A stretch of DNA of 64,000 nt from Brachycybe producta (taxonomy: Eukaryota; Arthropoda; Diplopoda; Playtdesmida; Andrognathidae), in the NCBI GenBank assembly GCA_036925085.1, contig JAUPFP010000070.1, positions 593,001 through 657,000 of the forward strand. The letters are read 5' to 3'. Positions 1 through 64,000 of this stretch are shown one piece after another. Position 1 is the stretch's first letter. The number at the start of each line of letters is the position of its first letter. Both the position numbers and the translations under genes were made by a program. A model generated the notes under the pieces. It was given only the letters and a program-made list of their open reading frames with translations, ran no database searches and was not told the origin of the DNA.

Positions 1-195
1 ACGTGTTTGTTTTTAGGGGTTGTAGTTACAGGAGTGTAGTTTGTATTGTTTTGTTGAAAATTACGTCTAATTAAAGGTATCCTCCTTCTGTTACGGCAGA
101 TCCTGAACGCGTCATTCGAGGATTCCGTCAAAATTTGATAGATTAGTCTCACTAGTAAGAAGCTGCTTGCTGTGTTCAACATTTCAGCTCTCTTA
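1..195. other. No feature seen
   Basis: Single-copy-looking AT-rich DNA up to the first family C element. I see no gene, RNA gene or repeat here. Confidence 0.5.
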
Positions 196-197
196 TA

Positions 198-502
198 CCT
201 TGTACAACACACGAGTTAAATGAATTCAAATTAAACGTGTTCGGGTGAATTATACGGAATTCAGTTAAGGACATGAACACCAAATAAAAATTAACTTTAT
301 TATTAATATTTTAAATTGAAATACTAAATCAATATTTCGTCAATAGTTTATCTAATTATATTTAAGTATTAACTCAATATATTCAGATTATTAACTAAAT
401 TAAACTGAATTCGACGACATATTGTTTGTTTGCCCTTCACGGGGCTCTGTAGAACACGTTTATTATTTAAATGCATTTAAATTATCAGCTGTGTGTACTA
501 CG
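198..502 (-). mobile_element. MITE family C, copy 1
   Basis: A 305-bp element with ends CCTTGTACAACACACG and GTGTGTACTACG, flanked by TA on both sides (196-197, 503-504). It is inverted relative to most copies. Inside are the shared C landmarks: the motif around ATTCAGTTAAGGACATG, the AT-rich middle, and GGGCTCTGTAGAACACG. The TA target and terminal inverted repeats suggest a Tc1/mariner-type non-autonomous element; that assignment is inference. Confidence 0.88.
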
Positions 503-530
503 TATAGATTATATATATCGTATATTTTAA

Positions 531-752
531 CGTTGAGTCATTTTCATACATAAAAAGCTTATTTTGAAAGATATCGCTTTCAAAATAAGCTTTTTAATGT
601 ATGAAAATGACCCAACATTTAAATAGACAATATCTAAAAGGTTTCTCGCAAATATTCTTAAGTGATTAAAGTACCCTTCTAGTTTCTAAAACACTTTCAA
701 ATTTCTCTTCAATTTGCAGATGGAAAACAATAATTGAGTTCGAGAGGCTCCG
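531..752 (+). mobile_element. MITE family H, copy 1, with near-perfect hairpin
   Basis: The right part of family H: CCCTTCTAGTTTCTAAAACAC, then a polypyrimidine stretch and GAGTTCGAGAGGC. Its 5' part is a hairpin (arms about 538-570 and 577-610, six-base loop, one indel), much tighter than the loose internal palindrome of other H copies. The two arms match the H segments that flank the centre elsewhere. Confidence 0.75.
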
Positions 753-1451
753 TTTTAATATATTTCATGATTTTTTTGATCGTAAATTAAGGATTTTAGT
801 GAAAAGTGCCTGCCGCGTTGCCAATAGAAACGCGAAAACGGTTAAATGTAAACGTCAATGTCAACATGGTTGAAAAAAAAATGATTGTAAACGTTAACGT
901 CATTATAATTATGGGAACCAGGCATTTAAAATAATGGAAAATTGTTAATTTAAAATTAAATTTGGTTTTGAAAACAATTTTTTTTTTTTTGCAAAAATTA
1001 ACGTTAGGGTTAGGTGGTTATAGTTAAGTATATAATATTCCGCCAATATTGAATATTCACAATGGCATAACCCTGAAATTTCAATATTTTGATCGATTGT
1101 TATAAGCAAAAAAAAGGGGGGGGGGCGAATTTTACATAATAATCTAAACTTTCTTTACTTCATTTTGAAACTTGTAAAAAAAAAAACTACGTAAAATTTT
1201 GTTTCCACGGTATTGACGTCATATTTTTCTCAATGAAAAACGTCACTGATGAGGATATATTTATGATTGATGGGTGCCAATTATGAGCGTAGGTAGGAAG
1301 AAGGGGGGAGGAGGAGGTGCACTAGTGATAAAAGAAATTTAAACGACTTCAAGTAAGCTGGTTAAGGTTGAGTTCATTATGTTAAAATTTAGGTTGATAC
1401 TTTTTTTTATTTCAAAGGTTAGAAAAATTAAGACATAATTAAAAATTAAAA
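753..1451. other. AT-rich spacer, no gene
   Basis: AT-rich sequence with a poly-T run near 968 and a 10-G run at 1116-1125. No coding or RNA signal is visible. Confidence 0.5.
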
Positions 1452-2264
1452 ATGTTTTTTTAAAAAAACTAGAAGGGCTCAGTAGTCGGTGGCGCTGATC
1501 AAGCGCCAAATTGAACAAGCGCCAAACTGAATAACCGCCAAATTTTTGGCTTTTATTCAGTTTGGCGTTTCTTCCATTTGGCGCTTATTCAGTTTGGCGT
1601 TTGTTCCATTTGGCGTTTATTCAGTTTGGCGTTTGTTCCATTTGGCGCTTATTCAGTTTGGCGTTTGTTCCATTTGGCGCTTATTCCGTTTGGCGTTTGT
1701 TCCATTTGGCGCTTATTCCGTTTGGCGTTTGTTCCATTTGGCGCTTATTCAGTTTGGCGTTTGTTCTATTTGGCGCTTATTCAGTCGCCCCCAGTAGTCA
1801 CTCATCACTGAATCACTCAAGGGTGATTTCATATTGATATCTTTCAAAACAACATTATGGAAAGAAAAAAATTCAAACTGTTTTTTTGTTCAAAACTAGA
1901 ATGGCTAGGGGATTATGCTAAAACTAAAAGGATTTTCATGGCCATTATCTTAAATAATAAAACATTTTATAGTTCAGTTTGAAAACGACCCGACCCGTAT
2001 TTAAGTATTTTCATTTGACCATATTTCAAACTTGTTATAAAAAGTTTATTTTGAAAGATATCATCATGAAAAAACATTTTTAGCATTATCACGAACTTTT
2101 CTAGTTTCGTAATATTTCTTCTGGAAAACGTTCGCTTGAAAAGTATTAAATTTTATTATTAAAACCGCATTTGAGAGAAGAAAGACTCTGCTATAGAACA
2201 TAATGGCCACTACAGTGGCGCCATCTGATAGGACAAATACAGAATAAATATTTATAAAACCACC
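1452..2264. mobile_element. MITE family H, copy 2, interrupted by element U
   Basis: Degenerate family H. Its left arm (AACTAGAAGGGCTC) is split by the U element at 1488-1791 and resumes with CACTCAAGGGTGATTTCATA and GATATCTTTCAAAAC. The right arm has AAAAGTTTATTTTGAAAG, then ends ATAAAACCACC followed by TTAA (2265-2268). The TTAA edge matches other H ends. A further H-like scrap lies at about 2268-2300. Confidence 0.7.
1488..1791. mobile_element. Minisatellite-bearing foldback element U, copy 1
   Basis: A 304-bp element with an exact 8-bp duplication CAGTAGTC on both sides (1480-1487, 1792-1799). Its ends are inverted repeats: GGTGGCGCTGATCAAGCG and the complement of TATTCAGTCGCCCC. The interior (about 1558-1785) is a tandem array with a 32-bp unit made of two related 16-bp halves, CAGTTTGGCGTTTGTT and CCATTTGGCGCTTATT. 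Three overlapping frames of 77-91 codons run through it, a consequence of a stop-free repeat, not of coding. It sits inside an H copy. Confidence 0.88.
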
Positions 2265-2268
2265 TTAA

Positions 2269-3154
2269 GTGATTGAACTACCTTTTCTAGTTTTCTATAA
2301 AATCAAAAAAACACAAGATTTTCTTAATTTTGCTCCTAAAATACAGAATAAAAATCATTCATTATTGTTTTTGCGTTCAAACTTCCAATGGGCGTTTTGA
2401 ATTAGAAAATGACTGGGGAGTTTATGGTGAAAAAACATTAGAAATTTTTCGGGCGCCATATTGTCTCTTTTCTCTTTTTTGGTCGCTTATGTTTCCGCTT
2501 ATTATTTATCTTCCCCTTACTCTAGTTATATCCCACAAAAGTCAGCCCCCTTTTTTTATATAGGTTTCAGTTTTTTTTAAAAAATAAATATAAATCTCCC
2601 CTCCTTTTTTACGTTTTTTTTTATTGTCCAAAAAGTTAAACTTTATTGTAATAACGGGAAATTAACGCGGATCACACATACACACACAACTTTGAGGGTG
2701 TGTGTAGTGTCCTTTTTTTTCTTTCTTTGGGTGGGGCCCACTGGATTCACTTGTATTTTGTACTTAGGTCTCGTTTTCTTATATTTTCAGGCACGTGAAA
2801 CCTGTTTGCAATTTGGCAACAGTTGTGTTCCAAGATCTTCTTGTCAAAATGTCTGTCTTTTCTCCCCTCTTTTTCTCTTTCTTTCCATTCATTCACATTA
2901 ATATTGTGTGTGTGTGTGGGGGAGGATAAGAAAGGACACTCACAATCATAGAGGGCGCTTTTTTAAAAAAAAAAAGTATATCAAACACTTGCTTCATGAA
3001 AATTGATAATAAACTAGAATGGGTGTGGGCGTGTTGCCCATTTTTAACAATGAAAAAATGATCTTAATTGTCATGTAGTTTGATGTAAAGGATGCTAGGT
3101 GGCGCTGAACACTGCTGTTAAAAAAAAAAGTTCGCCATGTTAGTTTCTTGTAGT
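2269..3154. other. T-rich spacer, no gene
   Basis: Pyrimidine-rich sequence with short (TG)n at about 2907-2918 and several T runs. Short open frames here are low-complexity. No recognisable feature. Confidence 0.5.
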
Positions 3155-3459
3155 CCTCTTGTCTTTCAGGTGCAAAATTAAGAGAAATTTAGAATAGTTC
3201 AATCACTTCAGAGTATTTTCATGTTGATATCGTTCAAAATTAACTTTTCATAGACAAAAATTGAAAAACAAAAATTAGCTCGTTTGCTTAAAAGTGGGTC
3301 ATTTTTAAATTCGCATCAAAAGTTTATTTTGAACGAATATCAACTTGAAAACATCATTAAGTAAATGAAGAGCTACCCTTCTAGTTTCTAAAACACTTTC
3401 TAGGTTGTCTTTACTCTTCTGAAAGACAAAATAATCAGAGTTTTAGAGGCGTTTTATAC
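3155..3459 (+). mobile_element. MITE family H, copy 3
   Basis: Long imperfect hairpin typical of H: left arm with GTCTTTCAGGTGCAAAATTA and TTCATGTTGATATCG, right arm with GAGCTACCCTTCTAGTTTC and TGAAAGACAAAATAATC. Its outer right end is replaced by the AA element, which begins after TTAA at 3460-3463. Confidence 0.78.
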
Positions 3460-3463
3460 TTAA

Positions 3464-3755
3464 AGCAGCCCACAGACCTGCAATTTGGTTGCCAACCATG
3501 TTGCCAACTTGTTTGTCACACAGACTATGCAATCTTTACAGCAACATCAGAAACATATGCATCGAAAAACTCTCCACGCTTCATTATTTGGGATGGTAGC
3601 CTTTTTCTTTAGCCATAAACGTTTTGATTTCACTGCAACCGTTGGTGGAACCTGTAATTACAACTTCAACCGCTGCACAGACCTTCAACACTGTTTGCTA
3701 CATGACAAGTTGGCTATATGGTTGGCAACCAAGTTGCAAGTCTGTGCTATAGAGT
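3464..3755. mobile_element. TTAA-type hairpin MITE, family AA
   Basis: Starts after TTAA (3460-3463) with AGCAGCCCACAGACCTGC. The arm TTTGGTTGCCAACCATG is repeated inverted at 3716-3738 and ends in CAAGTCTGTGC. Arms are about 45 bp. A 92-codon frame (3485-3763) lies inside and spans both arms, so it is taken as chance. The right edge has decayed, and no second TTAA is visible. Confidence 0.7.
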
Positions 3756-3776
3756 GCAAGTAGATCATTTTTGTGC

Positions 3777-4072
3777 GTGTAGCGTTAGATGGCGCTACTA
3801 GTTTTCCCATAGAAATATACTGACACTTCTTCAACTCTGACTCACCTTTTGTTTTTCACCTTTGGCAAACTACACGTGCTCTCTTCACTTATATTATGTT
3901 CTGATTTAAGTTTGTCACGTGCTGATAATTAAGGTTGTTTTTGGCGCTTTTAGAGCTAAAAGGGTGCATTCTATTTCAACTAATTGCATGCGAAAGTAGT
4001 TTGCCACCTGTTGGAGGTTGCAGGCGCCATCTACTTTGCAATTACACAAGTATTTTTTTATAGAACCCTCTT
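3777..4072 (+). mobile_element. Dispersed repeat family L, copy 1
   Basis: About 300 bp, nearly colinear with copies at 21003 and 24776. Landmarks: TTAGATGGCGCTACTAG, TCTTCAACTCTGACTCACC, CACGTGCTCTCT, CGCTTTTAGAGCTAAAAG, AGGCGCCATCTAC, ending near ACCCTCTTAA. It is not a full palindrome; only about 15 bp near each end are inverted. No clear tRNA promoter boxes, so a DNA transposon is favoured over a SINE, with little certainty. Confidence 0.8.
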
Positions 4073-4895
4073 AAAACCACGTTATGTAACAAAAAATAAA
4101 TAAAATATAAAATAGTGAAAGTGATTTTTAGCTGTTTTTATGGAGCATGATTTTTTTATTGATTTTGAAATTTTTTTTCATTCAATTTTTGAATTTCATG
4201 CAATTCATTGGAGATGTTCTCATTCAAATTTTTCACTATGTCCATTTTCTCTCCTTATCAATAGCGTGGTAATATGTTTTACCCCTTTTTTTTTTTTGAG
4301 CGATTTTCAACACTTTCTCCTTATATTATAATCATATTTTTTGATGCTTCATATTAATATTTGTAATATATGATGAAGAGCATGATGGGAAATAGGTTAT
4401 CCATTGGATTCCATGCATCATTGTGTTATGCTTATAATGCTTATTATAAAAGCCCCCTTTTGGAGAGAGATAGAGAGAAGGAAAAGAAAAAGAAACATTG
4501 AATACAATAATTCACGGTGTTTTTAAATTTTTATTATTCAAAATTATTATTATTATTATTTTAGAACAGAACTTTATTAATAAAAAAAATGATATAATAA
4601 TAAAAAGCAACAGGTGTGTGAATCTGTGAAAATTACAACAATGACACATGTCTTAAGATAAATCTTTTGTTGTTCCTTCTTTCTTATTTCGCTTTGAGAG
4701 GAACAATTCTTAGTTGCTGTTTTTTTTAAAAAGCCTCACTGGGTGTCGCACTGTGTTCTAGTTACTTCAAAAGCTGTATTTTGTAAAGGTTAGGTAAGGC
4801 GGCCATGTTCTTTGGGCCACGTGATGGCTGCTTCCATAGGAGATCATGTATACCACAAGTTTGTAAACTTAAACTTAAGTGGAAATCTAATCTCA
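4073..4895. other. AT-rich spacer, no gene
   Basis: AT-rich with (ATT)n near 4541-4561. A 63-codon frame at 4140-4331 is phenylalanine-rich, low-complexity and unconvincing. Nothing else seen. Confidence 0.5.
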
Positions 4896-4897
4896 TA

Positions 4898-5194
4898 CGT
4901 AGTACACACCTGATAATTTAAATGCATTTAAATAATAAGTGTTCTACAGAGCCCCCTGTGAAGGGCAAACAAACAATATGTCGAATTCAATTTATTCAGT
5001 TAATCTGAAAATATTGAGTTAATACTTAAATATAATAATATAAACTATTGACAAAATATTGATTTAGTATTTTAATTTAAAATATTAATAATTAAAGTCA
5101 ATTTTTATTTGGGTTTATGTCCTTAACTGGATTCCGTATAATTCACCTAAACACATTTAATTTGAATTCATTTAACTTATGTGTGTGTACAAGG
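4898..5194 (+). mobile_element. MITE family C, copy 2
   Basis: A 297-bp element flanked by TA (4896-4897, 5195-5196). It opens CGTAGTACACACCTGATAAT and closes GTGTGTACAAGG. It carries TTCTACAGAGCC..GTGAAGGGC near one end and the inverted cousin GTCCTTAACTGGATTCCG near the other. This is a good reference for the family. Confidence 0.9.
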
Positions 5195-5218
5195 TATAAG
5201 ATTATTACACTCCAGGGC

Positions 5219-5401
5219 ACATGCAAGTAAGGACATGGAGATGACAAGCCCTTTTATGAGGAATGGCAACTTCTAATTGGTTTGTTATTTGGCCTGACGT
5301 CACATGCCCCGCCCTTTTCGATTTCTAATTGGTTGATATTTTGTAAGACACTCATAAAAGGGCTGGCAAACGACTCTATCTCCCTTTTCTTGTATGCCTG
5401 T
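5219..5401. mobile_element. MITE family A3, copy 1
   Basis: Palindromic element with ends ACATGCAAGTAAGGACATG and the complement of CTTTTCTTGTATGCCTGT. The flanks TCCAGGGC/TCCAGGAC match at 7 of 8. The interior is the family A core: inverted CCAAT (TAATTGGTTTG), CRE-like TGACGTCA and CCGCCC. The ends differ from family A although the core is shared. Confidence 0.85.
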
Positions 5402-5410
5402 TCCAGGACT

Positions 5411-5789
5411 GCTAGGACTGGCAACTTGTAATGTGTTGAATGACAACGGATGTTCTGGCATAGGTGGCGAAAACTACAACAAACCAAAGTGTCCATTTTG
5501 TATTAAAGGCTAGTAAGGCTACTGCGCGGGAATACGTCATGCGCGATAGCTAAATAAAATTCAAGGTTTTAGACGGTTATTATCAAGTACCGTTTACTGA
5601 TTGGTTTTTATATTGCTAGATTTTCGTACTTCGGTACTGGCGTCAAACATAAAATGGGTTCCATTATTAACAATTTGGGCGCTGCAGTTGATTGGCGCCT
5701 TTATTCTAGCTTTACAGATACAAATTTAGGCGCAAAAACTGAAGAATAAGTATAGAGGGCGCCATCTAGGATTAGCGGAGAAAACCACA
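5411..5789. other. Spacer, no gene
   Basis: Mixed sequence with a small CpG-containing patch (GCGCGGGAATACGTCATGCGCG at about 5525-5546). An 80-codon minus-strand frame at 5254-5496 overlaps the A3 element and is not credible as a gene. Confidence 0.45.
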
Positions 5790-5925
5790 TTTTCATGAAG
5801 ATGTTTTCCCTTTTAATTTGCTCCTTCTAGTTTATAAAACCTCTTTTTTTTTTTCGTTTCTCTTAATTTTCTTTCTGAAAGAACAAAATAACCAGAGTTC
5901 GAGGGGGCGTTTAAAACCACGTTTA
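5790..5925 (+). mobile_element. MITE family H, copy 4 (right arm only)
   Basis: Carries TTCTAGTTTATAAAACC, a T run, TGAAAGAACAAAATAACCAG and GAGTTCGAGGGGGCG, all in H order. The left arm is missing or too decayed to see. Confidence 0.65.
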
Positions 5926-6847
5926 AAAAATATTAAAAGGCGTAAAAATTAGGCTATTGATCGATGACTTCATTTTTTTGTTGTTTGAGAACTTCATTCA
6001 AAAAAAAATATCCAACCAAAAAAAGTTGATTGTTAATTTTTTTTTGGCTTTGACATCTTAAGTCACACAGGCGTTTTTTTTTTTTTCTTTCTTTCTTCGG
6101 TTTCTTAAAAAAAAAGTTAATTGATGGACGACATAATTAAGCTCATATGATGCATTGAAAAATTAAGATACAAAAAAATGTGTTCTCCTTTCTTTCTAGT
6201 TTTTAGTTAACTAAAAAGGCTAAAATTAGCTTTTTATGATCCTGAATCATTTTTTTTTCTTCTTCTTCTTATATATAAATAATAGACGTTTTTTTTTTTT
6301 GAAGAAAAAAATCGTTTCTTGAATAAGAATAGATGCGATTTTTTTTCTTCTAATTTTTGTTCTGAGAGTTGCATAATTAATGCGTCATTAGCATACTAAT
6401 ATAAGCAAACACATTATGGTCTTCTCATTAGTGCTAAGAGAAGAAGAAGAAAAAAAAAGAGGTTAAACGATCATCATCTTTCTTTTCTAGTCTGGAATAT
6501 ATATATTTTTTTTCATTCTCTTAGGGGAGGAAAAAATTGAGATTATTATTTTAACTTTATAAGAGAAAATGAGTTTAGATATTATTTTAAGGGTTGTAAT
6601 CTATCTAGCACGATTCTATCTCATATGAAAGCGACCTGGTGGAGGGTAGTGTATGCCATTCGTGTTAGGCTTTTCGTGTTAAGAGACTAGATTAACATCT
6701 TGCTTTCACTCCCGCAGTTTACTCCACACTTGGTTTGATGGTTGAAAGTGCAATGTGCTCTTCAAATTAAATTTTTCTTAGTTTTATTTACTCTTCTTGT
6801 TTTGAAATATTTTATTTGAAATATTTAAATAAATAAAATATTTAAAT
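5926..6847. other. T-rich spacer, no gene
   Basis: Contains many T runs, including TTCTTCTTCTT tracts, with no open frame of note and no repeat family recognised. Confidence 0.5.
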
Positions 6848-6854
6848 GTTTTAT

Positions 6855-7371
6855 CTTAGACTATTACTTTACTGGACTGGCAACTCCCTATCTTCTACAT
6901 GTTAAAGCGTTAAATGCATGTTCATAGGCAAAAGTGACGCCAGCTACGTCTGGTGGCATTATTTTAAAAGAAAATCGGGAGTGAAAGTCTTGTTTTTTTT
7001 GTGTGGTTCGACGTTGATTGATGTGACGTCAGAGTACATAACCAACCAATTAGAAGTTGCGTTCATCATAAAAAGGGTGGAGCCAACTTCTATTCGTTCC
7101 TCCCGATTTCTAATTGCCTGTGTCATATACTCCTATAGATAGTATCTATAGGAGGCTATGTCTGTGTAGTTCTTCATAAGCCATACTTTTTATACTAATA
7201 TATAAAAATACACCCTACATAGCTACAAAATGAACTCGTCCAAAACTTGACTTTTACTATTCAAGTTCATATACCATAGTCCCGCTAGAGGCGCCACTTG
7301 GAAAACAACGATTCATAACTGTCAAACACAAAATTTCGGGAGTTGCCAGTCCAGTAAAGTAATAGCCTAAG
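6855..7371. mobile_element. MITE family B, copy 1, with nested A fragment
   Basis: Ends are long inverted repeats: TTACTTTACTGGACTGGC at the left, and its complement at about 7343-7362. It is flanked by a 7-bp direct repeat GTTTTAT (6848-6854, 7372-7378). The interior matches copy 2 at 11617 (CTACGTCTGGTGGCATTAT, ACAAAATGAACTCGTCC, CACAAAATTTCGGGAGTT). A truncated A element and a short hairpin (about 7130-7152) sit in the middle. Confidence 0.88.
6999..7120 (-). mobile_element. MITE family A, truncated copy nested in B
   Basis: Only the right half remains: GTGTGGTTCGACGTTGATTG, a CRE-like TGACGTCA, ACCAACCAATTAG, and the end TTCTAATTGCCTG. The GC-box segment is lost. It interrupts the alignment of B copies 1 and 2, so it arrived after B. 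Confidence 0.85.
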
Positions 7372-7455
7372 GTTTTATTTCATATTAAATATGAAAAATA
7401 AACATATTGACGCCGCGACTGTGTATTTTAAAAATTAACGTTTTTTTCTTTAACG

Positions 7456-7582
7456 TAATCGGGACGAACAGACGTTGGCTCCGCCCTTTTTATGACGAAC
7501 CACACAACAAACCAATTAGAAGTTGGCGGTCGTCATAAAAAGGACGGAGCTAACTTCTGTTTGTTCCGATTTCTAATTGCCT
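7456..7582 (+). mobile_element. MITE family A, internally deleted copy
   Basis: Left end AATCGGGACGAACAGACG runs into GACGAACCACACAACAAACC, skipping the first CCAAT and the CRE, then finishes TTCCGATTTCTAATTGCC. About 80 bp of the usual centre is missing. The outermost left bases are lost, so no target duplication can be read. Confidence 0.85.
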
Positions 7583-8154
7583 TGTTCGTCGTCGTGCGAG
7601 ATGGATTCGCTTTTTTTGGGGGGGGGGGAGGGGTGGGGGGAAGGAACAACCGCCATTTTTTTATATTTCTGTCTTTTTTCTTATAAATATTTAATGTAAA
7701 TAATACTGACGTTGAAGTTAATTTTTTTTCTGATATATATTTGCATGTTTGCATAACATTAAACTTCGGATTAATTTGACACATTTTATTCTCTTGGAGC
7801 TTATCATTTTTTTTTTCTCTTCCGTCTTCGTTTTTCCTTTTGTTAATTTCCGATAAAAAAAAGTTACCTTTTTTTCTCGTCTTTCGATTGATCTCTGTAA
7901 ATAAAATGTCTTAACAGCTGCTGAATAGGCCTTCAATTTGATAATCTACCTTCTTTTTTTAACGTAAACATTTTTATATACAGTTATTATACCTCGCTTA
8001 ACGTTACAAAACCACTTTTACATTTACATTGTTTCCAGTAATGATTCAGTTAACGATACAATTTTCAGGATCATTAAGCCAAGATATGACTGTAAATAAC
8101 GAACAAAGTGGAAAATCTGTCATGTAAATTTACTTAACAATTTGCAAAAAACAC
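7583..8154. other. T-rich spacer, no gene
   Basis: Contains an 11-G run at 7618-7628 and T-rich tracts. Minus-strand frames here encode low-complexity lysine/proline strings. No feature supported. Confidence 0.5.
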
Positions 8155-8158
8155 TTAA

Positions 8159-8410
8159 GCCTGGGACACACTATGCGTCGAAACAGGCAATTAGAAATCG
8201 GGACGAACAGAAGTTGGCTCCGCCCTTTGTATGACGACCGGCAATTTCTAATTGGTTGGTTATGTAGTCTGACGTCACATGCTCTCCGTCCTTTTCAACG
8301 TCAAACCACACAACAAACCAATTTAGAAGTTGCCGTTCGTCATACAAAAAGCGCAGCTAACTTCTGTTTGTCCCGATTTCTAATTGCCTGTTGCGTCGAA
8401 TGATAGTTTG
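8159..8410. mobile_element. TTAA-type MITE family S (left part), split by A
   Basis: Begins right after TTAA (8155-8158) with GCCTGGGACACACTATGCG, the terminal style shared by several TTAA families. It is split at TGCGTCGAA by a family A copy and resumes with TGATAGTTTGACACAGTGTG. A right end was not located; it may extend towards the TTAA near 8817. Confidence 0.6.
8183..8391 (+). mobile_element. MITE family A, full copy with exact 9-bp TSD
   Basis: ACAGGCAATTAG...CTAATTGCCTGT, flanked by TGCGTCGAA on both sides (8174-8182, 8392-8400). Order within: GC box (GGCTCCGCCC), inverted CCAAT, CRE-like TGACGTCA, a second GC box (TCTCCGTCC variant), CCAAT, then the closing arm. The duplication proves insertion into family S. 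Confidence 0.96.
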
Positions 8411-8664
8411 ACACAGTGTGTGACCGTGAGACGGATGTCAAGTGTCAGATGCCGAGCGTCCAACGTTCGACATTGGAAAGTGAGGGGGTGGGGGCGTATA
8501 TTGGGGGAGGCATTCGAGCAGGTGTCGGTTTTCTTTGTCGTGTGTCAAAAGGGCCCCTCCAACATTGGAATGTGCTGACCCCACCATTCGTGACTTGGTC
8601 ACGGATAGACGGACCGGGTTCATCATCATCATCATCAATTGCGAACGTACAAGTAGCCTACTGG

Positions 8665-8767
8665 TAGGCTTGCCATCCGTCCTCCTTTGTGGAGGACAGT
8701 CCTCCATTTGGACATTTCTTCCGAATGGAGGACTGTCCTCCACAAAGGAGGACGGGTGGCAAGCCTA
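8665..8767. mobile_element. MITE family E, copy 1
   Basis: A 103-bp near-perfect palindrome: TAGGCTTGCCATCCGTCC and its complement at the far end, with nested GGAGGACAGTCCTCC repeats (8691-8705) mirrored after a short spacer. Flanks CCTACTGG/CCTTCTGG match at 7 of 8, suggesting an 8-bp duplication. Frames of 76-101 codons crossing it on both strands reflect the palindrome. Confidence 0.88.
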
Positions 8768-8775
8768 CCTTCTGG

Positions 8776-9843
8776 TAAATGTTGGAAATAGTTTAACGTT
8801 GAACACATAGGTGTGTTTAAGGTTTTATTTGATAGTTAAATTTGCACATTTAACTAGCATTTTAGACATTGTCCGTACAAAATGTCTAATACAAGAAACC
8901 AATCTGCAAAATAACACTTTTATTGATGTATTTTGCAAATTGTCTGAAGCGCCACTAACTAGTCATTGTGCAAATTTACAATCAAAAACTTTAAAGAATT
9001 TTTTTTTACTTAAAAGAACGAATTTTCTATACATAATGATGCAATTGTGGAGCATTTCGCATATTGCCTGATTTACTACCGTATTCTGCAACACATTTAC
9101 TAGGAATTTTCTGTTATATTTTTATAAAATGACTGAACTGTTTCTTAAATATGTTACTGTTCAGTTTATTAGTCGTCATTTTTTGCTATGATTTTTAAAA
9201 CTTTAATGAAAAACAGGTAGAACTTCAATTATAAAATATTGACTATAAACGCGGCATGAATGTGTATTTTTGTGTGTTGTGTGCCAATTGGATAATTTTT
9301 TTATTATTATTATCAATTTGATAATGTGTATTTTAGTTTTATTTTTCTAGTTCCTGGTGGATCATAACTTTATAAGAAACGACGATATAAATTTCACTTT
9401 TTTCTGCTCTTGTTTTTCTATATTTTGATCCATTTTTGTTATCCTTCAGGGGTGGGGGGGGGGGGGGGGAAGGAGGGTCTCTCATTTTTGGAGGTTATTG
9501 TTTTTTTTTTCTTTTTCTACCTGAATATCGTCTTCAGTTTTTACCAATGGGGTTTATGTTTGGTCAGGTGTCTTTAATTGATTTCTTTGTTCATTCGTAT
9601 AAATACGATTGTGTTTTACTTCAGTCTGAACGATTATTATAGTATTTTTTAGCTCGTGGCCACAAAATTGTTTCTTCAAGAAGGAAGACAAAATATTGGC
9701 TATTTTAATAATGTTTTCATATTTTTTGATAGAAGAGATCTTAAATTGATTTTATTGTTATTTGTTTGGATTTTTAAAAACTTATTTTTTTTTTGTTATC
9801 CTGCAAAAAAAAACAATGGACGAAAAACATTAAATATTTTACA
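8776..9843. other. AT-rich spacer, no gene
   Basis: Frames of 63-86 codons occur (8811-9071, 9436-9642, 9656-9847) without recognisable domains. A 16-G run lies at 9454-9469. No transposon ends recognised. Confidence 0.45.
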
Positions 9844-9989
9844 ATAGAGACCAACAAAGAAAGCCTATGGGCAAGTGGACTTCATTGGGTTTTTGGTCTT
9901 TGTGGGCCTGGTGGGTGCTTGAAAAAAAACACAGACATGGGCTTTGTGGGGGCTGATGGTGAGCTTTTATAAATAATCAGTGGGTTTTG

Positions 9990-10610
9990 TGGTGCGCATG
10001 GGCCTGGTAGGCTTTGACCTACTGGGCTTTACGAACCTGGTGGGCTTTATAAACCTGGTGGGCTTTATGAACCTGTTGGGTTTTATGAACCTGTTGGGCT
10101 TTATGGACTGGGTGGGCTTTACAAACCTGATGTGCCTTATGAACCTGCTGGGCTTTATAAACCTGGTGTCCTTTATAAACCTGGTGTGCTTTATGAACCT
10201 GGTGTGCTTTATGAACCTGGTGTGCTTTATGAACCTGATGTGCTTTATGAACCTGGTGGGCTTTATGGACTGGGTGGTCTTTACGAACCTGGTGTGCTTT
10301 ACGAACCTGGTGTGCTTTACGAACCTGATGTGCCTTACGAACCTGCTGGGCTTTATAAACCTGGTGTGCTTTACGAAACTGGTGGGCTTTATAAACCTGC
10401 TGGGCTTTATAAACCTGGTGGGCTTTATAAACCTGGTGGGCTTTATGAACCTGGTGGGTTTTTTATAAACCAGGTGGGGTTTATAAACCTGGTGGGCTTA
10501 TGGACCTGGTCGAGTTCATGAACCCGGTGTGTTTTATGAACCCTAGTGGGTTTTATAAACCTGGTGGAGTTTATGGGGAGCTTTATGGACTCAGTGGACC
10601 TCATGAGCTT
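9990..10610. repeat. 18-bp minisatellite array
   Basis: About 33 tandem units close to GGGCTTTATAAACCTGGT, with alternate units TATGAACCTG and TACGAACCTG. Because 18 is a multiple of three, two frames stay open: 162 codons (9980-10468, repeating LVGFIN-like) and 129 codons (10132-10521, repeating GLYKPG/VLYEPG-like). Units after about 10450 slip by a base, which breaks both frames. Degenerate GGGCCT-rich flanks extend from about 9844 to 10770. I treat it as non-coding. Confidence 0.9.
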
Positions 10611-11609
10611 TGTGGACCTGGTGTGTTTTTTGTTATAAAAACTAAATCCAACAACCAATTTTGTGAGCATATGGAAATTATGGTGCGTTTCAAATAAACG
10701 TAATGGGCCTTATTGGTGTTTGTGTTCTTATAGGCTTGGTGAGTGTGTGGGCCTTATAGGCTTGGCTCAATAGTATTGTAGGCTGTGCCACAATTTTATA
10801 CAAAATGTAGGATATGTATTTTACATCATGGTTTCATAATTTTATTATGTTAAGTTTATCGTCAGTATTTCACGATGCCATCTTTCTAGATGTATGTGTT
10901 GTAACATTGTATGTACGGTAGTGTAATAGCGAAATACAAGACTATAAACGCTGCATTACTGAAGAAAGAGAGAAACTTCGCTTATGAAAATTTCGATTTA
11001 AAAAAAATGACAAAAATAAAAGACAAAAAGGCAAAAATATATGATTCACTTAAGTGTGTTCTCTTGTTCTGTGTGTGTGGTGGGGCCATTAAGACAAAAC
11101 TCTTATTTCCAAGCCAATTACGGATGTAAACAACAAGTTCATGGTAAAAAGCGATTTTCTCTTCTTTTTTTGGGAGAGAAGAGGGGGGGTTTAGCGTTTT
11201 TCTCTATGTGTCTCTCGCTAGATGGGAAGTTTTCGAACAAAAGCAAGCAACCAAAGCAGCATGTAATTACCGAAACTGCTGTAGGCCTATGCATAATATG
11301 TATGTATATATATATACTAAGTTCTCTTTTGCAAAGAGCACAAATGAGAATTTATGCTAATTTTGTTTCCATTCTCTGAATATATTTGGAACTTCTCTCT
11401 TTTGTAACCATTGCTCATTCATCATCTAATTTCTATTCTCTTTCCCCTTCCTTTTTTTTCCCCGTTATCCATTAGACCTACAATTACACGCCACTATGTA
11501 TATATCTAAATGCATAACTAGTAGAAAAAATAGCTATTCAGAAATATTTGTAGTTTGAATTTTGTTCAGAATTCTAGAGATAATAGCTCTAGCTTTTTGA
11601 TTTTTATTA
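10611..11609. other. Spacer, no gene
   Basis: The first 150 bases are decayed minisatellite flank. The rest is AT-rich. A 112-codon frame at 11041-11379 shows no recognised domain and mixed low-complexity content. Confidence 0.45.
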
Positions 11610-11616
11610 GTTTTTG

Positions 11617-11970
11617 CTTAAGACTATATTTACTTTCCTGGACTGGCAACTAACTTCCTATTGTCTCTATGTTAAGGCGTTGCATGACTTCTCTAAGGCG
11701 GAAGTGCTGACGGAAGCGAAGCCAGCTTCGTCTGGTGGTATTATCTTAGCCAAAGTCTCGTTTTTGTTATCTATTAGACTATTACCTTCTGATAGGTAAT
11801 AAATAGTCTAAGATAAAACTATACACCCTCTATAGATACAAAATGAACTCGTCCTAAACGTGACACCAGTTCGAAATTTAATTTATCGTATTCTCACTAG
11901 AGGCGCTGTTACGAAAACGACGCCGCATATCTGTCGAACACAAAATTTCGGGAGTTACCAGTCTAGGAAG
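11617..11970. mobile_element. MITE family B, copy 2
   Basis: A 354-bp uninterrupted copy. Ends CTTAAGACTATATTTAC... and ...CCAGTCTAGGAAG, with TGGACTGGCAACT and its complement inside. The 7-bp GTTTTTG duplication (11610-11616, 11971-11977) matches the length seen at copy 1. A short inverted repeat lies in the centre (TAGACTATTACC / GGTAATAAATAGTCTA). The transposon superfamily is not clear. Confidence 0.9.
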
Positions 11971-11977
11971 GTTTTTG

Positions 11978-12542
11978 AGTATCGTTTTATGACGTCATAA
12001 GTATGTGACGTCATTTTTCTGTGTTTGCTGTCTGCATTGCAATTAGCTGCATGATCGTAACGAGAGCATTAAATGCTATAAGTCTATGTAATTTAATCTA
12101 GAACATTGCGCAAATCTAGCTGCCTTTACTGAAGGACTGTATTTTCTACAAAACAAACAGTAATACTAAAATATTCATTTTTACTTGTTTGTTTTTTCTT
12201 TTAAATTCTTAGCTTTGAAATTGATTATAGTCATTCCTTCATTTCTTCTTCTTTCCAGTTAGTTAGTTGGTTTTTATTGTAAAGTTTTCTAGTATAGGTC
12301 TCCCACTGATATTTTAATTAGTTTGTCATTTTTTTTGTACACCATCATAAATGAATGAATGATATTATTTAAGGAACGTACAGGGTGTGTTGAACACATT
12401 TTCATTATCAGTCATTGTAGATTATAATGGTGCAACAATGGTGTGGAGCTGTGGAGGCTCTTTTGGTTACTTATCTTTTTAAAATGACAATAAGATAACT
12501 TTTTTAAGTCAATATATAAAAAAAAGACTTTCCATCTTTTGC

Positions 12543-12575
<33 letters not shown>

Positions 12576-12649
12576 GAGAAGCCACAGTTAACTATGAGCG
12601 CATATTTTTTATTTCATGCAGATATAAGTATTAGTGACGTCATATGGTC
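11978..12649. other. AT-rich spacer with (AAT)n
   Basis: Contains an (AAT)n microsatellite at about 12546-12573. No gene or transposon end recognised. Confidence 0.5.
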
Positions 12650-12795
12650 TTGAGTGACTGAACGAATATACGGAAACCGTTTTAGTTTCTAAAACACTTT
12701 CAAGTTTCTTTTAATTTTGCTCTTCAGAAACATAAGAATAATCAAAGAGTTCGAAAATCAGCTGTTCATAAACCATCTTACGGAATAGGTGTTTT
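12650..12795 (+). mobile_element. MITE family H, copy 5 (right arm)
   Basis: GTTTCTAAAACACTTTCAAG, a T-rich stretch, ATAAGAATAATCAAAGAG and AAACCATCTTA follow the H right-arm order. The left arm is not seen. Confidence 0.6.
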
Positions 12796-14084
<1,289 letters not shown>

Positions 14085-14995
14085 AAAATTTAGGCCTAGA
14101 TGGCGCTTCATCATGAACTAGCGCCAAATGGAACAAATCCTAAACTGAATAAATGTTACCCTTTTTTGGATTTTGTTTAATTTAGTTGGCGGCTCGGCTC
14201 GTTCAGTTGGGTATTTGTTCAATTTAGCACTTGTTCATTTTGGTTGCATTTTGTCTAATTTGTTTAATTTGTTCAGTTTGGTGTTTGTCTCATTTGGAGG
14301 TCATTCAGTTTGGTGCTTGTTCAATTTGAAGCTTATTTAATTTGGTGTTTGTTCAGTTTGGCGCTTATTCAGTTTAGTTCTTGTCCAATTTGCGCTCATT
14401 CAGTTTGTCAATCTGGAGCTTATTCAGTTTAGCATAGTTCAATTTGTAGCTTATTCAGTTTGGTGTTTGTTCAGTTTGGCGCTTATTCAGTTTAGTTCTT
14501 GTCCAATTTGCGCTCGTTCTGTTTGCCATTTGTTCAATCTGGAGCTTATTCAGTTTAGCCTTGTTCAATTTGTAGCTTATTCAGTTTAGTTCTTGTCCAA
14601 TTTGCGCTCGTTCTGTTTGCCATTTGTTCAATCTGGAGCTTATTCAGTTTAGTTCTTGTCCAATTTGCGCTCATTCAGTTTGTCAATCTGGAGCTTATTC
14701 AGTTTAGCATAGTTCAATTTGTAGCTTATTCAGTTTGGTGTTTGTTAAGTTTGGCGCTTATTCAGTTTAGTTCTTGTCCAATTTGCGCTCGTTCTGTTTG
14801 CCATTTGTTCAATCTGGAGCTTATTCAGTTTAGTTCTTGTCCAATTTGCGCTCATTCAGTTTGCCATTTGTTCAATCTGGAGCTTATTCAGTTTAGCATT
14901 TGTCCAATTTAGAGCTCAGTCAGTTTGGCGTTTGTTTCATTTGGGAACTTGTTCAGTTTGGGCGCCTTAACAGACGCCTCCTAATTTCAGCTGCT
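14085..14995. mobile_element. Minisatellite-bearing foldback element U, copy 2
   Basis: Same design as the 1488 element but larger. The left end has GATGGCGCTTCATCATGAAC and CGCCAAATGGAAC; the right end has the inverted counterpart (TTTGGGCGCC, AGACGCCTCC). Between them about 800 bp of tandem units near TTATTCAGTTTAGTTCTTG and CCAATTTGCGCTCGTTC form a higher-order array with a longer period, much of it repeated almost exactly (compare 14480-14560 with 14590-14660). No exact target duplication was found. Confidence 0.85.
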
Positions 14996-15753
14996 TCTTT
15001 AAAAGAAATATTAAATATAAATTGAAGGATTTGTTTTTATCGTTTCGCACGAAGTATTTTATTTTTTTAAACTTAGAAAATAAATTTATTAAAAATAAAA
15101 TTAATTCAAACTTATTCTAATTTGACTTAAAAAAACGAAGAAGCTTTTTTTTATATAATTAATTTAATCAGATTTGAGTTAAGAGAAATGAAGACTTTTG
15201 TTAAAAAAGTGACAAATAAAATTCTGTTTCTTATTTTTGATATAATTATAATAATGAACTTTAAAATCTGATAAGATTTTTTTTAAAAGTAAAAGAAAAA
15301 TGATGAATAAGTAGAAGAAGACGTGAGTGACAAACATTTCAAACATCTGTTTAGAAGAAAATCTTCAATGTTAGTGAAAGAGATTTCATCTAAAAAAAAA
15401 AGTTATGGTCCTCCTTTTTTGACTACTTACTTAGTTACTAGACTTGTCATTTTTTTATTGTTCGTTATGTAATCATAGCTTTAGGTGTGTGTTGTTCTAC
15501 CTTTACTACAAGGTGAGCTTCAGGCAGTTTTTGAACCTGAAAAATGATACATCTGTACTTTGAACCATCTGTTTCGAAATTTTTCTTTTTATCTTCTTCT
15601 AACTAATGTGGCTCACATTTTAACTAAATTAAGTGGATTTTTTTTAAGTAAATTTGATAAGTTTGCATAACGGATGTTTATTAGAAAGTAACTTTAAAAG
15701 CAATAGTATTTTCAAGACAAGATTTTAAAAAATAAACTTTTTTATGGCAGTTA
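14996..15753. other. AT-rich spacer, no gene
   Basis: Single-copy-looking AT-rich sequence. Nothing recognised. Confidence 0.5.
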
Positions 15754-15755
15754 TA

Positions 15756-16305
15756 CCTTTTTACACACATGAGCTAAATGAATTCAAATTAAATGAGTTT
15801 AGGTGAATTATACGGAATCCAGTTAAGGACATGAACTAAATAAAAATTGACTTTATTATTAATACACACATATTTTAAATTAAAATACTAAATTAATAAT
15901 TTTGTCAATAGTTTATATATTTATATTTAAGTATTAACTCAATATTTTGAGATTATTAACTGAATAAATTGAATTCGAAATATTGTCTATTTGCCCTTCA
16001 TGGGGGTTCTGTACACACTTGATAATTTAAATGCATTTAAATAATAAACGTATTCTACAGATCCCCATGAAGGGCAAATAAACAATATTTCGAATTCAAT
16101 TTATTCAGTTAATAATCTCAAAATATTGAGTTAATACTTAAATATAATAATATAAACTATTGAAAAAATATGGATTTAGTATTTCAATTTAAAATATTAA
16201 TAATAAAGTCAATTTTTATTTGGTGTTCATGTCCTTAACTGTATTCCGTATATAATTCACCTAACACATTTAATTTGAATTCATTTAACTCACGTGTATA
16301 CAAGG
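15756..16305. mobile_element. Double (head-to-head) family C element
   Basis: A 550-bp palindrome: an inverted C copy from the TA at 15754-15755 to about 16009, joined to a + orientation copy ending TATACAAGG at 16305. Both arms retain the internal landmarks, including TTGCCCTTCATGGGG and CCCCATGAAGGGCAA. The joint falls where the left arm loses its terminal TTTAAATGC segment. The right flank is TT, not TA. Confidence 0.85.
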
Positions 16306-16604
16306 TTTTTGGTCAATTTTTAAATAATGTTTTAAATTTTGCAGAACATTCTTTTAAAATTGACTTTGCAGCTCAAATTTTAAAACAAGTCAATGAAAAC
16401 AGGCCGTTAAACAAAAAAATTATATATTTTTGAACGTCAACCATGAAAAAGTTTATTTTAAATTATATAATAATTTGATAAATAATAATAATATAATAAT
16501 TTTTGACCATTTAACCAAACTATTCTAGTTTGTAACGATATTTAAAGTTTTTTTTAATTTTGAGACACCTTAAATTGATTATAATGCCAAAGTAGGCAAT
16601 TTTA
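16306..16604. other. AT-rich spacer
   Basis: A short H-like trace (TTCTAGTTTGTAACG near 16523) is too weak to call. Otherwise nothing. Confidence 0.45.
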
Positions 16605-16612
16605 CAAATTAG

Positions 16613-16894
16613 TAGGGATCGGATTTTTAAGCAAAATCAACCTGTAGATCAAAAGCCAATTCAGATCAAACACAATTATGCTTTTCTTTCTTCCCAATCA
16701 AAAACACTGGTTAGAGGCTATAACTCTAGATGACAACTGATATAAATCTAGCCTCTAACCAACTTTTATTAGAAAAATCATAATTGCAGTTGCTCTAGTG
16801 GTGGTGCTGATGATGATGATTAACTTCACAATTGACACTTGAGCCACAAATTGAGAACCCACTTGCTTGATGTTGCATACAAATCCGAGCCCTA
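16613..16894. mobile_element. MITE family V, copy 1
   Basis: Ends TAGGGATCGGATTTTTA and the complement of AAATCCGAGCCCTA. The interior has paired AAAGCCAATT / AATTGACACTTGAGCC and CACTGGTTAGAGGC / GCCTCTAACC inverted segments. Flanks CAAATTAG/ATAATTAG agree at 6 of 8. It is colinear with the copy at 40296. Confidence 0.85.
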
Positions 16895-16902
16895 ATAATT
16901 AG

Positions 16903-17316
16903 GAATCAGGCAAAGGACCCAAAATTTAAAAAAAAGTGAAACTTAGCATTTTGAAACTTTTTTACTTGAATCTCAAGAGGGAACTTTTCAAGTTGAATTT
17001 CAAGTGCCAAGTTTTCTTCTTGAATTTACAAACTTAATTTGAAGCTTAGTTTGTGAAGCCCAAAGTTAAGTTACAAGTGAGCCCAGAATTACATTGGAAT
17101 ATACGAAGATAAAAGCCTAAAAGAGAGGGGGTTTGTGGGTATTTTTTTTTTGTTTGGTTATGATATTCTTGTATGGTTTCTCACTATTGGCTGGAGACGA
17201 GCATCACCTGCCAGTCGCACATTGGCCAGCTGTTGCCCCAATTACCTTGATTAATAGCTGATAGTAGACGTTGTTGTAAAACCGTCTTTCATGTCTTTCT
17301 TTCTATCTCGAGGTAG

Positions 17317-17354
<38 letters not shown>

Positions 17355-17673
17355 CGGGAAAGAAAAAAATGTATACATTGGCATTGCAAAGAGAGACGAC
17401 GATGATGATGATGATGATGCCACTATCTTTATACATACAATTGCCATTTTACTAGAAGGAAAATTGAATAAAACTACACGCTTTTCTCTATGTCTTTTTT
17501 TTATTTCTAAATGAGAAATGTTCTTTTGAAGATGAGGGGAGGAAAAGGGGGGATGTTAGAGAGTATAAACGCTATTACTTACGCTGTCCAATGTTGTGTT
17601 TCTAGCTTTTTTTTGTTATGCAATTTGTGTATTTTGAAATAAAAGTCGTAAAAGGAAATTGTAATTTAGATAT
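16903..17673. other. Spacer with (GA)n and (GAT)n
   Basis: (GA)n at 17320-17351 and (GAT)n at about 17400-17418. The 61-codon minus-strand frame here is microsatellite-driven. No gene. Confidence 0.5.
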
Positions 17674-17677
17674 TTAA

Positions 17678-17881
17678 GCTGGGTACAAACGATCAATTTT
17701 GGCTTGGCAATCCTGGACATGAGAGAGCATACACATTTGTTCACATTGTGCAGTGCTTTGCAATAATGGGCAAATGAGCTCTTTTAGTAAAAGAGAGTAA
17801 AATCTAGGCGCGGTTCACGTAAAATTTCAAAAGAAAAAGCAAAGGATGGACAAGCCAAAATTGACCGTGTCTGTATCCAGG
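17678..17881. mobile_element. TTAA-type MITE family R
   Basis: Starts after TTAA (17674-17677) with GCTGGGTACAAACG and TCAATTTTGGCTTGGC; the complement closes the element before TTTA (17882-17885). About 38 bp of inverted ends. The terminal style (GCTGGG..CA) resembles the other TTAA families. Confidence 0.82.
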
Positions 17882-17950
17882 TTTAGAGGAGACAATTAGT
17901 TGTTGGTGGTGAGGAGAAAAAAAAAGCACAGGGGTTAGATGGACAAAATT

Positions 17951-18302
17951 ACGGAGCCCTGTTGAGGATATGAAATATTTTTTATCTTTTCCGGACGAGA
18001 TACTAAGTCTTCCAGACGAGATACTAAGTCGGATCAGGATGAACATTGTAGGGTAAACTAAAACCCGAAACAGAATGCATATAGAATTAGTTGAATACTG
18101 TACTAACATTGGTGTGGAACATCCTAATCATTTTTTTTTTAAATCAAATCAAGTGACTTTTTTACATTCTGGTATTGGGGGGGAGGGGAGGGGTTATAGT
18201 TGCCCCACAATGTTCATCTGGTTCATCCTTTGATCCTGACCCGACTTAGTATCTCGGGCGGACGAGATAAAAAAATTTTTTATCTCCTCAACAGGGCTCC
18301 GT
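17951..18302. mobile_element. MITE family G with exact 8-bp TSD
   Basis: A 352-bp element with ends ACGGAGCCCTGTTGAGGA and the exact complement, flanked by ACAAAATT (17943-17950, 18303-18310). Arms of roughly 100 bp include GACGAGATACTAAGTC (present twice at the left) and GATGAACATTGT. A minus-strand 101-codon frame inside is a palindrome by-product. The end motif recurs in families C and F. Confidence 0.94.
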
Positions 18303-18449
18303 ACAAAATTCATATTTTCTCAGCTTTTAAAATTTCATTTTTTGTCATTTCTGATACCAAATATTAATTACTTTGAATAGAAATTTCACTACGCCTATTA
18401 ATATAGTGGGAATAATGCCTTTTTTATATCTTCACAAAATTGTTCTTAC

Positions 18450-18543
18450 TTGGGTTGTCTAATAAGTTCTGGTACCATTTTTTTTTTGTTCTTCTTCAAA
18501 TTAACAATTTGAAGTGTCAGCCATAACTTATTGAACATCCGAA
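18450..18543. mobile_element. Mini mariner-like element
   Basis: About 94 bp: TTGGGTTGTCTAATAAG at the left, and TAACTTATTGAACATCCG (its approximate complement) at the right, around a T tract. The end sequence resembles mariner-type terminal repeats. The TA target is not clean, so the assignment is tentative. Confidence 0.55.
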
Positions 18544-18619
18544 ATATTTGAAAAATGTTGTTTATAATTAAATAGTAAACAAAAATGATTTTTTACAACA
18601 AGATATGCCACGTTTATAG

Positions 18620-18813
18620 ACAGTCATTTGGAAATCGGGACGAACACAAGTTGGTTCCGCCCTTTTTATGACGACTGGCAGCTTCTAATTGGTTGGTTAT
18701 GTAGTCTGACGTCACATGCTCCGCCCTTTTCAACGTCGAACCACGCAACAAACCAATTAGAAGTTGCCATTCGTCATAAAAAGGGCGGAGCCAACTGAAG
18801 TTCTTCCCGACTT
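18620..18813 (+). mobile_element. MITE family A with exact 9-bp TSD, clipped right arm
   Basis: Flanked by CGTTTATAG (18611-18619, 18814-18822). It carries both GC boxes, both CCAAT motifs and a CRE-like TGACGTCA. The right arm stops at TTCTTCCCGACTT, lacking about 12 terminal bases, yet the duplication is intact, so the loss is internal to the end or this derivative moved with an abnormal end. Confidence 0.93.
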
Positions 18814-18822
18814 CGTTTATAG

Positions 18823-19863
18823 TGGGGGCATTTCATTAATCATCATTTGCCTGTATACATTTTAGTAAAAATTCAGAGAAGAAGAAAAATAATAATCACG
18901 AAATAATGACTATAAATGTAGCAAGAGATAGATTGAGAAATAGAGAGAGAAATGAATTTTGGGCGGAGAGGGAAATAAAATACCTTGGAACCCCCCTTAT
19001 TGTGTGTGTTGTGTGGGTGGATTTTCTAGTTTTGAACCAAGGGGTTCTCTCTCTCTCACTCTTGTGTGATTGATGGCGAATATAAAGATAGACAAGGAGA
19101 GAAAACGAAAAAGATCTTCAAGCTTTTAGCCCTTCCTCCTCCTCCTCCCCCAACCATGTTATGTATGCAAATACAATGCATATAACATGTATATATGAAG
19201 GGAAAAATAGGCTTTTTTGTTTCACTTCTCTAGGATTTCATTTTAGAAGGACTTGAGGGATAGAAGGACATTGAACAAGAGAAGAAAAGGGGGGGGGGAA
19301 ATGGAGGGATGTATTTTTTGTTCCAGCCTTTATATATTTGAGATGATGATGAGGAGGAGGAGGAGGAGGAGGAGGAGAAACTTAGGCATTTTATGAATGT
19401 GTGCTCCATTTTTAGTATACAAACTGAGAGGGGGTGGTAGGGGGTAATAGTTGAGGGGGTGGAACAAAGGAGATTTTCCTATCTTTTTTTCTCTGTGGAT
19501 GAGATTGGTCCTTTATCCGCCATTCTACTACCCCCCATTATGTACAGTATGTGTGTATATATGGGCTTTTTAAAGGTTTTTCTAATGTGAATTTTAAGTG
19601 TAGACAAAAGAGAAACAGAAATTTTGAGCCCATTGTGTACAATTATTGTTCCTTAGGTCGTGCACGTGTTCGTCTCTTTTTATTATTTGTGTTACCTGTC
19701 TCTCTCTCTCTCTGTTCCCCATATCCTTATGTATAGAACGGGATTTCTACCTGTTTGGATATTTTATTTTATGGATAAATGTTAGTTTTTAAGAGTTGTG
19801 GTGGGGTTGTAGATGACCCTCTAAGTGGTCAACATTTTAGATTGACCACTAAAAGATAAAACG
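18823..19863. other. Spacer with GAG and CT microsatellites
   Basis: (GAG)n at about 19348-19377, CT-rich patches near 19049 and 19700, and a 10-G run near 19289. A 61-codon frame at 19551-19736 is unconvincing. Confidence 0.5.
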
Positions 19864-19872
19864 GGACTGGCT

Positions 19873-20193
19873 CACTACAGCTACCAAAAAATACTCCTTT
19901 TTTATCAATACGTTTAGTTTAGGTTAGATTCGGTTCGGTTTCATTAGATAAGGTTTGGTTAGTTTCGGTTCGGTTCAGTTAGGTTCGGTTAGGTTTCATT
20001 ATATAAGGTTAGGTTCGGTTAGGTTTCATTATATAAGGTTAGGTTCGGTTAGGTTCGGTTAGGTTTCATTATATAAGGTTAGGTTCGGTTAGGTTAGGTG
20101 AAGTTCGGTTAGGTTAGGTAAGGTTCGGTTAGATTTCATTATATAAGGTTCGGTTAGGGAGAAAGGGTTGTATTTTTTTTGGTAGCTGTAGTG
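19873..20193. mobile_element. Element T: inverted-repeat element holding a TTAGG/TTCGG array
   Basis: Ends CACTACAGCTACCAAAAA and its complement. Flanks GGACTGGCT/GTACTGGCT match at 8 of 9. The interior (about 19915-20160) is a tandem array of TTAGGTTCGG-like decamers alternating with TTTCATTATATAAGG. After the right flank, CACTACAGCTAAC appears again, a possible second end. Confidence 0.82.
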
Positions 20194-20202
20194 GTACTGG
20201 CT

Positions 20203-20990
20203 CACTACAGCTAACAATATAATATAATTTTGAACATAATATGAGGAATATATGTGGAATGAAGTTTTTTTTTGGTTAAAAAATGAGGCTATAGTCTTTT
20301 TTCAAGTTATTTTTGCAAGTATTTTTGTGTGTGTGTTGTGCAACAACTTAAGAAGGATTTTGTCTCAGGTCATTGAGACCAAATTTACAGAAATTTAAAG
20401 AAAATTTTTAGCTAAGGTTATTTTCACTAAATAACATTTGAATAACTTTTGAATAACTAAATAACTTTTGAAATATTTTCTAAAAGATTATTTTGGTGTG
20501 GCGTTTGTTGCTAAGAGTAACTTGTATGATTAAATGAAGAGCCTGTTTTCTGAAAAATAAAAAAATACATATTTAACCATACAAAATGGCAGAATAATAA
20601 TGCTTTGTTCAAGTACATAAAGCTTACGGAAGACTAATTTGTGACGTAAGATACCCCTTTTTCAAAAGAATTAACTTTGAATGGATGGTATTGTTATAAT
20701 TAATCTATCAAAAACAGTGTGCCGGTCTCAGGTGTCTTGAGTATACTTGACCGGAGCATAATTTTGAGGTTGGAGGCAAATGTTACACCAAATGACCAAT
20801 CAGGACAATCCGAAAGAAGAAGATAAATCATGTAGACTGCTCAGCTCTAGAGTCTGGACTCATTTGAATAATCTAACTTGTAATTTTGAGTTGACAAGTG
20901 TAGTTCGGCCATAGGACTATTTATTGACTGAAATATCTCGCGAAAAAAAGGCGAATTTGGGCCGAATAGTGGCGCCATCACGGACAAAAT
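20203..20990. other. Spacer, no gene
   Basis: AT-rich, with a small hairpin near 20725-20757 (CCGGTCTCAGGTG...CTTGACCGG). A minus-strand 64-codon frame at 20917-21111 runs into family L. Nothing else seen. Confidence 0.45.
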
Positions 20991-21002
20991 GACATTTTGT
21001 CC

Positions 21003-21319
21003 GTGTAGTATTAGATGGCGCCACTAGCCCTCCCATAGAAATGTGCTGACACTTCTTCAACTCTGACTCACCGTCCTTTTTCTGCACGTGGCAAACTTTT
21101 GATTGCGTCATCGCTATTTCTACACGTGCTCTCTCTTCACTTATATTGTGTTCTGGGTATGTTTGTCACGTGCTAATAATTAGGCTTGTTTTGGACGCTT
21201 TTAGAGCTAAAAGGCTGCATTCTATTTCAACTAATTGGCACGTGTGTCTAGTTTGCCACTTATGGAGATTGCAGGCGCCATCTAGCTTGTGTTTACACAA
21301 GTATTTTTCTGTGGAGCCC
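21003..21319 (+). mobile_element. Dispersed repeat family L, copy 2
   Basis: Best-preserved L copy: TTAGATGGCGCCACTAGC, CACGTGGCAAACTTTTG, TACACGTGCTCTCTC, TTTTAGAGCTAAAAGGC and GGAGCCCTCTTAA. Compared with copy 1 it keeps an extra CACGTGGCAAACTTTTG..CATCGCTATTTC segment. Left edge near TTAG, right edge TTAA. Confidence 0.85.
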
Positions 21320-21460
21320 TCTTAATAGACACGGCAACTAAATAAGCACCAAATAATATAATATTTAACCAGCAAAAATTTGGCTTGTTCAGTTTGGCGT
21401 TTGTTTTAGTTGGTACTTGTTCAGTTGTTCCGTTTGGCGCTTATTCAGAGCCACCTTACA
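21320..21460. mobile_element. Element U, short copy 3
   Basis: AACTAAATAAGCACCAAAT at the left and CGTTTGGCGCTTATTCAG with AGCCACC at the right are inverted, separated by only two or three minisatellite units. It shows the U design with a minimal array. The target duplication is unclear. Confidence 0.7.
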
Positions 21461-22395
21461 GACAGGCATACAGCAATATACATGTATGTAGGTTTATCAC
21501 AGGCGCATAAATTACTACTAAAAAGTGTACAAATAAAATGACACAAAACTGTCCGTTAATAAGAGTGTCACTTATTTATTATATCCATGTATAAAGGAAG
21601 TGTGACACGTTTACAGCAGAAATTTACACGAATTTTCATGCAAAAAAAAAGGGGTAAAAACTAACTGAAGCTTATGATGTGGTTAAACTTTAAAATTTCA
21701 TAATTTTGTTATTTAAGTTTTTACTTTTTGAGTTTTTGAAAACACACTTTTTTGTGTTATTTTTCTGCTTTCTTAAATTTTTTTTCTCCACCCTTCAGAA
21801 ATGATAAGGGTGGCCAACCATATAACCCCACTCCCCCCACTCTCTGCTTTTCTAATTTACTGAGCAAAAACTGTCTGGTTTAGTCATTTTTTTTCTCTCT
21901 CAACCGGACTTTTTATTTCCCCAACCCCACTTTTTTTTTTCTCCAAATTGTCGTTTATGTCTCATGATTTTTTTTTCTGTGACTGTGTGTGGACCCGTTG
22001 ATGATGTACATTACCAATGGAATGGACACATTTTTTGGTTTAGACATTTTGGAGGGAGTTTTTTTTTTTTGAAGGTGGAGAGGAGAGAGGGGGGGGGGGA
22101 GAATAGTTATAGTTATAAATCAGTTAACCATCCTAGCTCCCTTCCTCGTTCAGGCCCATTTCTACTAATTTAGGTGTCTTTTATCCCTTTTTGAAAATCT
22201 CACTCTTTTATCAGTTTCACTTTTTTGTTGTTTTGTATTTTATGAAAAATATAGTAAAGAACTTTTAAAAGAGATATTTAAAATAAAACAAAATGGCCGT
22301 CTTTAAACATATTAAAAATGAAATATTTTCTTCCCTCGGGTTAGTTTTATTCGTCACTTCCTTTCCGTCAATTTCTTTATGAACAACGACGACGG
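21461..22395. other. T-rich spacer, no gene
   Basis: Contains a G run at about 22089-22099 and T runs. The 69-codon frame at 21964-22173 is not credible. Confidence 0.5.
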
Positions 22396-22404
22396 CCTTG
22401 ATGA

Positions 22405-22613
22405 ACAGGCAGTTAGAAATCGGTCAGAACCTCAATTGGCTCCACCTTTTTTATGACGACCGGCAACTTGTAATTGGTTTGTTGTGTGGTTCGACGTTGA
22501 AAAGGGCGGAGAACATGTGACGTCAGACTACATAACCAACCAATTAGAAGTTGCCGGTTGTCATAAAAAAGGGCGGAGCCAACTGAAGTTCTCCCCGATT
22601 TCTAACTGCCTGT
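22405..22613 (-). mobile_element. MITE family A with exact 9-bp TSD
   Basis: Flanked by CCTTGATGA (22396-22404, 22614-22622). Ends ACAGGCAGTTAG and CTAACTGCCTGT. Variant arms (TCGGTCAGAACCTC, TTCTCCCCGATTT) mark it as the same subgroup as the copy at 28718. It carries CRE-like TGACGTCA, CCAAT and GC boxes. Confidence 0.96.
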
Positions 22614-22622
22614 CCTTGATGA

Positions 22623-23224
22623 TGATGATGATGATGGTGGTGGGGTTATTATCGGTTTCCTAAGTGAAATTTCTCCCCCACTTTTTTTTTTTATCTTTTT
22701 CTATGTTGGTCTGCTTTGGTTCAGTGCATGTGGTTTTACTGTATGGACATGCTGTCATCTGACCCCGACGGGTGCTGGGGTCTTATTTTCCATCAGAGAC
22801 CTTTTTTTCTTCTTCTTCAGAAGAAGAGAGGGAAACTGAGTATATATACTCCTTTATATAAGTAAGGGGTGGGTAGAAGGGAAAACATAGGGCTTTTTTT
22901 CATGAATGAAAATATCTTTGAAAAGTTTGATATTTATTCATCAATGGGATAAAGATATGCACACTTTTTTTATGTGGGGTACACTTTTGAGGGGAGTTTA
23001 GTTTCAGGTGTTCACATTATATTTCTTCTTCGTTTACTTAACAAACTCACTGATTTATACAGAAGTTTAAGGTGGCGCAAAAGTAATTTGTAGGTGTATA
23101 AAAAAGTGGCGCTGAATAAGCGTCACATTTGCTAGAAACGTCAAACAAAAATTAATAAATTTAGTCTGCTTAAAGTTTCCTCATTTAGGAAACTCACATA
23201 AAAAACTACCGTTATGATCAAAAT
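22623..23224. other. Spacer with (GAT)n
   Basis: Starts with (GAT)n at 22614-22634, partly created by the A target site. A U-like scrap (GTGGCGCTGAATAAGCG at 23106-23122) lies near the end. No gene. Confidence 0.45.
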
Positions 23225-23665
23225 TTATAGAAACTTGAATGTGTGTTTTAGAAACTAGAAGAGTAACTCTCATTCACTTAAGGTTATTTGCATTTTGCAC
23301 AGGTTTTTTTTTATTAAGAAGGTGGTTTTAAAAGTATAAACACTTCTCGATCTTTGATTATTTTGGTTTTTAGGGCCAAAATGAAGAGAAAACATGAATT
23401 TGTTTTAAAAACTAGAAGGGTAGCTCAAACACTTAAAAGTTATTTTCATGTTAATATCGTTCAAAATAAACTTTTTGATGCTAGTTTCAAAATGATCCAA
23501 CTTTAAATAGACGATTTATTTTAACGAACAAAAAATTTATTTTGAAAGATCTCGACATGAAAAATACTCTTAAGCGATATTGAGCTACCCTTCTAGTTTC
23601 TAAAACACATTCAAGTTTCTCGTTATTTTTTTTTTTTTTGCGTCTGAATAACAGAATAAAACAAA
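23225..23665 (+). mobile_element. MITE family H, copy 6 (compound)
   Basis: A full H hairpin from about 23331 (GGTGGTTTTAAAAGT after TTAAGAA) through GAAGGGTAGCTCAAAC, TTCAAAATAAACTTTT and its inverted partner, to CTTCTAGTTTCTAAAAC. An extra left-arm fragment (GTGTTTTAGAAACTAGAAG, about 23243) precedes it, so two copies may be overlapped. Confidence 0.72.
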
Positions 23666-24260
23666 GTTTTTTTTTTTTCAAAAATGAACTTTTTATTTTC
23701 CAATATAAAATTTTTTAAGTGAATTTTAAACTGAAATGTCAATAGTTGATTTGAACAAAGTTAAAAAGTGATGTAAAATAGTTGAACCGTGTGTATATTT
23801 TGAATATATATTTCTCTCCCTCTTTATCCAATGAAATTGATAATATTTGCAGCTGTCCCATACCAAAAAAAAAATATATATATATTCATTTATGAGCAGC
23901 TAACACACACGGCTTTTCGTTTCAATTTAATGTCGAAATTTGAATGAATTTTCAAAAGGTTCCAAAAAAACAGGTAAAAGAAGAAGAAGAAGACATTTTT
24001 TTGTTGTTGTATATACCTTGAATAAAACGAATAAACTTTATTATAAAGTTCAGTTTAAGAACATTTGTGTGTCCTTGTTCCATACTTGAACTCTTGGAAG
24101 AAGAAGAAAAAAAAAGGGCAGGTGATACATGTGCCCTTTTTAGAGGGGCAGAGGAATAAGGTGGGGGAAGATACCCAAGGAGGGTTTTTTTTTTAGAAAA
24201 GGATGAGGGGAAGGGAAGAGAAGGATACTTTCTTCTTTAACGGTCACTACCCCATCTTCC

Positions 24261-24293
<33 letters not shown>

Positions 24294-24628
24294 CGTTTCT
24301 TTTATAATTTTTTACCCCCTTCTCTTCCTTTTTGCCTTTTATAAGTAGTTTATGACGATGTTTCTTTTCTATTTACCTTCACAGAATTATTGTTATATAT
24401 ATGTACTCAGGTATGGTTTTTTTCTTCTTCTCTCCTGTCTACCTTATGTCTAGTTTATTCTTTTTCCTCTTTGCATTTTTGCCTCAAAGAAAGTTCATCT
24501 TAGTAACTTGAGTTTTATAGGAAAATTGGTCTATATCGCACCTTGACTAGAAGAATGACACAACTCAAAAAAATCACATTTTTTGGGGGGGAAAAATGAG
24601 TTTAAAGTTAAGAAACGCGATTCATAAC
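23666..24628. other. AT-rich spacer, no gene
   Basis: AT-rich with an approximately 18-T run near 24270. No gene or transposon ends recognised. Confidence 0.5.
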
Positions 24629-24632
24629 TTAA

Positions 24633-24775
24633 GCTTCGTTTTCACGATAGTTGCTGTCATGACAGCAGCAACTATCGTGAGAACTATCGTGGTGCAGACC
24701 ACATGATAGTCACTATCACACTGCTAGCGATAGCACTATCACAACTATCTCGTTTAACTAGGTAGTTGATAGTAT
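24633..24775. mobile_element. TTAA-type MITE family M, copy 1 (truncated)
   Basis: Begins after TTAA (24629-24632) with GCTTCGTTTTCACGATAG, then GCTGTCATGACAGCAGC and several GATAGT/ACTATC units. It is cut off by family L at 24776. It matches the end of the copy at 55139. Confidence 0.8.
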
Positions 24776-25094
24776 ATGGCGCCACTAGCCCTCCTCCTAT
24801 AGAAACGTATTGCCACTCTTCAACTCTTAGCTCACTTTCCTTTTTTTTGCACGTGGCAAACTTTTAATTGCATCATCGCTATTTCTCTACACGTGCTCTC
24901 TCTCTCTCTCTTCACTTATATTATGTTCGGAGTAAGTTTGTCACGTGCTGATAATTAAGGTTGTTTTGGACGCTTTTAGAGCTAAAAGGCTGCATTCTAA
25001 TTTCAACTAATTGGCGACAAGTGTCTAGTTTGCCACTTATGGAGGTTGCAAGCGCCATCTACCTTACATTTACACGTGTATTTTTCTATGGAGC
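24776..25094 (+). mobile_element. Dispersed repeat family L, copy 3
   Basis: Colinear with copy 2, starting ATGGCGCCACTAGCCC and ending GAGCCTGTCTTAA. A CT microsatellite has expanded inside (about 24899-24912), where copy 2 has a short CTCTCT. Confidence 0.85.
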
Positions 25095-25104
25095 CTGTCT
25101 TAAA

Positions 25105-25230
25105 TGATATCAACATGAAAATATACCCGTAAACGATTGAGCCATCTTTCTAGTTTTTAAAACACATTCAAGTTTCTCTTAATTTTACTCCTGAAAGACA
25201 GAATAACCAGAGTTTGAGAAACATATACAT
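25105..25230 (+). mobile_element. MITE family H, copy 7 (right arm)
   Basis: ATGATATCAACATGAAAAT, TTTAAAACACATTCAAG and CTGAAAGACAGAATAACC in H order; ends GAGTTTGAGAAAC. It directly abuts L. Confidence 0.7.
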
Positions 25231-25654
25231 TTTAAAATTACATTGTGCAGAAAAGAGAGAGAGAGAGAGAGACAGCAATAGTTAATTAAAAACAGTATTT
25301 ATTGCAAGACTTCAGGTGGATGATAGATTTTTCTAGTTAAAAACAGTTAGTTAAATGCACTAAGTTAAAAAAAAAAACTACATATAGAAGAATTGAAAAT
25401 CTAAGATAAGAGAAAACAAGAGAATTTCTCCATTATTATAAAGTACAAATTTATCATTATTTCATGAATTGATATTTTTTCATCCGTATTGTTGTTGTTG
25501 TTGTTATAATAATCCTCAACATGCATAATATTACTTAATATGATAAAAAAAAGTAACGCATGTTTGCCAAAATACAAAGGAACGTCCTGCACCTGCCCCT
25601 TATCCCCCCTTTTTTCATAGAAAAATGGCGGACACGATACAGTTAGAAATGAAG
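25231..25654. other. Spacer, no gene
   Basis: (GA)n near 25256-25272. The 102-codon minus-strand frame at 25401-25709 begins at GTG, and its first ATG would leave fewer than 50 codons. Not called. Confidence 0.45.
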
Positions 25655-25765
25655 GAGAAGGTTGGACCACGTGCCGCCACTTTCGACCGCCCGCACGTGC
25701 GTGCGTCACTAATTAATGTGGTTAATGAGCGTGTAAAGGAAACGCGCGGCGCGACTTATATATGA
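25655..25765. promoter_or_regulatory. CpG-rich patch with E-boxes and TATA-like site
   Basis: An isolated GC/CpG-rich stretch in AT-rich surroundings. It has CCACGTGCC and GCACGTGC E-box cores, GAAACGCGCGGCGCGAC, then TTATATATG at about 25756-25764. This could be a small promoter or enhancer, but no gene starts beside it on either strand, so it is only a candidate. Confidence 0.22.
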
Positions 25766-26325
25766 CAACCTATTATTGAATGAGAAAGAGAATGAATTGA
25801 ATAACAACATCAACAACAATGCTCTTTTTTTTTTTTACATGTGGAGCAGTAGCCATTGTTTATTTGGAGTGATCAAAATCTGATAATATAAAATTGTTGC
25901 ATAGGGAAGGAGGGGGAGATGGAGGTAATAACTGTGACTGAAATATTTGTTTGACCGTGCTTCAAAGGAGGAGGAGAGAGAGAGTGTTCAATGAATAAAT
26001 TATTATATAAGTCTGCCATATTTTACTGATTGTTTGCAATCACATCTTTAGAAAAAAAAATAATCTTTTGTAGTTTTCTTTTTACAATAAAGTATGCATT
26101 TGTGGGAAACAAAAGAAAAAGTTATCTCTAAAACATGAGTCCGGTAACAACATTTGGGTGTGTCTGTTAAGAAAAAGTGTCCGAAAACAATGGTAGCTCT
26201 ACCTACTCTTCTCAAGAAAGCCACTTTTCTAATCCAGCATACTTGTTTTCTTGAGAAAGGTCAGAATGTGAAGAATCTAGATGTGTACACATGTTTGCAA
26301 AATGGCGTCTTCGTAAGATTCTTTC
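25766..26325. other. AT-rich spacer, no gene
   Basis: Nothing recognised. A 68-codon frame at 26154-26360 runs into the next element. Confidence 0.45.
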
Positions 26326-26329
26326 TTAA

Positions 26330-26719
26330 GAATAGTACATACTTGGATACAAAGTCGTGAGACATTAGTAACTGTCTGGTCTTGTCTAATGACTGTTGAG
26401 GTACACTTCGAGACAAAATTCTCGTGTCTTTTGTCTTTTGTATCCCATCCTAAATGAAAAACATGATACAATGTTGCACAACATTTTGTAGTGTGAACGT
26501 GTTGCGAGAAGACAAGAAACTCGTCAAAGTCCTTAAAGAGTGAATAAGTGGACCACTGAGAGACATGCCGTGACAGAGACTGGCACTGATTTAGTAATTA
26601 GGTATGGACGCGTGATAATGTATAGATACTATCTAGATACAAAAGTCTCGCAACTGTATTTCGACAGTCTCGATACATTGTCGTGTGACTTTGTATCCAA
26701 GTGTGTACTAGGCTAAAAT
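26330..26719. mobile_element. TTAA-type MITE family Y
   Basis: Between TTAA at 26326-26329 and TTAA at 26720-26723. Subterminal AGTACATACTTGGATAC at the left mirrors GTATCCAAGTGTGTACT at the right (one mismatch over 17). The extreme left end is shorter than the right. The minus-strand frame at 26598-26801 is incidental. Confidence 0.68.
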
Positions 26720-26832
26720 TTAAGGCCTCATATTTGAGAACAAAATGGCCAAAATCAGGCACATTCTTTTTGTATATAGAATTATCTAGAAGATGGGTCA
26801 AAGCTGTGTGTTCTTTGTTCTGGGTGTTCTTT

Positions 26833-27245
26833 AAGCCACTGTCACACTAGCAACTTTTGATAAAACTTTGCAAATGCAATAAAACTTGCAATCTGACATG
26901 CAACTTCATTGTTTATAGTGTGAGATGACATGCAACATGATAAAAACTTTCTTTGCAACTAGTGTGAGACTCAGTCTTATTGAGTTGCACATGTTCAACT
27001 TTCTGAGAGACTTTGTATGAAACTTTCTGACAAACATTCAATCAAGTTGTATGCCAGAAATGACATCAAAACTTTGAATGAATTTCCGGTTTCATGACTT
27101 CCGGCTTATGAACTTCTTGTTACCTGATTATAATAATGGCTTCTACAATATTGAACACAAAAGAAGTTTTGAAAACTTGATTTGAAACTAGGTTGTAAAA
27201 CTAGTTTCATGTGTGATAATAGAATTTTACTTCAAAGGTCCAGTT
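26833..27245. mobile_element. TTAA-type repeat, family BB
   Basis: Opens CTTTAAGCCACTGTCACAC after the Y element. The arm CACTAGCAACTTTTGATAA recurs inverted within 110 bp (AACATGATAAAAACTTTC, CAACTAGTGTGAG), and a further part mirrors it near 27195-27240. Boundaries are uncertain; it may be two joined copies. Confidence 0.55.
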
Positions 27246-28016
27246 GCAAGTCATATCACAAGGCTTTTACAGTACAATGGAATAAGACTTTAGTTTCCGA
27301 TTACACCCTATAAGTTAACTAACTACTTAGTTTCTTAATCAAATAGCTACTTATTTATATAATGAGTTGTGGGGGGGGGGGGGGGGGTTATTTTCATTTG
27401 ATGATGTTCTCTCTTGTGTGTCTTAAATTCACGTTGTTACTTAAATTCTAATGGGAATTGGTTTTCGTGACTTGACTGTTTATATTTGTACGGAGAGAGA
27501 AGAGGAAGGAGAAAAAAATTAAGTAAAGATGAAGTAAAATATTAAAAAAAGGTTTTATCTTGAACGTTGTCATATTTAATACAAGTTCAATTGTTTAAAA
27601 TTTCAAGGCACATTATCATCATCATAATAATCATCATAGTGAAAAAAAATATATAATAAGCTCCTCCCATTTTCTTGTATCCACTCCCTTTCTCTTATAA
27701 ATATTTCTACTTGAAGGACACCTAGGAGAAGACAGTCAGTCTTGTCATGGCCAAAACCACACATTTCACAGTCCAATTTTTTTTTTTTCTTCTTTACAAG
27801 TTTACCTTGAAAAATGCAGTTAATAACTTATTAGTTATTACACTTAATTACAATATAATGCAATATATATGTATGAGCAAAATTGGTGGGTGGTGGTGGT
27901 TGTGATGGTTTATTTCAAAGATATAAAAAATGAACAAGCACTAAAAAATCATTTAACACGAAAACGGATAACACGAAATACTTGTATATCTTCGGCCCTT
28001 GATACCTTATCTCTAC
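27246..28016. other. AT-rich spacer, no gene
   Basis: A 17-G run at 27371-27387 and (CAT)n near 27615. No gene. Confidence 0.5.
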
Positions 28017-28497
28017 ACCTATTAAGTTAAATGCATTTAAATATTAAATATGTTCTACAGAAGCCCTGTTAAGGACAAACAAACAATATGTCGAATTCAA
28101 TTTATTACAGGCTTTTAGAAATCGGAACGAACACAAGTTGGCTCCGCCCTTTTTATGACGACAGGCAACTTCTAATTGGTTTGTTGTGTGGTTCGACGTT
28201 TGAAAAAAGGGCGGAGCAGGTGACGTCAGACTACATAACCAATAAATTAGAAGTTGCCGGTCGTCATAAACTTGTGTTCGTCCCGATTTCTAAACGCCTG
28301 TCAATTTATTCACTTAATATTTCATAAGTCAATATTTAAATATATTAAGTTTGTATTTTCAATATAATGAGGTTAGTGTAACAAAATATTGATTTAGGAT
28401 TTCAGTTTGTTCAGATATTAAATAATGTTAATTTTATTTGGAATTGGTCCTTAATGGGGCTCCTTATATTTCAACTAAACACAAATAAATGCACTTG
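28017..28497 (+). mobile_element. MITE family C, copy 4, split by A
   Basis: The left C segment (AAATGCATTTAAATATT, GTTCTACAGAAGCCC, AACAATATGTCGAATTC) is interrupted at CAATTTATT by a family A copy and resumes with CACTTAATATTTC. The right part retains GGTCCTTAATGGGGCTCC, the older-looking form of the internal motif. Both termini have decayed. Confidence 0.85.
28107..28301 (-). mobile_element. MITE family A nested in C, exact 9-bp TSD
   Basis: Flanked by CAATTTATT (28098-28106, 28302-28310), which is itself family C sequence, so the order of insertion is certain. Ends ACAGGCTTTTAG and CTAAACGCCTGT. One GC box near the right arm is lost in a small deletion. Confidence 0.96.
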
Positions 28498-28717
28498 AGT
28501 TATTGGGATAGGATAAAAATTTTTTTTTTAACACGAAAAATGTTCAATTTTGATTTTTTTTTTTTTGCATTTTGTAATTTTGGAACTGCAGTTAGAAACA
28601 CCGCAAAGAAAAGCCCAATCTGAATTTTGCCTAACTCTTCTGAGGTACGCACGCATTGCACCCAGAAAATGAAGACATTCTTGTCGTGCACACAATTCAT
28701 GGAAATGTAATGCAGAA

Positions 28718-28924
28718 ACAGGCAGTTAGAAATCGGGGGAGAACTTCAGTTGGCTCCGTCCTTGTTATGACGACCGGCAACTTCTAATTGGTTTGTTGTG
28801 TGGTTCGACGTTGAAAAGGGCGGAGCATGTAACGTCAGACTACATAACCAACCAATTAGAAGTTGCCGGTCGTCATAACAAGGGTGGAGCCAACTGAAGT
28901 TCTCCCCGATTTCTAACTGCCTGT
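28718..28924 (-). mobile_element. MITE family A, exact 9-bp TSD
   Basis: Flanked by AATGCAGAA (28709-28717, 28925-28933). Same subgroup as 22405 (CGGGGGAGAACTTC arm). The CRE-like site is altered to TAACGTCA; the two CCAAT motifs remain. Confidence 0.96.
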
Positions 28925-29208
28925 AATGCAGAATACTTTTTTAAATTGAATTGTAAAACATTTAGGCTGCCTTGTGTTGTTCGAGACATTCTGCGCATTA
29001 CCTAATATCTTCATGAATCATTTGCACATTGTCTAGTCACTTGTGAAAAACTCTGCCTTTGAAGCATATTCTATGCCATAGTGGAGTGTGGTCAATGGAT
29101 GGCGCCACCTCTACTTAGAGCTAAATATCTTGTGAATTAAACCACAATTGTAAAAGCGATTCAAGGTTATTTTTTTGTAAAGAGCAAATAGAATGCAAGA
29201 TAAATTTA

Positions 29209-29298
29209 TAAAGGTAAAGTAACGCCATGTTAGAAAAAAAACACTAAAAGTGACTGAAGAATCGTCTGCTTTTTGAAGCTAGAAGGAAGCCATCTTGT
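29209..29298 (+). repeat. Dispersed repeat CC, copy 1
   Basis: AAAGGTAAAGTAACGCC through TTTTTGAAGCTAGAAGGAAG and CATCTTG is repeated at 50327-50418. The neighbouring GATGGCGCCACCTCTACT (29099-29116) also recurs near 60670. The parent element type is unknown. Confidence 0.7.
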
Positions 29299-29361
29299 AA
29301 CATTGTAACTTTCGCACAAAATGCTCCATAGGAAGAGCTCTTAGTTGAGTTTACCTCTGTA

Positions 29362-29544
29362 ACAGGCAAGTAAAGACAGTAAGATACAGTCTCTTTTATG
29401 GGTGCCGGCAACATCTAATTGGTTTGTTATGTGGTCTGACGTCACATGCCCCGTCCTTATCCATTTCCAATTGGTTGATATTTCGTCGGACGTTCATAAA
29501 AGGGCGGGGCAAACGACTGTATCTTCCTGTCTTTACATGCCTAT
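29362..29544. mobile_element. MITE family A3, copy 2
   Basis: ACAGGCAAGTAAAGACAG and the complement of CTGTCTTTACATGCCT, an inverted pair. The core has CCGGCAACATCTAATTGG, CRE-like TGACGTCA, and paired GGGCGGGGC / CCCCGTCC. Same layout as the 5219 element. No clean duplication. Confidence 0.85.
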
Positions 29545-29639
29545 TCCTGTAGCCTATATGTATCAATATAGAAAGATGAAAAATGATGTGGTAAGAGGAA
29601 TAAAGAGAACCGTTGAAGTGAGGCTATTTTTTAATTAAA

Positions 29640-30493
29640 AGCTCGCTCACTCACTCAACGACCTTTTTGCTTAACATGGAGTTGAGTTACCTCTAATGAC
29701 AAACCACCTTTTTATTGTTTATTGTTTTTCTACCTTTTTTTTTTCTAAAAAAAAAAGTAAGAATTCTGTCAAACTTCATTGTAATATTATTTATTTTTAA
29801 TTTATATATATATATTTGTTTTTATTATTTTTCTAGGTAAGTACAAATGACGTTTTCCCGGATGACCTCACTTGTGTTTAACTGGTGGTTTCCTATTGGG
29901 TCGTAATTTTAATGGTAAAAATGTAATAATACCTGTGTGTGATTGAGTGGGTGTTGTTGGTTGGTTCTGCTTCACCTTTATCATCATATCGACTATGTCG
30001 TTCTGGTTAAGTGAGTTTTTTTTCTTCTTCTTCTCTATTTGATAACGTGAAATTATTCATATTATAAAATATAATATAGTGAATGAAAACCAGAGAGAGA
30101 GAGAGTGAAAAAAAGGCAGGTGGGTTTTTGTGTTGTTTTTTGAAGGTGCTTCAGGTTTTTTTTTTTTAAAAAAACCTTGGTAACTTTGAGCTTTGCGCGG
30201 TTTTTATAAGTGTTAACTTATTTTTTGGGATAAACGTTTTTTTTTAAAAATGCACCTGTCGAAATTTTAATATTTCGTTTTTTTTTTCAATGGAGGGGAG
30301 AATGTGTTAGTAATATTAATCAGTATTTATTATTTTGACCATTTTTTTTCCGTCATCTCTCTTCTCTGTGGTGATTCAGCGACATCTATTAGCACATTTG
30401 AGCAATTTTTTTTACAAAAAAATTTAGCTTTTCTATTATTCTGAACAAGGGGTTTAAAAAAATCGCTCGCTTCTTTAGTATTTTTTTTTTTTT
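29640..30493. other. T-rich spacer, no gene
   Basis: T-rich with GA repeats near 30089-30102. Nothing recognised. Confidence 0.5.
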
Positions 30494-30502
30494 TGAAGAC
30501 CC

Positions 30503-30688
30503 ACAGGCTTTAGTTGGCTTCGCCCTTTTTATGACGAACGCAACTTCTAATTGGTTGGTTATGTAGTCTGTCGTCACGTGCTCCGCCCTTTTCAACGTCG
30601 AACCACACAACAAACCAATTGGATGTTGCCGGTCGTCATAAAAAGGGCGGAGCCAACCTGAAGTTCGTCCCGATTTCTAAATGCCTGT
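30503..30688 (+). mobile_element. MITE family A, exact 9-bp TSD, short left arm
   Basis: Flanked by TGAAGACCC (30494-30502, 30689-30697). The left arm jumps from ACAGGC to TTTAGTTGGC, losing about 20 bases, while the right arm is complete. CRE altered to TGTCGTCA. Right terminus TAAATGCCTGT. Confidence 0.95.
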
Positions 30689-30704
30689 TGAAGACCCTGC
30701 TTAA

Positions 30705-30916
30705 GGCTAGCTGCACACGGTCCACCGCCATCGAAACACTGTTATGACCTTGACAAACATCGTTTACAAACAGATGGTGGTCGTCACTTGTGGCAGATCT
30801 CGGCCACTCATCACCACAGTTGTGTTTAACACCTTCTATGTAATAATTGGTCTGATAGACCACTTATGTGGCGCCACAAGGTGCGCCGTGTGAAGCTGCG
30901 CCGTGTGAAGCTGGCC
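30705..30916. mobile_element. TTAA-type MITE family P
   Basis: Between TTAA (30701-30704) and TTAG (30917-30920). Ends GGCTAGCTGCACACGG and CCGTGTGAAGCTGGCC are inverted; GCGCCGTGTGAAGCTG is duplicated in tandem at the right end. A 75-codon minus-strand frame inside is incidental. Confidence 0.8.
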
Positions 30917-31141
30917 TTAGGATTCAAGTTGAAGTTTAAAGTGTTCTTCTTGAATTTGGTCTAGCAATTAATATGTGTTTATGACAGTTACAGTAGATGG
31001 CGCTATGAAACTTTTGTCGGTGTCAGACGTATTCATTGGTCACTTTTCACCTCTGACCCATTGCCCTCCTTCTCCTAAAGACCTGCTCATTTTCTTATAA
31101 TTCAGTATTAAAGTTTGGAGAAAGTATTTCGTCAATATTGT

Positions 31142-31264
31142 CTGCTAAAACAAATAGATGGCGCTTTTGCCCACTTTTCAGCCAATTATAGTTGGATCGA
31201 TCCAACGAAAAAGATGGTTTATTTATTCGGCTGGAAACAGTGGGCAAAAGTGCTATCTTAGCAG
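31142..31264. repeat. Hairpin repeat DD
   Basis: GCTTTTGCCCACTTTTCAGCC and GGCTGGAAACAGTGGGCAAAAG are inverted around GTTGGATCGATCCAAC. Outer CTGCTAA / TTAGCAG also pair. The upstream GATGGCGCTATGAAAC (about 30996) hints at a larger L-like repeat. Confidence 0.6.
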
Positions 31265-31401
31265 TGCATTATGGGATTTTTTCTCCCACTTTTAAGCTGA
31301 AATGAAGCAGGCTTGTAGGAGAAAAGCCTGCTATGTCTGACCAAGTCATTTTTCTTCTGTGATTCATGAAAGCTAAAGAATTTTTATATTCAGCTTTTGA
31401 T

Positions 31402-31607
31402 ACAGGTAGTTAGAAATAGGTGAAAAATTCAGTTGGCTCCGCCCTTGTTATGACGACTGACAACTTCTAATTGGCTGGTTATGTAGTCTGACGTTGAAAA
31501 GGGCGGAGCATGTGACGTCAGACTTCATAACCAGCCATGTAGAAGTTGCCAGTCGTCATAATAAGGGCAGAGCCAACTGAAGTTTTCACCTTTTTCTAAC
31601 TGCCTGT
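31402..31607 (-). mobile_element. MITE family A, 8-bp TSD
   Basis: Flanked by CTTTTGAT (31394-31401, 31608-31615), one base shorter than the usual 9. Ends ACAGGTAGTTAG and CTAACTGCCTGT. CCAAT motifs have become CCAGC in part, but the CRE-like TGACGTCA is kept. Confidence 0.93.
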
Positions 31608-31615
31608 CTTTTGAT

Positions 31616-32215
31616 TACTTTAGAGAAACAATGGCGCCACCTGGTTGGCATTTACACAAGTTTATTTGAACTGATTTCACTTGAGGAGTTGTAATTAAGA
31701 TTAACTCTTTTGTGAGTGAATTTTGTGTTAAGTGGGTCACTCAAATCAAATAATGGAGTTGAAAGGTTAAGAACAAAATCAATTTTAAATACCCCCCCCC
31801 CCCCCAATCCTCCTTTATTACTGTTTCTAGTTTACTTCCTGTGTATGATTTTAGGGTGGATTTTTCAGTGTATGTTTTATCTTTATTTGAATTACCACCT
31901 ACCCTCAAAATATTTAGGATATTTAGGCCTCTCTCTCTCTATTGGTCATTAACCTTTTATTTTTTCAATGTCCAATCCACCCTGTATTTATATATTTGTG
32001 GACAGTTTTGACGTTTATTGAATGTCTTTTTTCTTCTTCAAAATATGGTTATAACTTATACTTTAAGTTACAAGAAATACAAGGAATTATTTTTCGCAGG
32101 ATTCAAAAAAGAAGATTAATGGTCAAGTATGAAATTTTCAAACATATCCCAAAGGTTTTTCTTCGTTGGAGTTTTGTAAAAAAAAATTTACAAATAAATT
32201 GAATCCTGAAAGTAA
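31616..32215. other. Spacer, no gene
   Basis: Contains a poly-C run of about 14 (31792-31805), one of only two in the window. Frames of 78-86 codons (31716-31952, 31942-32202) have no recognised domain. Confidence 0.45.
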
Positions 32216-32219
32216 TGTT

Positions 32220-32390
32220 TAGGGCTCGGATGTTTATGCAATATGAAGTAAATATTTCTTAATTTGTGACCCAAAAGCCAATTGTGAAAAAAACAATCAT
32301 GTTTGGATCAAACCAACAATTATGATTTTTTCCAATCAAAAACACTGGTTAGTTTTGACAGCTGACAGTTATCAGATTAAATGGCACAAT
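32220..32390 (+). mobile_element. MITE family V, copy 3 (left half)
   Basis: TAGGGCTCGGATGTTTATGC, AAAGCCAATTGTGAA and CAATCAAAAACACTGGTTAG match copies at 16613 and 40296. It ends soon after the centre; the right half is lost. Confidence 0.75.
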
Positions 32391-32478
32391 CCTAAATTTT
32401 TATGTCATTCTCTATGACGTCACAAGCTTCTTCTTAGGATAAGGGATCATAAGGCAGGAATAATTTTAGGTCTCTTAG

Positions 32479-32747
32479 GCCGGGCGCAAATTAGAGAACC
32501 AAATGAGCAAACAACCAGCAACAGCCTCTAGAGACTGTTGCTTGAAGACACTACACTAGCGCCACCGCTTCAACCTTGTAAACTGAAATGGTTGCATTCA
32601 ACCATAGTTTAACTATGTTGCCTCTGTTCAGAATAGTGAGCAGAGGGAACAAGCAACCATTGTTTATCAGAAACCACTTTCTTGTCACGTGTTTGTGATT
32701 TGGTTGCTGGTTGCTCCCTCATTTGGTTCCCTGATTTGCGTCCGGCC
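32479..32747. mobile_element. TTAA-type MITE family Q, copy 1
   Basis: Bounded by TTAG on both sides (32475-32478, 32748-32751). Inverted ends GGCCGGGCGCAAATTAG and CTGATTTGCGTCCGGCC, continuing with GAACCAAATGAGCAA and its partner. The minus-strand frame at 32609-32809 spans the end and is incidental. Confidence 0.85.
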
Positions 32748-32751
32748 TTAG

Positions 32752-33199
32752 GCTGGGCACGAATTGGGGAACCCGATGAGTGAGCAACCAGGTACCAAAT
32801 CATGATCACGTGATAAGCAAGTGGTTGCTAGCACACATTGGTACAGGCAATTAGAAAACGGGATAAACAGACGTTTGCTCCGCTCTTTTAATGACGTCCG
32901 CAACTTCTAATTGGTTGGTTATGTAGACTGACGTCACATGCTCCGCCCTTTTCAATGTCGAACCACACGACAAACCAATTAGAAGTTGCCGTTCGTCATA
33001 AAAAGTGCGGAGCCAACGTCTGTTTATCCCGTTTTCTAACTGCCTGTCACATTGGTTGCTTGTTCTCTCTGCTCAGACTCAGAGGCAACATCCACTTACT
33101 ACTGTTGCCTACTACCAATTTGGTGGTGTGTCTGCAAAAGTGTCACCAACAACAGTTGCTGGTTGTAAGCTTGCATTGTTGCCTAATTTGCGCCTGGCC
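32752..33199. mobile_element. MITE family Q, copy 2, in tandem and split by A
   Basis: Starts directly after the shared TTAG with GGCTGGGCACGAATTGG and ends GCGCCTGGCC before TTAA (33200-33203). A family A element interrupts it at CACATTGGT. Two Q copies side by side sharing one target is unusual. It may reflect insertion of one copy into the site flank of the other. Confidence 0.85.
32843..33047 (+). mobile_element. MITE family A nested in Q, exact 9-bp TSD
   Basis: Flanked by CACATTGGT (32834-32842, 33048-33056). Arms vary from the usual (AAACGGGATAAACAGACG, matched in the other arm), so the two arms have changed in step. CRE-like TGACGTCA intact. Confidence 0.96.
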
Positions 33200-33203
33200 T
33201 TAA

Positions 33204-35270
33204 GGTTTGACCACTTGAAAAAGAGACAAAAGGAAAAGAGAAAAACAGAAACATGTTTAAGAACATCATCGTCTTAAAAAAAAATCACATTCAAAAAAGT
33301 CATTTTTTAATATAAATGTTGAAAAGTTAGGTGTGACTTTTTTTTTGCAATAAATGTAATAATAAATAATATGTACGAGAGAAAGAGAGAGAGATTGAGA
33401 GAAAATAGACGTTTTAAATGAAGATTTTTTGACATTAGTGCCCATAGATTTATAGCCGACAAGTGGGAACCACCCTTAGGGTTGGAAAAAGAGGGAAAAA
33501 GGGCGAGGAAAAAAAAAGCACAAAATGGGGGGAAAAATGAAGAAAAACCCTGGGTCTTTTTTTTTTTTTGCTTGTATAGGGGAGAGAGGGGGGTAATGGT
33601 GGTATGTGTCCGGCAAACAACCAGTAAATAGTTGGGGGATGAAATGAAAGGAAGGCAAAACACGATTTTTCTGTTTTCTGACCGTTTTTAAAGACATGGC
33701 CTGCTGCTGTTGCTTTTTTTTCTGCATCTTTAGTCATTTTTCTTAGGGATTTTGGTTTTAATCTGGAAAAAATATATATGTGCTTCTTGCTGCTGCTGTT
33801 GTTTTGTGTTTCTGATTGAATCCGACTGGACAATGGTCAATTGTGATTTTTTTTTGGATTTATCATCATCATCATAGGATTAATCATTTGATCTATTTGT
33901 GTTATTATTATGTATAATTTTACAAGACCTGTGTTCAATCATCATCATCATCATAATAATAATAATCATCGGAGGCCGCCAACATCATCTTCTTCTTCTT
34001 CTTCCTGGTTTCATCAGGTTATTTGGAAGTTTTCTCATTTGTCATAAATGTAGATTTTAAAATTTTACACAATTGACAACAACCATTTTTTTTTATTATT
34101 CTTCAAGTGGGCTAAATAAAAGGGGACCGGGGGGGGGAGACATGTCACATGTGCAGAGAAAAAAATATATGCTACCCCATAATGCATAATTCAATGATGG
34201 TTTTGTGGTCCAAATGTTATTTTAAACGTTGTTGTTGTTGCAACAACAACAAAAAAAATCGAATTGGTGGTTCCTATACTTCCTAGAAAAAAATTGACAG
34301 TTTCAACAAAAATATTCCCATCTTTTTTTTTTAAGGGCTGAGAAAGTTAGACATTTGTATTTAATTGAAAAAATATGCACCATTATTGTTAGGTTTTCTT
34401 TTGTGTGTTTTCTGTTGCTTCAACAAACAACAACAACTTTTGGTGCAACTTTTATAATAAACTTGTCATTTTCTTCCTAAACACTTTTCAAACATTTTTC
34501 TCCACAAGAAAAAATAGTTTTGATTGAAATCTTTCTTGATGTTATTTTAGTTCATCTGTTGCATTTTGAATTATCAACTTATCTGAACTTGAAAAAGAGA
34601 TTGTTGAGAGAAATCTCAAAAAGTTAAATATGTAAATGAGCCACATCGTGTTTATGTTTTCTATATTTTTACGAAGTTTTCTCACGTTTATTGTTAACAG
34701 ATGTGGTGAACGTTTTTTTTTTTTCTTTCTAAACTTTTTTTTCTTCTAAATATTCGGTTGGATTGGTGGTTAAGGCCTATATGGATTATTTTTGTTTATT
34801 TCGACTTAAAAAAAAAAAGGATCTTTTAATTTTTGTTAACTTTTTTTGCATTGAATTTAGTTTAACTTTTTGGAAAAGGTAGTAAAGTATATTAGTATAA
34901 TATATACTGTATATACTTGGTTCTGTTTTCATTTTTCAGTGTTTATTTTCTCTTTTGAAGAAATTGGCAACCATTTTCTCTTACTTGTTTTTTTTTTTGA
35001 CAGAAAAACGTTTACATCACTGTTGATGTCGGCTTTGAGTAACAGATAGAAGATTATGTCTTTTAACAAATGGGAGAGTTTTCTTTTTAAAGAGAAAAAA
35101 ACATACACAAGTCACACTTGGAAGGTTTTAGAAATTAAATAGTAAAAGCAAAAAGTGATGATGACATCGACCGTTGTTTAGAAAAAAAAATGTTTTTTTT
35201 TTCTCAATCAGTTTAGTTATTTGCAGGATTTTGTTGAAAGTTTTTCGTTCGAAAACAGGATATAATAAAT
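33204..35270. other. 2-kb single-copy AT-rich stretch
   Basis: No repeat family seen apart from ATC microsatellites (about 33864, 33938, 33985) and a perfect GTT/AAC hairpin at 34228-34252. Frames of 83-127 codons on the minus strand (33307-33833) overlap one another in three frames and reflect purine tracts. Confidence 0.5.
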
Positions 35271-35282
35271 ATTAGGTAAGGC

Positions 35283-35340
35283 CAGGGGCGTAAGGGGGCC
35301 CCGTAGCCCCCCACCCGGGGGGCGCAGTAGGTTTGGGGGT
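35283..35340. mobile_element. hAT-like GC-rich fragment (tentative)
   Basis: CCAGGGGCGTAAGGGGGCC, CACCCGGGGGGCGC. The isolated GC-rich CAGGGGCGTA start resembles common hAT MITE ends. No partner end or duplication found. Confidence 0.35.
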
Positions 35341-35735
35341 TGCAATGTTGAGAGTATTAATTAGAGAGATATTAATTTAATTAGTAAGACAATCCAGATG
35401 GAAATAACACCTTTTTGTTTTAAAAAAAATAAATAGATGTTGGTTTCACCTTTGAATTCTAGCCTCGAACCAGGTTCTGCAACTGAAAAACGCAATTTTT
35501 TTAAGGCCAAGAAAGTTAAACAGTTTGTTCCAATAAAAAGTACTTCTTTAGAGGCTAAATGGTCATATCTAGCTCATACCTTTGTAACAGTCACAAAAAC
35601 AAATTACAAATTAATAATATGACAAATATTGTCAATAACAACTTTGTTTTCAGTTACAAAATGAAAACTTTTACGTTTTTCCTTTTAAGTCTTGATTTCA
35701 GTTGACGTTTTATGCATGTGTTACCCTAGCTTTAA

Positions 35736-35935
35736 GCTTGTAGCACACTACATCGGAACAGTTGGAACGAATCGAATCGAAATATTTTGATAACAAGCAT
35801 TTCAGTGAAGCCCCGCATACTAACTTCAATCGGATTGGAAACGCCGCGTCGGATCGGATGCAGCGTGCTCCATTGAATTGCATGTTATCATAATATTCTG
35901 ATTCGTTCCGTCTCGATTGTTGAAAATATAACTCA
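35736..35935. mobile_element. TTAA-type MITE family EE
   Basis: Starts after TTAA (35732-35735) with GCTTGTAGCACACTAC. The arm AACGAATCGAATCGAAATA..TTTTGATAACAAGC is mirrored at 35881-35925 (TGTTATCATAATATTCTG, TCGTTCCGTCTCGAT). The right terminus is not clear. A 108-codon minus-strand frame (35710-36036) spans it and is judged incidental. Confidence 0.6.
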
Positions 35936-35940
35936 CACTG

Positions 35941-35990
35941 CATTGGGATTGAACCCATGACCAACATTACCAATGGGCTGTGAGGGCCTG
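35941..35990 (-). repeat. tRNA-like SINE remnant (tentative)
   Basis: Read on the minus strand it has an A-box-like AGCCCATTGGT (35969-35979) and a B-box-like GGGTTCAATCCC (35945-35956). Only 12 bases separate them, against 30 or more in a working tRNA, so the anticodon region is gone. It could be a broken tRNA-derived SINE or chance. Confidence 0.3.
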
Positions 35991-36305
35991 AGACTTTCCT
36001 TTTTAGACGTTTTTTTCTTATAAAAGCGAGAATCACAAAAACGCGTTTTTTGTTTAATTTTCTTGTTCAATGTTTGTTGCACATTGCCCTTGAATTAAAA
36101 TCAATCAATACTTTAATCACACAGAAGCAACTTTTAGCTTTTACAGCTTAGACAGCAATTGTCTTAATAATTAATCTGAGCTTTTGAAGCTGAGATTGGT
36201 TTTAAATTAAAATAAAGAGAAAAAAAAAGAGGAAAAAAAAGGTAATTTTAATTTTAAAGCAACAGTTAAACTAAGTTGCCTTGAGTTTTATAATAACTTT
36301 GAGCG

Positions 36306-36573
36306 TAAATGCATTTAAATAATAAACGTGTTCTACAGAGCCCTGTGAAGGACAAACAAACAATATGTCGAATTCAATTTATTCAGTTAATTAATCAGAA
36401 AATATTAAGTTAATACTTAAATATAAATATATAAACTATTGACAAAATATTGATTTAGTATTTCAATTTTAAAATATTAATAATAAAGTCAATTTTTATT
36501 TGGGTTTATGTCCTTAACTGGATTCCGTATAATTCACCTAAACACATTTCATTTAACTCATGTGTGTACAAGG
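36306..36573 (+). mobile_element. MITE family C, copy 5 (left end missing)
   Basis: Begins inside the left end (AAATGCATTTAAATAATAA), has CTACAGAGCCCTGTGAAGG and GTCCTTAACTGGATTCCG, and ends TGTGTACAAGG. The terminal CCTAGTACACAC is missing, as is TTTAATTTGAATT near the right end. Confidence 0.85.
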
Positions 36574-37108
36574 TTTGAAAAATGGTGGCAAATTTTATAT
36601 ACCTTTAATAATTCCAGTTAAAAGTTAGTCACCGATTTTTCGTTATTATTATTATTATTATTACTGATTATAACAACAAAGTTCTTTGTTCAGTGAGTGG
36701 GTGGTCGTCGGTTATTTTTTTTTGGCCGATTTTGGCATTACACGTGCCCCCAATCCTCCTCCTCCTCCTCCCTCTACTTTCTTCCAACATTTATTTGTAT
36801 AAGGAGATTTTTTTCAAAAAACAGGAAACAACGTTATTACTTTTTTTTTAAAGCTCATTTTACGAAATGTAGTTAATGGCTTCTTGCTGCCCTTAATATA
36901 AGCAAAAACACAGAAAAAAATTACACTTCTGTAGATTTTCTTTTTAAATGTTCCTGTTTATATTATATTAAGCCAGACTTGACGATGGAAACTGAATTTT
37001 GATTCGGGTCAGTTTGTAAGATATTTTTGGTGTCTGTTAAATTTGGCGCTAGATCAGCGCCTGTTCTAAATAAAAGTAAGAAAAATACGTACCATTGTCA
37101 AATAATTA
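36574..37108. other. AT-rich spacer, no gene
   Basis: (ATT)n near 36645 and CCT repeats near 36756. A U-like scrap, AAATTTGGCGCTAGATC, lies at about 37038. No gene. Confidence 0.45.
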
Positions 37109-37527
37109 TAGAGGTGGCAACGGGTAGAACCGAACCGTTTCTACTCTCGGTTCAGAACCAGTTTATTTGGTTTACGATTTTTTGAGAACTGGTGGTTCTG
37201 ATCAGTTCGACGATCTTAACGAACAATAATCCAATATGCATTAGCAGATTTGCGCTGCAGATTATGCGAAGATGCGCGCCCATATTTGAACCGGTTCGTC
37301 AAGATTGACGAAACTGTGATCAGACACGGTTCAAACCGTTTTCCAATATGCATATTACCAGATTTGAGCAGCATATTAGTTAGAAGTGGGCAAAGTGTAA
37401 GAACAAAACCGTTTCTACACGGTTCAAAACCGGTTCTTATCACTTCGACCTATACTGGCGAGCTGGTTCTATCAGTTCCAGTAATTGACGAATCGGTTCT
37501 ACCGGTTGCGAACCATTGACATCTCTA
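37109..37527. mobile_element. MITE family W, hAT-like ends
   Basis: TAGAGGTGGCAACGGGTAG at the left, CGAACCATTGACATCTCTA (approximate complement) at the right, both followed inward by GAACCG/CGGTTC-rich sequence. The interior contains many GGTTC/GAACC units and two similar AATATGCAT..AGATTTG blocks. Ends like TAGAGATG are typical of hAT; no 8-bp duplication is evident. Confidence 0.75.
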
Positions 37528-38394
37528 CATTTAAAAGGACGTGAAAATTAATAATGTGTAAATCGTATTTGTTCTTTACACACTTTTTTTTATAATTAAT
37601 GGTTCAAATGAAAAGTAATTTTTAATTATATTTTGTGTAATTTTTTTTACTATTTTTGTTGGTCTTCTTTTTGAACTGTTTCATTTATTTTCATTTATGA
37701 TTTTTTTTTTAAAAAAAAGGACAACAAGATAATTGAGTTCCTAATTATGGGTTTTTTTATTATAATATAGAGAGTGGCTCTTTTCTTCTTAACTTATAAA
37801 TAATACATGGAACTTGTTGTCATAATATTATTATTATAGCCAACATGTATGTAAAAAAAAATAATCATCATCACGGAAATACAATGATGATAATGACGAT
37901 TATCATCATCGATTTCAATTTTCATTTCAAATTTCAATGCTACTGAGTTGTTTGTACCTTTGAAAGCAACTAAAACTCTTTATTTTATCATTTTGCTTAC
38001 ACAATTTAAAATGGCTAAATCTTTCACACACAAAAAAAAACAAGTGAAATTCCTGTTTAACTTCAAAAACTATAATAATGGGTAATCATCATGTTGTAGA
38101 GAGAGAGAGAGAAAAAAAAATATCCATCATCATTAAATTTAAAACGATTCAGGAATTGTGAGGAATATTTTATCTATTAAAATCACCCCCCGACCCCCCT
38201 CCCCCCCCATCCCCAAAAAAAAAGATGGAAATCATCATGAATGGGGAAACCATTAGAAATATTTTGACCCTCTCTTCTTATGTAACGTTTCCGTTACTTT
38301 AGTGTTGGGGGATGGGGAAAGTGAGGAGGATGAGTAGTACTGTGGTTCCATTCTTTTTTATTTTCGAGTTTATGAGGATAATGATGCACACTAG
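37528..38394. other. AT-rich spacer, no gene
   Basis: ATC/GAT microsatellites and a C-rich patch at 38187-38214. Nothing else. Confidence 0.5.
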
Positions 38395-38402
38395 CAGACC
38401 AC

Positions 38403-38730
38403 CAGGGCCAGATTAGCCACTGGGCTAAAAGGGCTGCAGCCCAGGGCCCTCGAATTTTGAGGGGCCTTCGAATTTTGAGGGGCCTTCGAATTTTGAGGGG
38501 CCTTCAAAATCGTGGTGCATTTTTTTAACGACTGTAATTCTTGTAAATTGACAAATGATCAAAGGAAGCACATTATTGCTACAGTTGTCTAACTCCTAAT
38601 GATGTAAAAATAACGAAAACTTTGAAAGAGAAAATAAATACTGTAGTAAGTAGGGTTTACGTCATTTATGGAAGGGGCCTCCATATATATATATTAGCTC
38701 AGGGCCCCCATGTAGTATGATCCGGCCCTG
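38403..38730. mobile_element. hAT-type MITE with exact 8-bp TSD
   Basis: CAGGGCCAGATTAGCC at the left, ATGATCCGGCCCTG at the right, flanked by CAGACCAC (38395-38402, 38731-38738). The CAGGGCC end and 8-bp duplication are standard for hAT. Three tandem 18-bp units (CCTTCGAATTTTGAGGGG) lie at about 38449-38506. Confidence 0.93.
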
Positions 38731-38738
38731 CAGACCAC

Positions 38739-39552
38739 TGATTTACGATCCTATACTCAAAAAATATCTTCTATACTCTTCGAAGATAATGGAACCATAG
38801 TATTAGGGGGCTGGGTTTTTTTTTTAGGGTGAAGGGCGGAGGACCAGAGTTCCGGCGTCGATGTTAATCTGTATCAGCCAACATGTACTGTTATGTGTAC
38901 AAGAGCCCCATTAGAGAGTACTTTCTACTCTCCCTTTCCCGTTTTCTTTCTTAATTAAATTGTGTGGGGGTGGGGTGAATATCCATTAAAATGGTTTTCT
39001 CCATTGATGTATGAGAGAGAAAGAGAGAGTTAGTGGTGCAATTAGTTGTTATAAATCAAAATCCGTGAGATATGTTATAATGAATCTCTCACGGTGATTA
39101 ACTAGCAATGGAGTCACCTCCACTGTTCGGTAATCAATTTTCTTCTTTTCTCTTTCTCTCCAAGAAAAGAAAAAAACCAACATGTCGCTCACAGATTAAA
39201 TTCGCTAAAATACTCTTGTCTTCACTTTTGGTACGCAAACGTCTATTGCATATAACGAGAGAGAAAGAGAGAGAAAACTAAAAGGGCCTTTTTGTATTTA
39301 TATTTGTATTTTATGAAGAAAAAAAAAATCGAAAAAGGGAATAAACAAAATCGGATGAAACAACAATCTTTGACGGGTGGAATTGGAGTTTGGCCTTATT
39401 TTTAAAAGAACTAAGTTTTGTGTGTCAAATGAAAAAGGGAATTTCTTGCAACACTTAAATGATGGATTATTTTACAATTTTACAACATTGGAATTCGTGT
39501 TTGCAAATAAATTATTAGTTTTTTCTTCAGAAAAATGTCTATAGTTTAGAAG
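38739..39552. other. Spacer, no gene
   Basis: Imperfect hairpin at about 39064-39104 (CCGTGAGATATG...CTCTCACGG). GA-rich patches. No gene. Confidence 0.45.
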
Positions 39553-39800
39553 TTAAAGGTATTTTTAAAGTGTAAACGCTTCTGTAAACCCTGTGCGTAT
39601 TCTGTCTTTTCAGGAACGAAATGAAGTAAAACTAGAAAGTGTTTTTACATACTAGATATGTAGGCCTAGCTAACTCATTTAAGGGTAATTTTATTTTGAT
39701 ATCTTTCAAATTAAGCTTTTTATGTTATTTTTGTGAAAGATGTAATCAACATGAAAATATTATGAAATGATTCAGGTAACGTTCTAGTTTATATGGAAAT
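39553..39800 (+). mobile_element. MITE family H, copy 8
   Basis: TTAAAGGTATTTTTAAAGTG at the left, then TATTCTGTCTTTTCAGG, TTTTGATATCTTTCAAAT and ATCAACATGAAAATATT, ending at GTTCTAGTTTATATGG. Shortened centre. Confidence 0.68.
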
Positions 39801-40287
39801 ATTACAAACTGGAAATACTATGAGAAAAGTAGTTGAAATTAAATGATTTAATTAAGATTTAATTGGTGACATAGGAGAGTAAATTGCATAATGTCAATTT
39901 GACAAAATAATAACATTCAATATTTGATTAATATTTTGAAACTTGACACTTGGAACTTCAATTTGTATCCTCTGAGCAATGGTTCTAAATTAGAAGAAGA
40001 AAAACCTGTTGATGAATGACTGAATAAAATAGGATTTTAATATTTCCATTTCATAATTCCAAGTTATATTTTATGTTTGGTTAAACACAAGTTTGCAAAC
40101 TCCCAGGGTTTTTTTTTCTCTCTTTTCTTCATTTTATTGACCCGTGACCTCGGTGTTGCACCTGTACAAACCTTTTTTTTCTTGATTTTCCTCTATATAC
40201 TTGTATTATTTATCGTGGAAACACGTACACAAGTATATGAAGTGAACATATTTGAAAACTCCTGTCTAAATTTTAGTAGGGAGTATT
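39801..40287. other. AT-rich spacer, no gene
   Basis: A 73-codon frame at 40077-40298 without known domains. Nothing else. Confidence 0.45.
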
Positions 40288-40295
40288 ATTATCAC

Positions 40296-40603
40296 TAGGG
40301 CTCGGATTTTGATGCAATATCAACCGGAATGTTTCTCAATATGTGGCCCAAGTGCCAATTGTGAAGTGACACTCGTTTAGATAATAAAAAAAACAATTGT
40401 TCTTCTTAATTAAAAACAATGGTTAGAGGCTAAGAACTCTAGTTGACAACTGATAGTAACCAGACATCTAGCCTCTTTATCGAGCTTTTTTGATTAGAAA
40501 TAACATAATTGCAGTTGCTCTAATGATGACTATTTCACAGTTGGCTCTTGGGACACAAATTGAGAAACATTCCGGTTGATATTGCATCAAAATATGAGCC
40601 CTA
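40296..40603. mobile_element. MITE family V, copy 2 (best copy)
   Basis: A 308-bp near-complete palindrome: TAGGGCTCGGATTTTGATGC with a matching inverted end before ATTATTAC. Flanks ATTATCAC/ATTATTAC match at 7 of 8. Arms share TCAACCGGAATGTTTCTCAA and CCAATTGTGAAGTG. This copy defines the family. Confidence 0.92.
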
Positions 40604-40611
40604 ATTATTAC

Positions 40612-42604
40612 ACTCGGCAAAAGGCAATATTCGTAATTTTCGTAATGTTGTTTCTAAAAAAAAAGTTCGCGTGACGTTTTTTGCGTCCAAATTTTACAAA
40701 AAAACATCTATGGAACTGAGCATTAGCCACTCTCAGTGGTGCCATTCGTGGAGACAAAAACAAATTAAATATCTATTCAGGCACCTTAAATGAAAAAAAA
40801 AAAACATTCAAGTATTGCTAAGTTTGAACGAATTTGAATTTGAATTTGAATTTGAAAAATTACCCTGCAAGCAGCCATAAAGGCCTATGGCAGAGGGACA
40901 AGAGTCCAAGTGCAGCATAGAGAATGCATTGTCAAAACCAGAAAATAGGTGATTTTGAACATATGTTAACTTAGTTAGTTCTAGGAAATGGAACAATTTT
41001 GCATCGATTAACTGAAAATATGACATGGTAAATCTCGGGTATTACTAAAACATGCTTGAGCCATCTCTAATTGTTGTTAGTCGGGTGCGCCTAGATTGGA
41101 AGTGATTCGAGGTTCTCAAACTGTGCAACTAATCATTCGGACGAAATATTAAAACGTATTCGGTTATTAGAGAAATTAACGACATTTTCACACAAGGTTC
41201 AATATCTGAGCTAAAAAGGACCTTATCCATTAGTTGGTCCTGCTATTTACAGGTTTCTGTGTTAAAATCGGTCATTCGAATAAAACATCCCTTAATAATC
41301 TCTTAACTGAAATCGTTTTGTTTTGGTATTTCTGAAAACAAAACCAAAAAGAGAGAGAGAGAGAGGCTAAATTTGGGAGTTATTCAGGAGTAAAGACTTT
41401 GGAGTTTTCTAAGGGTTTTTTCTTCTTCTTCTACAGTGTTACCACCTTATTGTCCAGCTGTTCTAGCTTATAAGATCCATGACTATAATCCTATTGGGTC
41501 ATTTTTTTTTTCTTTGAAAGGGGGGGGGGGGGGGGGGTAATCTCTTTGCACAGATAGAGAAAGAGAGACACAGCATTTTTGACACCATTTTTACTAAAAA
41601 TGTTCAAACTAACTTTTTATCTTTAAATAGGTGTAACTTTTGTTACAAGGGTGGCCACTGGTCAGTCAGTAATAGCTTCTCTCTGTATAATAACAATATG
41701 GCTTGTATCTATTTTATTGTTCCTGTATTGGTGTACGTGCAAAGCACAAATGAGTTTTCAAACGGGGAAAAGGGGGGGTGGGGTGGGAAGGTGAAACAAG
41801 TCAAATTAGATAAATATAAAAGAGTTGAGGTTTTAAAATGTCTCAAAGATGGTCGTCCCCCCTCCCCCTTTTTACCAATCTTAAATGAAAAAGAGGGGAT
41901 TTTTGTTTAAAAAAAATTTCTGCGGTTGAAGTTAGTGGTTGATTTGAACCAGGTGTATTGGTCATATTACTCACATATGGTGTGGAGACTGGTGGACATC
42001 AGTAGTGGACACACCGGTCTTCCTTAAGGCTTTTTTTTTTTGGTGGGATGGATATTCACTTAATAATGCCTTCAATTCCTTTCCTTAGAACATTTGTTAG
42101 TAAATCTGATTTTGCGCATTGACCTCAAAATTTCTACTCCAAGAAAGAAAAAAAATTGCACTTTGTTAAGTAATTAAAATAAGGTACGGGAATTATAGGT
42201 AAAAAGGGTAATTTTTTTTCTCGAACAGGTGTTTCAGTCATCAATTGTGGTGACATTTTTTTTTTGGGGTCTACTTTTGTGTCCCAATGTCTCGGCAACT
42301 TTTTTTGTTGTTGTTTACTAAACAGGTAAACAACAATAATGTTACAAAAGTTTGGGGGGGGTTCATCCTTCTTACATTTTAAATAATAGGATGATGATTT
42401 TCTTTCTTTGTGACTTGTAACAATTTCAAGTTGTTATGTTATGAGAAAGTTACATGGGAATATTTTCTTTTAATCGTATCATATCCGTATCTTTGCATCT
42501 ATTTTTATGAAAAAATGTTCTTTTTACAACAATGGATGGGATTCGGATGGATTTCATAACAAAAAAAACTGCTCAATGTGGTGATTGAAAGTAGGTCTTT
42601 AAAA
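40612..42604. other. 2-kb spacer with short tandem repeats
   Basis: (TTTGAA)n at 40829-40856, an 18-G run at 41520-41537, GA tract near 41350. Frames of 70-72 codons lack domains. No gene or transposon recognised. Confidence 0.5.
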
Positions 42605-42795
42605 TGGGGCTTTCAGGAAAAAGCAAAAATCTAAGAGAAACTAGAAAAGGTGTTTTAGAAACTAGAAGAGTACCTCAATCATGTTGTTATCTTTCAAAAT
42701 AAACTTAGACAAAAATTAAAAAATATCGTTTGGTTAAAGTTGGGTCATTTTCAAACTGACATAAAAAGTTTATTTTTGAAAGATTATATATATAT
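42605..42795 (+). mobile_element. MITE family H, copy 9 (left arm and centre)
   Basis: TTAGAAACTAGAAGAGTACC, ATCTTTCAAAATAAAC, TTGGGTCATTTTCAAAC and AAAAGTTTATTTTTGAAAG in H order. Ends at an AT tract; the right arm is lost. Confidence 0.75.
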
Positions 42796-43172
42796 ATTAA
42801 GCCAGGTCTGTGTGTGTGGGTGTGTTTGTGTGATTAATGCTGTAGAATTTATATAAATTTAAATGAATAAATGAACCGCTTTTTCTCAAGGTCAACTATA
42901 CTGTATGTTGCACACTCCCCATCCAAGAACCCCATGATATTAAATTGGAGAGGGGGAAAGGTTGGAAAGTGTAGAAGGGAAAGGGGGTGGGTGGGGGAGA
43001 GACACGTGGAGGGGGAAAAAGTGGGAGGAGGAGACTGAAATTGAAATGAAAGGAGTAAAAAAAGGAACAAACGACGCGCATGCGCACACCAAAGAAAATG
43101 AAAATCTCATTTTCTCTTTCAAATATAAAAAGGGGAGGGGATAATAGTAGCAAAATTAAACTAGAATTTATC
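42796..43172. other. Purine-rich spacer, no gene
   Basis: Strong purine bias on + between about 42945 and 43035. Frames of 60-94 codons on both strands are compositional. Confidence 0.5.
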
Positions 43173-43314
43173 ACGGGCAAATGTGCCCAGCATTAGAATT
43201 TCTTTTCCTCTGCCCTTTTATGAACTTCATCAATTTCTAATTGGTTTATTACTTGGTCTGATGGCATAAAAGGGTGGAGGAAAAGAAATTCTAATGCTGG
43301 GCATAATTGCCTGT
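43173..43314. mobile_element. MITE family A2, copy 1
   Basis: Palindrome with ACGGGCAAATGTGCCCAGC and complement ending AATTGCCTGT; subterminal CATTAGAATTTCTTTTCC is mirrored. Flanks GAATTTATC/GAATTTTGC match 7 of 9. The core is reduced to TCTAATTGGTTTATTACTTG and a CRE decayed to TGATGGCA. Confidence 0.88.
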
Positions 43315-43323
43315 GAATTTTGC

Positions 43324-43736
43324 TCCCATCATTTGTGATGGGTTATCCCACTAGTATCAAATAATTAGCGAATTTTAACTTAAATTACAATTGGTACTAA
43401 TTGGAGAAAAGTACAAAAAATCATCATCATAACAAGAAAACACCCTTTTCTTTTGTTATTATTATAGTCATCAGGGTTTTTTTAGCCTTAGATACTCATA
43501 ATAATAATAATAATAAGCTGTTAATGGTTTGTGACACTTTTATATTGAAGAGGATGATTTGGGATAATGTTTGGTGTTAACTAGACTAGAAGGGAGATTT
43601 GAGTCTGGATGATGATGATGATGATGTCCACCATTTGTTTGGGGGGTTCACATGTGTGACCAATAAAAGAGCATTAAATATTATCTATTATTATATACAG
43701 GGTGTGTTTCTGATAGGACACATATTCTTAAAAATA
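43324..43736. other. AT-rich spacer, no gene
   Basis: (AAT)n near 43497 and (GAT)n near 43609. No gene. Confidence 0.5.
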
Positions 43737-43888
43737 CAGTAGAATCTCGATTATATCCTGATCTCGGTAATCCCGACTCTTCTGAGTAATCCGGAACGAC
43801 TTTTATCATAATATCTATGTTTCTTATCAGTATTTTATTGGAACATTAACTGAATATATTGAATTCGTTATATACGAGGTCCTTAATA
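43737..43888. mobile_element. Pogo/Tigger-like remnant
   Basis: TACAGTAGAATCTCGATTA at the left is the typical start of pogo-group terminal repeats at a TA. Near the right, GAATTCGTTATATACGAGG reads, when inverted, as another pogo-like end. Family C has inserted into or beside its right side at 43889. Confidence 0.65.
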
Positions 43889-44185
43889 CCTAGTACACAC
43901 CTGATAATTTAAATGCATTTAAATAATAAACGTGTTCTACAGAGCTCTGTGAAGGACAAACAAACAATATGTCGAATTCAATTTATTCAGTTAATAATCT
44001 GAAAATAATGAGTTAATACTTAAATATAAAATATATAAACTATTGACAAAATATTGATTTAGTATTTCAATTTAAAATATTGATAATAAAGTCAATTTTT
44101 ATTTGGGTTCATGTCCTTAACTGGATTCCGTATAATTTCACATAAACACATTTAATTTGAATTCATTTAGCTCATGTGTACAATG
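43889..44185 (+). mobile_element. MITE family C, copy 6
   Basis: A 297-bp complete copy with TA at 43887-43888 and 44186-44187. CCTAGTACACACCTGATAAT to TGTGTACAATG. All internal landmarks present. Confidence 0.93.
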
Positions 44186-44189
44186 TATA

Positions 44190-44262
44190 ACAGAGCTCGT
44201 AGAACATGTTTACTATTTAATTGCATTTAACTTTTATTAGGTGTAGGTAGACCCTAGCTATT
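44190..44262 (-). mobile_element. MITE family C fragment
   Basis: AGAGCTCGTAGAACATG, TTTAATTGCATTTAAC and AGGTGTAGGTAG: the inverted C left end, directly after copy 6. Confidence 0.72.
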
Positions 44263-45602
44263 AGTGTAAATTTTAAATTAAATTTAATAAAATTAGAATG
44301 TGGCCAAAATCAATATGGATTGTACAGAAAAGACAATAAGACATTGTTGTTGTAATTTTTTTGTATAGTTTTATTTACATTTGTTATGAGTAAACTTAAG
44401 ATGAAAAGGGTGGTTTTTGAGAAGTGGAGGATTGGGGGGAGTAAAAAGAAGGTAAAAATTTCATTATATATGTTTTTTGGGGGGGGGGGGGAATTCGTCG
44501 TCAGAACCAGATGCCTTCTTTTTTTTGTGTGTGTGTGAATGTGTCTTTTCCTTTTTGGCTTTATGGGTTTTTGGCTTTTATGTGTTCAGCCATTAGCACT
44601 TATCTGATAACCAGAAACAGTAAATGGAGGGAAGGGGGGGGGGACTTTTTCCTATCTCTTTAGATGTGCTAAAGTATAATAATAATAATATGGATGTAAT
44701 AAGTACTCTGTAGAAAAAGAAGAGAGTGAGAGAAATTGTTTTGAGTGGGGGGGGGGGGGGGGAAGGTGGTTTGCTAAAGTGGAAGATGACGAGTTGCTTT
44801 AAGTTGATTATTGATAACAATATTTAGGGAAAAACAAAACTAGAATAGGGATTTTAGGGATTTTTTTTGTGGTAAAAGATTATCTGAAACCAAAACAAAA
44901 AGAATTGTTAGAAATCAATGTTTAAGAAGAACAAAATTAAGTAACATTAAGTAATTATAGACTTGTGTGGAGGAGGGTTTTTTTGGTTGGTTTTTAGGTT
45001 TAATTTGATGATGATGATGATCTCAATTTTTTTTTTGTAATAATGTTAGATGTTTTTTTTATTATTATTATTAAGTTATCTTTTAAGGGAAAATTACAAA
45101 TGATTGATGTTAAATGAAAGATATTATTTTTGCTCTTGTTTCGTTTTTTTTTTTTACTAAGTGCTTATTATTAAGAAAGAAAATGCATTATTTGATTGGT
45201 ATATACCCCAGTCAAAACTTGAATAAGTCATAGTATAAATTCACTAGGCAATGTGTGCAAACTTTAATATTAGCTATGGAAATTAGGATATTGAATCACC
45301 ATATAATAAGAATGTGCAGAATTGTTTATAACAAACTTAATTTTCTTAATAGATTTAACAGGTTGCAAAATTTTAGTGAGTTAATATTAATATTTATTTA
45401 CAGGTTTAATATTTACGAGAGATAGTTTGCTTCTCAAAGCCATTTTATGCATTTTTTTTTGTTAATAATTTAATGCAAATAGTTCTGCAGATTTACTTGC
45501 AAATTGGTGGATTTTGCAAAATTGTCTGGTGACTAATTAAAAAGGATCCCGATAAATATTGCACATTATTAAGTGCAATTTCAGCAGGTGTGATTCTTCT
45601 TA
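44263..45602. other. AT-rich spacer with G runs
   Basis: G runs of 10-16 at about 44479, 44631 and 44747; (GAT)n near 45008. A 75-codon minus-strand frame is proline-rich from the G runs. No gene. Confidence 0.5.
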
Positions 45603-45604
45603 TA

Positions 45605-45915
45605 CCTAGTACACACAGCTGATAATTTAAATGCGTTTAAATAATAAACGTGTTCTACAGAGCCCTGTGAAGGACAAACAAACAATATGTCGTCGAATTC
45701 AATTTATTCAGTTAATAATCTGAAAATATTGAGTTAATTTACTTAAATATAAATATATAAACTATTGACATTAAAATATTGATTTAGTATTTCAATTTAA
45801 AATATTAATAATTAAAGTCAATTTTTATTTCGATTCATGTCCTTAACTGGATTCCGTATAATTCACCTAAACACATTTAATTTGAATTCATTTAACTCGT
45901 GACTGTGTACAAGTG
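45605..45915 (+). mobile_element. MITE family C, copy 7
   Basis: After TA at 45603-45604: CCTAGTACACACAGCTG to CTGTGTACAAGTG. Small insertions relative to other copies (TGTCGTCGAATTC, GACATTAAAATATTG). The right flank is not TA. Confidence 0.88.
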
Positions 45916-45949
45916 TTTTTTTGAAAATGCAGAATAATCAGGAGCCTTA

Positions 45950-46170
45950 TTACAGAAAATTGATAAAATTGTGACAATCATAGCTTACGATGTCACTGTG
46001 CTTGTATGCTATTATTTTATGACTGTCATATTATTCTGTGCACTACTCAATGGCAGTCATATGACAATGTTTATCATAAGAATATTTTGTAATTTGCTTT
46101 TGTGACTATTTCACAATGTTATGAGCTAGATATGACAATTTACTGTCGTATGACAGTTTTATTTGTTTCG
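45950..46170. repeat. Repeat family X, copy 1
   Basis: Multiple inverted ACTGTCAT / ATGACAGT motifs: ATGACTGTCATATTATTC, GGCAGTCATATGACAATG, TACTGTCGTATGACAGT. The same style recurs at 48820-48932. It could be a decayed palindromic element; edges unknown. Confidence 0.5.
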
Positions 46171-46740
46171 TTAATAACATCGTTTTATATTTGCATTAAT
46201 TTTTCTAGGGACTAATTTTATAATAAAAAAATAATTCTCATGCTTCGGTCAAGTATAAGCAGCTTACAGCATACTGCTTATGGGTTGATTGGTGTAAAAT
46301 TCACAATTTAAAATGAACTTGATTGAATTAATTTAGAAATGGCCTTTTCATTAGCTGCCAATAACAATCAATGTAACTTTTTCATTTATGTTTTCGTCTA
46401 AAGTATTCAGAGTATAGTTAGCCGGAGCATCAACAAATAGTTTGTCGACCACTTTGTTTCGACATTCTCGTGTAAAATTCAAGAGTGAGAACAACAATAA
46501 AAAGACAAAACTAAATTCCAATTGTATGTGTTGCCTGGCACCATTATTACTATTATTATTATATTATATGAATATATACAAGGTGAACGTTTGAAGGTTA
46601 AAGTGGGTCAGTTTTCTTGTTTGGCGATCTCTCCAGACTGCTTGGCACCACCAACTTGAACAACCTGTTCCTACCTCCTCCTCCTCTTATTTAAATTCTT
46701 AAGATATTGCAAAAAAAATAAGAGGAGGACGTGTAGAGAA

Positions 46741-46805
<65 letters not shown>

Positions 46806-47159
46806 TTAAAGAATTTAAAAGGTGGTTCAGAGTGTGATGTGGAAGCTTTTTGAAGAAAAAGAGGAAAAGGTGCATATTGTTGTGGATCCATCATCATCAT
46901 GATTATTATTAAGATTCTCTTTATGTAGATTGTACATTATACAACACATGGTGATGTTATCTTATTATATTTTCATGATGATAATGATGATAATTCGTGA
47001 TGGAATGGGGTATAATTTTTATTTTGTCTTTTGATACCTTATTACGCCGCCTGTTTTTTTAAAAAAAAAAAGGAAGAAACAGGTCAGGATGTTCTTCTAT
47101 AAGGGGGGGGGGGAGGGCCGAAATTGAAGAAAAGTCATGTACGAGATTCACTGTTTCAC
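46171..47159. other. Spacer including a (GA)n tract
   Basis: No gene or transposon seen. The GA tract is listed separately. An 11-G run lies at about 47104. Confidence 0.5.
46743..46801. repeat. (GA)n microsatellite, about 59 bp
   Basis: Uninterrupted GA run. The minus-strand (SL)n frame through it is an artefact. Confidence 0.97.
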
Positions 47160-47162
47160 TGA

Positions 47163-47445
47163 AGCTGGGTTCATACGAGTCTAAGTGAATTGATCAACTC
47201 ACTTGACTAGTGTAAACCCACTTTAAGACAGCCATTTTGAAATCGGGACGAACACAAGTTGGCTCCGCCCTTTTTATGACAACCGGGAACTTCTAATTGG
47301 TTTGTTGTGTGGTTCAACATTAAAAAGGGCGGAGCATGTGACGTCAGACTACATAACCAACCAATTAGAAGTTACCGGTCGTCATAAAAAGGGCGGAGCC
47401 AACTTGTGTTTTTTTCCGATTTCTAAATGCCTGTAGTTTAAGGGG
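47163..47445. mobile_element. Small hairpin element split by A
   Basis: AGCTGGGTTCATACGAGTC, AAGTGAATTGATCAACTCACTT and AGTGTAAACCCACTTTAA form a 66-bp palindrome of the TTAA-family style, then family A enters at ACTTTAAG. The host is too short to classify further. Confidence 0.6.
47228..47434 (-). mobile_element. MITE family A, near-exact TSD
   Basis: Flanks ACTTTAAG/AGTTTAAG (7 of 8). Ends ACAGCCATTTTG and CTAAATGCCTGT. CRE-like TGACGTCA, two GGGCGG boxes and two CCAAT motifs all present. Confidence 0.93.
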
Positions 47446-48310
47446 ATAAAAACATAGCAGGAGAGGGTGAGTCAAGAGCCAAAGCTGTGATGCAAGCTTT
47501 AATTGATCAGCACATAGTGACGACGGTTCATGATTCTTCGTGAATCCTGTTGAATCTTGAAGAATTGACCAACAATTTCTTCCCCCCTCCCCCTTTGTCC
47601 TCCGTCTACATTCAAATCATAAAACCCTAAATTAAAGATGGATATTTGGGACTTAAACATCAACTTGTAGCCTCACAACAGAGTTCTAACATAGGAAAAA
47701 AAACTTTCAATTTTGAATATTCTTCAACAAAGAGGGTTTTTATGTTAAGACTTTCAAGTTTTTAAGTTCCAAGTGCCAAGTTTTCTTGTGTTTGGTCCTA
47801 TGGAGTTTATATGTATCAGGTAACTCCAGGTTCTTTGATATATTTGGAAAAAAAAAAGGAGAGTAGAGAAGAAACCCTGTGGAGGTATATTAAGTTTATT
47901 TCTTTCTTAAGGTACACATAGAGGGTGTGTTATAATAATAATGGAAAAGCTTCCATTTTGTTGTGTTTTTGTCTTTCTGCATGTGTGTGTGTGTTGTGTG
48001 TGGAATGTGGTGTTAAGGGTGGAGTTCTTGTTAACCGCATTGAGAGAGACTATGAAGGATATCCACCTCTATATTAACGTGGGCGAAAGCATTTTCTTTT
48101 TTAAAAAAATAATGGAGAAGTTTTCATTAAGATGGTTTATGAACAGATGATTTTTGTACTCTTGTTATTATTCTACTAGAATAGAATAACGCCCGTAAAA
48201 TGTACGGGAATCTATATCTATCTAGCAATATAGACACCATTCAGTAGAATAAACTCCGTACAAAGTACAGGAATCTAGCAATATATAAATAAACAAATCA
48301 GTAAACGATA
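47443..48310. other. Spacer, no gene
   Basis: A 69-codon frame at 47941-48150 without recognised domains. Repeated CCGTAAAATGTACGGGAATC-like units at 48192 and 48257 (about 65 bp apart). Confidence 0.45.
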
Positions 48311-48315
48311 CTAGA

Positions 48316-48462
48316 AGCAGTTGGGCGCAGCTGGAAAAGTTCGTTCTGATTGGTTATTTAGGTTTGTTATGTGTTTGATTCTGGGTTTGTTATTTATTGC
48401 TCTGACGCTCATAAAGGGCGGGGCCGACAAAATTTTACTGCTGGGCAGAGCTGCCCGTCTGT
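48316..48462. mobile_element. MITE family A2-like, copy 2
   Basis: GCAGTTGGGCGCAGCTGG against GCAGAGCTGCCCGTCTGT, inverted; interior CTGATTGGTTATTTAGG, GACGCTCATAAAGGGCGG. Immediately followed by another A2 copy. Confidence 0.75.
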
Positions 48463-48467
48463 AGAAC

Positions 48468-48610
48468 ACAGGCATCTCTGCCCAGCACTTAAATTTTGTT
48501 TGCCCCGCCCTTTTATGAGCGCCAATGAATTTATAACTGGTTTGTTACTTGGTCTGATGTCATAAAAGGGCGGGGAAAATGAAATTTTAGTGCTGGGCAC
48601 ACTTGGCTGT
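48468..48610. mobile_element. MITE family A2, copy 3
   Basis: ACAGGCATCTCTGCCCAGC to GGGCACACTTGGCTGT. Two GC boxes (CCCCGCCC, GGGCGGGG) are mirrored. Flanks GTAGAAC and GTTCTAC are inverted, not direct, because each side runs into family C sequence. Confidence 0.82.
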
Positions 48611-48672
48611 GTTCTACAGAGCCCTGTTAAAGACAAACAAACAATGTTTCGAATTGAATTAATTCACTTTCA
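48611..48672 (+). mobile_element. MITE family C fragment
   Basis: GTTCTACAGAGCCCTGTTAA, ACAAACAAACAATG and TTCGAATTGAATTAATTCAC: a left-centre C piece ending abruptly. Confidence 0.75.
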
Positions 48673-49270
48673 AAATAATTAGGAATTTATCACATCTGCA
48701 AGGTTGACAAGGACAGTTTATGACTTTGAGGTTTAAGGGCAAATATATAATTAGCATTTGGTTATAATCACTTCAAGAATTCATTATAATTGGTTAAACA
48801 ATTTATTAGTCATACCTAGAATATAACTGTCATAATAATAATGACAGTTCTATAACATGCTTCTGTAATGTGAATGATGTTACTGTCATGAAACTGTGCT
48901 TTTACAATGGCTATTTACTGTCATATGACAGTCTTGTTGTCTTTTTGTAATGAGTCTCTTGGTATTTCAACTATAAATTTTATAAAAACAGCCAATTTTG
49001 TTTAAACTTTTTTTTTTTTTTTGAAAAAAAAAGTTTTGTGGTTTTGTCACATGATTTCTCATTTCATGATACATATTTATATTATATATTTTTTTGTCTT
49101 ATGGTGTTTAGATATATAAAAAGTATTTGGTGACATTTTATCACTTTTGCTTGCGTTCTAAAAGGTGGTTGTTAAAGATGTGACACAACTATATATGTAA
49201 TATGGGACCATAGAAGATGCTCACAAACATGTGTTTTTGTCTTCTTTTTTTATTTTGGTGATGGTTCCTC

Positions 49271-49273
<3 letters not shown>
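48673..49273. other. AT-rich spacer with X-like repeats
   Basis: ATAACTGTCATAATAATAATGACAG (48824-48848) and CTGTCATATGACAG (48918-48931) are X-type palindromes. No gene. Confidence 0.5.

Positions 49274-49367
<94 letters not shown>
49274..49367. repeat. (AT)n microsatellite, 94 bp
   Basis: Uninterrupted AT run; the (IY)n frame at 49231-49476 is an artefact. Confidence 0.98.
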
Positions 49368-49369
<2 letters not shown>

Positions 49370-50326
49370 CTACCCTCTCTTCTTATCTTATGCTAAAAAG
49401 ATGTCTTCTCTTATTTGTGTGTTTTTTTTACCCTCCCACAAAAAAAACGTCTTTAGAAATAGCGTCATTTGCTTAAAAAATGGATTTGCATTCAACTTTC
49501 GGTTTGCCATTTGTATATAATATAAACCATGAACCAAAGTATGAATGAAATTGGCGAGCTAACGGGATGAAATAAGAAATATTGGGATAGTTGAGGGTGG
49601 AATTTGTAAGGAATTCAATAAGAGAGAGAGAGAGATATTAAAGAAAATATGAAATTGAACTTAAAGGTTAGAAAGAGGGAGGGAGGGGGGGGGGGGTCGA
49701 GAGAAAAAAAAAGTATTACAAGTTTTTTTTTCGTCGCAGAATTTTAGAATATAAAAAAATTTGTAAGCAAATTTCAATCTTTGTGACTGATATTTTGGGA
49801 TATTTTTTTTAAGTTTGGGGGGGGTGGAAAAGAGAGGGGAAGTTTTAAAATTTTTTTTTTGGAAGGAAGTAAAAAAGAAATCCATTATGCAAGTTATTCA
49901 TCTTAAGTTAGGAATACTAAATTTTGGAAATTTAAGAAGAAGAAAAAGAGGTAGAAAAAAAATCTGAACAATTTGATGGAGAAACAGGATAAAAATGAAA
50001 TGCATTTTCAACGAAAATTTTCGTTTAGAAATTTTTCACTAAATTTCTTCTTTTGAAATAATATTTTGTTAAAGTTTTTTTTTTCTTCTTCTGATTTTAT
50101 CTGAATAACATTTTTTTCTTCTTCTTCTAATGGAGTCTTTTTTTCAAAAAAAAATACTCTTGATGTGGACTATAATATTGAATTCCATATGTTTCTTCCA
50201 TTTCTTCTTAAGTTTATTTTTACAAAAAAAAATTCCAATGTTGCCAGATTAGGTTGATTTTAAAAGGGAAATTAGTTAGGAGCAAGATATATAGAGGTAG
50301 CTCAACTAGAAGCAAGATACATTTCT
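49368..50326. other. Spacer, no gene
   Basis: A 12-G run at about 49685, purine-rich tracts, T runs. No gene. Confidence 0.5.
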
Positions 50327-50418
50327 AAAGGTAAAGCAACTTAATGTTAGAAAGAACAAAAATGACAAAAGTGAGTGAAAGATCAACTGCTTTTTGAAGC
50401 TAGAAGGAAGACATCTTG
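50327..50418 (+). repeat. Dispersed repeat CC, copy 2
   Basis: AAAGGTAAAGCAACTTAATG through TTTTTGAAGCTAGAAGGAAG and CATCTTG, matching 29209-29298. Confidence 0.7.
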
Positions 50419-50519
50419 CTTAAAATACCATCCATTGAACCCTATTGTACAGTCTGCACCATACCACTATACCAGGTATTGCATCATACCTGATCTCAGT
50501 TATGCCATTAGTCTCTTAA

Positions 50520-50875
50520 GCGGCAGTCACACTAGGCTGGTTTACAAGCCGCTGGTTGCTGCTGGCTATTAGCAGCAACAGCAAGCAGCAGCTGCTTTGG
50601 GTTCACACTTGTCCAGTCACTGCTGGTATTAGCAGTGCAAGTCATCCAATCACCATCTTGCAAAAACACAAACTCTAACAACAACCAACCCAAGCAGTGG
50701 AGTTTCAACTACCCACTAGTGCCACTACTAGCAACAAAAAGTTCACACTAGATGGCAGCAGCAGGAAGGGAGTCACATGACTAGCTGGTAGCTGCTAAAG
50801 TTGGACATGGCCAACTTCACCAGCCACTATTAAAATCACTAGCCTGCTGGAGAAAGCAGCTGCTAGTAGCAGTTC
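50520..50875. mobile_element. TTAA-type MITE family O, cut by A
   Basis: After TTAA (50516-50519): GCGGCAGTCACACTAGGC. Very rich in CAGC/GCTG words (GTTGCTGCTGGC, AGCAGCAACAGC) and paired inverted segments (GGTTCACACTTG, AGTTCACACTAG). The right end is replaced by a truncated A element. Confidence 0.68.
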
Positions 50876-50943
50876 AGAAGTTGCCGGTCGTCATAAAAAG
50901 GGCGGAGCCAAATTGTGTTCTTCCCGATTTTCTAAATGCCTGT
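50876..50943. mobile_element. MITE family A, right arm only
   Basis: AGAAGTTGCCGGTCGTC, AAAAGGGCGGAGCC, TTCCCGATTTTCTAAATGCCTGT in order. Only 68 bp remain; no left arm. Confidence 0.88.
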
Positions 50944-51586
50944 CTCTCACTAGTCATTGCATGAAGACACTATTTTGTGTCCTCCAGCAGGTGACCAGTA
51001 TCCATACCTGTTGCCAGTACCAGAGACAACCCATAAGGTTTTTCTTTGATGGACAACAGCACTCCAAACCAAATCTAGTCATCACACACAATGTTGGAGC
51101 AATTTTTTCAAGTTTGTCGTTGTTTGAATGATTTTACTTCCAACATTTCCAGACAATGAATAAAAAAAGTCTCCCAATCCTATGATACAAACAAATCTTA
51201 AATGAAATTCGTCTCTCTTTCTCAGGATGATGGTTTTTTTTTTGTGTTCATTTTTAAAAGTTATCCATACGTTGTTGGATATATAAGTTTTTCAAACTGA
51301 TTATTACAATGACAAATAGGAACATAATTATACCATGTAGTTATTTATTACATTTTATTGTTCCAATTTGTGTAACTTGCTTTTTAGATAATAATGCTAT
51401 AAGTTGTTTTTTTAGGTTTTTAGTTTTTCGTTTCATACTTTTATGAGCAACAAAAAAAGGAATGAAAATCTCTCTTTTATTTAAAACCTGTAATTATTTA
51501 TTCGCGGAAATGATTATTCTGAAAAGAAATAATCTCTCTCTCTCTCCTCATATAATATATTTTTTATTTAAAAAGTATAATTTTAT
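50944..51586. other. Spacer, no gene
   Basis: A 72-codon frame at 50913-51131 starts inside the A arm and has no recognised domain. AT-rich beyond. Confidence 0.45.
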
Positions 51587-51718
<132 letters not shown>

Positions 51719-51745
51719 TTGACACCAGTGCCCCCTGTTTCTCAA

Positions 51746-52368
51746 AAGTACAAGTCTTGAAATACAAGGGAATTCTACAGAGCCCTGATCAGGACATGCA
51801 TCGATAATTCACTATGTTATTACGAATTAACAATTCATAATAACAAATTGTGAATTTATAATGTATGGTCCTTTATAGGGCTTCATAAAATTCAAAAAGA
51901 ATTGTATTTTTTGAGAACAGAACAATATGCTGCACTTGTAAAATCTTGCTGAGGGTCTCTTGAGACTTGTAAAAACTGTCCTTGTGTTATAAGCCAAAAA
52001 TACAAGTCTTGTAAGGGTGTGTGTGATATTTGCCCTAAAGACACTTCCTCTACAGGCACTTGCCATAAACACACCCTACAGCCATTTGCACTAAAGGGAA
52101 AATTGCCTTAAAAACACTTGCCCCAAAGGGACAAACCCTAATGGGTTTAGGTCAAATGGTTTTAGAAGAAATGGGTTCAGGGTAAGTGTCTATATCCCGT
52201 CTTGTCATACAAGTGAATTAATTCTACGATCTGTAAAGGACATTGCAAGTTCACAATTTGTCATTACGAATTGTTCATTTGTAATAACATTGCTAATTTG
52301 CGATGTATGTCCTGATCATGGCTCCGTAGAATTTACTTGTATTACAAGACTTGTATTTTTGCCGTTTC
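51746..52368. mobile_element. Family F large inverted-repeat element
   Basis: AAGTACAAGTCTTGAAATAC, TTCTACAGAGCCCTGATC, AGGACATGCATCGATAATTC at the left are mirrored at 52210-52366 (CCTGATCATGGCTCCGTAG, ACAAGACTTGTATT). Each side has its own TTACGAATT hairpin. The centre (52030-52190) holds degenerate units around TTGCCCTAAAG. The end motif links it to C and G. Confidence 0.78.
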
Positions 52369-52378
52369 AGGCGTTTTT

Positions 52379-52680
52379 GCACTTTCAGATTTTTCTAAAT
52401 CTGAAAGTGCGTTAGAAACTAGAATGGTCACCACCAAATCACTTAAAAAAAATGTATTTTCATGTCTATCTTTCAAAATAAACCTTCTATAGACTTTTTT
52501 TTAAAGTCAGAGATCATTTTCAAACTTACACAAAAAGTTTATTTTGAAAGATATAAACATTGAAAATATATTTTAAGTGATTGAGCTTGCCCTTCTAGTT
52601 TCTAAAATAGATTCAAGTTTTTCTTAATTTTGCTTTTGAAAGACAGAAATAACCGGAATTCGAGGGGCGGTTACACTTAT
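52379..52680 (+). mobile_element. MITE family H, copy 10
   Basis: Begins with a perfect 14-bp hairpin (52379-52392 with 52397-52410, arm GCACTTTCAGATTT), then AGAAACTAGAATGGTCACC, TCTTTCAAAATAAACC, its inverted partner, GCCCTTCTAGTTTC and CGGAATTCGAGGGGCGG. Confidence 0.78.
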
Positions 52681-53290
52681 AAAGATTCTCTTATATTTTT
52701 TTTTTTTGCTATTTCAATAATAGACTTTCTCTTTTTACTAAAAGAAACTTAAAATTGACGTTAATAACACGCAACTTTTGAAAGAATAATAATGTCGTTT
52801 TAGTATGAAATTGCACGCACTTTTTTCATATATTAAATTGACATTGTTCTTAAATAAATTTGCTTTTATTTTAATACGCGTGAAGGAGTTTTTTTTAAAA
52901 AAAAACCTAAAATAATAAAGATGTCGAGAGGGAGGAGGGTTTTTTTATTTTCTTCTTCATTTTTTAGCATTTTCTTAGCTTTTTTTTTAGTTTGTCGGCT
53001 TTTTGAAGTCACGTAATCCATTTATTTTATAGAGATGATGATGATGATGGTAATGTAATATATAATATGCAACACGATTATCTCTTCTTTTCTTGATATA
53101 AAAATGGTCAGTAAACCAATTTTTTAAAACTAAGTTATCTCTTAAATTATAAGAAAAAGCAAGTTTTTCTGTTAAACTTTTCAACAGTGAATAAATATGA
53201 TTAAAGAATCGATCCCCCTCCTCCTCCTCCTCCTTTACATTTTTTTTCTTCTAGTTTTTAAGCTAAGTTAATAAAGGGTAAATTTGAGAT
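52681..53290. other. T-rich spacer, no gene
   Basis: (GAT)n near 53036 and CCT repeat near 53217. No gene. Confidence 0.5.
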
Positions 53291-53294
53291 TTAA

Positions 53295-53700
53295 GGTGGT
53301 TTTAAAAGTGTTAACGCCCCTTTTATGACTCTTGGATTATTCTGTCTTTCAAGCGCAAATGTAAGAGAAACTTGAACGTGTTTTAGAAACTAGAAGGGTA
53401 AGCTCAATCACTTTAAAAGTTGTTTTCATGTTGATAATTGATAATATTTTAAAATAAACTTTTTATTGTATTTTGAAAATGGTTAACTTTAAGCTGAATA
53501 AGCGTCAATTTGAACAAATGTCAAGTTGAATAAGCACTAAGTGAAATAACCGCCAAATGGAAACAATGTTTGTTTAGAAAAAGTTTATTTTGAAAGATAT
53601 CAACATGAAAATACTCTAAAAGTGATTAAGCTACTACAGTACCCTTCTAGTTTCTAAAAACACTTTCTAGTTTCTCTTAATTTTGCTTCACTCGCGGTTT
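53295..53700 (+). mobile_element. MITE family H, copy 11 (best left end)
   Basis: Starts after TTAA (53291-53294) with GGTGGTTTTAAAAGTG, the family's left end. TTCTGTCTTTCAAGCGC, GAAACTAGAAGGGTAAGC, then a U-like scrap in the loop (GAATAAGCGTCAATTTGAAC, about 53495-53560), then AGATATCAACATGAAAATAC and CCCTTCTAGTTTC. Confidence 0.82.
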
Positions 53701-53739
53701 TCAAGCGAACGTTTTTCAGGAGAAACATTCATTATGAAG

Positions 53740-54085
53740 AAATTCAAAGTGTTTTAGAAACTAGAATGGTTGGTGATAATTTTTAAAAGTTTGTTCATGA
53801 TGATATCGTTCAAAATAAACTTGTGACAGTTAGAAAAAAAAAGGCGAAAATAGTTTTTCCATGAAATTTCAATGGAAAAACCAAAAAATGTTTATTTTTT
53901 AAGATATATAGAAAAATACTTTTAGCGTAATCTTTTACCTTTCTAGTTTTGAAAACAATTTGAATTTTTTCATAATGTTTCTATAAAAAAATTAAATTCG
54001 TTTGCAGTCTTACTGCAGTGGCGCCGTCTTGTGGTGGGAGAAGAGGGCAAAAGCAAAATAGATATCTATTCAGCCACCTTAACCT
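53740..54085 (+). mobile_element. MITE family H, copy 12 (diverged)
   Basis: GTGTTTTAGAAACTAGAATGG, GATATCGTTCAAAATAAAC and CTTTCTAGTTTTGAAAAC; more diverged than copy 11 beside it. The right side blends into a GTGGCGCCGTCTTG segment. Confidence 0.62.
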
Positions 54086-55134
54086 GAAATTCAGTCGAGT
54101 GTTGTGAACTCACGTTTTTTCTTCTTCTTCGTGTTTTATGTAATAAAAGATGTATTATTTTTTATGAAAGTAAAAAAATGACCTTTTAAAGTCAAGTTTT
54201 TAAAGTGAACTTTAAATATCCACATTTATCTCTTTTTTTTTTTTTTTTTTTTTTAGATATTTAATATTTATTTTAAAACGCTTCGATGCTTTTTCAGATA
54301 ATTTTTCTTCTTTTTTTAGTTTTTCTTTGCAAAAAAAATCTCATTTTTTTGTTAAAATCGTTTATGTTCTCATAAATATCTTCTCATTTTTATTTGATTG
54401 GTTTATGAAAGTCAAGAAGAAGAAGAAGAAGAAGTTGTTGTCTTGCGAGATATGACAGAATTATGTTCGGAATGTTGACATCAAACATCTTTACGAGATT
54501 AGAAAGAAAAGGGAATAAAAGTTCCTCAAGAAAAAGAAAAAATACATTTTTTTGAAAGATGGGGAGAGCACAGTGTTTTTCACTCATTCGTGAAATATTT
54601 TCATTTAAACGACATTTAAAAAAAAAAAGGTTAAGAACCACTTCAACTTCATTCATTTATTTAATTTGACTGATAAAATAGACAAAAAATCTTAAGTTTC
54701 TAGATTTTTTTTTCGACGATATTTTTGAAAAATGTTCCAGTTTTCACTTGATATTTTAAAATTGTATTTGTAAAAATGTATTCTAGTTCATTTTGAAACT
54801 TGAGATTAGAATTTTTTTTAATTGCTTGTTTTAAGCAAACTATACATAGAGGTATCTCAACCTCATATTAAGAAAATCATTAGTGGAGTGAGCGTTTTAA
54901 TTGTATATACAGCCTCTTTGCTTCAAGGATCTTTTTATTTTCCCTTTTACCTCCCTCCTCTTGTTTTTCTATTAATCTTTATGAAATGAACCACCTTTTA
55001 TAAGGTGTAATTTTATTAACACAAAAATGACACTTTTTGAAAGCAAAAGACTGACTGACTGACTGGAGGCTTAACAATACATAAAATGTTAAGTTCATTC
55101 ATTGTAAGTTTGCTCTGGGAGAGAACCCCATCCT
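54086..55134. other. T-rich spacer, no gene
   Basis: A run of about 23 T at 54232-54254. A minus-strand 88-codon frame (54390-54656) is leucine-rich from GAA repeats. No gene. Confidence 0.5.
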
Positions 55135-55138
55135 CTAA

Positions 55139-55536
55139 AGCCTTGTTTTCACGGTGGCGATAGTTCTTTCGTGAGAGTAGCTGTCATGATAGTTGCGATA
55201 GTTCACTCTCACGGTAGCAAGCAACTGTCTTACACACGTCTTGAAGTAACGTGATAGTTCTGTCACATGACAAGTGTGACGTCTACTTAACAGATACCAT
55301 TGAGTCAACAACAATGTTGCCTCTCTCCCTCCAGAAGCCAAATTTCCCTACAAAGTGGATATTTTCCTACAAGCGGTCACTCAACAACTATTACTATTGC
55401 GACAGCCCTATCAACTATCTAGTCAAGCTAGATAGTGCGATAGTGACTATCACGTGGTCTGCACGATGATAGTTCTCGCGATAGTTACTCTCATGACAGC
55501 AACTATCGTGAAAACTATCATTGTGAAAACGAGGCT
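55139..55536. mobile_element. TTAA-type MITE family M, copy 2
   Basis: Between CTAA (55135-55138) and TTAA (55537-55540). Ends AGCCTTGTTTTCACGG and GTGAAAACGAGGCT. Long arms built of GATAGT / ACTATC units with GCTGTCATGA. Frames in the middle (55135-55469) are incidental. Confidence 0.85.
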
Positions 55537-55540
55537 TTAA

Positions 55541-55936
55541 GCTGGAACTTCATACCTGCTACCTTGAGCGTAGCGTCTGCGACTAGTGACTAGCATAGCA
55601 ACTAGCATAACAACAGTAAGTCAGTAGTCACTGGCACACACTACATATGCGCGCTACACCTATAAACATTTTGGGCGTGTCTTCATGGTGTGTGCTGTCA
55701 TAAAAAATGGCGTCGAAGACGCCATATGCAACAAAATCACGTCTCTGATTAGTTATTGGGTAGCGACTTGAAACGTTTGCGATTTGAAGCTTCTGTTTGA
55801 ACAGAAGCTTGGCGACTGAGTAGCAAGTCGCGACGCTTTGACAAGTTGCTAATAGTTGCTTGTATATGGTATGAAGACGCGCATGTGCGCTGATGCTCGC
55901 TCGAGGTAGGTCACTCGACGTCGCGTGAATGAAGTT
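55541..55936. mobile_element. Hairpin MITE family N, adjacent to M
   Basis: GCTGGAACTTCATACCTGC follows the M element's TTAA directly; ATGAAGTTTAAGC closes it. The interior is CpG-rich with many GCGAC/GTCGC and ACTAGC words and a perfect GAAGCTTCTGTTTGAACAGAAGCTT hairpin at 55787-55811. The right side lacks TTAA. Confidence 0.65.
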
Positions 55937-57004
55937 TAAGCTTTGACAGGCTTATTGATTCAAAATAGCATAACTCTGCTTAATTCCGCGTGAGATGATG
56001 TTCCGTGGAGGTGTGCAAGATCTGCAAACAATTCATATTCTAATTTATTGACAACTGTGCGAGTTATTTACAAGAAAACAGCAAAAAAAAAAACAAATAG
56101 AAAATTACCAATGAAACGAATTTTCTATAGACCCCTTGTGCTCTTAAGTAGCAGTGGCGCCATTCATTGGCTGAACTCAGCAATTTCACAAAATGCTTTA
56201 TAGTTGAGCTACCTGTATGTACGATGTACATATGTAAATATATTGGTTTTAAGGGTGCATTTTTGTTTTGCTTATTTCATGTTGCGTTGATAAAAAAAAC
56301 CCACCCGTTGAGAATTTAGACAAGTATTAAATTAAAAAAAGAAAACTTTAAATATGTTTTTCGGAAGCAAAAACATTTTTAAATGGATCTTCTTCATCAT
56401 CATCATCATCATCTTGATAATATTTAAATTTAATTTCACTTTAAGAAAGTGATTTAAAAGGAGAGAGAGAGAGAGAGAGATTTTTTAAAGAATAGAAAAA
56501 GACAAACTAGAAAAGGAAAATTTGGTTCATTTTTTTCCTCTTGTTTTTTAAAATGACCACACATTGTGCTTTTGACTTTATTTTAATAATTAATATCGTG
56601 CTCAAAGGGAGGTAAGAGGAGATGACGGGGTTTGTTTTTAAGTTGGTCCTGTCAAAACAGAGGAGAAAATCATTCTAGAAAATTAGATGGGTTTCATTTG
56701 AAAAGGAAATTACATTTTTCAAGCTAATTAACAACTTTTAAAGAGTTTTATTTTAGAAAAAAAAACTTTTGTTTTAAATTATAAAGGCAATGAATGAAAG
56801 AAAGAACGGAAGAATGGGGGTAGATTCAGTTGATAGTCTTGTCACAATAAAGTGACCCACTCAAGTCTTAGGACCCAAATTCAAAAAGAAAACTTTGCAT
56901 TTTAACTTCAAATTGATTGAACTTTCTAAATGAAGTTTCAACATGAAAGAAAAAAAAAACCTTCTATGGGGGGGGGGGGGGGGGTATTCAAGTAAAAAGG
57001 GGTT
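55937..57004. other. Spacer, no gene
   Basis: (CAT)n at about 56394-56413, GA tract at 56461-56480, 18-G run at about 56967-56984. GTGGCGCCATTCATTGG at 56154 is a fragment of the CC/L type of repeat. No gene. Confidence 0.5.
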
Positions 57005-57388
57005 ACATATGTTGGAAACTTGTCAAACTGACATAAAAAGTTTATTTTAAAATGAAAAAATATACCCCCATTAAGTGATTGAGCTACAATTCAAGTTTCT
57101 AAAACACTAAAATGTTCTCTTAATTTTGCACCTCTGAAAGACAGAATACTTTGGTTTTCTGCCATTTCACAGGCAAAACAGAAGAGAAATTGATATTTTT
57201 CAAAATAAACTTTTTATAGACAAAATTGAACTTTACTTAAAAGTTGGATCTTTTTTCAAACTAACATAAAAAGCTTATTTTAAAAAAATATCAACATGAA
57301 AAATACTCTTTAAGTGATTGAGATACCCTTCTAGTTTCTAAAACCCTTTCAAATTTCAATTAAATTTGCTGCCTGAAGAATAGAATAG

Positions 57389-57540
57389 GGGAAGAATCAC
57401 ACACACTGAAAATAAATCCCATTGAATTTCACTTTGTAAGACATTTTACCAAGAAGCGCCATATATATTATTTGAGTGAAAAGGAACACAGGAAGTTTAT
57501 TTCTATTTTCTAGTGGTTTTTCAGCGTATGTGATTCTTCC
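57389..57540. mobile_element. Hairpin element J nested in H
   Basis: AAGAATCACACACACTGAAAA and its complement TTTTTCAGCGTATGTGATTCTT, about 150 bp apart. Lies between the H centre and family I. Target site unclear. Confidence 0.7.
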
Positions 57541-57545
57541 GTTAA

Positions 57546-57935
57546 GCCTGGAACACACGCGGAATTCCGCCAAGGAAAAAGAAAATAGAAAAAGGAAAAA
57601 AAAAGTCATTTTCTTTTTCTGTATCTCTGTTGTTCACACATAAGAAACAGAAAAGTAATGAGGAAAGTTGTGGGCACCCTCTATTGAGCAAGAAAAGAAA
57701 CATATTTAGATCTATTGCCAAAATGGATTCCAATTTGCTTTTTTTGTCATGCATGTCACGTCATGCTTCTTTCTGATTGGTGGAAATTTGAACGGAATAT
57801 TTTGAGAACGGAAAAGGTTGAGCTTTGTTCAACTCATTTTTAATGAATTTTCCGTTCACTTTTTATGGAAAATTGTCTCATTTAAATATTCTGTTATTTA
57901 TTTTCTGAGCGGAATTCCGCGTGTGTGTTCCAGGC
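57546..57935. mobile_element. TTAA-type MITE family I, copy 1, nested in H
   Basis: Exact TTAA on both sides (57542-57545, 57936-57939). Ends GCCTGGAACACACGCGG and complement. GCGGAATTCCGC is palindromic in each arm. TTAA plus these ends suggests a piggyBac-like or Kolobok-like element; neither is proven. Confidence 0.92.
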
Positions 57936-57986
57936 TTAACCAGAGTTCGAGAGGCGGCGTTTGTTTACACTTTAAAACCGCCTTAA

Positions 57987-58386
57987 GTTTGAAGTTCAAG
58001 TTTTTGGTTTGTAAACTTCTTTAAAAGAATCACATAAAAGTGGTTCCTCCTCCTTTTTTTTTTTTAAAAAAAACTTTTTCGCTGCAAATAAATTTTATTG
58101 TTTTCTATATATTATCTCTTAAAACGGATAAAATTACCAACAAAAAAAAAGAAGTTAAAAGTAGTATTTTCCATTTTTTTGTAGCTGAAATTAATTTACT
58201 GTGTGTACTGAGTGTATTACTACATAATAATCTCTTAAAATAATTATGGGATAGTTTCGGCCGGGGTAGGTTGCATTTTCTTTTTTATCTAACCAAGTGG
58301 TAAATATATAAAGAAAAAAGAGAAATTCTATCATGCCTGACCACTTATTTATTATTATAACTTCTTGTTGGTTTATTTCAAGTTAT
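57987..58386. other. AT-rich spacer, no gene
   Basis: Frames of 67-68 codons run over this stretch with no domain. Nothing recognised. Confidence 0.45.
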
Positions 58387-58641
58387 ACGGAGCCCTGACG
58401 AGGACATGACAACAACAAAAATTGTTTAAATTAGAAATTTCGACTTTGAAATATTAATGGCCACAAAAGTTTTAAAAAAATGGTTCTTATGAATCACATT
58501 AAATCGAATGACTCGATTCTGATTAAAAATCGGGGGGGGGGGGGGAATATATCCGATTCGATGAAATTCATTTTTTTTTAATAAAATCACTTTTCTATTT
58601 TGTGTTAATTTCTTGCTTTGATAGATTACTGACCTTCGTAA

Positions 58642-58846
58642 ACAGGCAATTAGAAATCGGGACAAACAGAAGTTGGCTCCGCCCTTTTTATGACGAACAC
58701 AACTTCTAATTGGTTGGTTATGTAGTCTGACGTCACATGCTTCGCCCCTTTTAAACATCAAACCACACAACAAACCAATTAAAGTTGCCGGTCGTCATAA
58801 AAAGGGGGGAGCCAACTTGTGTTTGTCCCGATTTCTAATTGCCTGT
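58642..58846 (+). mobile_element. MITE family A, exact 9-bp TSD
   Basis: Flanked by CCTTCGTAA (58633-58641, 58847-58855). Ends ACAGGCAATTAG and CTAATTGCCTGT. One CCAAT has lost a base (ACCAATTAAAG). CRE-like TGACGTCA kept. Confidence 0.96.
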
Positions 58847-59190
58847 CCTTCGTAAAGTCATACAGCACATTCTTTTACTCTACAATTAACTATACGCTTA
58901 AACGATTACATTTTCTAAGAACAACTTTACACCATTGGGGGGGGGGTCTTACTTCCTGTGACGTCATTTTTGAATTTGTATAAGAGACTTCAACAGTGAA
59001 ATTTAGAAGAAAAACAATTTTTTGTGAAGAAAAAAATCGAATGGTTAATTATGTTAGGAGATTGAATCGATTCATACGATTTATCGGAAACCTTAAAATT
59101 GATTCAATTTATACGATTAATCATAACATTCATAAGTTCATAACTAAGAAATCGATTCTTTAAATAATCAAATCGGAATCGGACAATCCC

Positions 59191-59281
59191 ACAGGCATTC
59201 CGCCCTTGTACGCTCCCTCCCCTATTACCAAATATCAACCAATTGCAAATTGAAAAGGGCGGAGCATGTGACGTTGCCTGT
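59191..59281. mobile_element. Short A-related MITE (A4), near-exact 9-bp TSD
   Basis: A 91-bp element: ACAGGCATTCCGCCC to GTGACGTTGCCTGT. Flanks GACAATCCC/GACAATCTC match at 8 of 9. It keeps CCAAT, one GGGCGG and half the CRE, so it is a trimmed A core with A-like tips that still moved. Confidence 0.88.
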
Positions 59282-59520
59282 GACAATCTCTACTTTGAAA
59301 CTTGATATTTCCATTTTTTATTCATTATTTGTGCTGCTGTTACTGACATCGAAAGGATGTACATGTAATACAGTATGTTATCGGCTATCATCATTTATAC
59401 TGATTTCTCCTACGTTAATATAATGGCTGATGACTCGGTGATGAGTAAAAAGTAGAGAGAGAAATGAGCTAATTAAGGATCTAATTTCGAGATACAAACT
59501 TGAAATTTCGATTTTGATTG

Positions 59521-59726
59521 ACAGGCGATTAGAAATCGGGACAAACCGAAATTGGCTCCGCCCTTTTTATGACGACCGGCAACTTGTAATTGGTTGGTTG
59601 TGTGGTTCGACGTCGAAAAGGGTGGTGCATGTGACGTCAGACTACATAACCAACCAATTAGAAGTTGCTGGTCGTCATAAAAAGGGCGGAGCCAACTTCT
59701 GTTCGTCCTGATTTCTAATTACCTGT
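59521..59726 (-). mobile_element. MITE family A, TSD decayed
   Basis: ACAGGCGATTAG to CTAATTACCTGT. CRE-like TGACGTCA, CCAAT pair and one GGGCGG box present (the other GGGTGG). Flanks TTTTGATTG/TTTTGGACC share only the first five bases. Confidence 0.92.
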
Positions 59727-59757
59727 TTTTGGACCGTGAGCTCATCGCAGCTCCGTA

Positions 59758-60920
59758 CAAGTCAAAGTGAAGATGAGTTAACTTTTTCAAGTTTGAGATT
59801 TTTTTTCTCTCTTTCTTCTTATGACCTGTCTTTATCTTTATGCCTTAAAGTTATAATATAACCGTAATTTATATGCGTATTTTTTTTGTCTCTATACATG
59901 CATATTATGACAACTAACAAATGGGCAACAGAAGTAATTTTTTTTAAAAAAAAAAAACGGGTTTTTCCTCATACATGTGTATTGGGTTCTTGTGTTTTTC
60001 TTCTTATGGGATGTGGTAGGATTTGGTACACAAGATCCTCTCTCTCTATCGTTCTTGTCTTTTGTGTCGGTTTTTGCAGACTGCTTGGCGCCCTCAATGC
60101 AACAACAACAAAAAAAATCCCTCATCAGGTTACAAGAAAATAGGCTTTTTCATTTCAGGGTGAGGAGAAGGTTTTACTGGTTGTGAGGGGAAGGGGGGGG
60201 GGGGGGGGGTGAAGCTGTATAATAACTTCTTTTAGGGGTGGGGGTAAAAGAACGAATTTACTAAAAGAGAGAGAGAAAAAAAATAAGTAATCGGAGGACA
60301 GTTTAAGGACAAATGTGGGGTTTGTGAAGTTTTTTTTTTGAAAATAAGTAATTTGTTTGGTAAAGTTGTTACATTCAAAAATTTCTCAAGAACTACTTAA
60401 AAAATTTTTTTTTTTACTAAATTTTCATAATTGTCTTTCTCTCTCTATCTATCTATATTAAATTCATAGCCAAGGTCTTTCTCTCTTTCTCAAGATGGCT
60501 TCTAAATGTTGGTCACAGTTACGCTATTTTTGCAAAAAATAATCAATCCTCTTGTATTTAACAATGAATACAAAATCGTGAATCTTGAATCATTTTTTTT
60601 TCATACAGAAATTTCATGGTTTTTAACATAAATATAGTTTGCGAAACCAGATGTGAATGTTTGGCCAATAGATGGCACCACCTCTACTTAGAGCTGCAAT
60701 CATAGGAATTATGAATACTATAAATTAGAATATTGTATTTAAAAAAATATATATAAAAACGATCTGTTATTTTTACTGATGCATAGTTGTTGTCTTTTCT
60801 TTCCAAATTTATTTAGAGTAAGTAGACTTTGGAATTCTCTTCTAGCAACATAGTCCTGTTTTAGTTACGAATTCAATATTCTAAATCTTGTCTAAATGAC
60901 AATCATTTATGATTGTCTAA
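59758..60920. other. Spacer, no gene
   Basis: 17-G run at 60193-60209; CTAT repeat near 60450; GATGGCACCACCTCTACTTAG at 60671 matches 29099. Frames of 69-85 codons (59886-60186) overlap on both strands and lack domains. Confidence 0.5.
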
Positions 60921-60922
60921 TA

Positions 60923-61212
60923 CTTAGTACACACACCTGAACATTTAAATGCGTTTAAATAATAAATGTGTTCTACAGAGCCCTGTGAAGGGCAAACAAA
61001 CAATATATCGAATTCAATTTATTCAATTAATAATCTGAAAATATTGAGTTAATACTTAAATATAATTATATAAACTATTGACAAAATTATTGATTTAGTA
61101 TTTTAATTTAAAATGTGTATTAATAATAAAGTCAATTTTTATTTGGTGTTCATGTCCTTAACTGGATTCCGTATAATTCACCTAAACTCATTACTCATGA
61201 CTGTGTACAAGG
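60923..61212 (+). mobile_element. MITE family C, copy 8
   Basis: TA at 60921-60922 and 61213-61214. CTTAGTACACACACCTG to TGTGTACAAGG. Lacks the TTTAATTTGAATT segment near the right end. Confidence 0.92.
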
Positions 61213-62167
61213 TATTATACCCTCTGACACATGGTTCTCTTTTCTATTAAGAGGAATAGAACGATGTTAGAAAATAAGAATAAAGAGACAACATTAATGC
61301 TCACTCTCTTGACAACATTTTTCTATCTAACATGGAGTTTCACTACCTCTAGTGTTTGATTTGGATGCAGAAATATATAGCAGAAGGGGTTTAAGTTCGA
61401 CCATCTAGCTTTTTAGTTTTATTTGCAGCTTGGTTTTTTTTTCTTCTGCAATGTGTATAGTGGTTTTTTTTTCTTCTTTCTTTAAACAATGTTTTCTTAG
61501 ATTCCTGTAAGAAAGAAAAAAAAAAAAAGGAGGCCAAAGGGGGATTTTTCTTTGAGTAAGGGGTGTGGTTTGGCTGAAGAAATTCTAGACTGCCTGACGC
61601 CTTATGTACGAAATATATATTATTGTTGTCCTGCCTGAATGAAAAAAAAAATGCCTCAATAGTGCCTTGTAGCTATTGCACCTGTTGATGCATCATCATC
61701 CAATGTGTTGTTGGTATATTAGTTATTTTCAGACTGAGATATTATAATTTGAAATATATTAATACACAAACAATAACAACAACCCAACCAATATATATAC
61801 ATATTATTATTATTATAGATTAAGTTGAAATTGAGAGTAGAAAGGAAAAGAAAAAAAGAATGACAAAGAAATAGTTTGGAATTAATTCGAGCAAACCCAA
61901 CATAAAGAAGAATAGCCAATGGCAAAGACGGAAATTAAAAGATATTTTGTTTCTCTCTCTTTTATATGTGTGTAATTTCTCACGCAGTAAAAGTGTAAAT
62001 GATTGGGGGGAGCGAACATCCTTCAGGTGCCTGTTGGTCAGTTGGTGTCAAAATAAAACATTAATATTAGGACATTGTGAGTTTTTATCATCGGGATTGT
62101 TTTGTACAATTATTTAAATAGTAAACTCGTCGTGCAAACTGCACAAAACGAAAAGGACTACATACAA
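61213..62167. other. Spacer, no gene
   Basis: AACATGGAGTTTCACTACCTC at 61328 echoes AACATGGAGTTGAGTTACCTC at 29674, a trace of an uncatalogued repeat. (ATT)n near 61805. No gene. Confidence 0.45.
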
Positions 62168-62240
62168 GTAGGCTTGCTACCTTTTTCCTCTTTTGTGAAG
62201 GACAGTTTTTCATTTGGAGGAAATGTCCTCCGACCAGGAC

Positions 62241-62416
62241 ATAGGTTATTATGCCCAGCATTAGAATTTGTTTTGCTCCGCTCTTTTATGACGTCAGACC
62301 AAGTAACAAACCAATTAGAAATTGAAAAGGCGGAGCATGTGACATCAGACCAAGTAACAAACCAATTCGAAAAAGGCGGCGCAAAAGAAATTCTAATGCT
62401 GGGCATAATTGCCTGT
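62241..62416. mobile_element. MITE family A2, copy 4, nested in E
   Basis: ATAGGTTATTATGCCCAGC to GGGCATAATTGCCTGT. Two direct copies of a GACCAAGTAACAAACCAATT block replace the usual inverted core. Flanks ACCAGGAC/ACCAATAC match 6 of 8. Confidence 0.88.
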
Positions 62417-62508
62417 ACCAATACCGTCCTCTACGAAGGTAAACATGTTCTCCACACAATAAATTGTATAAAAACTTAAATACGTTCGGGGGGTCCTGGC
62501 CGGAGGAC

Positions 62509-62713
62509 ACAGGCATTTAGAAATCGGGACGAACACAAGTTGGCTCCGCCCTTTTTATGACGAACGTAACTTCTAATTGGTTGGTTATGTAGTCTGACGT
62601 CACATGCTCCGCCCTTTTCAACGTGGAACCACACAACAAACCAATTAGAAGTTGCCAGTCGTCATAAAAAGGGCGGGGCCAACTTGTGTTCGTCCTAATT
62701 TCTAAATGCCTGT
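62509..62713 (+). mobile_element. MITE family A nested in E, exact 9-bp TSD
   Basis: Flanked by CCGGAGGAC (62500-62508, 62714-62722). ACAGGCATTTAG to CTAAATGCCTGT. CRE-like TGACGTCA, paired GC boxes and CCAAT motifs intact; among the best-preserved copies. Confidence 0.97.
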
Positions 62714-62881
62714 CCGGAGGACAGTTCTTCCGAATGGAGAACTGTCCTCAGGGTGGCAAGCCTAACTACAAAGGTCAATGTTAAATGACTTCCAAGTAAT
62801 TAATCATAATTACATGAACAATCATATTTACCAAATTGGTATCGCCATTACTTAACCTAAATAAAGCAGAACCTTGATTAA

Positions 62882-63199
62882 ACCTGAAACACACGCGCGG
62901 AAATCCATTGCGGAAAAGGATAATTTTCGTTTTCTGTATTGCTGTAGTTCACACAGAGGAAATGTGTGTGTGTGCCCTCCATTGAGCAAGAAAAGAAATG
63001 CTATCACACAGCCAACCAAATTGTTTTCCATTATGTTTCCTGAGGATTTGTCTAAATTTTACATTTTAAAAAAAGTTGAGCTTTGTTTCAACTTAATTTT
63101 TCAACAGATTTTCTGATCAATTTTGGGTTAAAATTTTCTCGTTTACATTTTCTCTTGTGATTTTCTGGACGGAATTCTGTGTGTGCGTGTGTTCCAGAC
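62882..63199. mobile_element. TTAA-type MITE family I, copy 2
   Basis: TTAA at 62878-62881 and 63200-63203. ACCTGAAACACACGCG to GCGTGTGTTCCAGAC. Shares CCATTGAGCAAGAAAAGAAA and GTTGAGCTTTGTT with copy 1. Confidence 0.88.
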
Positions 63200-63203
63200 T
63201 TAA

Positions 63204-63397
63204 GGCCCTGCGCATATTGAACCCAGGCCCCGCCCAGTCCATGCCCACGCGTGGAGAAATCTGTAAAACATAGATGGTGAAGGCTGCATGGGGTGACCGT
63301 GGGCTGGGTTCAATTTGCGGCGCAGTACTACCATCTATGTTTTACATATTTCTCCACGCGTGGGCATGGGCTGGGCTGGGTTCAATATGTGCCGGGC
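63204..63397. mobile_element. CpG-rich hairpin MITE family K
   Basis: GGCCCTGCGCATATTGAACC starts directly after the TTAA of family I. The 80-bp arm (GCCCACGCGTGGAGAAATC, GTAAAACATAGATGGT) is mirrored to GGTTCAATATGTGCCGGGC. The right TTAA is absent (TTTC). Short frames at 63274-63493 are incidental. Confidence 0.82.
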
Positions 63398-64000
63398 TTT
63401 CATTTCTTTCTCTTGTTTTACATTTTTCATGGCTTACAAGATTTTTTTTTAAAAAAAGTAGTAGATAAAATTAATAAGTTTGCACACGTCTAGACTCTTG
63501 ACAAGGAGCTGAAGGCGTCTTAAAGACCAATAATTAATTAATCAAGGACAATCGCAAAAAAAAAATATAGCTATATGCAGCTTATTTAAATAATTCAACC
63601 AGTCATCTTGAGTTGACACTTAATGATTGTGCATAAAATTCTCTTGAGTTTCCTTTCTTTGCAGCTTTTTTGAGGCTCTCTGAAGTGATGGAACCACTTT
63701 TTCATTTATATATATTTGCATTTTTCTTCACTGCATTTTTTTCTTCTTCTTTAAATATAGTAATTACTAATTAACTTCACGTTGGGTTTTTTTGTTTGAC
63801 TAATTTTCGATCGTTTCTGAACAAGGTGAATTATATTACATTTTTTTCTCTCGCCCTTTTGAGAGAGAGAGAGAGAGTGTGTGTGTGATAATTACAGTTA
63901 ATGGTTTTTGTTGCCCAATTTAATTTGTGATCACATCGATCAACTAAAAGGAGATTTAATGGGTTTTTTTTTTAATTTGTCGCTTTCTCTCTCTCTCTCT
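63398..64000. other. AT-rich spacer to window end
   Basis: GA tract at 63862-63876, CT tract at the very end. Nothing else recognised. Confidence 0.5.

Follow-up and report, generated by a model that had tools for sequence, protein, structure and literature searches.

A palindromic MITE family carrying CCAAT, GC-box, and CRE words as letters of a core common to sister families in Brachycybe producta

Family A, a repeat of about 206 bp, occurs in 12 full or nearly full copies between positions 8183 and 62713 of the window (the whole stretch of 64,000 nt analyzed here), with three fragments besides, which agrees with an initial annotation that had counted at least 12. Exact 9-bp target duplications flank 8 of the 12 copies, and Rfam gave no match within the window at its gathering threshold. 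Its sister families number at least two (B and C), which have the same tips but different subterminal arms and are also represented in the window, as follows.

8183..8391, + strand, Family A copy, duplication TGCGTCGAA at each side
18620..18813, + strand, Family A copy with shortened right end, CGTTTATAG at each side (read by eye)
22405..22613, − strand, Family A copy, duplication CCTTGATGA
28107..28301, − strand, Family A copy with one GC box hit by a deletion, duplication CAATTTATT
28718..28924, − strand, Family A copy with mutated CRE, duplication AATGCAGAA
30503..30688, + strand, Family A copy with left-arm deletion and mutated CRE, duplication TGAAGACCC
31402..31607, − strand, Family A copy lacking an exact 9-bp duplication
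32843..33047, + strand, Family A copy, duplication CACATTGGT
47228..47434, − strand, Family A copy, ends set by BLAST match
58642..58846, + strand, Family A copy, duplication CCTTCGTAA
59521..59726, − strand, Family A copy lacking an exact 9-bp duplication
62509..62713, + strand, Family A copy, duplication CCGGAGGAC
about 6995..7121, − strand, Family A fragment, TGACGTCA intact at 7024
about 7457..7582, + strand, Family A fragment lacking the center
50876..50944, + strand, Family A fragment
29362..29544, + strand, sister family B copy
5219..5404, + strand, sister family B copy, decayed
62240..62416, − strand, long family C copy with tandem core
48403..48669, no strand assigned, family C-like copies with mutated CRE

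The tips of Family A read ACAGGCA...TGCCTGT, and the best-scored copies were 92 to 99% identical to the consensus. Perfect inverted repeats in the consensus comprise the 75-bp arms only, and the middle 56 bp are asymmetric, so the near-identical reading on both strands that had been proposed holds for the arms and not for the middle. The palindrome described earlier was likewise recovered in the arms, but its supposedly central CRE word, TGACGTCA, has its midpoint at 91.5, about 12 bp off the element center (103.5), which is spanned by a third GC box (102 to 107). The hairpin of one copy was predicted at −69.8 kcal/mol (shuffle mean, −21.0; z, −17.3). Outside the window, exact 9-bp duplications (small shifts allowed) flanked 26 of 60 copies and were off by one in another 14, and at locus L150 one Family A copy is nested in another, with AACTTCTGT flanking both sides. 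A strict Family A pattern was found at 896 places or more genome-wide (backward-read control, 0). The assignment to MITEs was therefore upheld by 9-bp duplications, conserved tips, palindromic arms, and the at least 896 places returned by that one pattern; Family A is short and abundant, with inverted ends, and its long inverted arms, with their predicted capacity to fold into a hairpin, are of the foldback type.

TGACGTCA occurred exactly 20 times in the window, against 0.47 expected (100 dinucleotide shuffles; largest, 3). Ten matches lay in the 12 full Family A copies, one in a fragment (7024), three in sister families (5295, 29437, and 62289), and six outside all of these (1214, 11990, 12006, 12635, 32415, and 58959). 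The right CCAAT was intact in all 12 window copies, the left ATTGG and the CRE in 10 each, the middle GC box in 9, and the left and right GC boxes in 7 each. All six words were intact in only three of the 12 copies. Their order and spacing were nearly constant across window copies, as annotated, and this is expected of copies of one element. The suggested density of about one copy per 5 kb fits the window but not the genome, where a 26-position core pattern was found at 6480 places in 295.3 Mb, or one per 46 kb (9 places within the 64-kb window; backward-read control, 0). The word RTGACGTCAY is also in excess across the host genome outside the A/B/C clan.

Family A has the 9-bp target duplication of the Mutator (MULE) superfamily, and, on duplication length only, we favor a Mutator-like placement; duplications of 9 bp are not unique to Mutator. 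Searches of the genome yielded 21 MULE matches, and A-type copies lay just upstream of four of the eight MULE genes examined (two being duplicates). At L119/L126 and L120/L125, the A-type end is 152 and 155 bp, respectively, from the presumed first-exon ATG, with the start of the long open frame at 436 and 422 bp from the same end. The A-type end directly abuts the MULE gene at L150 and lies 41 bp upstream of it at L151, where Family A flanks an 814-aa ORF on either side. Together with the 9-bp duplications and the MULE matches, these positions would suit Family A as the end (terminal repeat plus promoter) of an autonomous Mutator-like element, cut from a MULE, with the words forming the transposase promoter. 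We consider this origin unlikely. The upstream copy at L151 carries an exact duplication of its own, GTTATAAAA, and that at L150 is Family A nested in Family A, so both are insertions. Wherever a duplication could be read beside a MULE gene, at two or more loci, the adjacent copy was an insertion. No common duplication brackets the whole unit of Family A and gene at L125, L127, or L151. Downstream of the L125 gene, the C tip is part of another, larger repeat, and the MULE family whose ends are clear (L128/L129) has tips other than those of Family A. A terminal-repeat role of Family A in the L125, L126, and L127 MULE genes was rejected for now because of the missing bracketing duplication (L125 and L127) and the placement of downstream C tips in a larger repeat. 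Among the MULE and FLYWCH matches and nine MULE loci read with their flanks, no element combined ACAGGCA ends with a common duplication, and no MULE-sized frame was present among the 24 FLYWCH matches (longest, 181 aa).

A core some 80 bp long (ATTGG, 14 bp, TGACGTCA, 6 bp, CCGCCC) is common to the A, B, and C families, inverted in A, direct in B, and tandem in long C. Between A and B, the core was identical at 74 of 81 positions, versus 15 of 27 and 19 of 29 in the left and right subterminal parts, with the B and C rows (10 each) taken from high-scoring places and thus biased towards the query. The words within the core agreed at 25/25 positions and the spacers at 49/56 (Fisher p 0.09, not significant), and the CRE was lost from second core copies within A and B. 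Judged from these alignments, the likeness of the cores may reflect some lineage-level constraint or exchange. The repeated core could also be an array of transposase-binding sites, similar to that proposed for Galileo and its internal repeats, in which case the words would match host factors only by accident. Galileo is reported to have several sites for its transposase within arms that are long and internally repetitive (PMC3688188). Presence of the whole core, spacers included, in several families and its variation in number and order are consistent with such an array; we regard it as a tentative possibility.

Decay of the words was scored in 60 copies from outside the window, picked without regard to the words and drawn from the first 100 of the at least 896 strict-pattern places (contigs C1 and C2 only). 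De-duplication left 50 copies (dropping eight of nine with a common left flank, one of L107/L109, and one of L072/L073). Diagnostic sites, defined from the same copies, were left out (13 for 60 copies and 11 for 50). In the 60 copies, CCAAT, GC box, and CRE decayed about as fast as base-matched sites elsewhere in the element, with every interval including zero, and the outcome was the same in the 50. Before base matching, non-CpG sites of the GC box and the CRE decayed even faster (GC-box interval, 0.008 to 0.050; CRE interval, 0.001 to 0.049). TGACGTCA was intact in 37 of 60 copies, and 94 of 153 scored 8-mers (the CRE among the 153) were intact more often. Two site classes came near to slower decay among the 50 copies, the A/T sites of CCAAT (3/294 versus 85/3628; interval, −0.024 to 0.000) and the CpGs within words (22/400 versus 69/868; interval, −0.051 to 0.003), and subfamily-diagnostic sites numbered 0/36 in words versus 11/143 elsewhere (p 0.12, not significant). 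Word-specific constraint within Family A was accordingly rejected: the words and the remaining sequence wear at about the same rate, and there is thus no clear sign that a function preserves the words. The initial annotation had proposed a promoter-like module, to be refuted by decay of the motifs at the rate of the arms together with a lack of open chromatin and transcript starts at the copies; the first of these two results was obtained in both sets of copies. Constraint on binding words, as in a host-type bidirectional promoter, does not appear to act on Family A.

A role of the core in binding NF-Y, Sp/KLF, and CREB/ATF, with bidirectional promoter or enhancer activity of the copies and retention of the core as an aid to transcription or open chromatin of the element lineage, would agree with the identity of the words between A and B, the lack of diagnostic sites in them, the A-type copies upstream of MULE genes, and the host genome rich in RTGACGTCAY. 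We nevertheless find it improbable, given the decay within Family A (faster still at GC-box and CRE non-CpG sites before matching), the CRE losses in second core copies, and between-family hints that fall short of significance. Very improbable, in our estimate, is a portable regulatory module selected on element lineages and not on single copies, which would bind host factors in the germ line, open chromatin for mobilization, and have outlived, or passed between, the arms of families; if it were true, the genome-wide RTGACGTCAY excess would be a trace of the host factor activity exploited by the module.

Like ordinary high-copy MITE families of animals, Family A is short, lacks an ORF, and has inverted ends, target duplications, and many copies; it differs from them in that almost the entire element is one palindrome and its internal core is common to sister families. 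Galileo has a 7-bp target duplication, against 9 bp in Family A, and is far larger. It resembles Family A in its long, internally repetitive inverted arms but belongs to the P-element superfamily (PMC3688188). The Tm1 Mutator/Foldback family of root-knot nematodes (PMC3169594) has foldback-like inverted repeats of variable makeup, MITE-like members, 9-bp duplications, and internal repeated motifs, all of which recall Family A. Its tips (CGGTTAA/CCTACCC) and 14-bp repeats differ from ACAGGCA and the core of about 80 bp, and some Tm1 members carry a Phantom-type transposase, whereas none was found here for Family A. A literature search of open-license papers returned nothing on a MITE with CCAAT, GC-box, and CRE words.

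With structure, duplications, copy number, and decay as observed, Family A is likely a nonautonomous palindromic (foldback-type) DNA transposon whose words are letters of an inherited core. It would have been spread in trans by a transposase. The CCAAT, GC, and CRE words, probably inherited with the A/B/C core, owe their presence on both arms and at many loci to copying of that core. Most copies were probably dead on arrival, as suggested by word mutation at the rate of base-matched sites, and would have no host function. A repeat family may thus resemble a field of spread regulatory modules though its words are merely inherited letters; the two can be told apart cheaply by measuring base-matched decay in copies that were picked irrespective of their words.

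The CRE word TGACGTCA occurred at 20 places in the window (0.47 expected from shuffles; shuffle maximum, 3), 10 of which sat inside 12 complete or near-complete copies of a single element, Family A. The consensus was 206 bp long, with perfect inverted arms (positions 1 to 75 and 132 to 206) and an asymmetric 56-bp middle, and contained the following words:

ATTGG/CCAAT, consensus starts 69 and 134
CRE, consensus start 88
GC boxes, consensus starts 38, 102, and 164

By these positions, the CRE lay 12 bp off centre, and the centre was covered by a GC box. The strand at 62515-62715 folded as one hairpin (−69.8 kcal/mol; shuffle mean, −21.0). Family A is a palindromic, foldback-type MITE. The initial annotation named its words correctly, but not their symmetry (it called the CRE central) or their completeness; all six words were intact in 3 of the 12 window copies and in 8 of 60 copies from elsewhere.

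Exact flanking 9-bp duplications were found at 8/12 window copies and were absent from 2; the duplication parse skipped 2 more, including the copy at 18620-18813, which had CGTTTATAG at either side (by eye). For 60 copies elsewhere, the best 9-mer match was exact in 26 and had one mismatch in 14 (small shifts allowed); with fixed ends, the 30 best-matching copies gave 8 exact duplications. A tip-middle-tip pattern matched 896 places in the genome (295.3-Mb assembly, 442 contigs), and a pattern taken from the ~80-bp core that Family A shares with its sister families B and C matched 6,480 (backward-read control, 0 for each). The window held 9 core matches, against 1.4 predicted from the genome mean (one per 46 kb). 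BLAST (1e-12) on DNA outside the window returned A-like copies next to other A copies (22 in 89.4 kb) and at MULE loci (4 in 43.2 kb), and none around RTGACGTCAY sites (13.7 kb). The palindromic MITE clan (A, B, and C) is real and recently active.

Families B (183 to 195 bp) and C (142 bp and longer) had the ACAGGCA tip and the core in common with A and differed in the subterminal arms; the core stood in direct order in B and in tandem in the window's long C copy. Near flanks were the same in all 10 C copies examined (L140 to L149), so C multiplied there by being carried along in a larger repeat; the 142-bp C element occupied one fixed place in the ten copies of this repeat, with CCGTCATAAATGACGG in the near flanks. 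A left flank was common to 9/60 A copies. Between A and B, identity was 7/7 at each tip, 15/27 (left) and 19/29 (right) in the subterminal parts, and 74/81 in the core. The left subterminal parts showed no similarity (624/2,000 shuffles as good), and the right parts showed some (7/2,000). As a block, the core is less changed than the arms. Inside it, words (25/25) and spacers (49/56) were not separable at these numbers (Fisher P = 0.09), and the second core copy lacked an intact CRE in A and B alike.

Word decay was measured in 60 A copies, drawn from 100 of the 896 tip-middle-tip places and picked by anchors (the tips and AACCACAC), none of which overlaps a word. Substitutions numbered 18/592 in CCAAT, 63/1,077 in GC boxes, 26/476 in the CRE, and 546/8,494 at other non-anchor sites. 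When word positions were shifted along the element, the rate was equal or lower in 17/179 shifts for CCAAT, 109/179 for GC boxes, and 107/179 for the CRE. Non-CpG sites of the GC boxes and CRE changed faster than the remaining non-CpG sites (13 subfamily-diagnostic sites excluded), at least partly because of base content. With bases matched, all words and other sites did not differ in the 60 copies (G/C outside CpG, 62/1,073 versus 102/2,379; A/T, 16/592 versus 97/4,355; CpG, 29/480 versus 79/984), with zero inside every bootstrap interval, and this held after 10 copies with shared flanks were removed. The nearest exceptions, with those 10 copies dropped, were CCAAT A/T sites (3/294 versus 85/3,628; interval, −0.024 to 0.000) and word CpGs (22/400 versus 69/868; interval, −0.051 to 0.003). 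The CRE was intact in 37/60 copies; 94 of the 153 8-mers scored (CRE included) were intact more often. The expectation that the motifs change more slowly than the rest of the element was not borne out. Judged from substitutions, the words within Family A carry no clear mark of selection, and nothing in the sequence requires the earlier reading, possible but unlikely, that the family has spread bidirectional promoter-like modules.

MULE transposase matches numbered 21, and one 727-aa protein matched PF10551 (4.1e-15). One MULE family (L128 and L129) had clear ends: the tips read ACTAGCG, and L129 also showed a 9-bp duplication, AAAGAAGAT. Its two copies (L128 3014-7186 and L129) were ~4.2 kb long, contained a 796-aa open frame, and were 99.5% identical. 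Eight MULE loci were compared upstream (L125, L126, L127, L128, and L150 to L153; the near-identical L129 was not counted again). An A-type end lay just upstream in four (L125, L126, L150, and L151) and in three was absent from that position; L127 carried no more than a B-like fragment close to its gene. The tip was 155 bp (L125) and 152 bp (L126) from the presumed first-exon ATG (by eye), and 422 bp (L125), 436 bp (L126), and 41 bp (L151) from the long open frame, which it directly abutted in L150. In L126, A-like sequence was present at the right end only. The chance of 4/8 within 450 bp was 0.03 to 0.00007 (one A per 4 to 20 kb; count made post hoc); with the duplicates L125 and L126 taken once, that of 3/7 was 0.09 to 0.001 (also post hoc). 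In L150, A was inserted into A and bracketed by AACTTCTGT; in L151, A was bracketed by GTTATAAAA. The A copies at these two loci, where duplications were readable, are insertions. Both Mutator and P elements are known to insert near gene starts. Family A may itself belong to Mutator. L153 contained a nearly perfect (99.8%) 4.5-kb inverted duplication with two MULE open frames (1,003 and 1,088 aa).

FLYWCH matches were clustered on contigs 94 and 16; the insect mod(mdg4) locus has such clusters likewise. COX1 on contig 442, translated under the invertebrate mitochondrial code, had 10 in-frame TGA codons. The host was taken to be an arthropod. Further COX1 matches on large contigs (C1:12697416-12698753 and C17:4027703-4029047) are probably nuclear copies of mitochondrial DNA.

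Palindromic 8-mers (256) were counted in 149 kb of DNA after masking of the A, B, and C copies that lie in the window, and TGACGTCA was the most over-represented (38 places; ~1.1 expected, second-order model). TGGCGCCA was also among the top (17 places, ~22-fold; window ~7280 and ~11900, and flanks); at window 7280 it sits in a repeat reading like CGCTAGAGGCGCCACTT, which we take to resemble a CTCF site. The window also held minisatellite arrays (14272-14961, 10023-10575, and 1545-1785) of TTTGGCGCTTATTCAGTTTGG-like and TGGGCTTTATGAACCTGG units.

Further clan copies accounted for 13 of the 38 TGACGTCA places; the other 25 were preceded by a purine in 22 cases and followed by a pyrimidine in 21. 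In the window, the places outside the clan were as follows:

TGACGTCA outside the clan, window 1214, 11990, 12006, 12635, 32415, and 58959

The full CREB/ATF-type site, RTGACGTCAY, to which the CREs in the A, B, and short C consensuses do not conform, occurred at 12,385 places genome-wide (backward-read control, 2,926). Around listed sites on contig 1, 12 of 20 stretches (L039 to L058) had at least two TGACGTCA and 8 had two within 80 bp, counts that are no fair sample, the stretches having been chosen partly for close sites. Similar sequence was found in two pairs only (L047/L049 over 517 bp and L041/L058 over 44 bp), and the contexts of the sites in these stretches look mostly unrelated. The RTGACGTCAY excess is an observation apart from the MITE clan and may arise because the host uses the word.
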